DNA of 64,000 nucleotides from Nereocystis luetkeana (taxonomy: Eukaryota; Sar; Phaeophyceae; Laminariales; Laminariaceae). The stretch covers positions 3,648,953 to 3,712,952 of the forward strand of contig JARUPZ010000035.1 in the NCBI GenBank assembly GCA_031213475.1, in the 5' to 3' direction. Positions 1 to 64,000 of the stretch are shown here, one piece after another; the first letter of the stretch is position 1, and each line of letters begins with the position of its first letter. A model generated the notes under the pieces. It worked only from the letters and a program-made list of their open reading frames with translations. It searched no databases and was not told the DNA's origin. The translations under genes were made by a program, and so were the position numbers.

Positions 1-803
1 ACATCGCCCGGCACATATCGCCCCCCCCGCCGCCGCCGCCAATACCGGTAACGCTGAAACCAAACCTGACGCCTCCACTACTGTCGGGTAAGGAGCTTCC
101 CGTGGGGTTGGCGGGAAGAGTAGAATATGTCTTTGCCGGCGGGGTTATGGCGAAGGACGCGGCGGCCACCGCGGCCTCAGCTGCCGCCGTTCGAGCAGAC
201 AAGCGCGCGGCCTCTGTCCGGACTTCTTCCAGCGTTATCTTAGCGTCGAGCGCTTCTTGCCGCGCCCCTCGTACTTCCCACTCTAGGGCGCGCGCATGGC
301 GGACCGCACGGGAGCACTCGGCATCAAGACGCGTCGCTGTCTCCCGTAAAAACGCTGTCACGAACTGCTGTTGCTTGTAGCTGCCACCGTCGCCAAGGCC
401 ACCATCCGTCTTGCCCTCTGGGCGGCGCCTGGCTTGAGCAGCGACGGTGGGCTTTCGCTGGTGGCGGCGCCTTTCGTCTTCCGTGGCAACCCAAGTGCAC
501 CATTGCGCCGCAAGATCGGCAATCGCAGAGACCACTGGCGATACGAACGTGGTCTTCCTTACAACCCCCCCCCCTTCTTCCAAACCCGGGCCGTACAATT
601 GCGAAGGAGGAGCGGCGACGAACAAGCGGTCGGCGCATTCCTTAATCCTCGTGTCGTGTTCCTTGGAAAGCCGTGCCACATCGTCTCGGTACCGCTCGCG
701 AGATGTTTGTAGCTCGGCAGCAAGCGCATGCACCTCAGCACGAGCTGACGCTAGTCTTTGTTGAGCGTCATCGGCTCCGAGCTCCGCATCTCTAAGGGCG
801 CCC
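1..803 (-). CDS. Coiled-coil gene, last visible exon, runs off the left edge
   Basis: Open from the acceptor (GTTTTCAG, next to 803) to base 1, with no stop. It starts with one base that completes the phase-2 codon of the 1967-1023 exon. It encodes helical sequence (ASARAEVHALAAELQTSRER), a linker, and a second helix with RHARALEWEVRGARQEALDAK-type heptads up to an Ala-rich end and a Gly run near base 30. Truncated by the window edge. Confidence 0.78.
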
Positions 804-3800
804 CTGAAAACAAATTGCGCCCAAGAGACCAAGCATTAAGACGGCTCACGGATGGCATGGGCGATCAAAGCGCAGGGCCGTAGTAATTGTAGTAATTGAC
901 ACACAGGCCGTTCGTCGGGTACTCGACAAGTCCTTCCAAACGCAAGCCAACGGTTACGCAAAAATGTCATATTTTCTCCTCCCGGCGTACCAACACGCTC
1001 ACCGGAAACCAATAAAACTCACCGCAGTTGCGATGCTTCCTCTCCTGTCTCTTGCAGTCGAGCACAACTTTCCGCGCGCATTCCACTCAACGCTTCCGCG
1101 GTCTTCCTGAGGTTTTTCTCTAGAGCGCGGTTGCGCCTGGACAGATCAGTTTCAACGACCTCCGCCGCCCTCATCTTCCTCTCCCGTACCTCCATTTCGG
1201 CGGCAAGTCGATCTGCCCGCCTTTCAGCCACCCCCCTGCGGGCCGTTGTGGACGTCAGGTGTACCGCAAGCGCTACGCAGTGTCGCGCTAGCCCTTGTGC
1301 GCCGATGTGGTTGAGAATGCCCAACCCGCCATCGACATCGACAGCGCTTTTCGCATGGGATTCGGAGAAGCCCGTTTGTTCCCTGTGCGTGTCCCGAACT
1401 GATTCCATGTGTGGATCGGCGTTGCCGCCGGGACCATTGCCTTCGTTTTTCGCCGGCGACGGCACAAAGGAAGTAGGGGCGTGAAGCGCCTCGACGGTAG
1501 AGGTCAGGACGCTCACCTGCGCGCTCTTCTCCGCAAGGAGCGAGCTAAGTCGAGCTACCTCGAGGGGAGCGCCGACGTCGCCCCCACCACCTTCCCCCCA
1601 GTCAATAGCCGCGGTGTCTTTAAGCATTGATGCTACCTCGCGTGCGTCAAAACCACCGCCCGAAAAACCTGTTTTTCCTCCATCCATGCCGCCAGTTCTG
1701 CCGTCACAGCACTCGTCTGCACCCGTGAGACGAGCCTGCCACAACCAGTATCCCGATTGAATCTGCCTGCGGAGGTCCTTGGTATTTGTGCGTAAGGCCT
1801 CGATCTCGCTGGACGCTAGGACCAGTTTCCGACGCAGCGTGGCCGCGTCGGCGTCATGATGGCCTCCGCTTGCTGGGTGGACGAGGGAGTGGCACCGGAG
1901 TTCGTCCGTCGCGTCACGCTGACAGGCATCAGCACGTCGACGCTCGTTCAGCACGTCCTGCCGTAAGCTGTCATGGGGCAAATTTAGGCGCGATGAACCC
2001 AGCAGAGGAGTCAGAGAAGAGATGCCGTAAAGGCTAAGTGCAGAGGGTTAAAATACTCTAGCTCACACACACAGAGACGGGCAGATAGGGTTGCCACATA
2101 ACTTGGTTACCGACCTCAGGCTGTTGTGGTCAGCGTGCGGTTGATCCGCGGCAGCCTTTGTTTGCGTAGTAGTACTTGATGCAGGACAGCGCCGTAAGCC
2201 GAGGGGCCGCTGTGCTACTGGACGATACGGCCGGCGTTATCGTCCGCAGACACGGTATCAGGTGCATGTGGGCTGTTTTAGTGTTTTCATAGTCTCCGGT
2301 AGAAAATAAGACTTTTGCAAGAACGCCACCACATTGACCTTACACGAGCACCACTACAACAAAAGACAAAAAGACGGCATCGTCAAACACAACGCCAATC
2401 AGGGATAAGACTTTTACAAGAACGCCACCACATTGACCTTACACGAGCACCGCTACAACAAAAGACGAAAAGACGGCATCGTCAAACACAACGCAAATCA
2501 GGTGCACGAACTAACCTCTCCACTTCCTCCTCGAGAGCTCGCCGGCGCCCCGCTTCCATCGCTACCGCCGCTTCCTGTACCCCCGTCTCGGCCCACTCGT
2601 CAACGTGCTCTTCACACCTCTCTTCCTCTGATATGGTTCCATCCACACGACGGGTGACGGTGTCGGGGAAGACATCGACGGAATGGCCACAGGCTAAGCG
2701 AGCCAAGCGGGCATACCGCGTGCGTATACCGCGAACTTTCGCCTCCAGACCCTGCGGCGGTATTTCCGTATACGGCGAGATCATAGAGTCAGCCAAAGCA
2801 GCGCTGTAAGCACCACGCTTGGAAACACACACATACACACACTCAAAACCATCGCGTTTAATATGCAAAGTACGTTTGATATTTAGTTTTTTTCAACCGC
2901 AGACCTAGGTATGCGTACCAAACTACTCATCGTCATGGACAACACGAGAACCATTCCATGAGAAAATGACACCAAAAACTTCAGCAGTCCTTCTTTAGGT
3001 CACCATGCCGGAACGTTGACGAGTTCTTCCCTGCGCAACCTGCTCACCTCAACACGATGGGTCTGTCTGACCAGCGTGCCGGCAAAGTGGTCGATCAAAG
3101 TCGACGCGCTCACGCCTCCGGAGACGCCTCGAAGTGTTTGTTGGACTGCGACCTTGTCTATCTCGCCCTGGAGGTCTTCCGCTCTCGACAAGGCCGCGGC
3201 CGAACGCATTTTCTCGTCTTCCTGGGGTGGTGGGAGCGACAGATGTTGTATCCCTCAGTGTTAAGAAATACCTCGTAGGCTGCAGCAGCCTATTGTCGTG
3301 ATGGAAATCTAGCACAAGCCTGTTTTACCACCTGCCAAGGATGTACTAACACGATACCCGAACACTCAGCAACAAGGCGTATACGGTGAAAACGGCCGTT
3401 TATGAAAAAAAGAAGAGGTACCAGATGCCTCAGTAGTGTAGTGTTTCTCTCAAGTTATATGCATGGGTACGTGATGAAAACAGGATTTCCTACGTGCAGT
3501 ATTCAGAGGTTCACCGAGGCAGACAAAACACTAAGTAATTGCTATCAAGCGTGTGGCTCGTCAGAGTCCTTGCGCCCATCATGCCCAAAGGTCAAACAAA
3601 CAAAACCGCCACAAACGGGCGGACCGAAACGCTGACAGTGTGTGAGCATTGAGCTACGCAGCGTTGAGCTCACCAACAGTTGCGCGTGCAACTTCGAATC
3701 GCCCTCCGCCCGAATCACAGCCAGCTTCAACGCCGATATTTCCTCGCGAGCAGTCGCGAGCGCGGCTCCCACAGCGGCACCCACGCTGAGCGCCGCCACC

Positions 3801-6800
3801 TGTTTCTCCAGCTCGGCCACGCGCGTGTTTTCGGCCAATTTCTGCGCTTTCAGGGAGGACTCTGCCGTCACCCTCCGCCTCTTATCTTCCGTATCACGCT
3901 GCTCCTCCTCGCGCGCCTTGGCTCTAGCATCCACGTCCGCTTTCAACACTCTCTGGCGTAAGGCCACTATCTCCAGTCCCTGCTCCCCCAGCAGCCTGCG
4001 GAGGTCCCTTGTCTCATTTTTCCCGTCCACTCCACCGCGCCCGTCCCCGTTGCGTGACGCAGAATCTTCTCCTTCCCGTGCTTTTAGGTGTCCGCCTCGT
4101 CTTTTAACAGCTGCGGCGAGATGCAGCCACCACTCCTGAGCGCCGATAAAATCTTCTAGACGCTTCTCAGTGCCGCGTGTGGTGCCACCCAGCTGTCGCT
4201 CCCCCGCGCTAGCATCCTTCAAAACCTTTGACTCTCCTTCTCCTTCTCTGCTAGACCGCGCTGCTGGCTTGGTGCCTGACTCGTGGTTGCTATCGTTAGC
4301 GAGGGTTTGCATGTTGCTTGGCGTACTGTGACCGTCCTCCAACTTTCGGAGACGCTCTTCCCGGTCCAAGACGGTGCGGCGGGCAGTATCCTGGAGGCGT
4401 TCGAGGGTCTCGACCCTCTCCCCTAGCCTCGCCTCTCGCTCTTGGGAGTATTCAAGCTCGCGCTGGTGGCATGCCGAAGCTTTTCCCAGCGCTGAGTCTT
4501 TCTGGGCCATAGCAGCTGCTTGCGAGGAGAGTGCTGACTACACAGACGTTCGTCGAGAGGACGGAGGAGATGGCACGCCGGGGGGGTTGAGAGCGTCGGC
4601 AAGACAGGACGCAATACACAACGTCAGGCGCAAGGTCAGAGTAAAAGTACCACCAGGATTTCTGGGCTGGGTCATCAGGGGCGTGCTCTGATGACTGCTC
4701 CGTGAGCTTCCAAGCAAACAAGAGGTGCACGTCTCCACCGGGCATAGCATGCTGAGCGCCTAGAGGTACTGTAGATGGGGGCGTGTAGACACTCGCAGGC
4801 ATCGCCACTAGCAGCGCACAACAGGTATCCTGCTCGTACTGATTCGCGGGGGCTTAGTGGGCACACGTGTCAGCTCGAGGGGGAATTTTGTTCTCCGCCA
4901 CCATGCAGAGCTACTGTAGTTAAACGCCTGCGAGCGCTGTGGAGAGGAAAGGTAAAATTTATCAGCTGCCCCCATCAGCAGCTTATGGGAGTTATTCTGC
5001 ATGCGGTGGATATAGGAGGTTGGGCACGCGAGTTAAACCTCAGCGGACCAGCTCGTGCAGGATACCTGCCATGCGCAGCTGAAGATGGTACCTGATAGTG
5101 TCAACACGCTCCTGCCACAGTTCCTGCAGATGCCCATCAAGCTTTACTCGGTGGAGGAGATCAAACTCCCGCGAATCAGCGCGTTCAGGGCTATATATAT
5201 ATGGGTTTCAGTGGCGGAACCTACGATTGTCGAGTTGCCTCCCCCACAGTGTCCGCAGCTGTTCACCAAGTCGCGTGCGGTGGCGGAGACGCCGCAGATA
5301 ACGTCGCCAGCAGTGCATAAGAGCTATCCTGCACGCGCCGGCTAGCGGGGATTTGGTCCACGCCACCACGTACAGCTACTTAAACGCCTGCGGGCACTAT
5401 AGAGCGTGGGCGTCGACACTATCAGTCCACTCCAGCGTATGCGAGTAATTGAGCATACGCTCGCTATCGGAGTAGTTATTCACGCGCTAGTCGCGGGGGC
5501 TTGGCCAGCGAACTAAACCATAGCGAAGCAGAGGGTGTTGCATAGGTGCTACGAGTATACGCCGACATTGGAGGTACTTGCTCGTGCCCGCACACCCTCT
5601 TCCACAGTGCCTGCGGATGCCCGGCAAGCTACGTGCGGTGACGGAAACATCTCCACCGTACGCAACTTGCTGAGCACCAGCAGGCACTATTGAGGGGTCG
5701 CGCTAACACTAGCAAGTGCCGCCAAAGTCAGAGTCCAGCAGCTATCCTGCACCCGTTGGTTTGCTGGGGATTCGTGCGACGGCCAACCCTCCGCGAACCA
5801 GCGCATGCAGAAGTACTGCCATACGCTGCTAGATGGTAGCTGATAGGTTTGAAATGCACGCTGCAAAGAGCTCGCAGGCGTTCAGCTAGTTGTCCGTGTC
5901 GACACTCTGATATCGGCTAATATCAGAGTCTGTAAGTAGTCCTGCATTCGCTAGTCGGTATCGAACTAAATATGCACGCGCTGGTTCGTGGGGAGTCGGC
6001 CGGCGTACTAAAAACCACAGCGAACTAGAGGGTGCAGGATAGCTGATATGCGCTGATATTGATGGTACTTGGCAGTGTCCACACACGTCCTCCACAGAGC
6101 CTGCGGATGTCCAACATGTTCGTTTATAAATGTCCTCTTTTTCTGCCGTGGGTAGACAAAGCGAAATCAAGTGGAGAGAGCCACGATAAAGATCACTCGA
6201 CCAGAGAGTCGAAAGTGGAGTGTACCACTTGAGCAAAAGAACTCACGACTAGGGAGGGGGACAATATGAAGGAAAAACCAGGTGCTGATTAGGAGCTTAA
6301 TCAACCCCGGAGGTTGTTATCGGTGGGAGGCCGTCTCGAGCCCAAAGGTACTTCTTTTGGTCGTTTAAAAAGGTGAAACCACTAAGCTACTCAGTCAGCG
6401 CTGACTGAGTACGTCAGTGGTTTCACCTTTAGAAGCAAACACAACAAGCTACCAGGTATGTACGATGGTAGAAACATATCCTCCACTGCACGCAACTTGC
6501 TGAACGCCTGAAGGCACTGTGGAGAGGAGAGGGCGTGTGAACACTAGCAAGTACCGCCAAAGTCAGCCCACAGTAGTTATCCTGCACGCGCAGGTTGGCT
6601 GGGGATGCACGAACCAGTGCGTGCAGAAGCACTCCCATACGTTGCTAGGTGGTAGCTGATAGTATCGACACGCTTCAAAGAGCTCGCAGGTGTTTAGCTA
6701 GCTGTGCGGGTCAACATTATGATATTGGGTAACACCAGCGATTGCAAGTAATCCTCCATACGCTGGTTCGTATCGCAGTAAATAAGCACGCGCTGGTTCG

Positions 6801-9800
6801 CAGGGAATCGGTCGGCGTCATAAATCATAACGAACCAGAGGATGCAGGATAACTGATATACGCTGATATTGTCGGTACATGGTAGCGTTGACACGCCTCC
6901 TCCGCAGTGCCTGCGGATGTCCAACAAGCTACGGGCGATGGCGGAGACTTTTCCGCCACTGTACGCAACTTGCTGAACACCTGCAGGCACTGTGAAGGGG
7001 GTGTGCTGCCACTATTATAGTAAGTGCAGCCAAAATCAGCCCACAGGAGCTATCCTGCACGCTCTGGTTCGCGGGGGTTTGGTCGGCGTACTAACCCCGC
7101 GCAGTTTACCTATAATTACTGCGCTTCCCCCCCCCCCCCCCCCCCCCCCCCCCACTCGCCACCCGGGTAGGTCCATAAAAGAGACGGTCCCAGGTACCGA
7201 CTGCATACCTCGAGCCTGGCTACTTTCGCACGAAGGTCGTCCACTGCCGCCGGCGGCTCCCTCCATTCCCCTTGGATTCCTTGTCGCGAATACGCGTCCC
7301 CCGTCCGGGCTACCTCCGCTGGCTCACGCGGAGAATCATATGTCATGGAGAAGTCAGCACCCGCGGTTGGGGGCTGGACCGAAGAGGATTCGTCCACGCT
7401 CGCCTCTGCGAAATCTAGATCATCCCCACCGGCCACAACAGGGCGGGCGCTTTGCGCATACCTTAATCGTTTCACCTGCGAGGACAAGATGGGGACATTT
7501 TATCGGGGGTTTCCGGTTACGGAGTGTCGAACTGCTGTGGTTATGGCGGCAGTGTCTTCATTTTACAATGTAGCGGTATGCTGTCGGTTGGCAGCCCATC
7601 TGACTCACCTCTTCCAGCAAAATATCGATTTGGCCTTCCCGCTCTTGCACGCATTGCTCTAGCCTAACCACCGCAGAGTGATCGTCTTCCCCGTCATCGT
7701 CGCCTCTCCCATCGCCGCCTTTCTCACCCCCGCCACGCCCCCCCCCCCGACCTCTACCCCCATCCCCACCTCCATTCCCGCCGTTGCCTCCCCCCATCGC
7801 CAATCTCGCGTCTACTTTCAGTCTCCGCCTGGCAGCGGCCTCGCCCAGCGCGCGGATCTTGGCATCCTTTCTGCGAAGGAGCACCAGTGCCCGCCTTGTT
7901 TTTTCTTCAAACGCCTCGCGTTCTCTCCACACCGCGAGGTCGGCGAGCCGAGCGACGCTTGGGGAGGCCGCGCGGAGTTCGGAGACCAACGCCTAAGGAC
8001 ACAAAGGGACGCCGGTGGTGCGATGCGCACATAGACGGGGGCTACCGCATCAGCTTATGTCTGCGACGCCAGTTCCGAACCAGACGCTCAGCACCCATGA
8101 AGGGTAGAAACGCAAAAGACAATGCCTGATACTGGAATGCTGTATACGTGTTACTTCGAAGTATATTATATCAGCCGCCGGGGCGCCCAACGTTCGGAAG
8201 CAGGTGAGCAGCAACGAGACAATATATCTAGATCCTACTCGTCGTTCTTGTAAGCAAGGGCTACACACTAGCAAAGGTCGCGAAGCAAAAACAATTTTGT
8301 TCTGAACAGAAACATTGGTGTGCTTGCCTACGTGCATACATGTTACCTGGTATATAGTAGTAGACGACTAAGGCGCCGCTCAGAGCCAACAACACAATGG
8401 TTGAGGGCAGAACCCGTCAACATTTCACACTCCGCGCACCATAAATGAATACTGGTAGGAAACAGGTACCAGATATACGCAATTCGATGGGAGACGACGA
8501 GAGAAGAAAGGGCTGAAGTGTTCTCGCGATAAAAATACAAGGCAAGAACTGTAATGGGCAGAAGGGACAATAGCCTCTTTTTGTGACCCAGGATCTGAGT
8601 AACGACTATTACTATTAATAGTAGTGAGGACTATTATTATTCATGATAGTAAGGAGAGAGACAGGAAGGGTGGAAATAATAAATGGAACGGAAAAATGAA
8701 GATAATAACATACTGCACCCCGATCGGAGTTGGTGCCATCCACAAGTCCGGACACAGGAGTAGCAGCAGCCGCACGTAGCCGCATCAGTGGCAGAGCACT
8801 TCGTTACTGCGGTCTGGATGAGAGATCAGTTCAGCTCAGTAGTTTTATGTGTGTTCGTTTCTGAACGGTAAGGCCTATGCCAATGGAAACGCGAAGTTCA
8901 GAAAAAAAAAAAATCAAACATATTGCTTTCAAAGAACAGCCGAATATTTTCCTCGTGCCGCCGCTGTGGGAAAAAAAGAGAAAAAATGTTTGATTTTTTC
9001 TTTTTTTCCCCCCCAACGGCTGCAGGCGGCGCAATTTGTTTTTTCTGATTGCAAATTGTCAACACGCTGATAGAAATCAGCTCGTGCGACGATCGACGCT
9101 CGATCTCAACACAGATGCAGCCCACGGCCAACCCGCTCGGTGTCCGGCAAGGCCAACGAATATAGATGACGGTCTCGAAGATATCGGGCGGGTCCATGGT
9201 CTAGCGGGCGAGAGCTTGCCGGCGGCGTCCTACGGTATCCTCCCAAACCTGAAAAAAAGCCTATTTTTTGCCATTCGAGACGGATGGAGAAGCTTTGTCT
9301 TCTGTTTTGTGGACGCCAGCGGCCAATTGTTTTTCATCATACGCCTCGTCAGCTCCCGCCACATGACACCGGCCATGGTGTGAAGACGGTGACCCTGGGG
9401 TGGGTCGGAGCCCCTAACGAGCGCACTCCGTTCAGAATTCATGACGCAGTCGTTGGTTTTGTCGACCGATGTCTGTCAAGGACTCGGAATTTCGCCGCTT
9501 TGAACCAAAGATCGGCCTGAGTTTTTCTCAAGCCGATGTCCCAACATCGGGCCTAGATTTGCTTTTTTCGGGCTTTTCCAAAAGTTTGGACCATTTTTTT
9601 TTGTAAACGTGCCCATAGGAAGCGTGTTCTAAAACATTCTGGAGGGTATCTTTGAAATTCAAACTTTTCATTGATACTTCGCTTTCCCATTGGCCTAGGT
9701 CTAAGCTCTTAATTTGATGGTATTGGCACATCTTTACATTTGGAAATGCAATACTCTACAACAACAGCAGTGTCATCATGTTGTAACAACAGCAGTGTCG

Positions 9801-10716
9801 GGATGTTGTACAGTGTACAGGTTGCGGTTGTCCTCGCATGCACTCATCGCCAAAAAATCTAGTCCTTGGTCACAGGTCAGGCTCCAAAAAACTCTGGAGT
9901 GGAAAGAGACCTCCGGAAAATAAATACATGAAATAATATAAAGCCTGGTACAAAACAGGTACAATATGTGCACTCCTCGAAACGGAATGAGGGAAGGACG
10001 AAGATCTTAACTAATGTACGGAGGGGAACAATGAGAGGCCGAGCGGACTGTTCGGATCCCTACTCTGATAAAATATCGGCTAATATGAAAAAAACAGCAT
10101 TAATAATTTAGCATGATACTCGAGCAAGTTGTGTGAAACCCGTAGCTTGATCAAGCCCCGTATATCTTCGGCATCAAAGTGGCCAAAAATGTCGAACTAA
10201 TCTGGCGCAAGTACACGTGCTCTCAAAGAAAGGCACGAGATGGTCTCTTACTCTCGCACCTGTCGATAACATCCGGTTGGCCAATCGAAGCGTCTCATGA
10301 GATACACGAGAGATAAAACACCAAAGGTCACGTGCTATGCACGGGTTGGACGTCACAGCAGCAGTGGCTCACGCATCAAGAGAGTTCCTGCTGGTTTTGA
10401 CACACAGCTATCTCGTGTATGCGTGCGTGTTTTATCGTCACCGCGAATCATGCTATCGTCGAACCGTCATACTGTATATACTTCGTATCTATCTACTAGT
10501 CAACGACATCAAGCACACCCAGCCTGGTGTCCGTACGCTTGTCCTGACAAACAGACCAGCATATCATAATCAACGAAACCCACCTACCTCTAGCCGCGCA
10601 ATCTCCCACTTGAGCGACCCGACCACCCCTTCCTCGGCCTTATCGGCATCTTCGCCACTCAGAGCCGCAGCCGTGGGAACAGTAGTAGTAGCAGATGAGC
10701 GTCCCGGGCGCGATGC
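1..10716 (-). CDS. Large coiled-coil protein, function unknown; partial gene, 8 exons
   Basis: Eight minus-strand open segments join with GT-AG sites and agreeing phases: 10716-10588, 7992-7609, 7475-7209, 4537-3674, 3221-3004, 2803-2516, 1967-1023 and 803 to beyond base 1 (phases 0,0,0,0,2,2,2). The joined frame has no stop and encodes about 1300 residues. Composition is rich in E, R, K, A, L and Q, with long heptad-like stretches (such as LEWEVRGARQEALDAK and RVAELEKQVAALS) broken by Gly- or Pro-rich linkers. No catalytic motif was recognised. Long coiled-coil proteins of this kind are usually structural or scaffolding (centrosome, cilium, Golgi, chromosome), but nothing here chooses among these. 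The initiator exon was not found: an in-frame stop lies just before the acceptor of the 10716 exon. The 3' end lies outside the window. The gene is divergent to the BAR-SH3 gene. Confidence 0.8.
1023..1967 (-). CDS. Coiled-coil gene, long exon
   Basis: 945 nt, phase 2 at both ends; acceptor ATGACAG, donor CTGCG|GTGAGT. It begins LRQDVLNERRRADAC, has a Gly-rich insert around its middle, and ends in a long Arg/Glu/Ala helix (RADRLAAEMEVRERKMRAAE). It joins the last exon in frame. Confidence 0.82.
2307..2504. repeat. 99-bp tandem duplication
   Basis: TAAGACTTTTGCAAGAACGC at 2307 is repeated at 2406 with few differences. It lies inside an intron of the coiled-coil gene, ending 11 bp from the donor next to 2516. 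A plus-strand ORF across it is an artefact of the repeat. Confidence 0.85.
2516..2803 (-). CDS. Coiled-coil gene exon
   Basis: 288 nt, phase 2 at both ends; acceptor GCTTACAG, donor GAGAG|GTTAGT. The second half is acidic and helical (ISEEERCEEHVDEWAETG, then RRRALEEEVE). The downstream intron carries a 99-bp tandem duplication ending close to this donor. Confidence 0.8.
3004..3221 (-). CDS. Coiled-coil gene exon
   Basis: 218 nt, phase 0 in and phase 2 out; acceptor CACCCCAG, donor CATG|GTGACC. It encodes EDEKMRSAAALSRAEDLQGE and then a less helical stretch. Phase 2 is completed by one base of the exon at 2803. Confidence 0.8.
3674..4537 (-). CDS. Coiled-coil gene, long heptad exon
   Basis: 288 codons, phase 0 at both ends. 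The acceptor taken is CTGTGTAG at 4538-4539, the only nearby AG that keeps phase 0 with the upstream exon; an AG closer to the first in-frame Met would break the frame. The donor is CTGTTG|GTGAGC. Contains RQRVLKADVDARAKAREEEQ and RVAELEKQVAALS, strong coiled-coil sequence, plus a small WW-containing patch (AQEWWLHLAAAV). Confidence 0.82.
4700..7110. repeat. Diverged tandem repeats filling a coiled-coil gene intron
   Basis: Recurring blocks include GCCTGCGGATG (5611, 6101, 6911), CGCAACTTGCTGA (5661, 6491, 6965) and ATCCTGCACGC. The block 5815-6115 matches 6639-6922 over its full length, so the unit is about 820 bp. Non-coding on both strands. Confidence 0.65.
6368..6430. repeat. Perfect nested hairpin
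   Basis: AAGGTGAAACCACT and AGTGGTTTCACCTT flank the inner palindrome ACTCAGTCAGCGCTGACTGAGT. Lies in the 2.7-kb intron of the coiled-coil gene, between diverged tandem units. Confidence 0.7.
7127..7153. repeat. Poly-C tract
   Basis: 27 C in a row on the plus strand, 55 bp inside the intron from the donor at 7209 (poly-G in the pre-mRNA). Similar C/G runs occur at 22160-22182, 20450-20471, 25443-25460 and 31077-31098. Confidence 0.9.
7209..7475 (-). CDS. Coiled-coil gene exon
   Basis: 89 codons, phase 0 at both ends; acceptor CCTCGCAG, donor CTCGAG|GTATGC. The middle is rich in Ser/Pro/Glu and probably disordered. The end returns to helix (AAVDDLRAKVARLE). Only a 133-bp intron separates it from the previous exon. 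Confidence 0.8.
7609..7992 (-). CDS. Coiled-coil gene exon with Gly-rich linker
   Basis: 128 codons, phase 0 at both ends; acceptor GTCCTTAG, donor GAAGAG|GTGAGT. Charged helix-forming sequence (WREREAFEEKTRRALVLLRR) is followed by a Gly/Arg/Asp low-complexity linker of about 45 residues, then a second helical part ending QIDILLEE. The linker gives a C-rich run on the plus strand near 7741. Confidence 0.8.
8879..9694 (+). mobile_element. Element with CCAATGG terminal inverted repeats, copy 1
   Basis: Begins GCCAATGGAAACGCGAAGT and ends with the inverted form ACTTCGCTTTCCCATTGGC. 816 bp, non-coding. It lies in an intron of the coiled-coil gene. Copy 2 at 43448-44581 is the same element with a SINE inserted. 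Confidence 0.75.
10588..10716 (-). CDS. Coiled-coil gene, most upstream exon recognised
   Basis: 43 codons, phase 0 at both ends. The acceptor reads ACCCTTAG (minus strand) and the donor is GAG|GTAGGT. A Thr/Ala-rich start leads into LKWEIARLE, a heptad stretch that joins in frame to the exon at 7992. The codon before the acceptor is a stop, so there must be at least one further exon upstream. Confidence 0.65.
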
Positions 10717-12043
10717 CTAAGGGTAATTAATGATGAATGATTGGTGATGGATCCGGAAGAAACATCGAGCTACTGTGTGTCGTATGTGTTTGAGTTGCAT
10801 AACGAGTCACGACAATGTTGTGTTACGACGCGGCTGAAATATTACGGGGGGGCCACAGTTAACAGGACCAAATATTGTTAGTAAAAATGGTTAAACATGT
10901 AGGTTTTTATGTATACCATAGGTCCTGTTAACTATGTTCCCCCGTAATAGTAAAGAGCGGCAGCGGCAGCCACACATATTTGCGATCTTAGAGGGGCGCG
11001 ATGCCCTGCTGCTTCATCGGACTGGCAGGAATGATTCAGATTCAGTCTCCGGTCGGATGCTGAGCTGCAGGTACCAATCGGGCTATGATATGTGTAGGCA
11101 TACATGCTTCGATAGGAGGCTCCGGCCAGCAACCACGAACAACGTCTAAAAATGAACCTCTCTCGTCTGTACTCCTACAGCAGTACCAGGTACAGAGGTA
11201 CAGATCCTGTGATGCGCTGGCTCTAAAAAATGTTAGGGAAAAAAAAAAAAATCTGGGTGATCAGACCACACCTCGCTGTATCACCTTTATACTTCCAGAC
11301 TCCAGACACATGGTTATACCCCGGGGTGGATTGAGCCCGAAAACATCTATACATTCCCCCAAGAGCGCGCAACGGCTGCACACTTCGTAACGACGAGTGC
11401 AAAGACCGCCAAGTGCTGTGTCGCGGTGTCGGTGCGTCCTCTCGCGTGAAACGTGACCGAGAATGCGATACATATCAACCGTCACAACAAAACGTTTGTG
11501 TTTGCGCTCTGCGCACTTCATCAGACACGTTTATTGTGATGTTTTTCTACTGATTTTTCTAGATTAGATCCTCCTGCACAAGTAGATATCGAGACTCATG
11601 CAGAAGCCCCAGGTATAGCCCCTCTAGAGATGTAAGGAGCGCTAGCCCTTGTTACTCGATCCCCCAACAAGCCGGCAACTTGGTCCGTGCGTCGCTCGGC
11701 TGTGCCCATCAAAAACGATAATACCCGTACCAGGTATGTGTCGCTTCATGTCGATCGCTCAAGCGGTGCGCTGCAATCGTCGCTAATTTTCGTCGTGTTT
11801 CTGAACGAACGGAGAAATTTTGCAAGACTGGCAATATTTGGGATGGATCCCATGGACAACGACCATACCTGTGCCATCCCCAGAATTTTTGCTCCCGATA
11901 CGTTCTGCAGTCCGTTCAGCGCACTAAGCAGCACGCTTACCGCATCGCTGCGTAGTCACTCAACTGCTATGCAAGCAAAAATCTGAAAAATGAAGAACAG
12001 CGAAAACGAAATAGCCCCTAGGCCGGCGTAGCTTCCAAATCTT
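10717..12043. other. Divergent intergenic region between the two main genes
   Basis: Holds no supported coding sequence. It should contain the missing first exon(s) and promoter of the coiled-coil gene. It also carries a 100-bp inverted-repeat element (10845-10944) and the micro-insertion motif at 11184 and 11728. An ATGCG|GTAAGC on the minus strand near 11935-11945 is a possible start exon, but its phase does not fit the next recognised exon, so I do not call it. Confidence 0.5.
10845..10944 (+). mobile_element. 100-bp inverted-repeat element (MITE), copy A
   Basis: Terminal inverted repeats of about 27 bp (CGGGGGGGCCACAGTTAACA... and its complement with AGTTAACAGGACC) around an AT-rich core. 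Flanked by TTA and TAA, consistent with TA target duplication. Nearly identical to 14654-14753 in opposite orientation. Confidence 0.85.
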
Positions 12044-12049
12044 TATAAA
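12044..12049 (+). promoter_or_regulatory. TATA box of the BAR-SH3 gene
   Basis: TATAAA lies about 190 bp upstream of the ATG at 12237, followed by a pyrimidine-rich leader with no earlier ATG in good context. Position and sequence fit a core promoter; no transcript evidence is available. Confidence 0.5.
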
Positions 12050-12236
12050 CCCAGTTATATATCCCCCCTCTCCCGGTAAAAGTCCCCCTCCATCTTCCCT
12101 GCGGAACTTCCTCTGAACAGACGCAAGAAACTGATCTCTGTTCTCGCATCGCTTTCCTTCTCTCCTGCTTGCTCGACGGATCGCAAAGGAGATACGGTGC
12201 TAAAGCACAACCCGGCCGACTGCCCCTTTTCCCGCC

Positions 12237-12333
12237 ATGGCGACACGGAAGGGCGTCCCGAAGGCCCCTCCACGGGTCACGCCGAACAAGTTTCTCATTG
12301 CGCTCAAGCACAAGAATATGGATGTTTTCAAGT
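12237..12333 (+). CDS. BAR-SH3 gene exon 1 (start codon)
   Basis: The ATG is in the context CCGCCATGG. 97 nt encode a basic N-terminus ([14 protein letters not shown]) and KHKNMDVFK, and end CAAGT|GTGAGT. The phase-1 junction with exon 2 gives VFK-FDVAAEDD, which reads smoothly as the start of BAR helix 1. The basic leader could act like the N-terminal helix of N-BAR proteins. Confidence 0.8.
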
Positions 12334-13753
12334 GTGAGTGGTCCGTTTGGGACTCCGTCGAGCTGCTTTCTCTAGCGAAATGCAGCGGCCGCGCGTGGGT
12401 CGTCGCCGAGCGGGCGGGCATGTCCGTCGTAGCCGTTGACTACCGGTTTCGTTCGCTCTGTGCACGAGGAGCTGCTGCTGCTGCCCTCGCGGCAGCACTT
12501 CCCTATATGTCTATCCGTGGACAGCGCGGGAAATCAGAGGAGAAAAGAGAGGGAGCAAAAGGGACCCCCCCGTTGAGCCTTTTCGTTGTCGCCAAACCGG
12601 CTCCTATCTTTCCGCCTCCTCGACCTCTCTCTGTCTACCCCGGTTGCCTCGCCTGCCCCCGTTGCTGCGCACAGTCGACGTGGCTGCTGAGGACGATCAA
12701 AACTACATAACAGCTTCCGAGCGGTTCATGGAATTCCAGACGCAGGTGGGCCCCGAATGATGCTGGCTTCCTGTAGCAATCGTATGTTGGCAAAAAGTGG
12801 TGTCGTGCAGCTGACACAAGATGTATTTTCATTCGGTTTTAGTGCGTTTCAGCAATCAGAAGAAAAAAAAAACGGGAACAAAGAACTTCGACGTTTTGTA
12901 CGAATGCGGGGTGAGTCGTTGTGGCTTCGTGCTTCGAGACCCATCTCGACAACCCCCGACACCCCTTCCCCAGTCTTCCTTCTTCTCTTTCGTTTCTTGT
13001 TCTCCCCACGACGCCTTATGACACGACATTCATAGACACGATCGTTGCAGACTGTCCAGCAGAAGAAATGTGTATCATGTGGCGTGGTCCCGGTCCAGCA
13101 TGTTTACATGTTACATCCCTACGTACCATGTTTGCTCTTTTTTGTGTCCCGGCACAAACTCGCGCGATCACGAGTACCAGTATGACGGATGATACTACGT
13201 ACGGAGGACGGAAGCAGGGGGTGAGTTCTGAGTTCGCCGATCACACACGGCAGCTCATACTTGAAAACTGGCGTCCTGCTGCTGCTCCCTCGTGCTGCCG
13301 GCAGCAGTGTGTTCAGAGTGTTTGGTTTGTCAGTGTCGGATCCAATTTGTTCCATTTTATTCCACACAGAGATGAAATATGCGCAGGAACACAACGTGCT
13401 ATTAATCGTACAGCTACTATTAATATAGTACGTATTAATATTAATAGTGGTATTAATAGCAAGTATACCAGACAAAAGAGCTGCCCACGGACCGGCACTA
13501 AGAATGTTTGTTCTATTTATTCTCGCCAAGACCTTGCACAAGAGTCACGCACAAATTATCGCGTGAGAGTACTCCGATACTCCGATATACTGCTGTAGCT
13601 CTGCGGCTGTAGTCATAGTCGTTCGTATTATATTTCGTGAAGGAACAGCGTTGTGATATCTGATCACATGAACGGACTCAATCAACACCACGATCTCTCA
13701 CGTGATCGTACGAGTCTAGTGATTTTTTGACGATTCTCCCTCTGTCTCGCGAC

Positions 13754-13796
<43 letters not shown>

Positions 13797-16700
13797 CTCG
13801 GCTCGACACACCTTCATCAGTACCCGTAAATCTACTTCTGGCGCACGTGCTACAACATCTACGGAGCAAGCCGTACGAATGGTCTACTTGACTTGGTACT
13901 GCCGAGAGCATTGAGTTCCGCCCATCGCTTGTCATCACAGCCAGTCGAAATTATTCGGTGAACTTTTCGCCCGCTAAAAGCTCCAATATTCCAGTATACC
14001 CTACAGCAGTAGGGTACCCCATGTTACCTGGTTCCATTGTAACTGGTATTGTACCAGGTATGCGACGAGGAACGTACCCGGATGTGGATTCTCGCGTCTC
14101 TTAGACTGCTCTCACGTTTGTTGTCCGTAATCAGAACAACAGCAGTCTCAACTTGAACGTAAGTACACATGAGGAGGTACCAGGTACCTGGTATGATATA
14201 CTCGTATACCTGGTACCTGGTGGGTATGTATTTAGACTGAGACATGTTGACTACAAGGTATACATACTTCTGTACTATTGATACTTGTGGTTTTTGAGTG
14301 AGGTACTTGAGTAGAGAGCTGCGAGCCAACATCCACGAAAGTGAGAGCTGCTGCCATGCTGCCATGCATATTGCGTCCCTCTTTCGCGAAATTAGTTATT
14401 AATAGTTACAACCCGCTCCCACCCACTAGACGGACCTGCAACCCTCTTTCACCTGAAGAAATGAATCGATATAACCGCCCCCCCACAGCTTGATTGTCGT
14501 ATCATACCAGCAGTACAAGTTCTTCTCCACAGCAGTAGTAATATATTTCCAACATGTAATCTATTAAAAGTAAGACCACACGGTATACGAGTATTAACTC
14601 CCACGTATACGAATTCTTTTAATAGCGCTTTCGAAGTCGTGTACTACTATTTGCGGGGGACCATAGTTAACAGGACCTATGGTACACATAAAAACCTACA
14701 TGTTTTAACAATTTTTACTAACATTATTTGGTCCTGTTAACTATGGCCCCCCGTAGTACTGATGTCGCCATGATTAGCGCCGTCACTCCTCAAGACGAAA
14801 GGGTCTACGCTCTGCTTGGGGTTTACAGTAGTACGTACACTCCTCGTACAGCCTTCGTCCTTTCGTATCTACTACTGTAGTACAAGCGCTGTCTGCCGTA
14901 CGCGTGAACAGCTAGCAATAGAGACTCCACGCCAACCGGAAAAAAAATCTCCGCGCAGGTGCGACCAAAATGGGGTTCGTTTCGGGGCGATCACTCGATC
15001 GATCACTGCCCCAACATTAACGCAAATCGGGTTCGCACCTGCTCGGGGAATTGTTTTCGTTTGGCGCTGATTTTTCTCTTCCGTTTGCTGTTGACGAAAG
15101 CGGCTAATAAAGCTTTGCTCGATTCAAAGGTACGAAGGCTGTACGAGGAGGATTGTACGCTACTCGTAGACCCTTCTGTCGTGGAGCGATGACCCTGTTA
15201 TTGGTGACAAACACCAACATGCGAACTTGACGTAGATTGGCATGATACGTACATGGTAGCAGTCACTTTCTTTTGTGGATGTCGGCTCGCAGCTCGTACG
15301 TGCGTAGCTCTATTCAAGAGCTCCTCGACTAGCGCTGTAAAAATAAATTGACCTCGATTTCAATTTCATTATTTCGTACCGGAAATAGAGGGAAATATTT
15401 ATTTCCCGTCTTCGGGCACACGAAAATTAAAAACAGCAATGACGACAACGGCAGCAGCAGCAGCAGCACCACCACCACCACAACCACCACCACCAACAAC
15501 ATGGTAATATGTGTACTACGACACGAAACGGCAGTCGTGCTCGCAAAGCAGCACCATGCTACGAGGAGGTGGTGCGTTGCATCTTGAGCCTGGGGTCAGT
15601 AAAAACGTAAGAACAGGGTGAGCGTACCCCTTGTCTTATTGTGGGATTGTGAGTTACGTCAGCAAGAACGATTCGCACGTCGGACAGATCACGATCTATC
15701 TGATCTATCTGTAGATCTAGATCCTATCCTGCCGTTATGAGATGTCGTGCATGATTTGTAGAGTACAGGTCCAACCCAGGAGACCTGTCCTTCAGTAAAT
15801 CGTACGGATTATACAGCTCCCATCCGACAGCATGAACTAGATCATACCGATCGGGAACATATGCATCTATATTCCCTGAAGGGTCTAGATCACGAAAGGA
15901 TCTAGATCATGAACTGTGGAAATCGTTGTTTTGTCCCGTTGTGTGGAACGATTGAAAGAGGCAACTTCAACTTACTCCCGCGTGCGCGGGTTGCCCAACC
16001 TGGACGACCAGCAGCTCTCCTTGCGCAAGCTTGAGAAAAATTGCACCGGCAGTACAATGTCATGCAATGCATCAATTACACCACGGGTTTCAAGTGTGTC
16101 AATTGCGTATATATATTGTTGTATGTATGATGCACCCGGTATGCTGTAGTCTGCATTTCCACCGCACGCGCCGTGGGCACTGCTGCTGTCTTTCACCGGG
16201 AAACAGCAGCTGCTGCGTATGACGATTTAATCTGTTATAGGACGATGCTGCGGCTTCGCGGCCGAACGCAAGCCATGTAACGTGCGGAAATTTTGATCGC
16301 AACCAAATGGCTGTACTATTCTGTTCTGCTCTTGAATCTGATGTTATCAATGGTTGTTCTGAGTGTTGGCGTGGTGGCAACGCACACGTAGGAGCAATGA
16401 GCAATGTGATAACAGCAGTCAGCAGTACCAGTCTACGAGTGCATCTACGAGTATGCCAGTATCGTTCACCGCTCTTTCTAAAAGCGTATGCACTCCCTGT
16501 TGAGGTATGCATACCCAAACGTCTGATATGTGATACGTAGGTAGCACTCCCAGACAGAGAGGTTGATGGCACCAGGTGCCGGCAATAGGATAAGCTGCTG
16601 CACCGGTACACGAGGTTCCGTTTTTTTCGTGTGATTTCGCTCTCCGTGTCTGTGTTGTAGTTTTTGTGACCTCAGGTCTGGCAAATATCTAGGATTGCGG

Positions 16701-19700
16701 AAGCGACTCGGGCACTGGTTGTGCTGGACGTCGAGGGGGTAGAGATGACGGTTTCATGTGAAGAGCGCACACCCCAAGTTCGTACAGATGACATGATATG
16801 ATACAATACCTATAAACGGTATCATATATATGCAGTGCTGGATGCTCGGTAGCTTCGTGAACTGTGATGCACCAAGTAATGGGGCATGGAAGGACGGCAC
16901 GACTGCACACATACGACGTATACATTTTGGACGGGGTTGATTTACGATGTATTTGAGTGAGTGCGAGTGGGCGTCAGATTATTTGGACATGCATCATCCT
17001 TACATGCTGAGGGGGCGCCCCCTGTCTGTACACGGCTGCAGAAGAGTTCCTGATAGCGCACGCCGAGGAGAGAGCTGCGGGTAATGCGCATATGCAGCAC
17101 ATAATGTGTACCTGGTGTATATTAGTCAATGAGCTCTATACTGCCGTGCTGCTACAAAAATACATCAGCTATCGGGTACCAGGTATGTGGTAGCTACTAC
17201 TTGGTGTTTGAGCAACTTTTTTTAGGCGTCTCAATGCAGTTGCAGTGCAGCAGCACGCGACACCCCTTCAGAATTTCTTGTTTCGGGCCAGGCAGAGTGT
17301 TTCACTACACAACGTCAAAATTTCAGCACTCAGAAATGGTGTTCTCATGTTCCGTGCAAGGATCGAGCGACCATCATTAATAGAATAAATCTTGACTGCC
17401 CAATTTTTCTCAAGTGCTGTCGCGTACTAATAATGCTGTACTCGAGCCCGTGGAAGAAACCCTGTCTTTTTCACCCTTGTCGTGTGTCGATGCGTTGCCC
17501 CCTTGACGCCTGGAACAACCCTCTGTTGGTGTGTTGTGGGGGCGTCTACTCTTTAGCTTTCCAAGTATCTCAGTAAGTGTCTCAGCGTTGAAGACACACC
17601 AGAAACGCCAGTGGCGTTTACGGCTTGGCCCAGCTCGGACAAGATGGTTGTGAACCCCACACTATTAATAGCTCCCCATTGCATACTTTATGTTCCGAGA
17701 ATTTCCCCGAGCGGTCGGGGCTATATACAGTATAGAGTTGGGGAATAATGCCGATGAAAACACAACCTATTGTGTCGAAGACGGACGACGGTCTATTCAG
17801 GCTTCCGGTGCTGTCTTATGTATTTGCCAAGATCCCACATAGATGGTTGTGACCTGTTCATTCAGACAAATTCTCAGGCCATACGTGTTCATTCAGAGAA
17901 AAGTTCAGGACATACTTGTTGACTGTACATACTAACTCTTCACTACCAGGTACATGCTAAGTCCGATAAATGCCCCCAGCAATCTGTGTTGCAGGGTCAA
18001 GGGCCAGACTTCAAAGGCAAGTTTGTTTCAATGATATGTCGACGCTGGACCAAGGCCTGTCCAGCCCTCCGTTAATGTTGACGTCCCATGCCCAGATTGG
18101 ACGTACATTACTGGTGGCCTACAGTACAGTATTAATAGCACAGTACTCCTCATGTCGTTTTGACTCGGAGAAAATTCCAGGCCGAACATGTCCATTCCGA
18201 GGTAATTCTGGGACATAATGGTTGATATTGGTAGTCCATGCTACTACTGCAACTCTTCACTATAAAACTACATACTCAGATCACAACCCCTGAGCGTGCT
18301 CGGTTGGTGCATCCCTGGCCTCTCAGAGCTCCCACTTCCAAACCGCCTCCTTTCATTACTTGCCGGACCTTTCCAGCAGTTCTTTGTTTTCTCGGTCCTT
18401 TAGTCCCTTTTTCTTCTTTCGTTTCGTGTGCTTGCGTGTTCTCCGAGCACGGCATCGCGGGAGGACCCGGCACCGTCGCGGGTGTCAGCGGGTGCTGGCG
18501 GGTAGAGGGGGGGTTGCAAGGAGCGCGGTCGCCGCTTTCGTGCCTAGGCGTCGCGTGTGCCTCGAGACACGAGAGATGCATGAACGGGCTTTGTCTGGCT
18601 TCGATTCATGATTGTTGATAGAGTATGTACGAGTTATGAAGGTCGTTCGGGAGGGCAAGATAATATTCAAGCGGTGCTTATTTTTGCGACCACGCTAAAG
18701 TTGAAAGAGGGACGTGTGCAGTTTGAACACCAAGGTTATCGAGCTGGCGAACGACGGCCACGGTGAGCACCGGGCTCCACGCGAGGCGGGCGACGGGGCT
18801 GATTGTGGCAGAGAGTGATACCTGGTAAAAGCTTTACCCGGACCGAATCGGTAGCGAGGTGGTCGCGAGAGGGGCGGGCGGCGTACGAGGCAGAGAGAGA
18901 AGCTATTCTGTGCGATTTTTTTCTTTTCTTCTTTTCGACCGGGCTGCGGGTGTAAGGTGTTCCAATCAGGCAGAAAAATATTACACGAGAGGGGACGGGG
19001 ATTATTTTTCCTTTCCGAGTTTTCGGTTTCATTTTCATTGTTTTGGCTGCTGTGCCGTGCTGTGCTTTCGCTTTCTTCGTACATACAGTACAGACATAGA
19101 GCATATCGAAAGAATAAAATAAGTACAGACAGTAGTACGCTACCTAGGGTATGTACGTACGTACGACATCCGCGACGCGAAGCGTATATGGGGCATCCAA
19201 GCTGACGTCGGAGCTGTTTTTCCCTGAAGCATGGCGGCGGGACTCTTGGCATTATCAAGTCGCCGGTTTGCAATTACGATCCTTGAAAACACTAAACTCA
19301 ATCGTGGACCTCTGTTCGCTTCGCATAATAATTTGATGTACTTTTTGCTTTTTTCCTGAGCGAGCGTAGCGGGCGGCGTAGGCCGCCCGCGGAGCGAAGC
19401 GCCTTGTATAACATATTTTCATCCTTCAAACGTGGAGCGGGCGGTTACACGTGTGCTGTAACACTTTCTTCGCATGTCGGAAAATATCGATATAGCGATC
19501 TAGATCACCCACTGCAGTAGATCTTATCCTGCCTCTGTTAGATGGTGTGCAGAGGGTCGCTACAACAGCCCAGATTCAACCCAGCAAACGTGCCCCAGAG
19601 ACATCGTGCAGATTTCTACACCTCCCACCCGGCAAAACACGAGCTATGACACGAACGTAGATCATACAGCAGGCCATAAATCCATCTCTCTGAAGGAGCT

Positions 19701-22700
19701 AGACCGTGGAGTGGGGATCTGATCTGATCGGATATTTTCTGATCGGATCCGATCCGATCTGTCCGATTTCTGAATCCGATCCGATCTGTCGATCGGATCC
19801 GATCCGATCTGTCCGATTTCTGAATCCGATCCGATCTATCCGATTTGTGAATCCGATCCGATCTGTCCGATTTTGTGAATCCGATCCGATCTGTCCGATT
19901 TGTGAACGTTTTACTCTTGATGCCTCCGTCGTCTTGACGTCGTCTCGACGTTTTCTCCCCCTTCGGCCGCTTCACTCGGCAGCTCGGCATGGTGGTTCAC
20001 CACTCCACGCGATTCCGGAAAAGCTTGGAAGAGTCGCTGCAGCAGGCGGTGGAGTTGGCGGACGACTTCTCGAATTTGGCGGCGGGGCAGGGAGGGGAGC
20101 GCGAGGCGGACCCGTGGGCGAAGCAGGCCGGAGAGCATGCGTTTGCCCTTAAGGGCATGCTGGAGGAGAGCGTGGTGTCTCTGCGGCGGTGAGTGTGACA
20201 GTGGGGCGGGAGGGGCGGGAGGGGCGGGAGAGTGGGGATATGGTTGGGGTGGGGGGGGGGGGGTTCCTGAATGGCTGCTGGAGGGGAGGGGGGAGGGGAA
20301 AGGGCGGGGGGGGTCCTGATCGGCATGCTGGAGAAGAGAGTGGTGTCCGCGACGGTGAATGTGACTGTTGTTGGGGATAGGGGGTGGGGGGGGTGGGGGT
20401 ACTCATGCCGTGCATGGCCGTAGTCGTATGGCCATAGAGGCGCGGGGGGGAGGGGGGGGGGGGGGGGGGGGGGTACTCATATCATGCATGGCTGGGGCGG
20501 GGTCTTTCTGGATGAACCCCGTGGATCGAGAAAGACCCCGGGTAGGCAGGCGGGCGGATGCCTAGTTTTCTTCTTCATTCACTGCGAGCGGAGGGGTGGC
20601 GACGGTGTTTTTGATGTCACTGCTGGTACACTTCGAAGTAGATGATTACGAGCCAGTGCGATTTTGTAGTTTATTCGGTCGCACTGCTGGTATGATTAAC
20701 TGCAAGTACGAGGCAATGCGATTTTCTAGATTACGCCGCCCCCCCCCCCACAAAAAAAAAACAAGAGACCCCCTTTGCGCCTTCTGAAGACCGGTTCTAA
20801 GACCACTGCCGAACGAGATTTACACTGTATATACGTAGGTATATACATATGATTATCCAAAAATTGTCAAAATTCAACCGGCACGCACAAGTTGACGACA
20901 GTTCCAAAACACCCCCTTGCTGATCGGGTTCCTATGTAGCAGCAGCTCTAAGACTTTGTTAACCTAAGTTTTTGACCGATGTCGGTTGGAGGGTTTGTAT
21001 TTTTCCTCGGCCCAGCTTCGCGAGGAGAATGTGCAAACATGCTTGACTTCAACTAAAATCTGTATAAACTTGACCCTAACCCCGACCGCCCGAAAATGTT
21101 TTCGGAATGAAGATGTCACGGGGAGTTATATACTACCAGGTATTATACAAGCCCCCTTGACAACGGCTAAAAACGGATCTTTCAGGGGGTCGGGTTGCTA
21201 ATTCGTTCACGATTCTCCGGCTAAGGCTCATTCTTATCGGGGAGCTTTTTTTCCAGAATTTCCAGAGTTCGGAAATAGTGGGAGATGTGTACCAAGATAC
21301 GGAGGCGTTCTGTCACTATTCATGAAATTCTCCAGGAGCAAAACAAAATAGGTTTGTTGAAATTCACATATCTGGAAAAAAAAAATCAGGAAAATGTGGA
21401 AGATGAGAAAATTCCGCGAAAAAAAATGGAAATTTTGGAAGAAAAGCTCTCCGATAAGAATGACCCTAAGAAGAACCTCCGATGGTGGGATGAAGGCACG
21501 GGCGTAGGCCCCACCCCCAACCCCCCTGACCTCAGCCCGGGCCAGGCCAGACACAGACACGCAGCAGCTGCGCCACGTTCGAGTCTTTCATATATTTCCG
21601 AGCTGTGGGACACGATTTGCGAACTGCGGACCACAACTTTAGTCCCGACACTTGACAACGAGTGAATAGTAAATTTCCCGGAAGTTTACTGAGTTGTAAA
21701 TTTCCTGGAAATTTATTTGTAAATTTCCTGGAAATTGATGGTATTATAGCCCTTTTAGAGCTGCAGTCCCGTTTTGGCGACAAACTGCTTCGAATTTGAG
21801 TTGGAGAGGGTTGAACCGCTGGGAAACCTGTCCTACGTAAGCCGTTGCCACTGCTGTACAACAGTAGGTGTGCTGCTTATTGCGGGAAAGTATATACACC
21901 AGTCTGTCCCTAAATATAAGAAAGGTTTGTATTGAATATTAGAACCAAAACGTTTCTTACCTTTGGAGATAGACGGGTATATATACCTGGAAGTTATCAT
22001 AAATATATAGGGTGTATATACATGGGGGGATAAGACTTTTTTGTTTTTTTGTTTTTTTGTTTTATGTCATTTTTAGTTCCGATTGCTTTGCCCCCCCGTA
22101 AATTGTGTGGACTTTCAACTATTTTTGTCGAATTTGGGCCAAGTCGTAAAACACTACTGTTCCCCCCCCCCCCCCCCCCCCCCTTCCCCCTCTCATCACA
22201 CCTCCTTCCTTTGTCCTTTATCCTTGACCCTTTGACTAAAAAAAACTCATGAAATTTCTTGGAATGAAGATGTAAGGACGTATTAGAAGCGGCACTATGA
22301 ACCAATGCACACCTCAGACAGGTCATACAGATCACGACCTATCTATCTACGTTGTCACTGGTCTTTGTAGTTTAACGAGTTGTATACCCTTCATGGGGAA
22401 TAACCTACGCAATTATCAGGGACGTGGTATCATAACTGTGCTGCACCTTTTTGTGTCAGACAATCCAGGAAGAGATAGCGATCGTTGATATTCGTGTGGT
22501 AGTGAGGTTCGATTGCTCCTTTTTTTCACTGCATATCCGCGAGTCTTCACTCTGACAGCACTCCAGATAGCAGGCAGGTGTGTTCTTCTTTCGTTTTCAC
22601 GACTACCGTGCGTTTCGTACGGTGCAGGCAGCACTTCAGACAGCATCCGCTGTAGTCAGCAGCCACGAGTTGGTTAGTGGTGGGAACGAGGGTACTCTGT

Positions 22701-25700
22701 GTTTTAGTTGAGAGGATATACCCGTAGCCATGTTAGTTCAGTTTGCACATTGGTTTTAGCTCGTGTGCGCTTTCTTCGTCTCGTGTATTATGAGGCAGCC
22801 GAATTTTCGTTTTTTCTTGTTTTTCGGATCTTCCTAGGGCTTCAGCACCTTTTGTGTGACCACGGACTCCTTCGTCAGAGAGTTAATGTGAGAACAACAA
22901 CAACAACAACAACAACAACAACTAGAGTAGATTATCTAGTTCCTCAGCTGCCGTTGTGAGAGGATATGCGGGATCTGCATTGTACAGACCTAACCATGAA
23001 AACACGTGCGGTCTGTATCATGCGAGTGGGTTATCACGAGGGTTATACGCCCCCCCCTCTGCACCCCCCCCTGTTTTGTATGGGTCGGGTTGGCGTCGGT
23101 TGGCAACGACACTGTACAACATGCCGTTCACTACTTGAGCTAGACAGCCAGGGTACCGCTTTTTTTTTCTTTTCTTTTCTTTGGCGGTCGGTCGCATCTG
23201 GCGGGCCTAGTTAGATGTTTGTTCGAGGTGAAGAATCTTTACTCCGCACAAGGGGAATTATCGTATCACGTAGTGTTTATGGTAAGGCACCCAAGAGGCA
23301 GTTACGTAGTACTCCCATTGCTGTCTCTGGTTGTGGCTACACCGGAATCTAGTTTTTGACTCATTGAAGCTGTCATTCATACGCAAGTCCGCCTGACAAA
23401 CGGTTATTAGTAGGATCACCCTTCATGCGACCCGCCGGACACCTCACGGCGCTTCGCGCTTGGTGCAAGCAATGTCTGCCTGGTCGGTGAAAACCCCGAC
23501 ATGCTCCGTCCCGATAGTTGTAGGGATGCGAGGGTCTATGGTCATACGACTACGGCCATGCATGACATCGAGTACATCTCTGATCAAGTACACCCCCTCA
23601 CCCCCGGCATCATGCATACCCAGATCGGGAATAGATCTATCTGCCCTGGAATATCTAGATCATCATGGAGTGGGAATGATCTGTACATGATCTGTCGTGT
23701 GAATCTATTTTTTTTCGAGCTGGACCAAGTCGTAGCAAAAACCCTTCCGGCCTGCTGCAGGTGCGCGGTTTCCTCGGCCTCGTCGCCGACCTGTATGCAG
23801 ACAGCTACTGTAGCTCCCCGACCCGACCCCTCCCCCCCCCCCTCGAATAGGATGTCTGCGAAGATAGAGAACTTGGTTGGGATGGGTATGGGTTTCTTAT
23901 GGTATGTTTCCTGTTTCCTGCCAGGTATACAGTAGCGATCCCAACCCACGAAGAGCTGGGTGGCATGAGGGAAAAGTGGACAAAATGACGTTTTGAACCT
24001 CGAGTATTCTTGGGTTAGGCGGGTCAACTCTGTGGGTTGGTTGTTAGTAGCAGACGGTGCAACTTCTGATTCGCCTGTTTGACCAATCAGCGCCTCACGT
24101 TTGGTCGGTTTCAAGTATGTCTCGTGACCTAACCAAACCGGATTGTCGCAAACAACCTGGTACTGCTCCTCTTTCATGCGGCATACCGTGTTACACGAAA
24201 ATTAGCCGTTTTTAGGACTGCAGAGCCGGCGTCCCCGGTGGCTTGGTAGGTGGTCCGCGTGCCATTAAAGATCAATTTCGTGGGTTCAAGTCATAACGAG
24301 TGCATGCTCGTAGGGGTTTTCCGTGCTTGAAGAAAATTGAATAGGAAAGCGCGAGAGCGTGAGTTAGCTACATTAGATGGACATCGACGAGCAGTGGGAA
24401 TGCTGAATGAACCCTATGCGCGACAAAAAATAAAGGCACGTGCCGGGGGGGGAGAGGAGTAGACACCTGTGACCACGGCTTGTCCAGAAGCTCGTTGAGG
24501 GTAAAACCTCCTACGAGTTAGGCTGGAAAGTAAGAGTGATGATTGGAAAAAAAGAAGAAAAAAAGTCCCATTTTCCGCCAGTTCCAAGAAGGCATGCGGG
24601 CCCGCGTGCGTACGGAGAACGGCAAGCACTCGGAATGGCTCGACGTCACTCAGGGGCTGCGGCAAGGACGTGTGTTGTCACCGCTTCTGTTCAACGTGTT
24701 CTTCGCTGCTGCTGTGATACACGCCGTGCCGGTACGCTTCAGTGGAGACCCATATATTTTGAGGGACTAGGTTCACCTCGAGGCCTCGGCGAGGATGGGG
24801 TGAAGGTTGGCCTACTATCTTGCGTACGGAGGGCAGTATGGGGTATGCTGTACGCGGGCGATGCAGGCATAGTATCCCAGTCGGCGGAAGGCCTTGCGAA
24901 GATGATGACCGTCATTATTGTGACCGTTCTCGAAGCAGCAGGCCTCACCGTATCCGAAAAGAAAACGAAGACCATGCTGCTGCGGACCCGTGGGGTGGTC
25001 TTCGGGACGAGGGCTGGTGGGGAGAACCCAGGACCGGGGCGACCAGAAAATTACCTGGGCATAATGTCTAGCAGACGACCTCAGGGTTTTTGAAGCCACC
25101 GAGGGGTCCACGGAAAGCTCCCCTTTGCTGCTGGGGGTAGAGACGGTCTTGTGGCCGAGGGCGACTAGCAAGAGCGGGAAGTGGTACCGGAGGGTCGTCG
25201 AGAGTAGGCGGAATGTTTTTTGGCGAGGTGGCACAAGGACGAGGCACAGAGAAGCCGGCTGCGCCACGCAGCTGAGGACGCCAAAAGCGGTGACAAGGGG
25301 AGGGGGGGGGGGGGGGCAGCCGTATTGATACTACAGCTGTCGATGAATGCAGAAACGAAATGACAGATCGGGTGGCTAGGTATCGGTTCGACTAGCTCTA
25401 CAGTCTAGCAGATTATTGTTCGTTTCTTGCTGAGTTCTTCAATGGGGGGGGGGGGGGGGGTGACAGCAGCAATACGGACACTTGGCACCGCTATTGACGA
25501 GAGTAGGAAGGAGACGGCAAAGGGTGTGGCTAGGTTCCCGAATTCGATTTTCTAGGTCAGACGGGCACCCATGTTACTATCACCCCCTGGAGTACGATGT
25601 TCTCTTTTTCCCTCCCTCTCTTTTCCTTTTTTTGTTTTGGCCTTGTCTTTCCCGTTGTTTCCTTTCCCCTCCCCGCCGTCCGTATGCCGGTATCTTCCTC

Positions 25701-28700
25701 TCCCTCGCGTTGATTCGTCCGTGCAGCAGATACTAATAGCTGTCCTTTCTGAGTACGTATGTATGCTTCCCGTCTATTAATATTCATAGCAGCCTTTCTG
25801 ATCTCCTAGCGTCGTTTGTATTCTGTATCATTTCATCATTTGTTTTTGGCTTTAGTTGTCTTTTTGTTACCAGGTTTTATTTTCTGGTCTTGCTCGTGTT
25901 GTTGTATTCTCGCAACCCGGCACGCTGGCATTTCATTTGCTTGACTCATGAATTTGCGATTATTTTTTGGTCATCCTCTGTTTCTCACAACCTGTGGCCA
26001 CATAATAAGTATCTCTCTACAGTAGGATGTGGAATCAGGACGGACACTGGGTGTACTGATGCTGGGTAGAAAAGGACGATTTAATGTTACATGATGCGGA
26101 TCTTTGAGGGCAGATGAATTCGTGCTCTGTACCGGGTATGATCGGTATGATCTAGGTCATGTTGCCGCGTGGGAGCTGTGTAATTAATCTGCATGATCTA
26201 GACATGTTTCCTGGTTTGGATCTGTACTGTACAGATCCTGCACAATATCTCATAACGGCAAATGAGGATCTAGATGACCTATCTGTAGATGATCTATCTG
26301 CCCGACGCGTGGAAGCTGTGTGGCTTCTCCAGAGGGGGAGCACATCAAAGCTAAAATGTGTAAGGTTGAACGTGGGAAATCTGGCGTTTGTGTGGAGCGG
26401 GATTGATTCTTGACATACCCTGGTATGTGGAAGGCATGCTTGGTTAGGGGATACATATATACGAGTGTGAGAGAGGGCGAGTCCGGTTGAGGTCAAACTC
26501 TCATTCACAAGAGAGAGAGACAAGGCACGCGTTCTCCGACAAGGGTGGGTACTTTTTTGCCTTGCAAGGCAAATAAATGCCCACGACTGATGGGGCTTCT
26601 CAACTGAGGAACTGCCACCCAACACCCGCGTGTTTTCTTCAATATTTTTCGTTTTAAGAGACCTAGGCCATGGGATGGATTGCTTATCATAGGGTTGATA
26701 ACCCTATTAGCGCCGCAGTCCCGTTTTGGGGACAAGTTACTCGGAATTTGACTGGTTTGTCCCCAACACGGGACTGCGGTCCTAAAGGGGTTTAAAATGT
26801 GCGCTTTTTATTTCATCCTTTTGGGACTGCAGTCCCGTTTTGGAGGAAGGAAACCGTCTTAATTCTAAGAAGGTTGTCCCCGAAACGGGACTGAGGTCTC
26901 AGACGGTTACATCGTCAGTTTTTGGGTGCGATATTGAGGTCTCATGTGAGGAACAGCCTCCGAAAATTGCAAGAGCACCCCTACAGCATCAGCATGCGTC
27001 AAGGACACGGCGGGTAACCCTTTTTTTATTTTTACGCTGGAGGGTTGGTGGGTTCGGCGATGGGTTAGCGGGGTGGGTGGGTGGGAGGGCGGGTGGGTCG
27101 ATTGGTATGCACGTGGGTGAGTGCTTTCGTGCCTGTGGTTGGTGGCGCTGTCATTTTTTTTCTGGTGACTTGTTTTTCGTGCGCTGTACCGGCCCCCCCC
27201 TGGCATATTTCAGCGTACCACTAGTAGACTGCTACTGTTGCAGCATCGGCCACATGAGGCAAGCAACCTGTCCGGGTATCTGGGGTGTATGTATTCGTGT
27301 ATTTGTGAGTTGTGATTTGTGAGTTGTTTTTTTTTTTCCAACGTATCTCTTCGCACGACGAGCACCTTTCGCGCAAACGCTATAGAGGCTTTTACATGGG
27401 AAGGCCGGCTCGTTGCTGTGGTCGTGGTCCGGGCGCGATCCGAGCAGTGGTCCTATTTGTAGGACTTGACAGGCGTATCTTAGAAATGAATGTATACTTC
27501 GTACCAGGTATAGGATACATTTATGAATACATCTATTGTGTAAATCGGACGTATGGAGTGTGTCCGAAGTGCAAGTTGAAGACCTGCACGACACGCACGC
27601 TGTGCAGGGAGCATGGCAATATATACCTGGTACTCTTCTGCTGCACGCTCTTCCTGCTGCTGATGTTGCTGCTGCTGTTGTTGTGGCTGTTGCTGTTGTT
27701 TTTGTTCTCACATTAACTAGTCGCCGAAAATCGAGCCTGTGGCGACGGGACAGGTTCCAGAACACTCTGGGGCAGAAGACTACCTCGAGTAGAAAAATAA
27801 AATAAAAAACTACCAGTACAAAACAGTATATATTTTTTTCTCATTCTATTTATTATTTTCGCACATCTTCTTCTCTCTCTCCTTCCAACTCGTAACTCAG
27901 ATCCGGGGTCACATAGCAGGCTCTTCTCCCCCCTTTCCCGCTACGGTACGTGCCTTCATTTTTATCGCGAGAAGATTTCAGCCTTTTCTTCCCTCGTCGA
28001 CTCGCATCGAATTGTGCCTACCCACGCTGCAAGGCGCTCTCAACAATTGAATCCTTTTTTATTTTTATTTTTGCAAATAAAGGCAAATGCCCGACCCACC
28101 TGGGGCTCGAACCCAGGACCCAAACACAAGTAGAATTCGAGGTTAACCACTTGAACCACCGGGGCGACCGGCTTAGTATGCACAAGATACACGTCACAAC
28201 TGAAGCACATCCCAAGCACCTCAGACAAAAAAACGAAAAACGCCTCTGATGAGATCGATTTCGTCGTTTTTTTGTCGCTAGGCGTAAAGGTTTTTTTTTC
28301 GCTAGGCTGGAGTTCGTGCTTGGAAAAGAGCTGCGCATTCGGACAAATCAGATAGATCATTCCCACTTGAGTATGTAGATCTTGAAGGGCAGATAGATAG
28401 ATACAGCAATCCTGACTTGTATGATCTGGCTCGTGTTGCCACGTGGAAGCTGTGGGCACACGGGATGTATAGGAAGTCGGCGAGTTCGTCAAGTGAACCG
28501 CCGCCGAACCATCCCAATGTGCTGAATCGGAACAGCAGCCAGCTTTTCCCCGAAGATCAGCTCCCGAGGAGTTGCACGCTCGGGGGGCATGGCGCCGGCA
28601 CGAGGGGGGACTACACATCAGTCCAAACGAGGGGGAAAATTGGACCGCAACGTCGCGCCCACTACCAAACTTCCAACTGCGAGATCAGCTTGATAGCACA

Positions 28701-31700
28701 GCTACACCGCGCCCACTTCAGCACCACGCCCCTCCCGCACAGCATGCATACGGGCGCGGGCGGTCTCGCGAAGATGTGCAGCTTCAATTTCATGGTGTGG
28801 AGGCTGCCGTGAGATCGACTCATCGTGACATTCTCCAAAGCTTCGTCTACTCTTTTTTTTTTTTTTTTTTTTTTACGAAAACGGCACTCAGCAAACGATG
28901 GCTCTTGCCTCACAAGCTCTTTTTGGGAACGAGGACCGTGCGATCTCCACGATTTCTATGATCCTTCGAGATGAGATACTTCGGTGGTAGTTGACATGTC
29001 AATCGCGCCGACTTCTCTATAGAACCCCCGTGGTATTCTGGAGCCTGGAGGACCAAAACTTTTAGCCCAGACCACCGTTGCCGAATACTAGAATCGTTTC
29101 CGACGAGCCAATTTTTGGGCCCTCTCAAGGCACCAGAATACCGGCTTATTTTCGAGAAGTCGGGGCTTGAGTTGGCATCGACTGCTGCCATGGTGCCGCA
29201 GGGCGAGACCACCGGAGCCTCCTCGGCTCAATCATCACGTGTGTGTTCTGGTAGCAACCAGTCCGACACTGAGCTGAAACTCAACAAGTCTTCTACAGCA
29301 GCAGTGTAGCTATTCGGCATCTTATTGGTCCCGGCCTCTAGCGGCATGTTTTTGTTTTGAAACTTACTCCACGCCCCCGCCCTTACGCCCACGACTTGTT
29401 TCCACACCCATGTCGTGTGTCGGTTTTGGCTCGCTTGTAAGACACGGTGATAAGGCTGCTGTGACAACGGAAGCGCGAGCGAGCTGCCGACCCTGATCCT
29501 CCCACTGCCGTCTCTCGGTCCCCCGCCTTTCGCACCCCCTCCCCTCCCCTCCCACCTCAGGTACTTGTGCGACGAGCTCGACGAGAGGATGATGCGGGTG
29601 CTCAACGAGGCGGTGGCCGACTTCAGCGGTGTCCACGCGCAGATGGTTGTGCGTTCCGAAATGAAGGTACATGAGAGTTCATGAAGGCACATATTGGTAA
29701 ACGAAGAGGCACATGCCTACTTCATATTGGTGGTTGAATGTATACACCTGTGGCTGTTTTATTGAATTGACTATACATGTAAACATACTGGTATAATGTT
29801 GATACGTTACCAGGTATATACCAGGTACCTGGTATACTTTGATAAAAGTTGCATATGTTGATAGATGCCAGGTACCTAACTGGTACCAGGGTATGTTTTT
29901 TTCAGTGTCAACTGGTGGTTTCTGAACAAAATTGCATATGTTGATAGATGCCAGGTACCTAACTGGTACCAGGTACCAGGGTATGTATTTTTCAGTGTCA
30001 ACTGGTGGTTTCTGAAACGGGTTATCTGGGGTTTTTTTTGTCCTCGGACCTTTCGGCCCACTTTTCGCTCCTGTGCACACTCAGGTTCGGGTATTGGCTC
30101 GCTTTGTGTCGCTTTTGTTTCGCGCTGCGTTGCGTTTTGTGTCGAATGTATACGTGTGGAACTCCGATACCAGACGTGGTATGGTTTTATCGGACGCGGT
30201 TTCCCCTCCGTCCGCTGATTTGCCTGTATTTTCAAATGCCGATTTATCGTGCGGATCGATTTGAGTTTTTGTTTATTGTGGGACGGTAGTCCCGCGGCAA
30301 GTTACCTATTTATGTTATGTGTATGTGGAAGCGTTTCCGAGGGAGGGTGGGTTGCGTGGCGGTCACCTCACTCTCGGTGGCCAGCAACTATAGAGTTGAA
30401 GTATCAGTAGAGGTAATCTCGGAGTACCCCCGAGGAGCCAAACGGCCTTGAAGGATTCTAGTGGTAACGAGGCGATATGATCTAGGGGATACCAAGTAGG
30501 ACCTGATATCCACATTACATCAGTATCGTATTGAACTCGATTTGGTTGCGTTTGTCGATATCGTACAAAACAAAACAGTTTTATTTTCGCGTCTTTCGGT
30601 ATCGTAGATAGAACTCGATTCACGACTTATCCATCACAGTACAGTAGCTGCGTCGCGTCGCCTGACGTTTCTCCAGAGTCGCGCCTTTTGAACGACCGCG
30701 GACGTGACTCACCTTCGGCGAGAGAGGAATCGTGGAGGTTAGCCTCTCGTAGCCGTAGCCGCGTCCCAACTTATACCTCGTACTATTTGTGTTGTCGCCT
30801 CTCTCGCTCTGTTGTGTTGTATTGAGTGCGCTTCAAGTATGAGTGCTCTCTGTTGCGTCGTTTGCATCGGTTTCGTTTTGTCTTGTGTCGAAGTCGTCGT
30901 CATCATTATCGTCAATTCCCTGACCCATTCCCCTCCCCTTCCCTCTTCTCTCCCCCCCCCCCCCCCCCTCCCCTCCCGTTCCTTCCCCCTTCCCTCCACC
31001 CACAAACACCCCTCCCATCCCCTCCCTCCCCATCACGCTTTCCCCTTCCCATGAACCAAACGAACTCCCCGCTCCTCCCCCCCCCCCCCCCCCCCCCCAC
31101 CCCCGCGCGCCCCCTCTTGGATAGATCGAGTCTTTCCACTACGCCAACAAGGTGCAGGAGCTCAAGGGCAGCCAGAAGGCGACGGACGAGAAGAAGGACC
31201 GGAACAAGGGGAAGTACGCTTCGGCGTCCCAGGGCCTTCGCGATCAAACGAACCAGCTCATGGCCACCTTCGCCAAGGCGGAGCAGGTGCGAGAGAGGCT
31301 CCTGAAGGAGGACCTTCCCTGCGTGATCATCGCGAAGAGGAACGCCTTCGACTCCTTCGCTATCAACCTCAACAGGGCGGCGGCGGAGGCTACCGCCGGG
31401 GAGCCGCGCCCACCCAGGATGTCCGACGCTGCGCGGGCTCCTCACAGGTTCCTGTTGTTGCTGTTGTTTTTTGTTGCGTTGTGCTTCACCTCGCTAGGGT
31501 TTGTACTTTCTTGCGTGCTTGCTGTGTACCTGGCCCTTTTGTTCTACAGTAATTCGGTTCATTTCGTTGAGCTCGACTTTTTTTTACATGTCTTTATTAA
31601 GTCTTTCGTTTGTTGACGAGTACTGCGTTTGCTTTGTTTTGTTTGTCATGTACGTAGGTACGTACCAGTAGCAGGTGCTTGTTTAGTTATTTATACATGT

Positions 31701-33910
31701 GCGTGTTTACTTACTGTGTATAGTACCTTTTTTTGTTTGTTGGGTCAACATCGACCACACCACGCAACGCGGGCTGCTATATATATACTTCGTATATATA
31801 CCTCGTAGATTGTAGGAGACAATGTTTTTCACTTCGAACCTTCGAAGCAATGAGTCGTTCGACATGCCCGCAGCGTGCACCAATATCCGCTGCACGCTCG
31901 CACTATGAGGAGGCCGCACTTCTCGTGTCTGCTTATGAGTCGCCTTGCCCGCTTTGTAATCGCTATGCACGGGCTGCGCCCACTTTTTTTGGGCACGCTA
32001 CGTATATGGAAATAGCGTTCAATCGTTTTTGCATTGCACTATAATAGATCATAGAAGAAGTAGTCTAACAAGGTACCTCGTATTTCTGTTAGGAAAATTG
32101 AAAGTACGAGCTGTGGATCGTGGATCGCTTATCAAGATGCCTCCCCCCCCCCCCCCCCTCCCTCCCAAGACGCGAGAATTTGACGAAGTCGCCGCCCCCT
32201 CACCTCCGCCTCCATGTATCTCTCGTGATGGATTTTTTGGGGTTCTGGGCAGGGTGATGCCCACCAGCGACTTCCCTACGCCACCACCGAACAACGGCTT
32301 GACGGTGGTTTCGCTGGATGATGACGCGCCGGGGTCAGAACCTCCACCGTACTCGTCGCCGGTTAGGGTCCAACCCCCGGCGTCGGCGGAGGTTACGCAG
32401 ACGATCGTCAAGAAACGGAGTCCGTGAGTGCCACATCGGGGGCGTAGACTATTGATATGAGCTACTGTCAGAACTACTGGAAGGGCTACTGTAAGAGCTG
32501 GTATACTGCAATATCTACCGGAAGACCTGGAAGACCTATTGTAAGAGCAACTGCTGCACGAGCTGGTATACTGTAAAACCTACTGGAGGACCTGGAAGAC
32601 CTGCCGTAAGAGCTACTGCTGCAGGGGCGCTTGCAAGAGCTGCGGCAAGAGCTACTGTTGCGCTGTTTTCGATAGAGCTAGTGCTTGTAAGCAGAGCGTC
32701 TGTGTTGCTGTCGGTAGTACTGCTTCATCGCTGTAGCGGCATTGGCAACCCTTTTTCTTTTATCCCCGACATTCCGACGTCTGTACTGTCAGCCTGCCTC
32801 CGCTTTTTTTTCTCCTGGAGAAAAGCTACCGAACTACAGCAGTAGCTTGTCGAGACACTGCCCACAAGTGGAACAACGACGTTTCTCTGGCGACTTGAAT
32901 CGGTGCCCAAAGTGCCCAACGGAGGTAACGCGGCCCTTAAGTTGCATGGCCCCATGCCCCCTTTATATGGTCGGGGTTGATGTCCCACGCACTCGCTGCC
33001 CCGCCCCTGCCCCTTCTTTCCTCCCCACGCCCACCCCTGCCTCCACCGCCATCCCAACGCCCGCCCCTGCCCCCATCCCAACGCCCGCCTCTACCCCTCA
33101 ATGAATTTACACGGCCAAAGGTTGCCGATGACACCAAGTAAAGATGGAGCTCCCTGGTCGGGCAGCGGGGGAGCGGGCGAGTTCGGGGACGAGCTCAAAC
33201 GCGCCCACGAGCACCAGAACAGCAAGATGGCCGCCGAGTCTGCTGCCGCGGTGGCCGCGGGGATCCCGTCGACTCCGAAGGGGGCGCCGACTGATTCGGT
33301 CACCTCCGCTTCGGGAGACGCTCGATCGCCGACGCCGCGCTCCGAGTCGTCACCGCGGACTCCTGCTAGTAGTAGTGGGGGTGGTGGCGGCGGTGGCACG
33401 AGTGGATTTAGCGATCGTACGGCCGCGGCAGATGCAGCGAGAGTGGCAGCAGCTGCAGTAGCGACGGCGGACGAGGAGAGACCGGAGACCACCTCGACGC
33501 CCGACGAGAAGCAGCAGCCGCCACCGGAAGAGGAGCACTCGCCCGCGCGCAACGAAAGCGGAACGATGTCGCCGGGGCCGTCGACGCCGCCCGAAGACTC
33601 GGCCGAGAAGAGTGTAGCCGCCGTGGAGGAACCGGAAGAACCAGAGGAACCGGAGGGACCGGAAGGAGACGGCGCGGCTGCGGGGGGTGGGGGTGTGGGG
33701 GGGGAAGAGGAAACGGGGGAGCTCGAGCCCGGAAAACACCGACTGCGCGCACTGTACGACTATGACGCTACCGAGGCCGGCGACCTGAGCTTCCGCGCCG
33801 GAGACATGATCATATCGGACGAGGGGGCGTTTTCGGGAAGCGGTTGGGCTTCCGGAGAATGCCACGGGGACAACGGAAATTTCCCCGCCAACTACACCGA
33901 ACCGTGGTGA
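12237..33910 (+). CDS. BAR-SH3 domain protein (endophilin/amphiphysin/Rvs167 type), 8 exons
   Basis: Exons 12237-12333, 12675-12745, 12853-12897 (tentative), 19983-20188, 29561-29666, 31125-31447, 32253-32423 and 33121-33910 join to 1809 nt, or 602 residues. Residues about 33-270 are a long charged three-helix region with BAR features ([31 protein letters not shown]; then [16 protein letters not shown]). Residues about 285-540 are Pro/Ala/Gly/Glu low complexity. The last 58 are an SH3 domain with ALYDYDA, a Trp (GWASGE) and GNFPANYTE. Known members of this family bend or sense membranes with the BAR dimer and recruit Pro-rich partners through SH3, in endocytosis and actin control. An equivalent role here is inferred. 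Introns 3 and 4 are 7085 and 9372 bp and packed with repeats, including a LINE remnant. Confidence 0.85.
12675..12745 (+). CDS. BAR-SH3 gene exon 2
   Basis: 71 nt; acceptor GCGCACAG, donor ACGCAG|GTGGGC, phase 1 in and 0 out. It encodes [20 protein letters not shown], with the acidic, hydrophobic-heptad pattern expected for BAR helix 1. Confidence 0.8.
12853..12897 (+). CDS. BAR-SH3 gene exon 3 (tentative)
   Basis: Acceptor GTTTCAG is good. The reading NKELRRF resembles the conserved end of BAR helix 1, and a segment of about this size is needed between exons 2 and 4. The phase-0 donor is a weak GTACGA. The better-looking GTGAGT 14 nt downstream breaks the frame with exon 4. A run of ten A inside the exon could hide a sequencing indel. 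Boundaries are uncertain. Confidence 0.4.
13755..13786. repeat. (GA)n microsatellite
   Basis: Uninterrupted GA dinucleotides in intron 3 of the BAR-SH3 gene. Confidence 0.9.
14178..14215. repeat. Cluster of TACCAGGTA and TACCTGGTA motifs
   Basis: TACCAGGTACCTGGTA (14178-14193), then TACCTGGTACCTGGT from 14207. Opposite orientations share one TA. Located in intron 3. Confidence 0.85.
14654..14753 (-). mobile_element. 100-bp inverted-repeat element (MITE), copy B
   Basis: The same element as 10845-10944, inverted and also 100 bp. The core (GTTAGTAAAAATTG, ACATGTAGGTTTTTATG) is conserved. It lies in intron 3 of the BAR-SH3 gene. Non-coding. Confidence 0.85.
15660..15925. repeat. GATC-rich dispersed family
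   Basis: Blocks rich in AGATCTAGATC, CTATCTG and TATCCTGCC, ending CATGAACTGTGG. Related sequence at 19490-19720, 23580-23700, 26090-26320 and 28330-28460. The 26- and 28-kb copies share GTTGCC.CGTGG.AGCTGTG. Confidence 0.45.
18266..19409 (-). mobile_element. 1.14-kb element with GC-hairpin end, copy 1
   Basis: Closely similar along its whole length to 59864-60997, inverted. One end (at 19409) starts ATACAAGGCGCTTCG followed by a GC-rich hairpin (GGGCGGCCTACGCCGCCC). No shared long frame: partial ORFs in both copies are shifted relative to one another, so it is probably non-autonomous. Hairpin-ended asymmetric elements recall Helitrons, but I see no clear TC/CTRR ends. Sits in intron 3 of the BAR-SH3 gene. 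Confidence 0.75.
18819..18827. repeat. TACCTGGTA in element copy 1 (filled site)
   Basis: Context GAGTGA-TACCTGGTA-AAAGCTTTACCC. The homologous copy near 60440 (complement) reads GAGTGA-TA-AAAACTTTACCC. The difference is exactly 7 bp. Confidence 0.85.
19718..19905. repeat. GATCCGATCTGTCC minisatellite
   Basis: About seven units of 24-26 bp built on AATCCGATCCGATCTGTCCG, ending about 80 bp before the exon 4 acceptor at 19983. Highly self-complementary (GATC-rich), so it could form structure next to a splice site. Confidence 0.85.
19983..20188 (+). CDS. BAR-SH3 gene exon 4
   Basis: 206 nt; acceptor TTCACTCGGCAG after a pyrimidine tract, donor CGGCG|GTGAGT, phase 0 in and 2 out. It encodes [20 protein letters not shown] and continues helical to [18 protein letters not shown] minisatellite ends about 80 bp upstream of the acceptor. 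Confidence 0.85.
21221..21470. mobile_element. 250-bp MITE with about 38-bp inverted repeats
   Basis: The left end CTAAGGCTCATTCTTATCGG and right end CCGATAAGAATGACCCTAAG are inverted copies extending inward through GAGCTTTTTTTCC. Core AT-rich. Located in intron 4 of the BAR-SH3 gene. Confidence 0.7.
23220..23600 (-). repeat. Inverted single copy of the 49-50 kb tandem unit
   Basis: Carries CTTTACTCCGCACAAGG, CGGCGCTTCGCGCTTGGTGC and GGTCATACGACTACGGCCAT in reverse order relative to the tandem units. Located in intron 4. Short pieces (GTAGTCGTATGGCCAT) also occur at about 20417-20440. Confidence 0.7.
24236..24300 (+). mobile_element. tRNA-like SINE head, different family
   Basis: TGGCTTGGTAGGTGG fits a pol III A box and GGGTTCAAGTC a B box, about 40 bp apart, but no tRNA cloverleaf closes. 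Probably the head of another SINE family just upstream of the LINE RT remnant. Confidence 0.4.
24573..25010 (+). pseudogene. Non-LTR (LINE-type) reverse transcriptase remnant
   Basis: In one frame about 24573-24728 reads [19 protein letters not shown] then [16 protein letters not shown], the RT block before the active site. In another frame, 24840-25005 reads [19 protein letters not shown] and [16 protein letters not shown]. The catalytic YADD is YAGD here, and the frame shifts between the blocks, so it is dead. It sits in intron 4 of the BAR-SH3 gene in the same orientation. Confidence 0.85.
26708..26900. repeat. Two adjacent fold-back units around GGGACTGCAGTCCC
   Basis: Unit 1: GCAGTCCCGTTTTGGGGACAA (26715-26735) against TTGTCCCCAACACGGGACTGC (26757-26777). 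Unit 2: the same pair at 26826-26848 and 26874-26893. A half unit is at 21757-21790. Each unit can fold on itself. Confidence 0.65.
27831..28172 (-). mobile_element. tRNA-derived SINE, second copy
   Basis: Same head, body and T-rich plus-strand tail as 43478-43828, with a few indels. It lies in intron 4 of the BAR-SH3 gene, antisense to it. A pol III start at 28172 is expected from the A and B boxes. Confidence 0.8.
29561..29666 (+). CDS. BAR-SH3 gene exon 5
   Basis: 106 nt; acceptor CCCACCTCAG, donor ATGAAG|GTACAT, phase 2 in and 0 out. It encodes [19 protein letters not shown] and ends VVRSEMK, fitting the middle BAR helix. It follows a 9.4-kb intron. Confidence 0.85.
29851..30016. repeat. 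83-bp tandem duplication containing the TACCAGGTA motif
   Basis: Unit 1 starts at 29851 and unit 2 at 29934 (GCATATGTTGATAGATGCC). Unit 2 has one extra TACCAGG (29967-29973) relative to unit 1. Intron 5 of the BAR-SH3 gene. Confidence 0.8.
31125..31447 (+). CDS. BAR-SH3 gene exon 6
   Basis: 323 nt; acceptor CTTGGATAG after a poly-C tract, donor CACAG|GTTCCT, phase 0 in and 2 out. It encodes [20 protein letters not shown], a basic stretch typical of the BAR concave face, and the third helix ([20 protein letters not shown]), then leaves the domain into Pro/Ala-rich sequence. Confidence 0.85.
32253..32423 (+). CDS. BAR-SH3 gene exon 7 (Pro-rich linker)
   Basis: 171 nt; acceptor TTCTGGGCAG, donor AGTCC|GTGAGT, phase 2 at both ends. 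It encodes [14 protein letters not shown] and a PPPYSS-containing linker. An upstream AG at 32166 would add a longer Pro-rich start but is phase 0 and does not fit exon 6. Confidence 0.72.
32453..32660. repeat. Degenerate minisatellite in intron 7
   Basis: Repeated GTAAGAGCTACTGCTGCA, GAGCTGGTATACTG and GGAAGACCTGGAAGACC blocks of about 75 bp. Located directly after the exon 7 donor. Confidence 0.6.
33121..33910 (+). CDS. BAR-SH3 gene exon 8 (linker and SH3 domain, stop)
   Basis: 790 nt ending in TGA. Phase 2 in; the acceptor is CGGCCAAAG, with an alternative AG 16 nt further in that is also in phase. It encodes a low-complexity Ala/Ser/Pro/Glu region with [11 protein letters not shown] repeats, then the SH3 domain. 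ALYDY is at 33749-33763 and the terminal NYTEPW stop completes the fold, so the protein ends at the SH3 domain as in endophilin and Rvs167. Confidence 0.9.
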
Positions 33911-36900
33911 CGCGACGTGGCGTACCTTACGTGACGTACCATACGCGCCTTCATGGCATGACGTTCATCGGCGTTTGTTTTTCATTTTTTTGCCGTTGCT
34001 GGTGCGCAAGAGAATATTCTGTCCCATGTTGTTTGTATGTGTGGGGCGGAAAGTTGAGGGGGATGGAGGCAGGGGAATGTTTGGGGGGGGGGGGGAGGGG
34101 GCTGCTGGAGAGCCTCGCGTGATGTCGGGGAGGTGCGTGCTGTCGTCCGGAGAAGTGTTCTCGCCGCGTTGCCTACCTGTCGGCCTGCGCAGGCAAGGGT
34201 GGGGATGCACCATTACTTTGTCCTTATCAGGATGCCGCGTCCTGGTTGATCGTTGGTTTGCGGTGTGGTTCCGAATGCATCGCTTTGTGGGGGCAGAGTG
34301 ATATGAACGGGCTCATCTGGTGAGCGCAATAGTAGAACGGTCACACTACTGGCAGAGAGGGGAATGCGGAAGGTCTCTTGGGCGAAGTCGGGTTCCTGTA
34401 AGCTCGCGGATCACTCATTATGTTTTTTGCAGGCGAGCGCTCGCGTGCTGCTGCTACGTAGTGTTACACGGTTCGGGGTGTTGGTTGTTATGCTAGGCTT
34501 CGCGGGCGGGTTGGTTCTTCGACATACGGCTAGTTTTAAGGATGGGGGTGCCAACTTAATGGTTGCTGCTGCCGCGGGCATGGTGACCTTGGCTCTTGCC
34601 CGGGCTCGCGCGGCTGTTGCACTTGCGTAAGACCTGCGTGGTGTCAGGTTTCTGCAACAGGTGCTTGCGATTAAATAGTGTAGCAATTTCGTGGAGGCTA
34701 CAAGTAAACTGACTGTTCATAATTCAGCTCGGTAGGGCTTCGTAGCAGGGTAATTGGTCTTGTTGTCTGGAGTAGCTCGTGACCGAGTGGGTTAAACAGG
34801 CCAGGCATAATATCGACATCATCGGCGAGCAAACACACGGCGAAAGAGTACTGAGCGAAGGTAGCGGGGCCAGGCTAAATATACGTTGTTGTGCGTACAA
34901 TAAGCAAATACATGTATGTGTTGTTTCCTGCGCTCCTCTCCCGACTAGAGCTGTCATCGGCCGTCGCTGCTTTGAACCGTTTGTCTGGGCTCTTACGCCT
35001 GTTGTTGTATACACACACATATACACGGCTCGCGGCAGAGCAGTATTCCATACTAAGTACTAGTGTACACCAACTTCCCGGCTGATGGTGATGGTCGTTA
35101 GTAGTACGTAGAAGGCATTTTTGGATGTAACCCCCTTGCTGCTGCACCCACCAACGTGTTTTGGGCCATACTACTGGAATTAGAGTTGAATGTGCTTTGC
35201 AGTGGGGAAAGGGTTAAGTGCTGGGAGGTGTATGCATTGGTAAGACACTTCATGCCGTATCTCACGGTCATTTTTTGGGCGCCTTTGCGGCTCTCGTCGA
35301 GCGGTGTTGACTTGCAGTGCACTGGTCCTGTACGCAAACGAAGCGCAAGGGCTTTGCCGTACGTACTACACCTGCTGTGATCGGGTTTTCCACATCGCCT
35401 TTAGCGGTCAGCATGGTGTCAGGCACGTCGGTTCTTTTAATATACCTGGTATAAAATACAACAATGAGAGGTGTGTATGCCAACTCGAGTGTATAATACC
35501 TCCGTCCAACCAACTCTACTCAAAAGGTACGTACACTGGGGAATAGCAAACCAACACTGTTAATTGGCGCTGCAATACACAGTTGAAAACAAAAAACAAA
35601 AAACGCCAGCTGTGAGTGAGATGGACACACATGTTTCATGCTCTCACCCTTATGAACTGCGTGGATATCGGTTTTCAGCGACCGTTACCACAACCATGCT
35701 GGCCATAGAACGCCCCGCAGCTCCTCTTGACGAAGCTGCGTTGCTCTGAAGGCCGCCTACTGTACAACAATAATCAGAACACCCCCCCCCCCCCGCCCCG
35801 AAAAAAGAACTGAACCAAGCCCCGCCGTTCTGAAGCTACTTCACGGCCTCCGACAGGCGCTGAAGAAAACAATAGTGTTTGCCCGAGAGTGTCGCCTGCT
35901 GGAGTCATGTTCCCATGAAAACCAACGACTGATTGAGGACGTGTAGCCTCGAAGGCCGCCGTGGAGGCACACTGTAACCACAGCAGTATGAGTACGCAGG
36001 ATTCTTTTCGGGCTCAACTTTTTCTGACAAACGGGAGGAGCTCGTACCCAATCCCTTTCCATAATCCCGTTTCAGTCCGGCGGCTATTCCTATTCGTGGG
36101 ATTGTTTTCCGTCGAGTACGTTAAGAGCATACCAGGTACGAGCGCGTTTTCCCGAAGTCGCTTCTTGGGTGAGGTTGTAGCGGGAAGCTGTAAAAACACT
36201 AGTAAAAACAAGATTTCGATAATTAAGTCGTAGAACACATTTCTATGGGCGTGTCATACCCAGATAATCGGTATTTCTCGGTTGCTAGAACCAGGCTTGC
36301 CAATAATTCGGTATCATCTCTATCTTTAGCCCCAGAAGGGTATTCCGCGACGTGTCTTCAAATTCATGCCCCACCATGATTCGCTACGATGTAATATGCA
36401 TGGACCAGGGGGGGCGGGGGGGTCTGTTCATGCGTAATTGGGGTCGAGCGGAGATGGAAGAGGAGGGCTGGCACGGACGACCTGTATCATACATATGAAG
36501 ACCCTCTAACCCCCACGTCCCTTGCCGTGCTTGGTCAACGCGAGTCAGAGCCGTTCAACCAATCAATGCTTGGGAATATGTCTTGGTGTAAGATGCACTA
36601 TATATACCTGGTATATATTTTGACATGCTGCTCTCCGGCGGCCGAGGGTTCTTTCTCGGACTTTTGGCTGCGGGGCAAGCAAGGGGGACGCATGTCTGGA
36701 TCCCGGCCGACCTCCGTGGCGGTGCTCGGGGCATTTAACGCTGAGCTGGATCTATTTCACAAGGGATTGCTTTCCGCCTCGCCGAACCGTGTAGTAGGTA
36801 ACACATGGAAAACCCCACATTTTTTTGTTTCTTCTTCATTATTAAGTAAATAGCCCGCCACCCTCGAACACTTCTTTAACCTCCCTCTGCTGTACATTCA

Positions 36901-37012
36901 GCAGAAGCAGTAGCAGTAGCAGCAGACATGCAGCAGCAACAGCAGCACACATCTGTCGGCCGTCGTATCTGTTGCACCACGCCCTTTGATGGGTGGTGTA
37001 CACCTTACACCG
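33911..37012. other. Spacer downstream of the BAR-SH3 gene
   Basis: Presumably contains its 3' UTR at the left end. No supported gene; one doubtful small ORF (34364) and motif copies at 35443, 36130 and 36605. An open stretch at 36650-36790 reads FSDFWLRGKQGGRMSGSR and AVLGAFNAELDLFHKGLL between an AG and GTAACA; I do not recognise it and cannot decide whether it is an exon. Confidence 0.4.
34364..34630 (+). CDS. Small hydrophobic ORF, doubtful
   Basis: 88 codons with two hydrophobic stretches (FGVLVVMLGFAGGLVL; NLMVAAAAGMVTLALARARA) that could be membrane segments. A good acceptor (TTTTTTGCAG) at 34432 could make the second part a 3' exon. It lies 450 bp after the BAR-SH3 stop, so it may simply be 3' UTR or spacer. 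No relative recognised. Confidence 0.22.
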   Translation: MRKVSWAKSGSCKLADHSLCFLQASARVLLLRSVTRFGVLVVMLGFAGGLVLRHTASFKDGGANLMVAAAAGMVTLALARARAAVALA

Positions 37013-37890
37013 AGCACGTCCGTGACCTCAAAACTGCCTCCCTCGGTCCGTCTATCTGGGAAAATTTGGTATTGGTGTCATACCTACTGTAGTAGTTGTC
37101 CAGTCGCACGCTCTCAGCAGCAGGTAATCGCAACGGGCAAGAGCCACAGAGCCAGGCCCATACTGTCTCCCGTCTCACTGTACTGCAGACAGCCAGACAT
37201 GCCACATTCTCTCTACTAATAAACCCTGCTTTGTCCGTTACTTCGTTTGCGGAGGCCGTTACCTCGTCTACGGACAAACCTACCCTTGGTGTCATACCTA
37301 CTGTAGTTGTCCAGTCGCACGCTCTCAGCAGCAGGTAATCGTAACGGGCAAGAGCCACAGAACCAGGCCCATACTGTCTCCCGTCTCACTGTACTGCTCC
37401 GGTGCGGCACCGGGCACAGCCCACATTGCTCGACTGCCTGGCTGATATTATATTTGTACTATTCAATAAAACTCCAGGGCGCGTATTTTACATACGACGA
37501 GCTCTGTGTGCACTTTCAACAAACGAAGAATTTCTCCGCGTTGAAAAGATCAACAATTTTGAAATTGCCCGCTTTTACCTGCCCAGTTTTGGTTTTTGAC
37601 TAACCTCAGCGGCAGCAGTAGTAAACATCCGTCGAGCGTCATGCATGTTTTACCTAGCCCTTTGACGTACACCACGCACCGAGCACCGAGCACGTACGTG
37701 ACCAAAACTATCTCCCTCGGTCTGTCTACCTGGGGAAAATTAGTACCAGGTATCTACTGTACATGTAGGTATCATACCTGGCGAGTTGTCCAGTCGCACG
37801 CTCTCAGCAGCAGGCGGTAATCGCACCGGGCAAGTAGAGCCACGGAGCCAGACTCATTTTGTTGCCTGTCTCCCTCTACCACCCCTGTCT
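37013..37890. repeat. Three copies of a 110-bp unit
   Basis: TTGTCCAGTCGCACGCTCTC through GGGCAAGAGCCAC and CATACTGTCTCCC recur near 37097, 37306 and 37786. A flanking block with CCTCGGTCCGTCTA (37040) and CCTCGGTCTGTCTA (37710) accompanies the first and third. Non-coding spacer. Confidence 0.75.
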
Positions 37891-37904
37891 CGGTGTGCAT
37901 CTGG

Positions 37905-37936
37905 CAGAGTAGTAGTAGTAGTAGTGGTGGCGGTAA

Positions 37937-37986
<50 letters not shown>

Positions 37987-38011
37987 TTAATAGTAGTAAT
38001 AGTAGTAGTAA

Positions 38012-38065
<54 letters not shown>

Positions 38066-38070
38066 TAGTA
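37905..38070. repeat. (TAG)n microsatellite at a retroelement boundary
   Basis: About 165 bp of imperfect TAG/TAA trinucleotides directly abut the integrase remnant at 38072. The element seems to have lost its 5' part to, or beside, this tract. Long ORFs in it are repeat artefacts. Confidence 0.9.
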
Positions 38071-38071
38071 C

Positions 38072-39478
38072 GCCGTATATCAGCTTCTCGGGGTTCGAAA
38101 ACATGCCACCAGCTCCTACCACGCAAACGGCAACGGTGGGGTGGAACGTGTAAACCACACGATGGCCCAAATGTTGGCGATGGTCGTCAACGAGCTCCAA
38201 AACAACTGGGATGAACAGCTCCCTCATGTCGAATTTGCGTACAACAATTCGGTCAGTGCCGCCACGGATTTGGCTCCCTACAAAGTACATATGGGTCGGC
38301 TGCCACGCCTCCCCCTCACGATATTCGAGCGTGCTGGAGTCGCCGGCCACCAAAGCTTGGCCCGCGACCACCTCGCCTATTATTGCGACCTGGCGACGGA
38401 CCGCCAGCAGCGCGCGTACGATATCGTTCGCGAACACCACGCCCTCACTGTTGCCAGCGTGAACCGCCGCATCTCCACCCTCTCCGACGCTCTGCGTCCG
38501 GTCCCCAAATTTGACGTTGGCGGCTGGGCGTGGGTGTACAATACGGCGGCCACCATCCGCCAGGACGCAGAGCCCGACACGGTCGCCAAGGTTCTCAAGG
38601 CCAAACTCTCACTCAACTGGACAGGCCCCTACAAAGTTCTCGCAATTGGCCCCTGCTCCTCAGCGGACACCCCGGACGGATCTCCTCTTCTTGGGGCAAA
38701 GCTCTTGTATTTGGATCTTCCTTCCGACATGCCCGGCGCGGATGCTTGTCCGCGCGTTTTAGTTTAACACTGCAAGCCCTGTGCCAACCCCCACGACCGT
38801 GGCGACATGCCGACATTTGCCAGCAGGGTTGATGCAGTACGTGCTCAACAACTTCTCCAAGAAATCTCCCACGTACCACGCCACCCAGGACGACGTCTCG
38901 ACACCTCTTCACCGACTCGAAGAAGTGGAAAAGATTACCGGACACCAATCGGTTCGAGGTCGAGGTGGCGTCATAGCAGTGATGTACGAGACGCACTGGA
39001 CAGGACTATCCCATCCATCCTGGGAACGAGAATGGACCTTCAGCTTTTTCGCCACGCAATTTTGCGCTACTGGGCCGGCACCCCGAACCAGCATCGCCAA
39101 ACCAACCGCCTGTACCGCCGAATGAGAATCGGCGCGGCACAACGGGAGCTCTCTCGGAGTAACGGCGAGCGGTATCTGGCACCCGGCTATGGCTGCGTCT
39201 CGCACGCCGACTGGCTCCGCCGATACTGCAACACCGCCCAACGGGGCCCATTTATGGTAGAAGGGCGACAACGGTCTGTGGTGGCTCGGGAAAATCAGCG
39301 CGACTACGCCCACGGATGGAGTATATTTGGTTCGATTTTTGGACGATCCGGGACCGATCAAGCTTCCTCTTTCTCCGGCGCGCTACACGACTTCGACGAG
39401 AGCCGTACGAGGTTCTTGGTGTCTACAAATAAATTCACTTGGCTAGCGCATTTGCGCGGGGGGTTCAGCGTAACGTAG
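38072..39478 (+). pseudogene. Ty3-type retrotransposon remnant: integrase C-terminal half plus chromodomain
   Basis: The frame from 38072 reads VYQLLGVRKHAT, NGNGGVERVNHTMAQMLA, LPHVEFAYNNSVSAAT and LNWTGPYKVLAIGPC, the end of a Ty3 integrase, stopping at 38767. A second frame (about 38830-39020) has LEEVEKITGHQSVRGRG and YETHWTGLSHPSWERE, a chromodomain; a shift back continues RYWAG to a stop at 39478. The 5' part (protease, RT, RNase H, integrase core) is absent: the element begins right after a (TAG)n tract. Known chromodomain elements use this module to target chromatin. Confidence 0.88.
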
Positions 39479-40419
39479 ACCAATCTCGAGGCGCCGCCGT
39501 GGATAGCTGACTTCCGCTTCTCGGCTGCACTCCATATTTATTTTCTTGACGTTTTCCTGGACTTTGGGTGGTGGTGTTTCTACTTGGTGACGTTTCCCGA
39601 GTTTTCGGGTCGGGGTTTTTCTGGCAGGTAGGTGTGTTCCCGGGTTGTTTGTTTGCTTTTTTTTCTCGGGGTTGGTTGGGGATGGTTTTCGCGTGTTCTG
39701 TCCTGCCTACCCCCCCCGCTCAATGTCGGGGCTGGTCTCTGGGTAATTGGGCCACTCATTTGTGGCCCAGGATACGTTCCCCGAGTTGTAGGCTGGGTTT
39801 TCGGTGTTTCTTGACATCTTGCGTGTTATTTTTTCTTCTCTTTTTTTTGTATTCACTTTTAAAAATTTCACTTTTCCATGCATCTCCCTCCCCCCCCCCC
39901 GTCGCGGGTGACATGGTGATGATTTTTTGTAGACGATTTCTTCCTGCCCCTTAAGGCTACGTCTTCCTTTCATTTCTTTTTACGTACTTTGCCGGCTTCG
40001 TTGCCTTGCTGTTCAGAGGTGTGGGAGTGGGTTTTGAGGAGCCGCATCTTCGACTCATGTTCTAGTTTGTGGAATCGGGGTTTCCATGAATTTCCCATAA
40101 TTCTGCATATATATATATATACGGCTCATCAGAGTGGGCTAGTGTTATGATACTGCCTTGAAAGGGGTTGATCGCCCGGTAATTACCTGGGTTCTGGCAC
40201 TGGGATCATATTTGTAGTACATGTACTTGGAAGGCGTATCTTAGATGGAAAAACCAGGGATTTTCCAGAGAGGCACGAGCGTGGTCTGAGTCTCCGTCGT
40301 GCACTAAAGGAATAAAGCTTTTCTTCTATCTCTAAGCAAGCAACACACGTGAGTACCAACAAGTGCCGGCAGACCTGCCCAGGGATACGAAGTGTCCCGC
40401 TGTCCGTGATCTTATCAAG

Positions 40420-40443
40420 TAGTAGAAGTAGCAGTAGTATTAA

Positions 40444-40476
<33 letters not shown>

Positions 40477-40590
40477 CAGTAGCAGTAGCAGTAGTAGTAG
40501 TAGGAGTATTAATAGTAGTAGTAGTAGTAGTAGTAGCGGTAGTAGCGGCAGTGGCAGTAGTAGCAGTAGTAGTAGTAGTATTCGTAGTAA
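40420..40590. repeat. (TAG)n microsatellite
   Basis: Imperfect TAG with TATTAATAG interruptions, the same type as at 37905. Further short tracts lie at 41219-41239 and 41633-41735. Confidence 0.9.
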
Positions 40591-40979
40591 GTGCTGCCGT
40601 TGCCACGAGTATACTATACAGCTTCTGACAAGTCATTAATTTAAACCCATGGGAGAAACATTTCACGACAAGTAAAAGTGCAGACATTTTTTCATGATGC
40701 CCTCAATCGAACGTAGACCGGTTGCTGCCTGTTGGTGTTAGAGTTCTACTACTGCTGTTGCCGTGAGTACTTATTTGACAGTCATTTATATTTTTTTCAT
40801 GGCAAATACTTGCAGATCACTTTTTGATCGTGCTCCAACCGCACCAACCGCTCGTATACCTATACATGAATAAATACGGAGAAGCTACTTGCTACTGGTA
40901 CTAAATAGTGATGCTTTTTCATTATTTGGCCTACTTTCTGTGTTGTTGGCGCTATTCTTGACACGCAGGTACATATACA

Positions 40980-41662
40980 TGATACAATTATGAACGAAGT
41001 AGTTAGAATAGTATGCAATACCTGGTAGTTGTAGTATTAATAGTATTAGTATTAATACTAACAGTAGCCCATGCTGCTTCTATTATTATGATTATTATTT
41101 CCCTTTTTTTGCCATCCGAAAAAAGTGCAGCATGATCTTCAACATTGATCACTCATCACTATCTATCCTGAAAGAAGAAAACCTCGGAAACAAAAGGAAA
41201 CCCATGCCTGCCCAACAGCAGTAGTAGTAGTAGTAGTACCTGTACCACAAGCAGTAGCAACACTAGTCGTAGTCGTTGTAGTGTTCGCTATTATTGCTGT
41301 TGTTGCCGTCTGCATGCTGCTTCTACCTGGCCAAAAGCAGTAGATCTCTGATGCCCTCAACAACCGTATATATTACGTAGCCTGTACATTAAATATTTGT
41401 AGCCTGTACATTTACAATTTTTAATTATTATAGTGGTCGTAGCATATACCACAGGTAGTATTTTGTAGCGTGCATGCTGCTTCTGCCTTTAGTGCAGTAC
41501 ATAAAACTGCGTATAGGAGTGGTAGTGAGTGGTGAATACTAAGAGTAACAGTCTATCTATATATATAGTAGTCATGCCCCCAAACCAAGTTACCTCTTGC
41601 ATGCTACGTTACCGTTGTATGAAAGTTAGTACTACTATAGTAGCAGTAGTATAGTGGTGGTG

Positions 41663-41700
<38 letters not shown>

Positions 41701-42060
41701 GGGGGTAGTATTAATAGTATGGTAGCAGTAGTAGGTAGCAGTGTAGTACGTATTCATGTAGTCATGCCCCAACCCATGGTACCGCGTGGTTGTTTGACCT
41801 CTCTGTTTACCATGAGGCTGTCTGTATTGTATGAGCGATTGGTCATGCTCTAGCGGTAGTATTTGGTATTAGTATAGTTAATAGTCGTAGTACAGGCAGT
41901 AGCGTGTCAGGTAGTATTTCGTGGAGTGCATGCTGCTTCTACCGGTACTATACATTTATCTGCGTTGTATTGGTAGTGGTGTAGAGTGTCAGTATAATAG
42001 TAGTCAACCCACACGGTACCGCGTGTAAGACATATAATATATAGCAGTTGTTCACAGTCG
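40980..42060. repeat. Diverged repeats with GCATGCTGCTTCT blocks
   Basis: GCATGCTGCTTCT recurs near 41312, 41471 and 41929 (CATGCTGCTTCT also near 41069), and GTCATGCCCCAA near 41572 and 41761, each followed by short TAG/ATT runs. This suggests an old tandem array of 200-460 bp units. Confidence 0.5.
41105..41205 (+). repeat. GATCTTCAAC repeat family, copy 1
   Basis: CATGATCTTCAACATTGATC, then ACTCAT, AAGAAGAAAACC and CAAAAGGAAACC. Other copies: 43050-43160 (inverted), 45360-45480 and 46270-46380, with weaker pieces at 44990-45060 and 46085-46200. Non-coding dispersed repeat. Confidence 0.6.
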
Positions 42061-42082
42061 CGCAAATAAATGTCTGATGTGT

Positions 42083-42700
42083 TCTGACTGGTTCATTGGT
42101 GTGAATTGTGTAGTATATAGCTGCAAATTGTCCTACGGGAATATGCGGCGGTTTTATGCTTTCCCGAATAATAGGCTATTAGGTTGCATAAAGTTATATC
42201 TGGATGGTTTTCCAGGGTCACGGGGAAGAGGGATTAGAGAGCCCCTTTGGCCTCAGTACCACAACAACACAACAACAAGAACAACAACACCATCTCTCCT
42301 TTCGCTCCCGCGCCTCATGGCAAGGTCGAGCGGCGCCACACCCGGCGCACGAGTTGTCCCCTTATGCTAGCGGGATAACTGGGTTCCCCGGAAAACCCGA
42401 CCTTCCTCGACCCTTACGCTAGCGTGAGGGGACAGCTCGTGCGCCGGGTGATGCGCCGCTCAACATTGCCATGAATGAGGCGCGGGAGCAAAAGAAGAGA
42501 GATGGTGTTGCGAATTCTCAAATAAAAGGTGTAGACGAGTTGTGAGGTCGAGGGGCCTCTAATGCCTGCTCCCCGTGACCCTGGATAAATCATCCAAAAA
42601 ATAAGATTGTATGAAACCCATTCATTCGGGAAAACGTAAGTTCCATCGCATATTTCCGTCGGTCAATTTACCGTTACGTAATAAACCACACTGCCAGTTC
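42083..42700. repeat. Very long imperfect inverted repeat (stem about 300 bp per arm)
   Basis: The left arm (42083 to about 42385) and right arm (about 42400-42700) are complementary throughout: AGGGTCACGGGG / CCCCGTGACCCT, GGCGCACGAG / CTCGTGCGCC, TTTCCCGAAT / ATTCGGGAAA. The loop is about 15 bp (around 42390). A transcript would fold into one long hairpin. It has no coding content. Confidence 0.8.
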
Positions 42701-43167
42701 AATCAGACTTTGGTACGAGCAAATCCCACACTGCGTGCATGTAGTAGTGCAGTATTCAGTTCCTGCTGACTACTACTATTATTATTACTCTCTCCTTCGA
42801 GAAATACGCTAACCCATGGCTCACGTTTACGCCAAAATAACAGATATATATACGTATGTATGTTACCTTTGACTCCCTTCTCGCCTTGCAACGCCCCCGC
42901 GATTTCACGTTACCTACATCCCGAAGGGGAGCCTTGTACTACGCACATTCCTCAACTCCTATTTACCGGCCATCTATGCAAAGTGTACCCAATATGTATG
43001 TATATTACAATATATATATAGAGTAGACAAGCTGAAAGTTGGCACGGAAGGGAGGTAGACTTGGTGCATGGGTTTCTTTTTGTTTCCGAGGTTTTCTTCT
43101 TTCGGGAAAGTTATGAGTGATCCATGTTGAAGATCATGCTGCACGTGGTCAGATGGCAAGAGGAATA

Positions 43168-43345
43168 ATAATAATATATATATAAATATAATATATATAT
43201 TACAATAGATATATAAATACATAATATATACATTACAATATATATATAAATATATTATATATATTACAATATATATATAAATATTATATATATTACAATA
43301 TATATATAAATATTATATATATATATATATATTATATATAAATAT
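43168..43345. repeat. AT-rich microsatellite
   Basis: Mostly ATATATATA with AATATTAC interruptions, directly left of the TGTTATGAGG repeat. Confidence 0.85.
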
Positions 43346-43371
43346 GTGCCTTGTGTATTATGTATGTATAT

Positions 43372-43445
43372 TGTTATGAGGCATAGATTGGGTAGGCGAT
43401 GGGTTAACCTTTCACCTTTATTTTTAGCGCAACGGACTAAGACCC
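43372..43445 (+). repeat. TGTTATGAGG direct repeat, copy 1
   Basis: TGTTATGAGGCATAGATTGG through CGGACTAAGACC; matches 44801 onward. It is interrupted by the CCAATGG element. Its last part (TAGCGCAACGGACTAAGACC) resembles a tRNA-Leu D-arm region, and GAGTTCGAATCTC (B-box-like) lies beyond the inserted element at about 44645. Confidence 0.5.
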
Positions 43446-43447
43446 AT

Positions 43448-44581
43448 GCCAATGGAAACGCGAAGTTCAAAAGTTTTTTTTCATTTTTTTTTTTTTTTTT
43501 CTCATCCCATCCATTATCTTCGCACATCTTCTTCTCTCTCTCCTTCCCACTCGTAACTCAGATCCGGGGTCACATAGCAGACTCTTCTCCCCCCTTCCCG
43601 CTACGGTACGTGCCTTCATTTTTATCGCGAGAAGATTTCAGCCTTTTCTTCCCTCGTCGACTCGCATCGAATTGTGCCTACCCACGCTGCAAGGCGCTCT
43701 CAACAATTGAATCCTTTTTTATTTTTATTTTTGCAAATAAAGTCAAAGTCCGACCCACCTGGGGCTCGAACCCAGGACTCAAACTAGTAGAATTCGAGGT
43801 TAACCACTTGAACCACCGGGGCGATTGCTTTACAAAAACAGCCGAAAATTCCCCTGTACTGCCGCTGTGGGAAAAAAAGAGAAAAAATGTTTGATTTTTT
43901 CTTTTCTTTTCCCCCCAACGGCTGCAGGCGGCGCAATTTGTTTTTTCTGGTTGCAAATTGTCAACACGGTAATAAAAACCAGCTCGTGCGACGATCGACG
44001 CTCGATCTCGACATAGACAAATGCCCACGGCCAACCCGCTCGGTATCTGGCAAGGGCAACGAACATAGATGACGGTCTCGAAGATTTCAGGTGGATCCAT
44101 GGTCTAGGGGGCGAGAGCTTGCCGATGGCGTCCTACGGTATCCTCCCAAACCTGAAAAAACCCCCATTTTTTGCCGTTCAAGACGGATGGGGAAGTTTTG
44201 TCTTCTGTTTTGTGCAAACCAGCGGCCAATTGTTTTTTCATCATATACCTGGTCAGCTCCCGCCACATGACACCGGCCATGGTGTGAAGACGGTGACTCT
44301 AGGGTGGGTCGGAGCCCCTGACGAGCGCACTCTGTTCAGAATTCAAGACGCAATCGTTGGTTTTGTTGGTCGATGTCTGTCGAGGACTCGGAATCTCGCC
44401 GCTTCGAACCAAAAATCGGCCAGAGTTTTTCTCAAGCCAGATTTGCTTTTTTCGGGCTTTTCCAAAAGTTAGGAACTTTTTTTTTTTTTCTAAACGTGCC
44501 CATAGGAAGCGTGTTCTAAAACTTTTTGGAGGATATCTTTGAAATTCAAACTTTTTATCGATACTTCGCTTTCCCATTGGC
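43448..44581 (+). mobile_element. Element with CCAATGG terminal inverted repeats, copy 2
   Basis: The same termini as copy 1; 1134 bp because a SINE of about 350 bp (43478-43828) is inserted near its left end. Flanks on both sides contain CTAAGACC (ACTAAGACC left, TCTAAGACC right), a likely 8-9 bp target duplication within a tRNA-like sequence. Confidence 0.75.
43478..43828 (-). mobile_element. tRNA-derived SINE, copy inserted in the CCAATGG element
   Basis: On the minus strand the head (43828 to about 43740) has an A-box-like TGGTTCAAGTGGTTAACC and a T-arm with perfect stem (CTGGG TTCGAGC CCCAG) as B box. A non-tRNA body follows, ending in poly-A (poly-T at 43478-43500 on the plus strand). 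The related element copy at 8879 lacks it and so shows the empty site. Confidence 0.8.
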
Positions 44582-44582
44582 A

Positions 44583-44591
44583 TACCTGGTA
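44583..44591. repeat. TACCTGGTA beside element copy 2 (filled site)
   Basis: Context CCATTGGCA-TACCTGGTA-GGTCTAAG. The homologous copy at 9688-9705 reads CCATTGGCC-TA-GGTCTAAG. The difference is exactly 7 bp apart from one substitution. Confidence 0.85.
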
Positions 44592-44800
44592 GGTCTAAGA
44601 CCTTAACAAATGGCGACGACGGCAGAACATGGGCCGCTGGTCATGAGTTCGAATCTCACGTCCACCGTGAAATCGCTTTTTAAAGAAAAGAGAGTTTCCT
44701 CATGTCAACAATCTGAAAAATGCTCCTGGATCCCCAGAAATCGGAATCGCGTGTGGTGGTGCGTCGACCCGTAAATCCGGTCCGTTCCAGGGGGGGAGAG

Positions 44801-44935
44801 TGTTATGAGGCTTAGATTGGGTAGTCGATTGGTTAACCTTTTACCTTTAGCCGAACGGACTAAGACCTTCGCAATATCTTACCGCAAGCCGGAATTCCGC
44901 ACAGAAAGGAGCTATCAATAAACTTGTCCAGTAAT
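44801..44935 (+). repeat. TGTTATGAGG direct repeat, copy 2
   Basis: Preceded by the purine tract GGGGGGAGAG and starting with TG, as at a polypurine-tract/LTR junction; AATAAA lies near 44918. Either a decayed LTR or a repeated tRNA-like unit. Confidence 0.4.
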
Positions 44936-46639
44936 AGTGTTTTTCCTCGGTTGGGTTTCCCTCGGTTTTCTTATTTATGTAGTACTGGAGCTGTTTATGA
45001 GGGGTCGACATCATTCAAAGGCCATGCTGCACTTTTTGGTCGGATGGCAAGTAGTACCTAGTATGATGATACTACAGTTTTAGTACAGTACTACTACTGT
45101 TACAGTAGTAGTACAATGGTGGTGTGCGCCTCCGAAAAAGAGAGATCACTAGTTACTACGCATGATGAATGCTCCGCAAGCTACCCTCCTCCGGTCAGTA
45201 GAGCTTGGCACTACTTATGCGATAAAACGATTGACGGGTTGATACACACTGATCGCTGTGCCTATTAAAAGGACGAAAAGGACTTATTGATACCCCTCAC
45301 TACTACAATTGTTTGGGTTGGGGTTGGGATATTTATCTCCGGGTCGGAAACAGTGTTCGTCTATTTATTCTTTCTTGCCATCCGGCAGCAGTGGGCAGCA
45401 TGAGCTTCAACGTGAAATTGATCACTCACAAACATTCCGATAGAAGAAAACCACGGAGGAAACGAAAAGACCGTTTTGTTTTTGTCGATCATTTTCTCAA
45501 AGAATAACACGTGATAATAAGGTATACCTGGTACCTTCGAGTGTGCGTCGGTTAGGGTGTCAGCGTGGAATTATTTGTAGGGGCTTACATCGCATTATTG
45601 GGCCATTTTCGTCAAGTACATTGCTCAGGTCTGATTGGGAACATCTTCCATGTCTGAAAACAGTTGTTTGGGTTCTGAATTGCCTTTTTTATGTGGATGG
45701 TATGCGATTGGAACAAGCGTCAAACACATTTGTCAGATGGTGAATGGAATAATATTAATGGAGCTAGATTAGTCCAACAATAATGGGTCTCCTTGATTAG
45801 TTTCCATGGGCGCCCTTGTTTTCTGTAGCTTACCTGGTCGTGAGTATGAAGTAAAAGTTTTATTATGCTGTCAAAGTGTCGGATGGAAAACAAACGCGAT
45901 TCGAAATGTAGCAATGAATGGTATGCACCTCCGAAAAGAGATAGATAGCAGGTCAGTTCGTACGAGTATTCAACTGAACTCAACATTCAGTATATCCCGA
46001 ACGGGGGGATGTTGTTTGGCGGTGTTGTTCATGCTCTTGCGGGCAAACGGCTTTCTTCTCGTACCTTTGATTTGGTTTATATTTTTTCCCCTTTTCCATC
46101 CGATGTTGTGCGGCACAAAAATAAAAACAAACGCCGATCATTCGTGAACAACTGCAATGCGGCAGAAAGAAGAAGAACGCCAAAGGTGAACTACACAAAG
46201 AAAAACCTGTTTTCGCTTATTTCGCTACTTGCTCCCGGCTAAACATCGACCTTTTTGTTACTATCAACGTGCTTATACTTCTTATCCGGCCGACAATGTG
46301 CGGGATGAGCTTCAACCTTGATCACTCATGAACATTCTCAGCAAAAGAAGAGGACAGCCAAAGGAAACTCAAAAAGAAGCCTGCTACTACTGTAACTGCT
46401 GTATGTATATTATTAGCAATACAGTAATAGTATCGATGAGTCGTATAAGCAGAACTAACCATATTAGAACTGGAGAAACATAGGATAACCATTGTTGGGA
46501 TTCAGATTGTATGGTGATTGTTGAGATGACATGGACGGAGATACCTTAGCAGTAAGAGGACTATCCTCAAGTCGTCTGCCGATAAATGCAACTGGTCTCA
46601 GAGCGCTGGCCAGATGACGGTCTTTGGAGTAGGTTTCGC

Positions 46640-46927
46640 AAACTGGGGGAGAAATGATCTTTAGGGGTGTTTTCGACTTGAAAATTGCGTAGCGCGGTCT
46701 GCACTTCGGAATCGGCGTCTGCTATTGAGAAATTTACTGGTTCGATGCAAACGCGGCGCAGCCGCGTTTATGGCCAGTTTTGGCCCGTTTTGGCTGCGGT
46801 TTGGAATCAGGGTTAGGGTAAGGGTTAGAGCCAGGGGTTGGGTTGGGCCTTCGCCCGTACCTTGATCCCAACAGGAACCACAAATACCTCAACAGCCTAC
46901 CAACCTAAAGACCCTTTCTCCCAGATT
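46640..46927. mobile_element. 288-bp MITE with telomere-like core
   Basis: The ends AAACTGGGGGAGAAATGATC and the inverted ACCCTTTCTCCCAGATT form about 28-bp terminal repeats with CTTTAGG inside. The core has CAGGGTTAGGGTAAGGGTTAG at 46805-46825. This is too short and degenerate to be a telomere and is more likely part of the element. Confidence 0.6.
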
Positions 46928-48219
46928 GTAATGGGGCGTCCTTAGATGGCTAAGCGCAGAGCTGTCGTCAGACACGTCGAATTTCGCTGAATGAGCAGAG
47001 GGGGGTGCTCGCTGTCAAGAAGCTCGGTCGTACAAGAAAGCGAGGCTCGTTCTCAAACGATAAATAATATTTTTTACTGTTGTAACATAGCGTCGTAGGT
47101 TAATTCGTATATAGTTTGGGATCAGCGAGGCCTCCTGCTGCGACCAGCCGGGGACTCTCACCCAGGGTTACTACTCCCGCGTTGATTGTCTGGCAATCAA
47201 CGCGACACCTCGTCGCAGAGAGTAGGTACTCCGATAAAATGAACACTAACGAAACTAAATGTCGCTGTCGACGGTACACCTCGCTACAAACGATGGGCGG
47301 GCGGGATCTGACCCAGGTTTCCGGACTTGACAAAAAAATATCGTCCGAGACAGCTCCAGCTTGGCTCAGCCCGAAGGAGCTCCGCGTCGGGGTCGGAACA
47401 GGGAAACCAAAGCGGACGCAAAGAACGCAGCACCGTCAAGAGATCCCGGTGGGCTACCTTTTTGTATCATGAGTTAGTTGCAGGCGATTGTTTTTTCTGT
47501 GTCGTGCTGTTGTAGAGCTGCGATATCGCTCACGGGGTGATACTCAATCACTATCTCCCCATACAACAATGAGGCTTTCCCGAAAAGGGGTTCACCCTGC
47601 TGGCGTCCCCTCTTTCCTGTTCCAGATTGCTGTTGAAACATCGCGTCGTACCTTAATTCGTATATAGTTTGGGATCTATGAGGGTTCCTTCTGCTGCGGC
47701 ACGAGATCACACCCATACTTGTTGACCCTTCTTTTATCTCTATGTCGTCGCTCGTTTCATGCGTATTCTTTTTGCGGGTGCCTTCTATTCCTTACTGTCC
47801 CCAAACTTGTTGCCTAGTCGACTAGGGGTTCACCTATCGTTGGTTGTCCCGTGGGAACGTTGTGTACGATCTTCCTTACCCCTCCGACGGTGTTACCGCG
47901 CTGGGGTATGCGATTGCGGTGTGATGTACCCGGAACGCGTTTACCTGGTTGTCGGCACGCAGTCCCATGGCGTGTCTCCGTGCGGTTCTCCCGGAATCAA
48001 CATACGCTCGTGTCGTGCTTGCCGGACAAGAAATGGCGCTCACAGTCGGGTGCCATACTATATTCCATATAATGACCAACAGTAGTCTGTGCTAAAGGGC
48101 GACAACGTGATAATAAGACATTTGGGTCTCGACGCCAAAGTGACGTTTCTTGCGGGCGTCTTCTGAATAGCACGGTGGTGCCTTAGGTGTAAGTAGCGCT
48201 CTCGGGCCAAGCCAAGGTT

Positions 48220-48445
48220 TATGACTAGCGTATGAACTCGCAGGTGGCCGAGACCCCCCCCCTTGCGCAATGTGGGCGTTGTGGAGACATTGAACAATGT
48301 AGCACACCATCAGCCGTACCGAAATGACTTGTCGACACCTCGTGGGGTTTGCTACATTGTTCAAGGATAAGTTTACGCCCACGTTGTACAAGGAGGGGGG
48401 GGTCCCGGGCACCTGTGCTTGCGAGAGTTCAGGTGCCGGGGCGAA
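48220..48445. repeat. Inverted repeat with about 80-bp arms
   Basis: Left arm has CAGGTG, a C run, GGGCGTTGT and ACATTGAACAATGTAGC. Right arm mirrors it with GCTACATTGTTCAAGG, GCCCACGTTGT, a G run and GCACCTG. Loop about 45 bp. Confidence 0.65.
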
Positions 48446-49361
48446 AGGAGAGCGAACAGCAAGGAAGGGTGCGCAAGAACCCCCGCTCCTCTATATGTCA
48501 CCAATGCTCGCCATAACTTCTCGCCGCAATCCACCTGTCAACCTGTCAAAACTTGGTCCAAATTTATTAGCGGCAAAATTGTTGTTCGTCGACCCGCCAG
48601 TTCGTTATCAAAAGGGTTCGTCGAACCGCAAATTATGGGGCTGAAAGAGTAAGAATATACGCACCACTCTGATCGGGATTACAAGCACAATTTTGACTCT
48701 GAAATTAATATCAAACGGTGCTTATATTCCCGGTCAGAGGGTAGCGTTTGAATCGCCAAGAAAAAGCAGCCTTGCTGTTGACAGGCCTTAGAACCATATT
48801 GTGACACCGTGCTTGAACAAGCTTAGGCTATTTATTATGTATCAAGTAGGATTTTAGTGTCGTACTCGCCGCCGAACACGAACTTCTAGTCCGATGCTGT
48901 TAGCGCCCCCTCATATGTGAGCCTTCTGCTCTTATTAGGTGCGTATCTTTTTCGTGAGCTTAAACAGTAGAATACGATGCACCAGGCACCCGGTACCGAA
49001 TGCAACGTATGCGACACAGCTTGCCAGAAGAATAAGACTGCTGCAAACCATCGATCCAATAATAATCCCCTACGCATAGCGTACCTAGTATCACTTAAGG
49101 CCTGTTCCGCGAGCTACACCAGAACACGAATCGGAGATGCGGCTCCTTTCAACCCACTCCCACATCTCCCCCCTACGCTACGAAGGCACGCGAAGGAACG
49201 CCAAAAGGAAAAAGGAAAAGGGGACCCCACCCGGCACTGGCAGAGTCGTCAGACGCAGAACCTACGGCCACGGCCCCTGGGGGCGAAAATGTATCCCTAA
49301 AACTAAAAATAGAACAGCACACGCAACCACCATATCTCCAGCTAGGGTGGCGGCGGCGGGG

Positions 49362-50690
49362 GGGGGGTCTACTCGATATCATGCGTAGCCGTAGTCGTAT
49401 GACCATAGACCCTCGCACCCCTACAATGCCGGGACGGAGCACGTCGGGTTTTCAACGGCCAGGCAGCCATTGCTTGCACCAAGCGCGAAGCGCCGTGAGG
49501 TTTCCGGTGGGTCGCATCAAGGGTGACCTCTATCGTACTTAGAATCGCTTTCGAGGCGGACTTGCACATACGGGTGACAGTTTCAGTGAGTTCATTTATT
49601 TTCCGTGCGGCCACTTCCAGAGACGGCAACGGGGGTACTATGGAACTGCCTTGTGGTTACCTTGCCATAAACACTACGTGATGCGACAATTTCCCTTGTG
49701 CGGAGTAAAGGTTCTCCACCCCGCACAAATGATCTACAACTCGATTGCCAGCTGTGACCGACCGCCAAAAACCCAAACGGTACCCTAGTAGTCTACAATA
49801 GCTCACCTAGTGAGCGGCATGTTTTACAGTGTCGTTACCAACCGACGCCAGCCCAGCCTCTATATATTAGGGGGGGGGGGGTACTCGATATCATGCATGG
49901 ACGTAGTCGTATGACCATGGACCCTCGCATCTCGCATCCCTGCAATGCCTAGACGGAGCACGTTGGGTCCCACCGCCCAGGCATGCAACGCGAACACCGA
50001 ACGCGAAGCGCCGTGAGGGTTTCGGCGAGTCACATGAAGGGTGAGCTTCATCCTGCTAAGAAGCGCTTGTGGGGCGGACTTGCATCCGGGTGACAGCTTC
50101 AATGAGTTAATCTAGTCTCCGGCGTGGCCACTTCCAGAGCCAGCAATAGGGGTACTATGTAGCTGCCTCGTGGGCGCCTTGGTATAAACACTACGTGATA
50201 CGATCATTCACTTTGTGCGGAGTAAAGGTTCTCCACCCCGCACGAATGATGTAACTCGATCGCCAGCTGTGACCAGGGGAGGGGGGGGGGGTGTACTCGA
50301 TAGGAGAGATGTACTTGATGTCATGCATGGCCGTAGTCGTATGACCATAGACCCTTGCACCCCTACAATACCGGGACGGAACATGACTGGTTTTCGCCGA
50401 CCAGGCAGACATTGCTTGCACCAAACGCGCGAAGCGCCGAGAGGTGTCCTACTAAGAACCGCTTGTGAGGCGGACTTGGATATGGATGACAGCTTCAAAT
50501 GAGTTAATTAATTTTTGGTGTAGCCACTTCCAGAGACAGCAATGGGGTTACTATGTAGCTACCTCTCGGGTGCCTTAACATGAACACTACGTGATACGAT
50601 CAATTCCCTAGTGCGGAGCAAAGGTTATTTTCCTCGCACAAATTAACTAACTCGATGATCAGCTGTGGGCGATCGCCAAAAAAAAAAAAG
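49362..50690 (+). repeat. Three tandem diverged units of about 430-510 bp
   Basis: Each unit has a poly-G start, TACTCGAT..CATGCATGGCC, GTAGTCGTATGACCAT, AAGCGCCG and GTGCGGAGTAAAGGTTCT. Starts are near 49362, 49868 and 50278. Short ORFs on the minus strand recur in each unit but are not open throughout. An inverted fourth copy is at 23220-23600. Confidence 0.75.
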
Positions 50691-51431
50691 AAGCGGTACC
50701 CGGGTTGTAGGGCGTCCTTCCGACGACGCCAAGAGCGATTGTTTACTTGATCTCTCCCAGGTCGTGTGTCTATTATGCTGGTCCCGCGGAGCTACCCGAG
50801 AGCTCTGTTATAAGTTGTAATATCCTATATATCCAGGCGGATGAAAGGTCTCTGATAACGGGAGGCGAATCGTCTCTTGACTCGCTCCCTGTGTTCCTAT
50901 ACGCAAACGTACGCCATCCAAGCAATACGTTATCCCCTTCCCGTATTCCATAATCATAAAATATGGGCCTGCAGACTGCAGGGTTTCCCGGGAAAAACCT
51001 TAGCACCCTATCATACCCTTGTCATGAAAAATTTCGCCTGGGAAATTCATCCCAGGGGTACTGTTTTGCGTGTTTCCAGAGGAGCAGTTGGCGTTATGAT
51101 ATGGTAGTAGGGGCTAGGCGCCAGGCGTTTCGTTACAAAATAGTACACCCATAATCCATCGCGAAGGTGATGGTTGATTTTGGTTTGTACGGTATTGTAT
51201 TTGTATATATTGAACCTCGTACTGTTTCTACCACTATTGATAAACACAGTACCGTGCTAACCAGCAGCAGCCGGTAGCCTACAGCGAGTCGCCGATCGAC
51301 AATATTGTTGCCTCTATATAGCATTGGAAGGCGCTACGTACGGCAATACAAACTGAACGGTATGTCAAATACCGATTCATTAACAGAATATATGCGGCAC
51401 AACCAAGAGCCGCATCAATAATGAGATTTTC

Positions 51432-51680
51432 AGATGAGAAACTTAGAGCAGAGCCTCGGGAGACCCCCAATCGATCAAACCGAGGAAATAGGGTCCCAGG
51501 TCGTCGGGTTTTATTTTTGTAGCACCATACCAGAAAGGTCTTTTGTTTTGTTTTGTTTTGGTCTAGCTGAAAAAAGCGTGTTTTCCGCGCACTCTGTGAC
51601 TCCTCTTTTTTTCCCCTCTTGGACACTACCGATAATCAGCACAGCTGCTGGCGAGTCATTTTTTCCAAAATTTCTTCGAG
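51432..51680 (+). repeat. Dispersed repeat, copy 1 (possible copia LTR)
   Basis: Matches 61676-61890 (AGAGCAAAGCCTCGGGAG-like start, GGTCGTCGGGTTT, then a CTGTNAC-pyrimidine stretch). It lies about 1 kb upstream of the gag remnant, so it may be that element's 5' LTR. Confidence 0.4.
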
Positions 51681-52588
51681 CTGAAGCTCACGCAGCAACC
51701 AGTCGGCTGACCCCGACTGACAATGCTTGCCTTCTGCTGATTGTCTCACGAACTGAGGAGCCGCGCACAACCCGCACCATTCGGAGATCCTGCCACCAAG
51801 TTATGAGTCTCGATTTACGCGATTACTGCAGAACTCGGAGCTGTCAGGATCGCCGAGTAAACGACCGAGGCCCGGACTGCCGCGTCCGCCGTGAGATTCT
51901 CCACGGAGCTGTTGCTGCGAAATGCTTGGACTACTAGAAAACACAGGTTTCGAGTGTACGTGACGGCCCGATTCGAAACTGCTGTTGCTGCACTGCTGCT
52001 GTTGGAGTAAGAACGGTGGTACGTGAAACCCCTGATCGATTGCCCGGGGCTCCGTCGAATCGTTTGAGGATGCCTTTCGCTTCTCATACATGCGAAAAAA
52101 GCAACCCAGGTGAATGTGCGAGGTTTCAACGGGAATAGCAGCCGCACCACCAGCGCTTTGAGGATTACCAGGCCTTACCGCTGTACGAACCCCGGCCGGT
52201 TCGACGGCTGGAACAAAAAGACCTGCTTCACGAAGGCGAGCATCTCTTTTCCAGATATATTTCGTACGTTGGAGGGGCAAGCCAGGCCGATCAGCATCAC
52301 GACATCGGGAGCGACGGCTACACCGCAAGTATCTCTCGAGCAGCGCCAGGCCGAACACAATCGAGCCAACCAGGATATTTTTATATCTTCTACTTGATCA
52401 CGGAGAAACCGGCGACTCTGGCGACTGAACACGAAGAGGGCGCACAAAGAACTCGCGGCAACTGGCAATAGCGGTGAAGGAGCTGGAGTAAAATGTCGAA
52501 ATGTCTGGAGATCACCAACAAGACGATCCCGCTGCACACGGGACACTCGCGATCGCGAGAATGACGGCGGGACAACCCCGACAACTAC

Positions 52589-52960
52589 TTTAACAAGCTC
52601 AGGCGGCTGCGTGACCTACTGACCGAGATGGAGGAACCAGTCACGGACGGGAACTTCATGGGCATCGTTCTTCAAGGTTTGGCGAGTATCATACAGGGAC
52701 GTCAAGCTGGCGACCTGGCAAGAGCCAGACTTCGATCTTGCGAAGCTTCAGTCTGTACTACATCACCTCTAATTGGACGGGTTGTCGCGGAACAAGCCGA
52801 GTAGAATGGCTGGCCGTGGCACGGCCACGACAGCAGCGTCAGCATCACCTGGTCCCAGTCCCATCATCTGCCACAACTGCGGCAAGGCGGGGCATTGCAG
52901 GAGCGGTTGCGCCATGCCTGCCGAGGCCAGCGGGAAATTCAGAATATCCACCGAACAGAG
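52589..52960 (+). pseudogene. Copia-type gag remnant with CCHC zinc knuckle
   Basis: 52589-52690 reads FNKLRRLRDLLTEMEEPV and FMGIVLQGL. After a one-base shift, 52692 onward reads YRDVKLATWQEPDFDLAKLQ, then an in-frame stop, then LDGLSRNKPSRMAGRG and the knuckle CHNCGKAGHCRSGC (52869-52910, CX2CX4HX4C, complete). This is the gag-nucleocapsid order of Ty1/copia elements. No pol was found downstream. Confidence 0.8.
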
Positions 52961-54022
52961 TAAGAAGGCTGGGTCATGGGTAGCGCTGGGCAGAAGTGGT
53001 GCACTGTGCATAAGACGACCACGCACAGCACCGGCGATTGCTGCGCGAAAGGATTTCCGCATTCAGAGACGAGTAGTACGCTCACGGCGGCTGTGGTGAC
53101 CGCCCGCAACAGGAGTTGAGCCGATTGCTAATTATAGCGACGACTTCGACAAGGTTTTCACGTCTTAGCTCGTGAAAATACAACAGGGATCGCCGGAGCA
53201 TCATCGTTACCAGGAGTCGCCTCATCAACGTGGGGTCTCCGGAAAGACGTTCCACTCGATCGCTGCAAACAAAGCACGTGGAGTTGCCGGAAAGACAAAT
53301 TTCGGACTCACTACAGCACTGTTCGACGGGACTGCCGGAGCTTCCGGAGTCGCCGCAACAACAACAGCCGCGCGTGGTCGACGTCGTGTGTTTTCGGGAT
53401 CGGGCTGCAGTATAATCTATACTACCTGGTACATACTACCATCAGAGAATGTCTTCTGTAATCGCCGTACCATCGCACTTTTTAGGACTGCCGGGACAAC
53501 GGTTTTGGGGTCGCTGGGTATCGTCGCTTAGAGACTGCACCGGGCCATCTCTTCTGAGGTCGCTCAACATATTCAATCGTCGTTTGGGACTGGGCGAGCA
53601 TCATTTCTGGGGTTTCTGCACCGTCATCAGCAGCCTGACATCTACGACAGCAATGCTTGTTTAGTACCGGTAGTATATAGCACCACACTTCTTCTTTGTA
53701 CAAGGGGGGAGTCGTGGTAGGCTGCCAGTTATAACATTTTCTTGGTCAACTAACGGATCGTAAAAACAGGAACGCTCTACTCTTTAGATGCAGTTGTGAG
53801 TTTTTGCAGTACCGTGTCTACTGCACATGTTTTCTTGCACTAACACAAACCGGCAAACCGGCGTTTGACTCTCCACCCATCCTTTGCAACACCATGTCAA
53901 TATGGAATGTGTTTGAGAAGCAGATTATGATATTTTGCGCTGCTATTCGACTGGTATCCTTTCAGAAGTAAAACTTACGGCCCATTCCGGCGTCGTAGTA
54001 CTCAGGAGTCATATCGCACCGA

Positions 54023-54175
54023 ATACAAGGCGCTTCGTTCTTCGGGCGGCGGAAGCCGCCCGCTACGCTCGCTCACACAGAGGAGAGAAAAATGCGAGTG
54101 AAGCGGACAGAGAGGTCCACGACGGTGAATGCAAACTCGCGACTCGCAAATGCCAAGGGCTCCTAGGAGTAAGGT
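54023..54175 (+). mobile_element. GC-hairpin element family, short end fragment
   Basis: Starts ATACAAGGCGCTTCG, has a diverged hairpin (GGGCGGCGGAAGCCGCCC) and CTACGCTCGCTC, then AGGTCCACGA and AATGCCAAGGGCTCC like the two long copies. The remainder is missing or diverged. Confidence 0.55.
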
Positions 54176-54883
54176 TTTTTCTTTGTAGGCCGGGCAGATT
54201 TCGATGTTTTAGTTCGGACTGCGAGCTGTATATGTATGCTCGACGAGATGCTGGCTCTCGCCGACTTTGTATGCTGGCTTGCATTGTTGCGCTCTGATCG
54301 CCACGTACTTGCTTTGTTGCTTTGTGCAGGCCATATGAGTTGTTCTGAGCAGTGATGTGCTTGAGGTAGATGCTCGACGACAGCATGCTCGCACGCGAAC
54401 ATACACAATGAAAAAATACAAAGACTCTGGCAAGTAGTAAAAGGATGAGGTCCGAATCGGCATACGCGAACTCGAGGATCGACCCCCAACAAATAGTGTT
54501 CTCGTCCGCAACTATGTTGTGGCGGAGGGACGTGGGAGCAACCGAACGTACGACGAGTCGAAGCATGCAGCCACGAGTCGTTGGGCGCAGAGTAGAGGGA
54601 AATTACTCTGTCGACGTGGGATAGGTGTTTCGTTCAGCAGACAGTTTCAGCCTGCTGAATTCAAAACGCCTGACCAAGGTGTACAGCGCATGCAGCGCGT
54701 GGGCCAACACCAAGTATACTTGGACACTACCAGACTACGAAGATAACACGTGCGAAACCTTAAAAGTTACCCAAAGGAACTAAGTGCAAAACGATAAAAG
54801 GCCTACATGACTATGCGCTAAAGGGTAAAAGGCTAACCCGACTGTCCGCTCGCATAAATGCATCGTTCTGCGTGACTCCGAGC

Positions 54884-55064
54884 TCAATCGAGTATGCTCA
54901 TCGCTCGCAATCGGGTTTTTGGTCATCGCTTGCTTCGCTTTCGCCTGAGCGAAGCGAAGCACTGGAGCCACTTTGATTGCCGACAGGTCCAACTTACGAG
55001 CTGAGGAAGCAAGTCAGGTGAGCATTGACTGTTCATGCCGGGGAGCTTGCCGTAGCATGGTGAA
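54884..55064 (+). repeat. Direct repeat, copy 1 (possible LTR remnant)
   Basis: Shares about 170 bp with 59609-59779 in the same orientation, including TTGCTTCGCTTTCGCCTGAG, GCAAGTCAGGTGAGC and TGCCGGGGAGCTTGCCGTA. The pair encloses 4.6 kb that contains the 58-kb integrase remnant, so these may be decayed LTRs. TG/CA ends were not confirmed. Confidence 0.5.
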
Positions 55065-58000
55065 CCTAGGGAGGTCAACGCGGGCAGGGTCATCCTTTAA
55101 ACGGACTTGTTACTGCCTCCGTGTCATAGCACACATAACGGGGGGGGGGCGTTGATAGATTGATCTGTTTGAGTGTGTATGAGGTATACTAAATTGCATG
55201 TGGGGGGTATATTCTGAATGCTCAAATGCGTGCAAGGGTAGCGATATTAACGTACAAAAAAGAGTATGGGTACACAATATCCTCAAAAACCTAAAAAAAC
55301 GTAGCCTACCTAGCGATAGCGATGTGCAAAGTCGAGCAAAAAGTAGCCTACCTCGCGAGAGCAATGTACATAATCGAGTACTGGTACGCAGTAACGTCAA
55401 AAATCTAAAAAGCAGTGTCCTACCAAAAACCTGCCAGAAATCCGACTGATTCGTAGGGAAAGTGCGTAGCTGAGTCAGGTGCACCACAGGTTGTGTTTGA
55501 AGTTCGCGACTCGGCCATAATACTGTTGATGATGACTCGAGCATAGTCCCGTTCGTACATTGCTGTTGTTATTGTTCGCACATGACTGTTGTTATCTTGC
55601 GTATCGGTCGAAAACAATATCGGTACACGTCAAGAGAAGGGGTTGAGACAGAAAGGACCACACCCAGTATGTACTCACGAAAACATCCTCACTAGTTATA
55701 CATATATTATACCTGGGACGAAGCAACAGCGGTGACCCACTGTGGCTGTGATTCATGGGGGTGATCCGGCAACTTTCGTTAGTCCGTGTCTTTAAGAGCA
55801 GGGATAGACATAACCCGCACACACAGCAGTGCACATACCTGGAACGAATTAACAACGATGACAACAGTACAACCGGCAATATACCGGCCTTCTGCACCTG
55901 TTGGTTAATAGTGAGTTACCATCTTCGCACGTGTTCATGTCCACAGCCTGATATTATGCACGTAACAATGGGGGGGGGGTTGTGTGCTACTATGCCTACC
56001 ACTCTTGGTATGATGGTAAGCGTGGGATGTGCTATCGGCTGTTGTTGGGGTTGCATGATGGGTAGCATTATTGGTATTTTTGGTAGGATAGCATGCCAAA
56101 TATGTTTGCATGTCGGCTGTTGCTGGGGTTGTATGACGGTATGCTTGGAACTATTGGTATGATAGCATGCGGGGGGGTGAGCACTCTGTCAATTACGAGC
56201 ATACGGGATGGTGAAGGGGGCTCCCCTGCGGATCAACCTCAGCGGAAGTGACCACTGATGAGCGTAACACCTTGCAAGTGGAGTTGAGCACTTGCCATTA
56301 AGCTATCGCTAAGAGGGGAGGTGGCGGTGAGCCCCTCCCTCAGGTTTTGATGCTGTGGGGTTTCCTGGGGTTTGGTAGGTTGGTGTGCTGTTGGGTGTGC
56401 TGGGGTCTGGTTTTGAGGCGGAGTGAGCGCCCCCCTGAGTTGCGTTCGGTGAAGGTAAGCACTTGTCATTGTGAGGGGAGAGGATGGTGAACACTCCCCT
56501 GAGGCTTGTGTTTTGTTGGGTTTCTGGGGGTTTGGTTTGTGTTTGCTCCGTTGCCACTTTTGCCCAGATGACGTGAGGTGTGATGCAGTCGCTGTGGCAA
56601 AAATCTCTGTCATTTTGGCGTAGACGACAAGAGGTTTTGTGCCGTGACTGCGGCGAAGGAGGTGCCATGTTTGCTCAGACGACGTGAGATTGTGGGCCAT
56701 CGTTGTAGCAAGGCGAGCGGTGGGTGGCAGAGGGTTATACCCTAAGCCATGCAGTGTGCTTTTATCTAACTTCTATGGCAAAGGCTGAGCCACTTTTGCC
56801 CAGGCGACGTCAGGTAGTGTTATGCCGTCGCTGTGGTAAAATTCTCTGCGTTTTTGGCCTAGACGACGCGAGGTCTTAAGCAGTCGCTGCGGCGAAGGAT
56901 TTGCCACGTTTACGCAGACGACGTGAGACGAAACAAAGATGAAATGCAAAGTTTTAGCATCCCACAAAAAGTAGTTGTCCTTTACCAGCGGATGTACTAC
57001 AGTAATAGACACAGGACCGGGTGGATGAAGTTACTCTTCGAAGTCTTGCGTTTTCTCGGCTTAGGAATCCGCATGCGGAGGGAGAGAGGATATCCAAGGC
57101 AAGGGGGTTGTTTTCGGCGGGCAACCCAACCCAGGGTGAAGTCCCCCCACGATGAAAAGCTCAATTAACCTCAAGGTAAAGGGGTGATCCAGGAAGTGGA
57201 CAATCGACTCAAAGGTAAAGACATGAGAATGAAGAAAATAATCGACTCAAAAGATATACTGGTAGGGATCGCCCCGACAGGCGAACCCAGCCAAGAAGAG
57301 TGGAATTCCTATTCTCCTGGCGCCCGTGCCCGAAGATCGAGTGCTGAAAACGACTTAAAAAAGGATGAAAGGCTGCCCTACGAGTTATTATGGGTGCTAC
57401 ATTCCTTGAGACACACGGGAGTGTCATCACTGTGGCGGAAGAGGAAAGGTTCGACACCGGGTGCCACATTCTTGAGGTAAAATAGGAGTGTCCCCAATGA
57501 GACAGAAAGGAAACTGGATCCGGAATGATCACGGATACGGCAAAGAAAGTAAGTAGAATCAAGCCCAACGGAATCAGACAGAAAGGTAACCGGCTAATAA
57601 ATGGCGCCCAACCGCGGCCCCCTACAGCAACGCTCGCACAAGAGTTGACACCGTGGGATTGTCCCCAGCTAAACGCCGAGAATAGGCAGGCGTGCCGTGA
57701 CAATTGTTTTCACGAGTGGGAGTGGTCAAATTAAGGGCGAGTTCATAACACTCTAATCGACGCTATTTCCCAACTTACTCGGGCCGATGTAGTGGGAGAG
57801 GTGAACCCCTCCGTTAGTATTGCTTGGTACCGGTGAGCACGTGCCTCAATACCTTCCACTAGGTATTGGAACAGGGAAAACAGGGAAAAGGTGGAGTGCT
57901 ACCACAGAAATACGATTCAACTTAGTCAAGCTTGGCTCAGGTGGGAAGGTAAATATGAAGAGGGATACAACGTACAAGACTACGAAGCTACATACGCTGG

Positions 58001-58139
58001 CAGTCCCTTAACGGCTAGGACTCAAAACTAGCTATATGGGAGCAATGATACCGGAGTTGTTCGACTTAGTTCGTAGCACTTTTGGTTCTCCAGACGTGCC
58101 GCGCATACGATTGCTAACCCAGGCCAAGTGCAACTAGCC
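55065..58139. other. Low-complexity spacer inside the putative LTR element
   Basis: Short tandem blocks: GCCTACCT...GCG units at 55.25-55.44 kb; GGCTGTTGYTGGGGTTG at 56037 and 56116; GACGACG-type blocks (CAGACGACGTGAG, TAGACGACGCGAG) at 56.55-56.95 kb. The last might be a decayed Cys-rich gag region (CRRCGK is readable at about 56830), but this is weak. Confidence 0.3.
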
Positions 58140-58720
58140 CACGCTGGTCAAGGATGTGCGAGGGTATGTGCTATTATGTGAGCGCAGGAGAAGCAAATGG
58201 GTGACCAAACAAGGGACAGTATTACCCACTAGTCCCCTATGATGGTGGAAGATCCCTGAGATGTACATCTAAGGCCTTAAGCAGGGGCTACAAACAGGTA
58301 ATATATATTTGTTGTCTTAGGTGGATAAAACCAGCACGTCCTTTGCTCACATGTCCTGTGCCGTCGAAGGAGGCCCTTGCGGTACACTCGCAAACTGTTG
58401 GACCGATGTGCATTGGGAATGCCGCCATTAATCTGGGACAATGCAGGGGGGGAGTTTGCAGCCCACGTGGTGAAGCATCTGTGCCAGTGACTAAGAGTGC
58501 CGATACGGTCCCGCCTACCATCCCGAGGGCAGGGGCCTGCCGAGACGATGGAAGGGTGGCTACAGAAAGCATTATCGGGACTCTGCAAGTCTTGGCCTCT
58601 TCGGTGGGACGAGTATTTACTCCCCGTGCGATAGATTCAACTCGTCATCCCAGATCCTAACCCACCATGCGTTCCGTTAACGCTTGTCATGCCTGCCGTA
58701 AATGTTTATTATGCCTGTCA
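58140..58720 (+). pseudogene. LTR-retrotransposon integrase remnant
   Basis: About 58157 onward reads DVRGYVLLCERRRSKWVTKQ, like the end of an integrase zinc-binding region with a lost Cys. About 58411-58690 reads LGMPPLI, GGEFAAHVVKHLCQ (stop), GPAETMEGWLQKALSGLCKS, WPLRWDEYLLPV, with several in-frame stops. The DN-x-GEF pattern marks the second catalytic Asp, and the Glu region follows in AETMEGWL. The family is retroviral-type integrase, decayed; the exact clade is unclear. Confidence 0.75.
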
Positions 58721-59608
58721 TTGACGACTGTCAAGCCAGACCACCATACTTGACACGATGAACCTGAACGGGCGCACTGCCCAGTAGAGGATGGTTGTGT
58801 TTACGGAGGGCGTCGCAGACACGTGAGCACGCGAGTACTTTCCAACCGGATCGACGAGGATAAGGTGAAAGGGAATATCACTCTGCTGCAGCAGCACATC
58901 TTCCTGGTGAAGACATGTAAGTATAGGAAACCTCTCCAACTGGGTGAGGACGGGGTGAGTATAACCTTCACTCCATTGCAGTTGGATGTATTCCACGCTC
59001 GGTGGGGACTGCACCATTGTTCAGACGGCCATCCTCTTCCCACAAAGGCGCCGACAAGGGAAGGACCGGAGGCAGCTTCCAGAGTAGCTCTTGAGGCACA
59101 CCCGGTGGAGACCAAGGTAGGGGAGGAATCTTCAGACATTCGAAGGCGACGAAACTTCATCGAAGAGGTGTACGACTTCAGCGAACCATATCGGCGAGTG
59201 AGGTATCCGAATATAATCGGCAGGAGTCTAATCGCCACGAGCTAAACCAGAGGAAGCATCTGGCGACACCTTCAGCCTAAACCACTTGTGCGAGTGGCAG
59301 ATCTGGCTGGAAACAGGAAGAATACTGGAAGGAGTTCACTCGTCTAGGCCTAAAGCGGAGGACGGAGCTGACGTCGATTTCAGTCTAGACCGTTTGCTCA
59401 AGCGGCGGGTCTCATTGGAAAGGGGAAGAAGCCTAGGGGAAACTCAATCGCCCAGAGCTAATGCGAATGAAGGAGCTGATGGCGATTTCAGTCTACACCG
59501 CGGTGGGTCTGGCTGGGGCGGGGAGAAGAGCTCCGTCATCCGGGGCCGAACTCTTTCAAGATCTGGAGGATCATACCAGACTTGGGGGGGTGTTGTGGTG
59601 GAGGGACG

Positions 59609-59779
59609 TGGAGCTCAATCAAGAATCTGCATCGCTCACAATCGGGGTTCTGGTCATCGTTTGCTTCGCTTTCGCCTGAGCGAAGCACTGGAGACACTTT
59701 GACTGCCGACGGGCCAAAGTTCCGAACTGAGGAGGCAAGTCAGGTGAGCGTTGACTGTTCATGCCGGGGAGCTTGCCGT
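59609..59779 (+). repeat. Direct repeat, copy 2 (possible LTR remnant)
   Basis: Partner of 54884-55064. It is preceded by GGTGGAGGGACGTGG, which resembles GGCGGAGGGACGTGG near 54524, so the similarity may extend discontinuously upstream. Confidence 0.5.
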
Positions 59780-59863
59780 ATAAATTATGGGCTGAGGAAG
59801 CACCTGTGAGGTGGGAGAATATAGCGAGCAAGACAGCTGAGGTTCGGAGTATTATTGTAGTAT

Positions 59864-60997
59864 ATACAAGGCGCTTCGCTCCGCGGGCGGCCTACGCCGC
59901 CCGCTACGCTCGCTCAGGAAGGAAAAAAGTACATCAAATTATGCGAAGCGAACAGAGGTCCACGATTGAGTTTAGTGTTTTCAAGGATCGTAATTGCAAA
60001 CCGGCGACTTGATAATGCCAAGAGTCCCGCCGCCATGCTTCAGGAAAAAACAGCTCCGACGTCAGCTTGGATGCCACATATACGCTTCGCGTCGCGGATG
60101 TCGTACGTACGTACATACACCCCAGGTAGGGTACTACTGTCTGTACTTAATACATTATGTTCTTTTTTCGATATGCTCTATGTCTGTGCTGTATGTACGA
60201 AGAAAGTGAAAGCACAGCACGGCACAGCAGCAAAAACAATGAAAATGAAACCGAAAACTCGGAAAGGAAAAAAAATCCCCGTCCCCTCTCGTGTAATATT
60301 TTTCTGCTTGATTGGAACACCTTACACCCGGTCGAAAAAAAGAAAAGAAAAAATCGCACAGAAGAGCTTCTCTCTCAGCCTCGTACGCCGCCCGCCCCTC
60401 TCGCGACCACCTCGCTACCGATTCGGTCCGGGTAAAGTTTTTATCACTCTCTGCCACAATCAGCCCCGTCGCCCGCCCCGCGTGAAGCCCGGTGCTCACC
60501 GTGGCCTTCGTTCGCCAGCTCGATAACGTTGGTGTTCAGACTGCACACCTCCCTCTTTCAACTTCAGCGTGGTCGCAAAAATATGCACCGCTTGTATATT
60601 ATCTTGCCCTCCCGAACGACCTTTATAAACTCGTACATACTCTATCAACAATCATAAATCGAAGCCAGACAAAGCCCGTTCATGCATCCCTCGTGTCTCG
60701 AGGCACACGCGACGCCTAGGCACGAAAGCGGCGACCGCGCTCCTTGCAACCCCCCCTCTACCCGCCAGCACCCGCTGGCATCCGCGACGGTGCCGGGTCC
60801 TCCCGCGATGCCGTACTCGGAGAACACGCACGCACACGAAACGAAAGAAGACAAAAGGAAGAAATAACCGAGAAAACAAAGAACTGCTGGAAAGGTCCGG
60901 CAAGTAATGAAAGGAGGCGGTTTGGAAGTGGGAGCTCTGAGAGGCCAGGGATGCACCAACCGAGCACGCTCAGGGGTTGTGATCTAAGTATGTAGTT
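59864..60997 (+). mobile_element. 1.13-kb element with GC-hairpin end, copy 2
   Basis: Partner of 18266-19409, begins ATACAAGGCGCTTCGCTCCG and ends near AAGTATGTAGTT. Copy 1 carries TACCTGGTA at 18819 where this copy has only TA (about 60440), giving a filled and an empty site for that motif. Confidence 0.75.
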
Positions 60998-61675
60998 CTA
61001 TTTTAATCCATGTCTATTGGGAATTGAGACCCGCGCGGGTTCGCAGGTCTGTGTGTGAAATTGTTGCGGCTTGCGTGCTCGTACATGCCTAGTATGCCTC
61101 AAACTCAAATTTGTCACAGCAGAAATATGTCGTTCACGTTGCCAGTCCAACGTTGCGCGTGTTGTTGCCTTACCTGTGCAGAAGAAGGGTTGGTCGTCCA
61201 CACTAGCATTCATAACCGAAACAGGAACGGTTGATGTTGAGGCGTAAATAGGCAGGCAAGTAGTAGAGTCGAGTGTACACCAACCAAATCACGAGACTTG
61301 AAACTGTCGACGAGATACAACGGACACTTACTTGCTGTAAGAATCAAACAAGAGTACATTACAACATTGTAATAACCACCAGATATTAAATAGTTGACAC
61401 TTACTTACTTGTAGTTAATAATGGCATATACCGCATAGTGTAGAAATTTGGAGTACGTCTCCCCCGTCGAAGGGTCCTAATAAGAATGCTACCACCATGC
61501 TCCCCCGTAGTAGCCAGGGCCAGGAGTCTATATCGAGTTGCTGATCGGTACCATACTGGCCTGTAGCGATTAAAGCCACATCAGCGCGAGGCACTGCATA
61601 CGGCAGTGCGGTATGCCACACGCCGATATAACAGACTTGCTGTACGTACAGCCAATCGCCGTTTCGTAAATAAAT

Positions 61676-61890
61676 AAATGAGGAATTTAGAGCAAAGCCT
61701 CGGGAGGAAAACCCCTAATGATCAAACCGGGGAAAGAGAGAGGGTCGTCGGGTTTATTTTCGGTAGTATCATATACCTGGTATATGATACGAGGGAGAGG
61801 GTCTTCCATAATCAGTTTTGCTCGACCTGCGGCAAGCGTACTTTTCGTGCAATCTGTCACTTTTTTCCGAGAAAAGTGTAGGAAGACTAC
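61676..61890 (+). repeat. Dispersed repeat, copy 2 (possible solo LTR)
   Basis: Partner of 51432-51680, with no retroelement coding around it. It contains a perfect 25-bp palindrome at 61766-61790 centred on the TACCTGGTA motif, absent from the other copy. Confidence 0.4.
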
Positions 61891-62039
61891 TACTGTACAG
61901 CAAGCAACAGCTGCGGCAGCAGCAGTATATGATTCGGCGGTGTGCTTCCGCCGCCCAAATCGGTTGAACTCGCTGCCGTGCGCTTAGTTAGCTGGCTTCA
62001 TGCGTCTGCGATCTTCTGGACGAGCCGTGGTCACCGGTG

Positions 62040-62140
62040 TCGTCCCTTCTCCCCCCCGGTATGTGCCTTCATTTTTATCGCGCATAGGTTAGGCTTTCCC
62101 ACTGCTTGTCGATTTTCATCGAACGTTGCCACCTCACGCT
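62040..62140 (-). mobile_element. Diverged SINE body fragment
   Basis: Matches the SINE body (GTGCCTTCATTTTTATCGCG, then a CATCGAA...TTG...CC...CACGCT pattern) but has no tRNA head. Confidence 0.5.
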
Positions 62141-62383
62141 CTCGCGCTAGTCGCTATTATTATAGTCATTTTTTATGCACACATGCGACAATGATGACAT
62201 ACCAGGTATGCACAACCTAATCTTGACTCAATCGTCTATCACATCATCACCGATCACACGTGAGAACACAACACAACTACCTGCTGGTGTTGCTTATTTA
62301 TAGTATTACCAGTAGTTTGAAGATGAGTTTTTTTTTGTTCAAGAAGTTACTGCTGTAAAATATTGTACGCGTATCCTACGAGG

Positions 62384-62406
62384 TACCTGGTACCTGGTAC
62401 CTGGTA
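62384..62406. repeat. Triple tandem TACCTGG array
   Basis: Three overlapping TACCTGGTA motifs at 62384, 62391 and 62398 share their TAs (period 7). This is what repeated insertion of CCTGG with TA duplication into a flanking TA would give. Confidence 0.85.
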
Positions 62407-62864
62407 TATTTTTTTCATTAAAAAACTAAAAGAGTACGTCAGCTTTGTAGCCCTGTGAGTCTAACCGCACACGCAATGCTCAATTCAATGTTTTTATCGT
62501 ACAGCAGGAGACATATAGTACAGACAGCAGACACGATATTTTTTTCAGCGGAGGAGGTGGAAGGAGTGGGCCGAGGAGGGAGAGATAGCTTCAATTTCAG
62601 GTCAGTCAGGCTCGCGGCGTTTTGTAATATTAGAACCCCGCACCTGCGTTTTTTGGGGGCAAAATACTTGAAATTACTGTGAATTGCAGTCGTGAAAGGG
62701 TTACGGGAGGCTACAGCCAGTAGTACTTTGGATTTAGAGTACATACCAGGTAGCGTTCCTCGCTAAGCATACGTCCTTTCTAAACAACAGAGTAGCCTCG
62801 GGTAGTTTACTCGTAGGTGTACTATCAATAGTATTGAGTATAAGTATATCACACCTGGTTGTTG

Positions 62865-62965
62865 TTGTTGTTGTTCTCACATTAACTCACAATTCAATGC
62901 AGTCCGTGGTCGCAGGACAGGCTCCAATAACTCTGGAGTGGAAGAAATACCTCAAGTAAAAACAG
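62865..62965 (+). repeat. ACAGGCTCC repeat family
   Basis: GTTGTTCTCACATTAACT then GGACAGGCTCCAATAACTCT and GGAGTGG. Copies at 27690-27800, 9870-9925 (3' half) and 22850-22905 (inverted 5' half). Usually flanked by an AAC/GTT microsatellite. Confidence 0.6.
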
Positions 62966-63902
62966 AGGCAAAACACAAAAAACAAGCATACGCACTCCAC
63001 CACTGCGGACACCAGGGAAGCAAAAAGGAGACTATTAATATTAATTATTAATAGCAGACAAAAACCTAAAAAAAAAGAAGATGAAGCTAAGCAAAAGAAA
63101 AACAAAAACAAAACAAAAACAGAAGCAGATAGCAAAACGCAAAAAAAAAAAAAAAAACTGGTATGTCATACCAGGTACCTGGTAGCTGATACCCCTGGTA
63201 TGTACGAGTACGAGTAAACGAGTTAGACACTCCAGACTCTCTCTGCTGCTGCTACCTTGCCTTGCACATACATGTGGTACATTTTATGTTTATACTTGGT
63301 GCACAGCGGTGTAACCAATAACCCAACAAACCCAACCATCGTACCTTGTATTTTCAATTTCTTTCATGCACGACATTTCATACCCTGGTAGCTTTTATCA
63401 CTCTGTCCAATATTGCAGTCCCCTTTTGTCCACCCATTCGAGATTAAACAGGGATTATATTTCCGATCAGAGTGACAGATCTGACATATGATAACATCGC
63501 TGGTCCTGGTACCAGGTTCGTAACAGTTTCGCCAGTGGCAGTATCTTTCAGTCAGTCAGATCATACACACAGCACTTCTCGCAGATCTCTCTACCTCTCT
63601 AGCTATGCTTCTGGCTACTCGTATGAACGTACAGCCTGCGAGTCGTAAGCCTCTCGCACCTACGAGTATACACTCACACAGTTATAGTAGAGCTTTCACG
63701 CCACTTTCCATCCTCCATCACGCTTGTGACCTGGCAGCCAGCTCTTTGGTACAGCCGCCGCCAGCGGGAGCAAAGGTTTATAGAGGCCTGGAGGGTGTTT
63801 TCCATTTTTCTTTCTTAATTTTCATCAAGAACCCCCACCGACAAACACAACGCACAACAGCAGCAACGCACAGCAAAAACAAGAGGGAGGACGCCCACAA
63901 CA

Positions 63903-64000
63903 ATGGCGCTGCTGCTGGTGATCGCACGGCGGGTGCGGGTGGGAGGCCTCGCCGCCATCACTTCGCCTCCCGAGGCAGCGCAGGCGCCCTCTTTCTTGAA
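63903..64000 (+). CDS. Start of an unidentified gene, truncated by the right edge
   Basis: The ATG is in the context ACAACAATGGCG after an A/C-rich leader with no earlier ATG, and a TATA-like TTTATAG lies about 125 bp upstream. 32 codons stay open: MALLLVIARRVRVGGLAAI then a Ser/Pro/Ala stretch. Arg-rich with hydrophobics and no acidic residue in the first 20, it could be a mitochondrial or other targeting peptide. The product cannot be identified from this much. Confidence 0.45.
   Translation, partial: MALLLVIARRVRVGGLAAITSPPEAAQAPSFL

Follow-up and report, generated by a model that had tools for sequence, protein, structure and literature searches.

Recent 7-bp gains at TA dinucleotides in the brown alga Nereocystis luetkeana, probable excision footprints of a Tc1/mariner-like transposon

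The 9-mer TACCWGGTA is present in 182,395 copies in the whole assembly of Nereocystis luetkeana (465 Mb), on average once per 2.5 kb, whereas the reversed word has 1,744; this bears out the genome-wide excess that the original prediction had proposed to look for. At the sites whose homologous repeat copies could be compared, a TA dinucleotide has recently gained CCWGG and one more TA. These sequences are probably what a Tc1/mariner-like transposon that targets TA, with CCAGG ends and a 5-nt stagger, left behind on excision.

By exact matching, the window (the whole stretch of 64 kb that was analysed) holds 34 copies, 17 as TACCTGGTA and 17 as TACCAGGTA, with an expectation of 0.4-0.66 under Markov orders 0-3 and of 1.7 under order 4. 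TACCWGGTA is more frequent in the window than any other 9-mer, homopolymer and di-/trinucleotide runs aside; low-complexity words were left out of the Markov statistics and of the word-enrichment counts. All 33 positions listed earlier proved exact on recheck, and one further copy was found at 6450. Scans of the window with Rfam (gathering threshold) and for tRNAs gave no match. The sites, to which no strand is assigned, and the three homologous TA dinucleotides discussed below are as follows:

6450..6458, TACCAGGTA, absent from the earlier list; overlaps the end of a hairpin at 6347-6453
8344..8352, TACCTGGTA, exact match
11184..11192, TACCAGGTA, adjoins TACAGCAGTA at 11176
11728..11736, TACCAGGTA, exact match
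14052..14060, TACCAGGTA, exact match
14178..14186, TACCAGGTA, forms a dimer with 14185
14185..14193, TACCTGGTA, forms a dimer with 14178
14207..14215, TACCTGGTA, followed by a partial unit
17177..17185, TACCAGGTA, TA 7 bp away on either side
17944..17952, TACCAGGTA, exact match
18819..18827, TACCTGGTA, homologous copies have a plain TA without the 7 bp
21134..21142, TACCAGGTA, exact match
27502..27510, TACCAGGTA, exact match
27624..27632, TACCTGGTA, exact match
29808..29816, TACCAGGTA, exact match
29819..29827, TACCAGGTA, forms a dimer with 29826
29826..29834, TACCTGGTA, forms a dimer with 29819
29967..29975, TACCAGGTA, adjacent tandem copy lacks the 7 bp
35443..35451, TACCTGGTA, exact match
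36130..36138, TACCAGGTA, exact match
36605..36613, TACCTGGTA, exact match
37744..37752, TACCAGGTA, diverged homologue, not a simple 7-bp gap
41019..41027, TACCTGGTA, exact match
44583..44591, TACCTGGTA, 7 bp missing at 9696-9697, plus one substitution
45525..45533, TACCTGGTA, exact match
53423..53431, TACCTGGTA, exact match
61774..61782, TACCTGGTA, within a palindromic AT-rich site
62200..62208, TACCAGGTA, exact match
62384..62392, TACCTGGTA, unit 1 of a same-orientation trimer
62391..62399, TACCTGGTA, unit 2 of the trimer 62384-62406
62398..62406, TACCTGGTA, unit 3 of the trimer 62384-62406
62744..62752, TACCAGGTA, exact match
63169..63177, TACCAGGTA, forms a dimer with 63176
63176..63184, TACCTGGTA, forms a dimer with 63169
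60442..60443, minus strand, empty TA homologous to site 18819 (repeat-copy alignment)
9696..9697, plus strand, empty TA homologous to site 44583 (repeat-copy alignment)
29884..29885, plus strand, TA homologous to site 29967 in the adjacent tandem copy (alignment)

A sample of 294 kb, made up of the window and 23 further stretches, mostly of 10 kb each, was read closely and contains 101 sites, with A as the central base in 50. Homologous repeat copies were available for 10 of 100 sites; at all 10 the homologues were empty, and the 36 homologous comparisons that they provide all favour a TA without the 7 bp, none being filled; next to the site, several of these pairs also differ by a substitution or 1-nt gap. 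Among other TA-N5-TA sites with homologues, a filled copy was found in 204 of 228 (Fisher 1.5e-10 against TACCWGGTA); the 97 empty comparisons of this control include telomere or AT runs, and some overlap TACCWGGTA insertions (L028:573, L012:9667, L012:9688). When all TA-N1..10-TA words in repeats were screened, low-complexity surroundings being left out, TACCWGGTA ranked first, with 11 of 11 empty. The repeat-copy test required a homologue of at least 50 bits spanning at least 12 nt per side and free of overlap with the site's own flanks, which set aside W29967, W37744, and L031:5755, and it left out sites less than 45 bp from a stretch end. At W37744 and L031:5755, the difference from the homologue is not a clean 7-bp one. 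Locus L020, a satellite without TACCWGGTA, was omitted from the repeat-copy, word-screen, word-enrichment, core-palindrome, TA-spacing, element-search, ORF, decay, and trimmed-form counts.

The original prediction of a gain of exactly CCTGG plus one TA was supported by this controlled test, which points to a recent 7-bp insertion at TA. In one of its two pairs (18819 versus 60442-60443), repeats that are 94% identical differ cleanly by the presence or absence of the 7 bp; in the other (44583 versus 9696-9697), the 7 bp are missing, but a neighbouring A/C substitution is present too, near the end of the homology. In a third case (29967 versus 29884-29885), the 7 bp are missing within a tandem repeat, and this difference could be due to slippage. 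Slippage in tandem repeats, or satellite spread of the 7-bp unit, fits this site, the presence of dimers and trimers, and the excess of same-orientation dimers among the first 59 places in the list of matches, where 14 A>T, 5 T>A, and 40 same-orientation dimers were counted by eye (p 0.006 against the 1:1:2 of independent scars). However, the copies are mostly single and dispersed, with 9 dimers among the 101 sampled sites and 15,917 tandem dimers assembly-wide (2 for the reversed word) against 182,395 copies, and slippage cannot turn a lone TA into CCWGGTA. As the main source, slippage is refuted, although it may add to arrays. In a separate scan of viral contigs, a dimer of the unit was matched in nine stretches; a search of these contigs with an integrase ORF found no relative.

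The targets are non-random. Flank profiles were drawn from sites with no other CCWGG nearby (21 of the 34 in the window, 71 of the 101 in the sample): the base preceding the TA is a purine in 116 of 142 flanks and T in 9 (R-TA-Y), and the flanks are AT-rich (61% versus 53%, for the 21 window sites). Flank palindromicity over 10 positions gave p 0.001 against all TA, mostly from column composition (318 versus 291 over 15 positions). In 44 of 142 flanks, a further TA lies at a distance of exactly 7 bp, where 6.6% was expected; this signal does not stem from a 7-bp periodicity of TA in the background, and we know of no citable Tc1/mariner target feature of this kind. With stop-to-stop ORFs of at least 250 aa as a proxy for coding sequence, 2 of the 101 sites fall inside, versus 15.5 expected, a depletion of which local GC and TA density may explain part. 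One-mismatch forms number 94 versus 44.7 expected, transitions making up 44 versus 14.5, and many scars thus seem to be inherited as scars.

This depletion in long ORFs and the sharp palindromic core could also be read as marks of a protein-binding or otherwise functional motif, kept by selection after chance gains. Such a reading is disfavoured, as every homologous comparison points to absence of the 7 bp and as the one-mismatch excess, above all of transitions, resembles neutral decay.

Under the footprint explanation, each TACCWGGTA would be the scar of one insertion and excision by a cut-and-paste DNA transposon, which would insert at a TA, duplicate it, and have ends that begin, we infer, with 5'-CCAGG. 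On excision, the transposase would cut the 5' ends at a point five bases into the element, so that both donor ends keep a CCAGG overhang; these overhangs would pair as C-G, C-G, an A.A mismatch, G-C, and G-C, and mismatch repair would yield CCAGG or CCTGG with equal chance. Pairing everywhere except at the centre would explain the 1:1 ratio of the central W as well as trimmed forms such as TACCAGTA. Dimers and trimers would stem from a new insertion into the TA of an old scar, followed by renewed excision. The parent element would be scarce or absent in the assembly, so that scars would greatly outnumber elements.

A CCAG end cut at 4 nt should produce an excess of TACCAGTA and TACCGGTA but not of TACAGGTA, and the respective counts are 29 versus 8.3 expected, 14 versus 4.6, and 7 versus 12.7, although 4 of the 14 TACCGGTA copies fall in a single local repeat. 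The trimmed forms are not well shown as insertions: among sites with homologues, those with empty copies only were 1 of 2 for TACCAGTA, 0 of 3 for TACCGGTA, and 0 of 1 for TACTAGTA. One presence/absence case was seen for TA-CTGG-TA (L015:7753). Tandem arrays were left out of the analysis of core palindromes. TACGAGTA and TACAGTA were also enriched, but neither is established as a recent insertion: empty copies alone were present at 0 of 6 and 1 of 7 homologue-bearing sites, respectively.

The parent element was sought in several ways. A search of the 294 kb for elements of up to 8 kb that combine TACCWGG ends with terminal inverted repeats found none, although it could miss any longer than 6-8 kb or truncated at the end of a stretch. 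The one strong inverted-repeat match outside scar arrays (L018:388-440) belongs to a perfect palindrome extending past the motif and is not regarded as an element. Repeat copies were also compared by eye for inserts of 25-6,000 bp, none of which had CCWGG at both ends; for the sole edge ending in CCTGG-TA (L015:1457-1563), a deletion in the opposite copy seems to be the cause, as further copies have nearly the same gap without that edge. When 95 half-sites (TACCWGG without the next TA) were compared for a shared inner sequence, the clusters viewed looked like ordinary repeat families. A search of the genome with the PF03184 (DDE_1) profile, which has a pogo-type link, gave 28 matches (best E 3.4e-28), with no CCWGG ends tied to them at the 10 of 28 loci viewed. 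PF13358 gave no match in the genome, nor did PF01359, which gave none in control genomes either. Of the element and DDE transposase foreseen by the original prediction, candidate transposase matches were thus found, but no TA-CCWGG-ended element in the 294 kb. As no element with such ends was found there, the footprint origin is inferred; it can account for the central W, for some of the trimmed variants, and partly for the choice of targets.

Cut-and-paste transposons of two other kinds were considered and rejected: piggyBac, which targets TTAA and excises without a footprint, as the target here is TA and the remnant 5 nt plus TA; and PIF/Harbinger, with its 3-bp target duplication, as the gain here is 7 bp with TA only. 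In the footprint of Sleeping Beauty, a Tc1/mariner element, the central mismatch is repaired to A or T, as proposed for the present scars. The footprint left is CAG, in the form TA-CAG-TA (PMC8151067), and the present scars resemble it in the TA target, its duplication, and a proposed overhang derived from the ends after excision; the overhang proposed here is 5 nt, unlike the 3-nt overhang of Sleeping Beauty, for which the element is known. The core of TACCWGGTA, at 5 nt, lies outside the 2-4 bp of published Tc1/mariner footprints (PMC7913693) and is unusually uniform, published footprints being often mixed. Tc1-like elements are also described as favouring a palindromic ATATATAT around the TA (PMC7913693). 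In grasses, Stowaway, Osmar5, and Ppmar2 leave TA-flanked fragments of terminal inverted repeats (PMC1925063, PMC9632168), of variable length (1-4 bp) for Osmar5 and Ppmar2 (PMC9632168), and Stowaway can re-insert at an already scarred TA (PMC1925063); here, in contrast, a single uniform 5-nt core is found throughout the assembly. Ectocarpus, a brown alga too, has Mariner-Tc1 elements, where 17 families account for nearly 12,000 copies, most of them non-autonomous (PMC12477816); the main text of that paper does not contain the word "footprint." Literature searches for TACCWGGTA listed unrelated matches, those on brown algae with excision footprints and on Ectocarpus with TA dinucleotides gave no match, and further searches held nothing on such a scar among the matches listed.

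For the footprint explanation, we counted the R-TA-Y and AT-rich flanks, the excess of TACCAGTA and TACCGGTA, the decay forms, and the PF03184 matches, and against it the uniform 5-nt core, the dimer orientation bias, the TA-at-7 signal, and the homologues of W37744 and L031:5755.

It is less likely, though conceivable, that CCWGGTA is added by an enzyme in a single step that needs no large parent element, e.g., by a transposase specific to TA and acting with a short end fragment, or by templated repair at TA-N5-TA. The very uniform product, the lack of a visible parent in the 294 kb despite so many copies in the assembly, the further TA at a spacing equal to the length of the unit, and the roughly 7-fold excess of dimers over uniform targeting (15,917 versus 2,356) all favour direct addition. 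On the other hand, a near-palindrome with a free central base, together with the excess of TACCAGTA and TACCGGTA, is what overhang repair predicts, even if few such forms are shown as insertions, and we know of no enzyme that works in this way. The fuller version, in which a genome-wide process adds CCWGG plus TA at TA, favours a TA at 7 bp, has no large parent, and possibly has a sister unit CAGCAG plus TA, seems doubtful; to our knowledge, it would be the shortest self-spreading insertion.

Ciliate internal eliminated sequences are TA-bounded and excised in very large numbers, precisely to a single TA; TACCWGGTA differs in that a 5-nt remnant plus TA is left and shows decay. A comparable programmed elimination, removing longer TA-bounded elements from the sequenced tissue in each generation and leaving CCWGG, would account for many scars without parent elements in the 294 kb, but is very improbable given the one-mismatch and transition excesses; moreover, we know of no germ/soma split in brown algae.

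A comparison of strains could directly test whether there is a parent element. If it does not exist, the mechanism would be new. If the scars are transposon footprints, they would preserve, like fossils, about 180,000 cut-and-paste events of an element that accumulated hardly any copies of itself and whose 5-nt stagger lies beyond the published 2-4 nt range. The scar set lends itself to work on target choice, on end joining in brown algae, and on how 7-bp indels and frameshifts arise.

The window holds 34 exact copies of TACCWGGTA, 17 in each strand form, against 0.58 expected under a Markov model of order 2 and 1.7 under one of order 4, and the word is the top 9-mer of the window once homopolymers and di- and trinucleotide runs are set aside. 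An exact-match count found all 33 positions of the original prediction to be right, together with one further site, at 6450, that it had overlooked. The genome-wide excess it had called for is present: the assembly (465,085,209 bases in 1,987 contigs, the window being C35:3648953-3712952) contains 182,395 copies, versus 1,744 of the reversed word used as a control. A sample drawn from three contigs at round coordinates, 23 stretches of 10 kb each, provided 67 copies. The dimer TACCWGGTACCWGGTA occurs 15,917 times genome-wide, versus 2 for its control and about 2,356 expected under uniform TA targeting, so that TAs already carrying a copy (a scar) are favoured as targets, or slippage contributes some dimers, or both. 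Re-insertion at an already scarred TA is described in one account of Stowaway in grasses (PMC1925063).

Comparing the window and the sample (294 kb) all against all placed 13 sites within alignable repeats, the majority with plain TA in the other copy. A controlled test was then applied to 100 sites with 45-bp flanks, each homologous place being scored against the filled form and the flank-joined empty form, in which only TA remains. Homologues were available for 10 of the 100 sites and were empty in 36 of 36 comparisons. Among 936 other TA-N5-TA sites serving as controls, 228 had homologues, and the comparisons came out filled in 1,170 cases, empty in 97 and ambiguous in 38; a filled homologue was present for 204 of these 228 sites, and 19 had empty homologues only (Fisher 1.5e-10 for TACCWGGTA versus control sites). 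TACCWGGTA also came first in a screen of TA-Nn-TA words (n from 1 to 10; 2,723 sites in repeat-covered DNA), with 11 of 11 sites empty-only, including the tandem-repeat case at window position 29967. The cleanest presence/absence pairs are at window position 18819 and, in the sampled stretches, L014:7563, L015:1556 and L012:9881, with L012:9674/9681 as a double case; window position 44583, L021:9637 and L028:566 show the 7 bp plus an adjacent change, and the alignment at L023:4504 is poor. Window position 37744 and L031:5755 are not clean 7-bp cases in the all-against-all comparison. The predicted gain of 7 bp at TA is borne out by the homologue test. Where it can be tested, TACCWGGTA is a real, recent 7-bp insertion.

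Target preference was profiled on the 142 flanks of 71 isolated sites. The base preceding TA is A in 64, G in 52, C in 17 and T in 9, T being expected at 17.9% from the window. A further TA lies at exactly 7 bp in 44 of the 142 flanks, versus 6.6% expected (p 2e-18), a signal seen first in the window (14/42) and then in the independent sample (30/100); the general TA spacing of the window does not account for it and was ruled out as its cause. Palindromicity around the sites is weak once composition is allowed for. The reported preference of Tc1-like elements is for ATATATAT, centred on the target TA (PMC7913693); the R-TA-Y of the scars fits this in part, but it does not account for the TA at 7 bp.

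We infer that a Tc1/mariner-like element most likely left TACCWGGTA as its footprint, the 5-nt stagger being unusual. The transposon ends would begin with CCAGG and be cut five bases inside the element; the donor overhangs would then pair except for a central A.A mismatch, whose repair would give CCAGG or CCTGG with equal odds. The centre is A in 50 of 101 sites, matching the 1:1 ratio expected from mismatch repair. The same logic of overhang-mismatch repair holds for Sleeping Beauty, giving TAC[A/T]GTA. A 4-nt cut of a CCAGG-type end would yield TACCAGTA, TACCGGTA and TACTAGTA, not TACAGGTA; the first three occur 29, 14 and 6 times (8.3, 4.6 and 2.6 expected), and TACAGGTA 7 times (12.7 expected). 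Against this evidence, 4 of the 14 TACCGGTA copies sit in a single local repeat of stretch L011, and among sites with homologues only 1/2, 0/3 and 0/1, respectively, are empty-only. Because these trimmed forms are less well supported, confidence in the 5-nt footprint was lowered slightly. Among the first 59 dimer places listed, 14 are oriented A>T, 5 T>A and 40 the same, a misfit to independent centres (p 0.006).

Published Tc1/mariner footprints measure 2-4 bp (PMC7913693), in contrast to the 5-nt core here. The CAG footprint of Sleeping Beauty is given in PMC8151067; in rice, excisions can leave very complex patterns (PMC4423477). A paper on Ectocarpus transposons describes 17 Mariner-Tc1 families, and its main text does not contain the word "footprint" (PMC12477816). 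The literature searched, which included few subscription papers, yielded no account of the TACCWGGTA scar. The window and the sample were searched for a parent element with TACCWGG ends and inverted repeats, and none came to light in 490 pairs of ends separated by at most 8 kb, in the inserts between repeat copies, or in inverted repeats of up to 1.5 kb flanked by TA. Longer elements, or those cut by the ends of the 10-kb stretches, would escape these searches. PF03184 transposase domains have 28 matches in the genome; neither ten of these loci (about 3.4 kb each, maybe too short) nor a 5.5-kb stretch around one locus contained TACCWGG inverted repeats. PF13358 had no match in the genome, and nor did PF01359, for which the controls were silent too. 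With the element missing and the footprint length out of range, the scars are not assigned to any named family. One PF03184 match, in one of the ten loci, is enclosed by TA-flanked inverted repeats (15/16 bases, GCACCGGGG...) at L045:1036-2951, a candidate TA element with ends other than TACCWGG.

Several other features were noted. A TA-flanked inverted-repeat element of 101-107 bp, with ends TTACGGGGGACCATAGTTAA, recurs in L011, L021, L023, L028, L030, L031 and L032, and a hairpin of about 107 bp (window 6347-6453, 80% self-complementary) overlaps scar 6450 at its end. CCCTAA repeats at the starts of contigs C1 and C3 (L010, L012) are taken as telomere. The window also contains a retroelement frame; of its 943 matches 120 were listed, and the one named entry among these belongs to Ectocarpus sp. 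(63% identity), which on this single protein suggests that the DNA comes from a brown alga other than that strain:

Window 38069-38764, plus strand: retroelement integrase open frame, 943 protein matches

Some other words are enriched in the 284 kb left without the satellite stretch L020. TACAGCAGTA/TACTGCTGTA, perhaps a second scar family, has 32 copies versus 1.5 expected, in varied contexts and in some cases adjoining TACCWGGTA. A further word, TATTAATA, frequently as CTATTAATAG, has 43 copies.

L027:4651, L026:7460, window 11176, 14002, 13588, 62348 and others: TACAGCAGTA/TACTGCTGTA
Window 8613, 13418, 17663, 25775 and L023:9551: TATTAATA

Both TACAGCAGTA/TACTGCTGTA sites with homologues are empty-only, L027:4651 as a clean 8-bp case and L026:7460 not clean; of the mixed forms, CAGCTG occurs 0 times and CTGCAG once. 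In a perfect palindrome of about 60 bp (L018:384-444), TACCAGG and CCTGGTA lie close to the ends, with TACAGCAGTA in the interior. TATTAATA was empty-only at 3/3 sites in the screen, yet two alignments were poor and the third showed none on inspection. TACTCCGAGTA (12 versus 0.23), TACGAGTA (50 versus 12.7) and TACAGTA (86 versus 42) are enriched as well and resemble footprints of other Tc1/mariner ends.

Scar density falls from 9.8 sites per 1,000 TA in the lowest GC fifth to 2.3 in the highest, and open reading frames (not gene models) of at least 250 aa contain 2 of 101 sites, versus 15.5 expected. One-mismatch forms of TACCWGGTA number 94 versus 44.7 expected (transitions 44 versus 14.5; transversions 50 versus 30.2), from which divergence is roughly estimated at 6% per base. 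TACCWGGTA therefore seems to decay like neutral DNA, its insertions apparently being spread over a long time.
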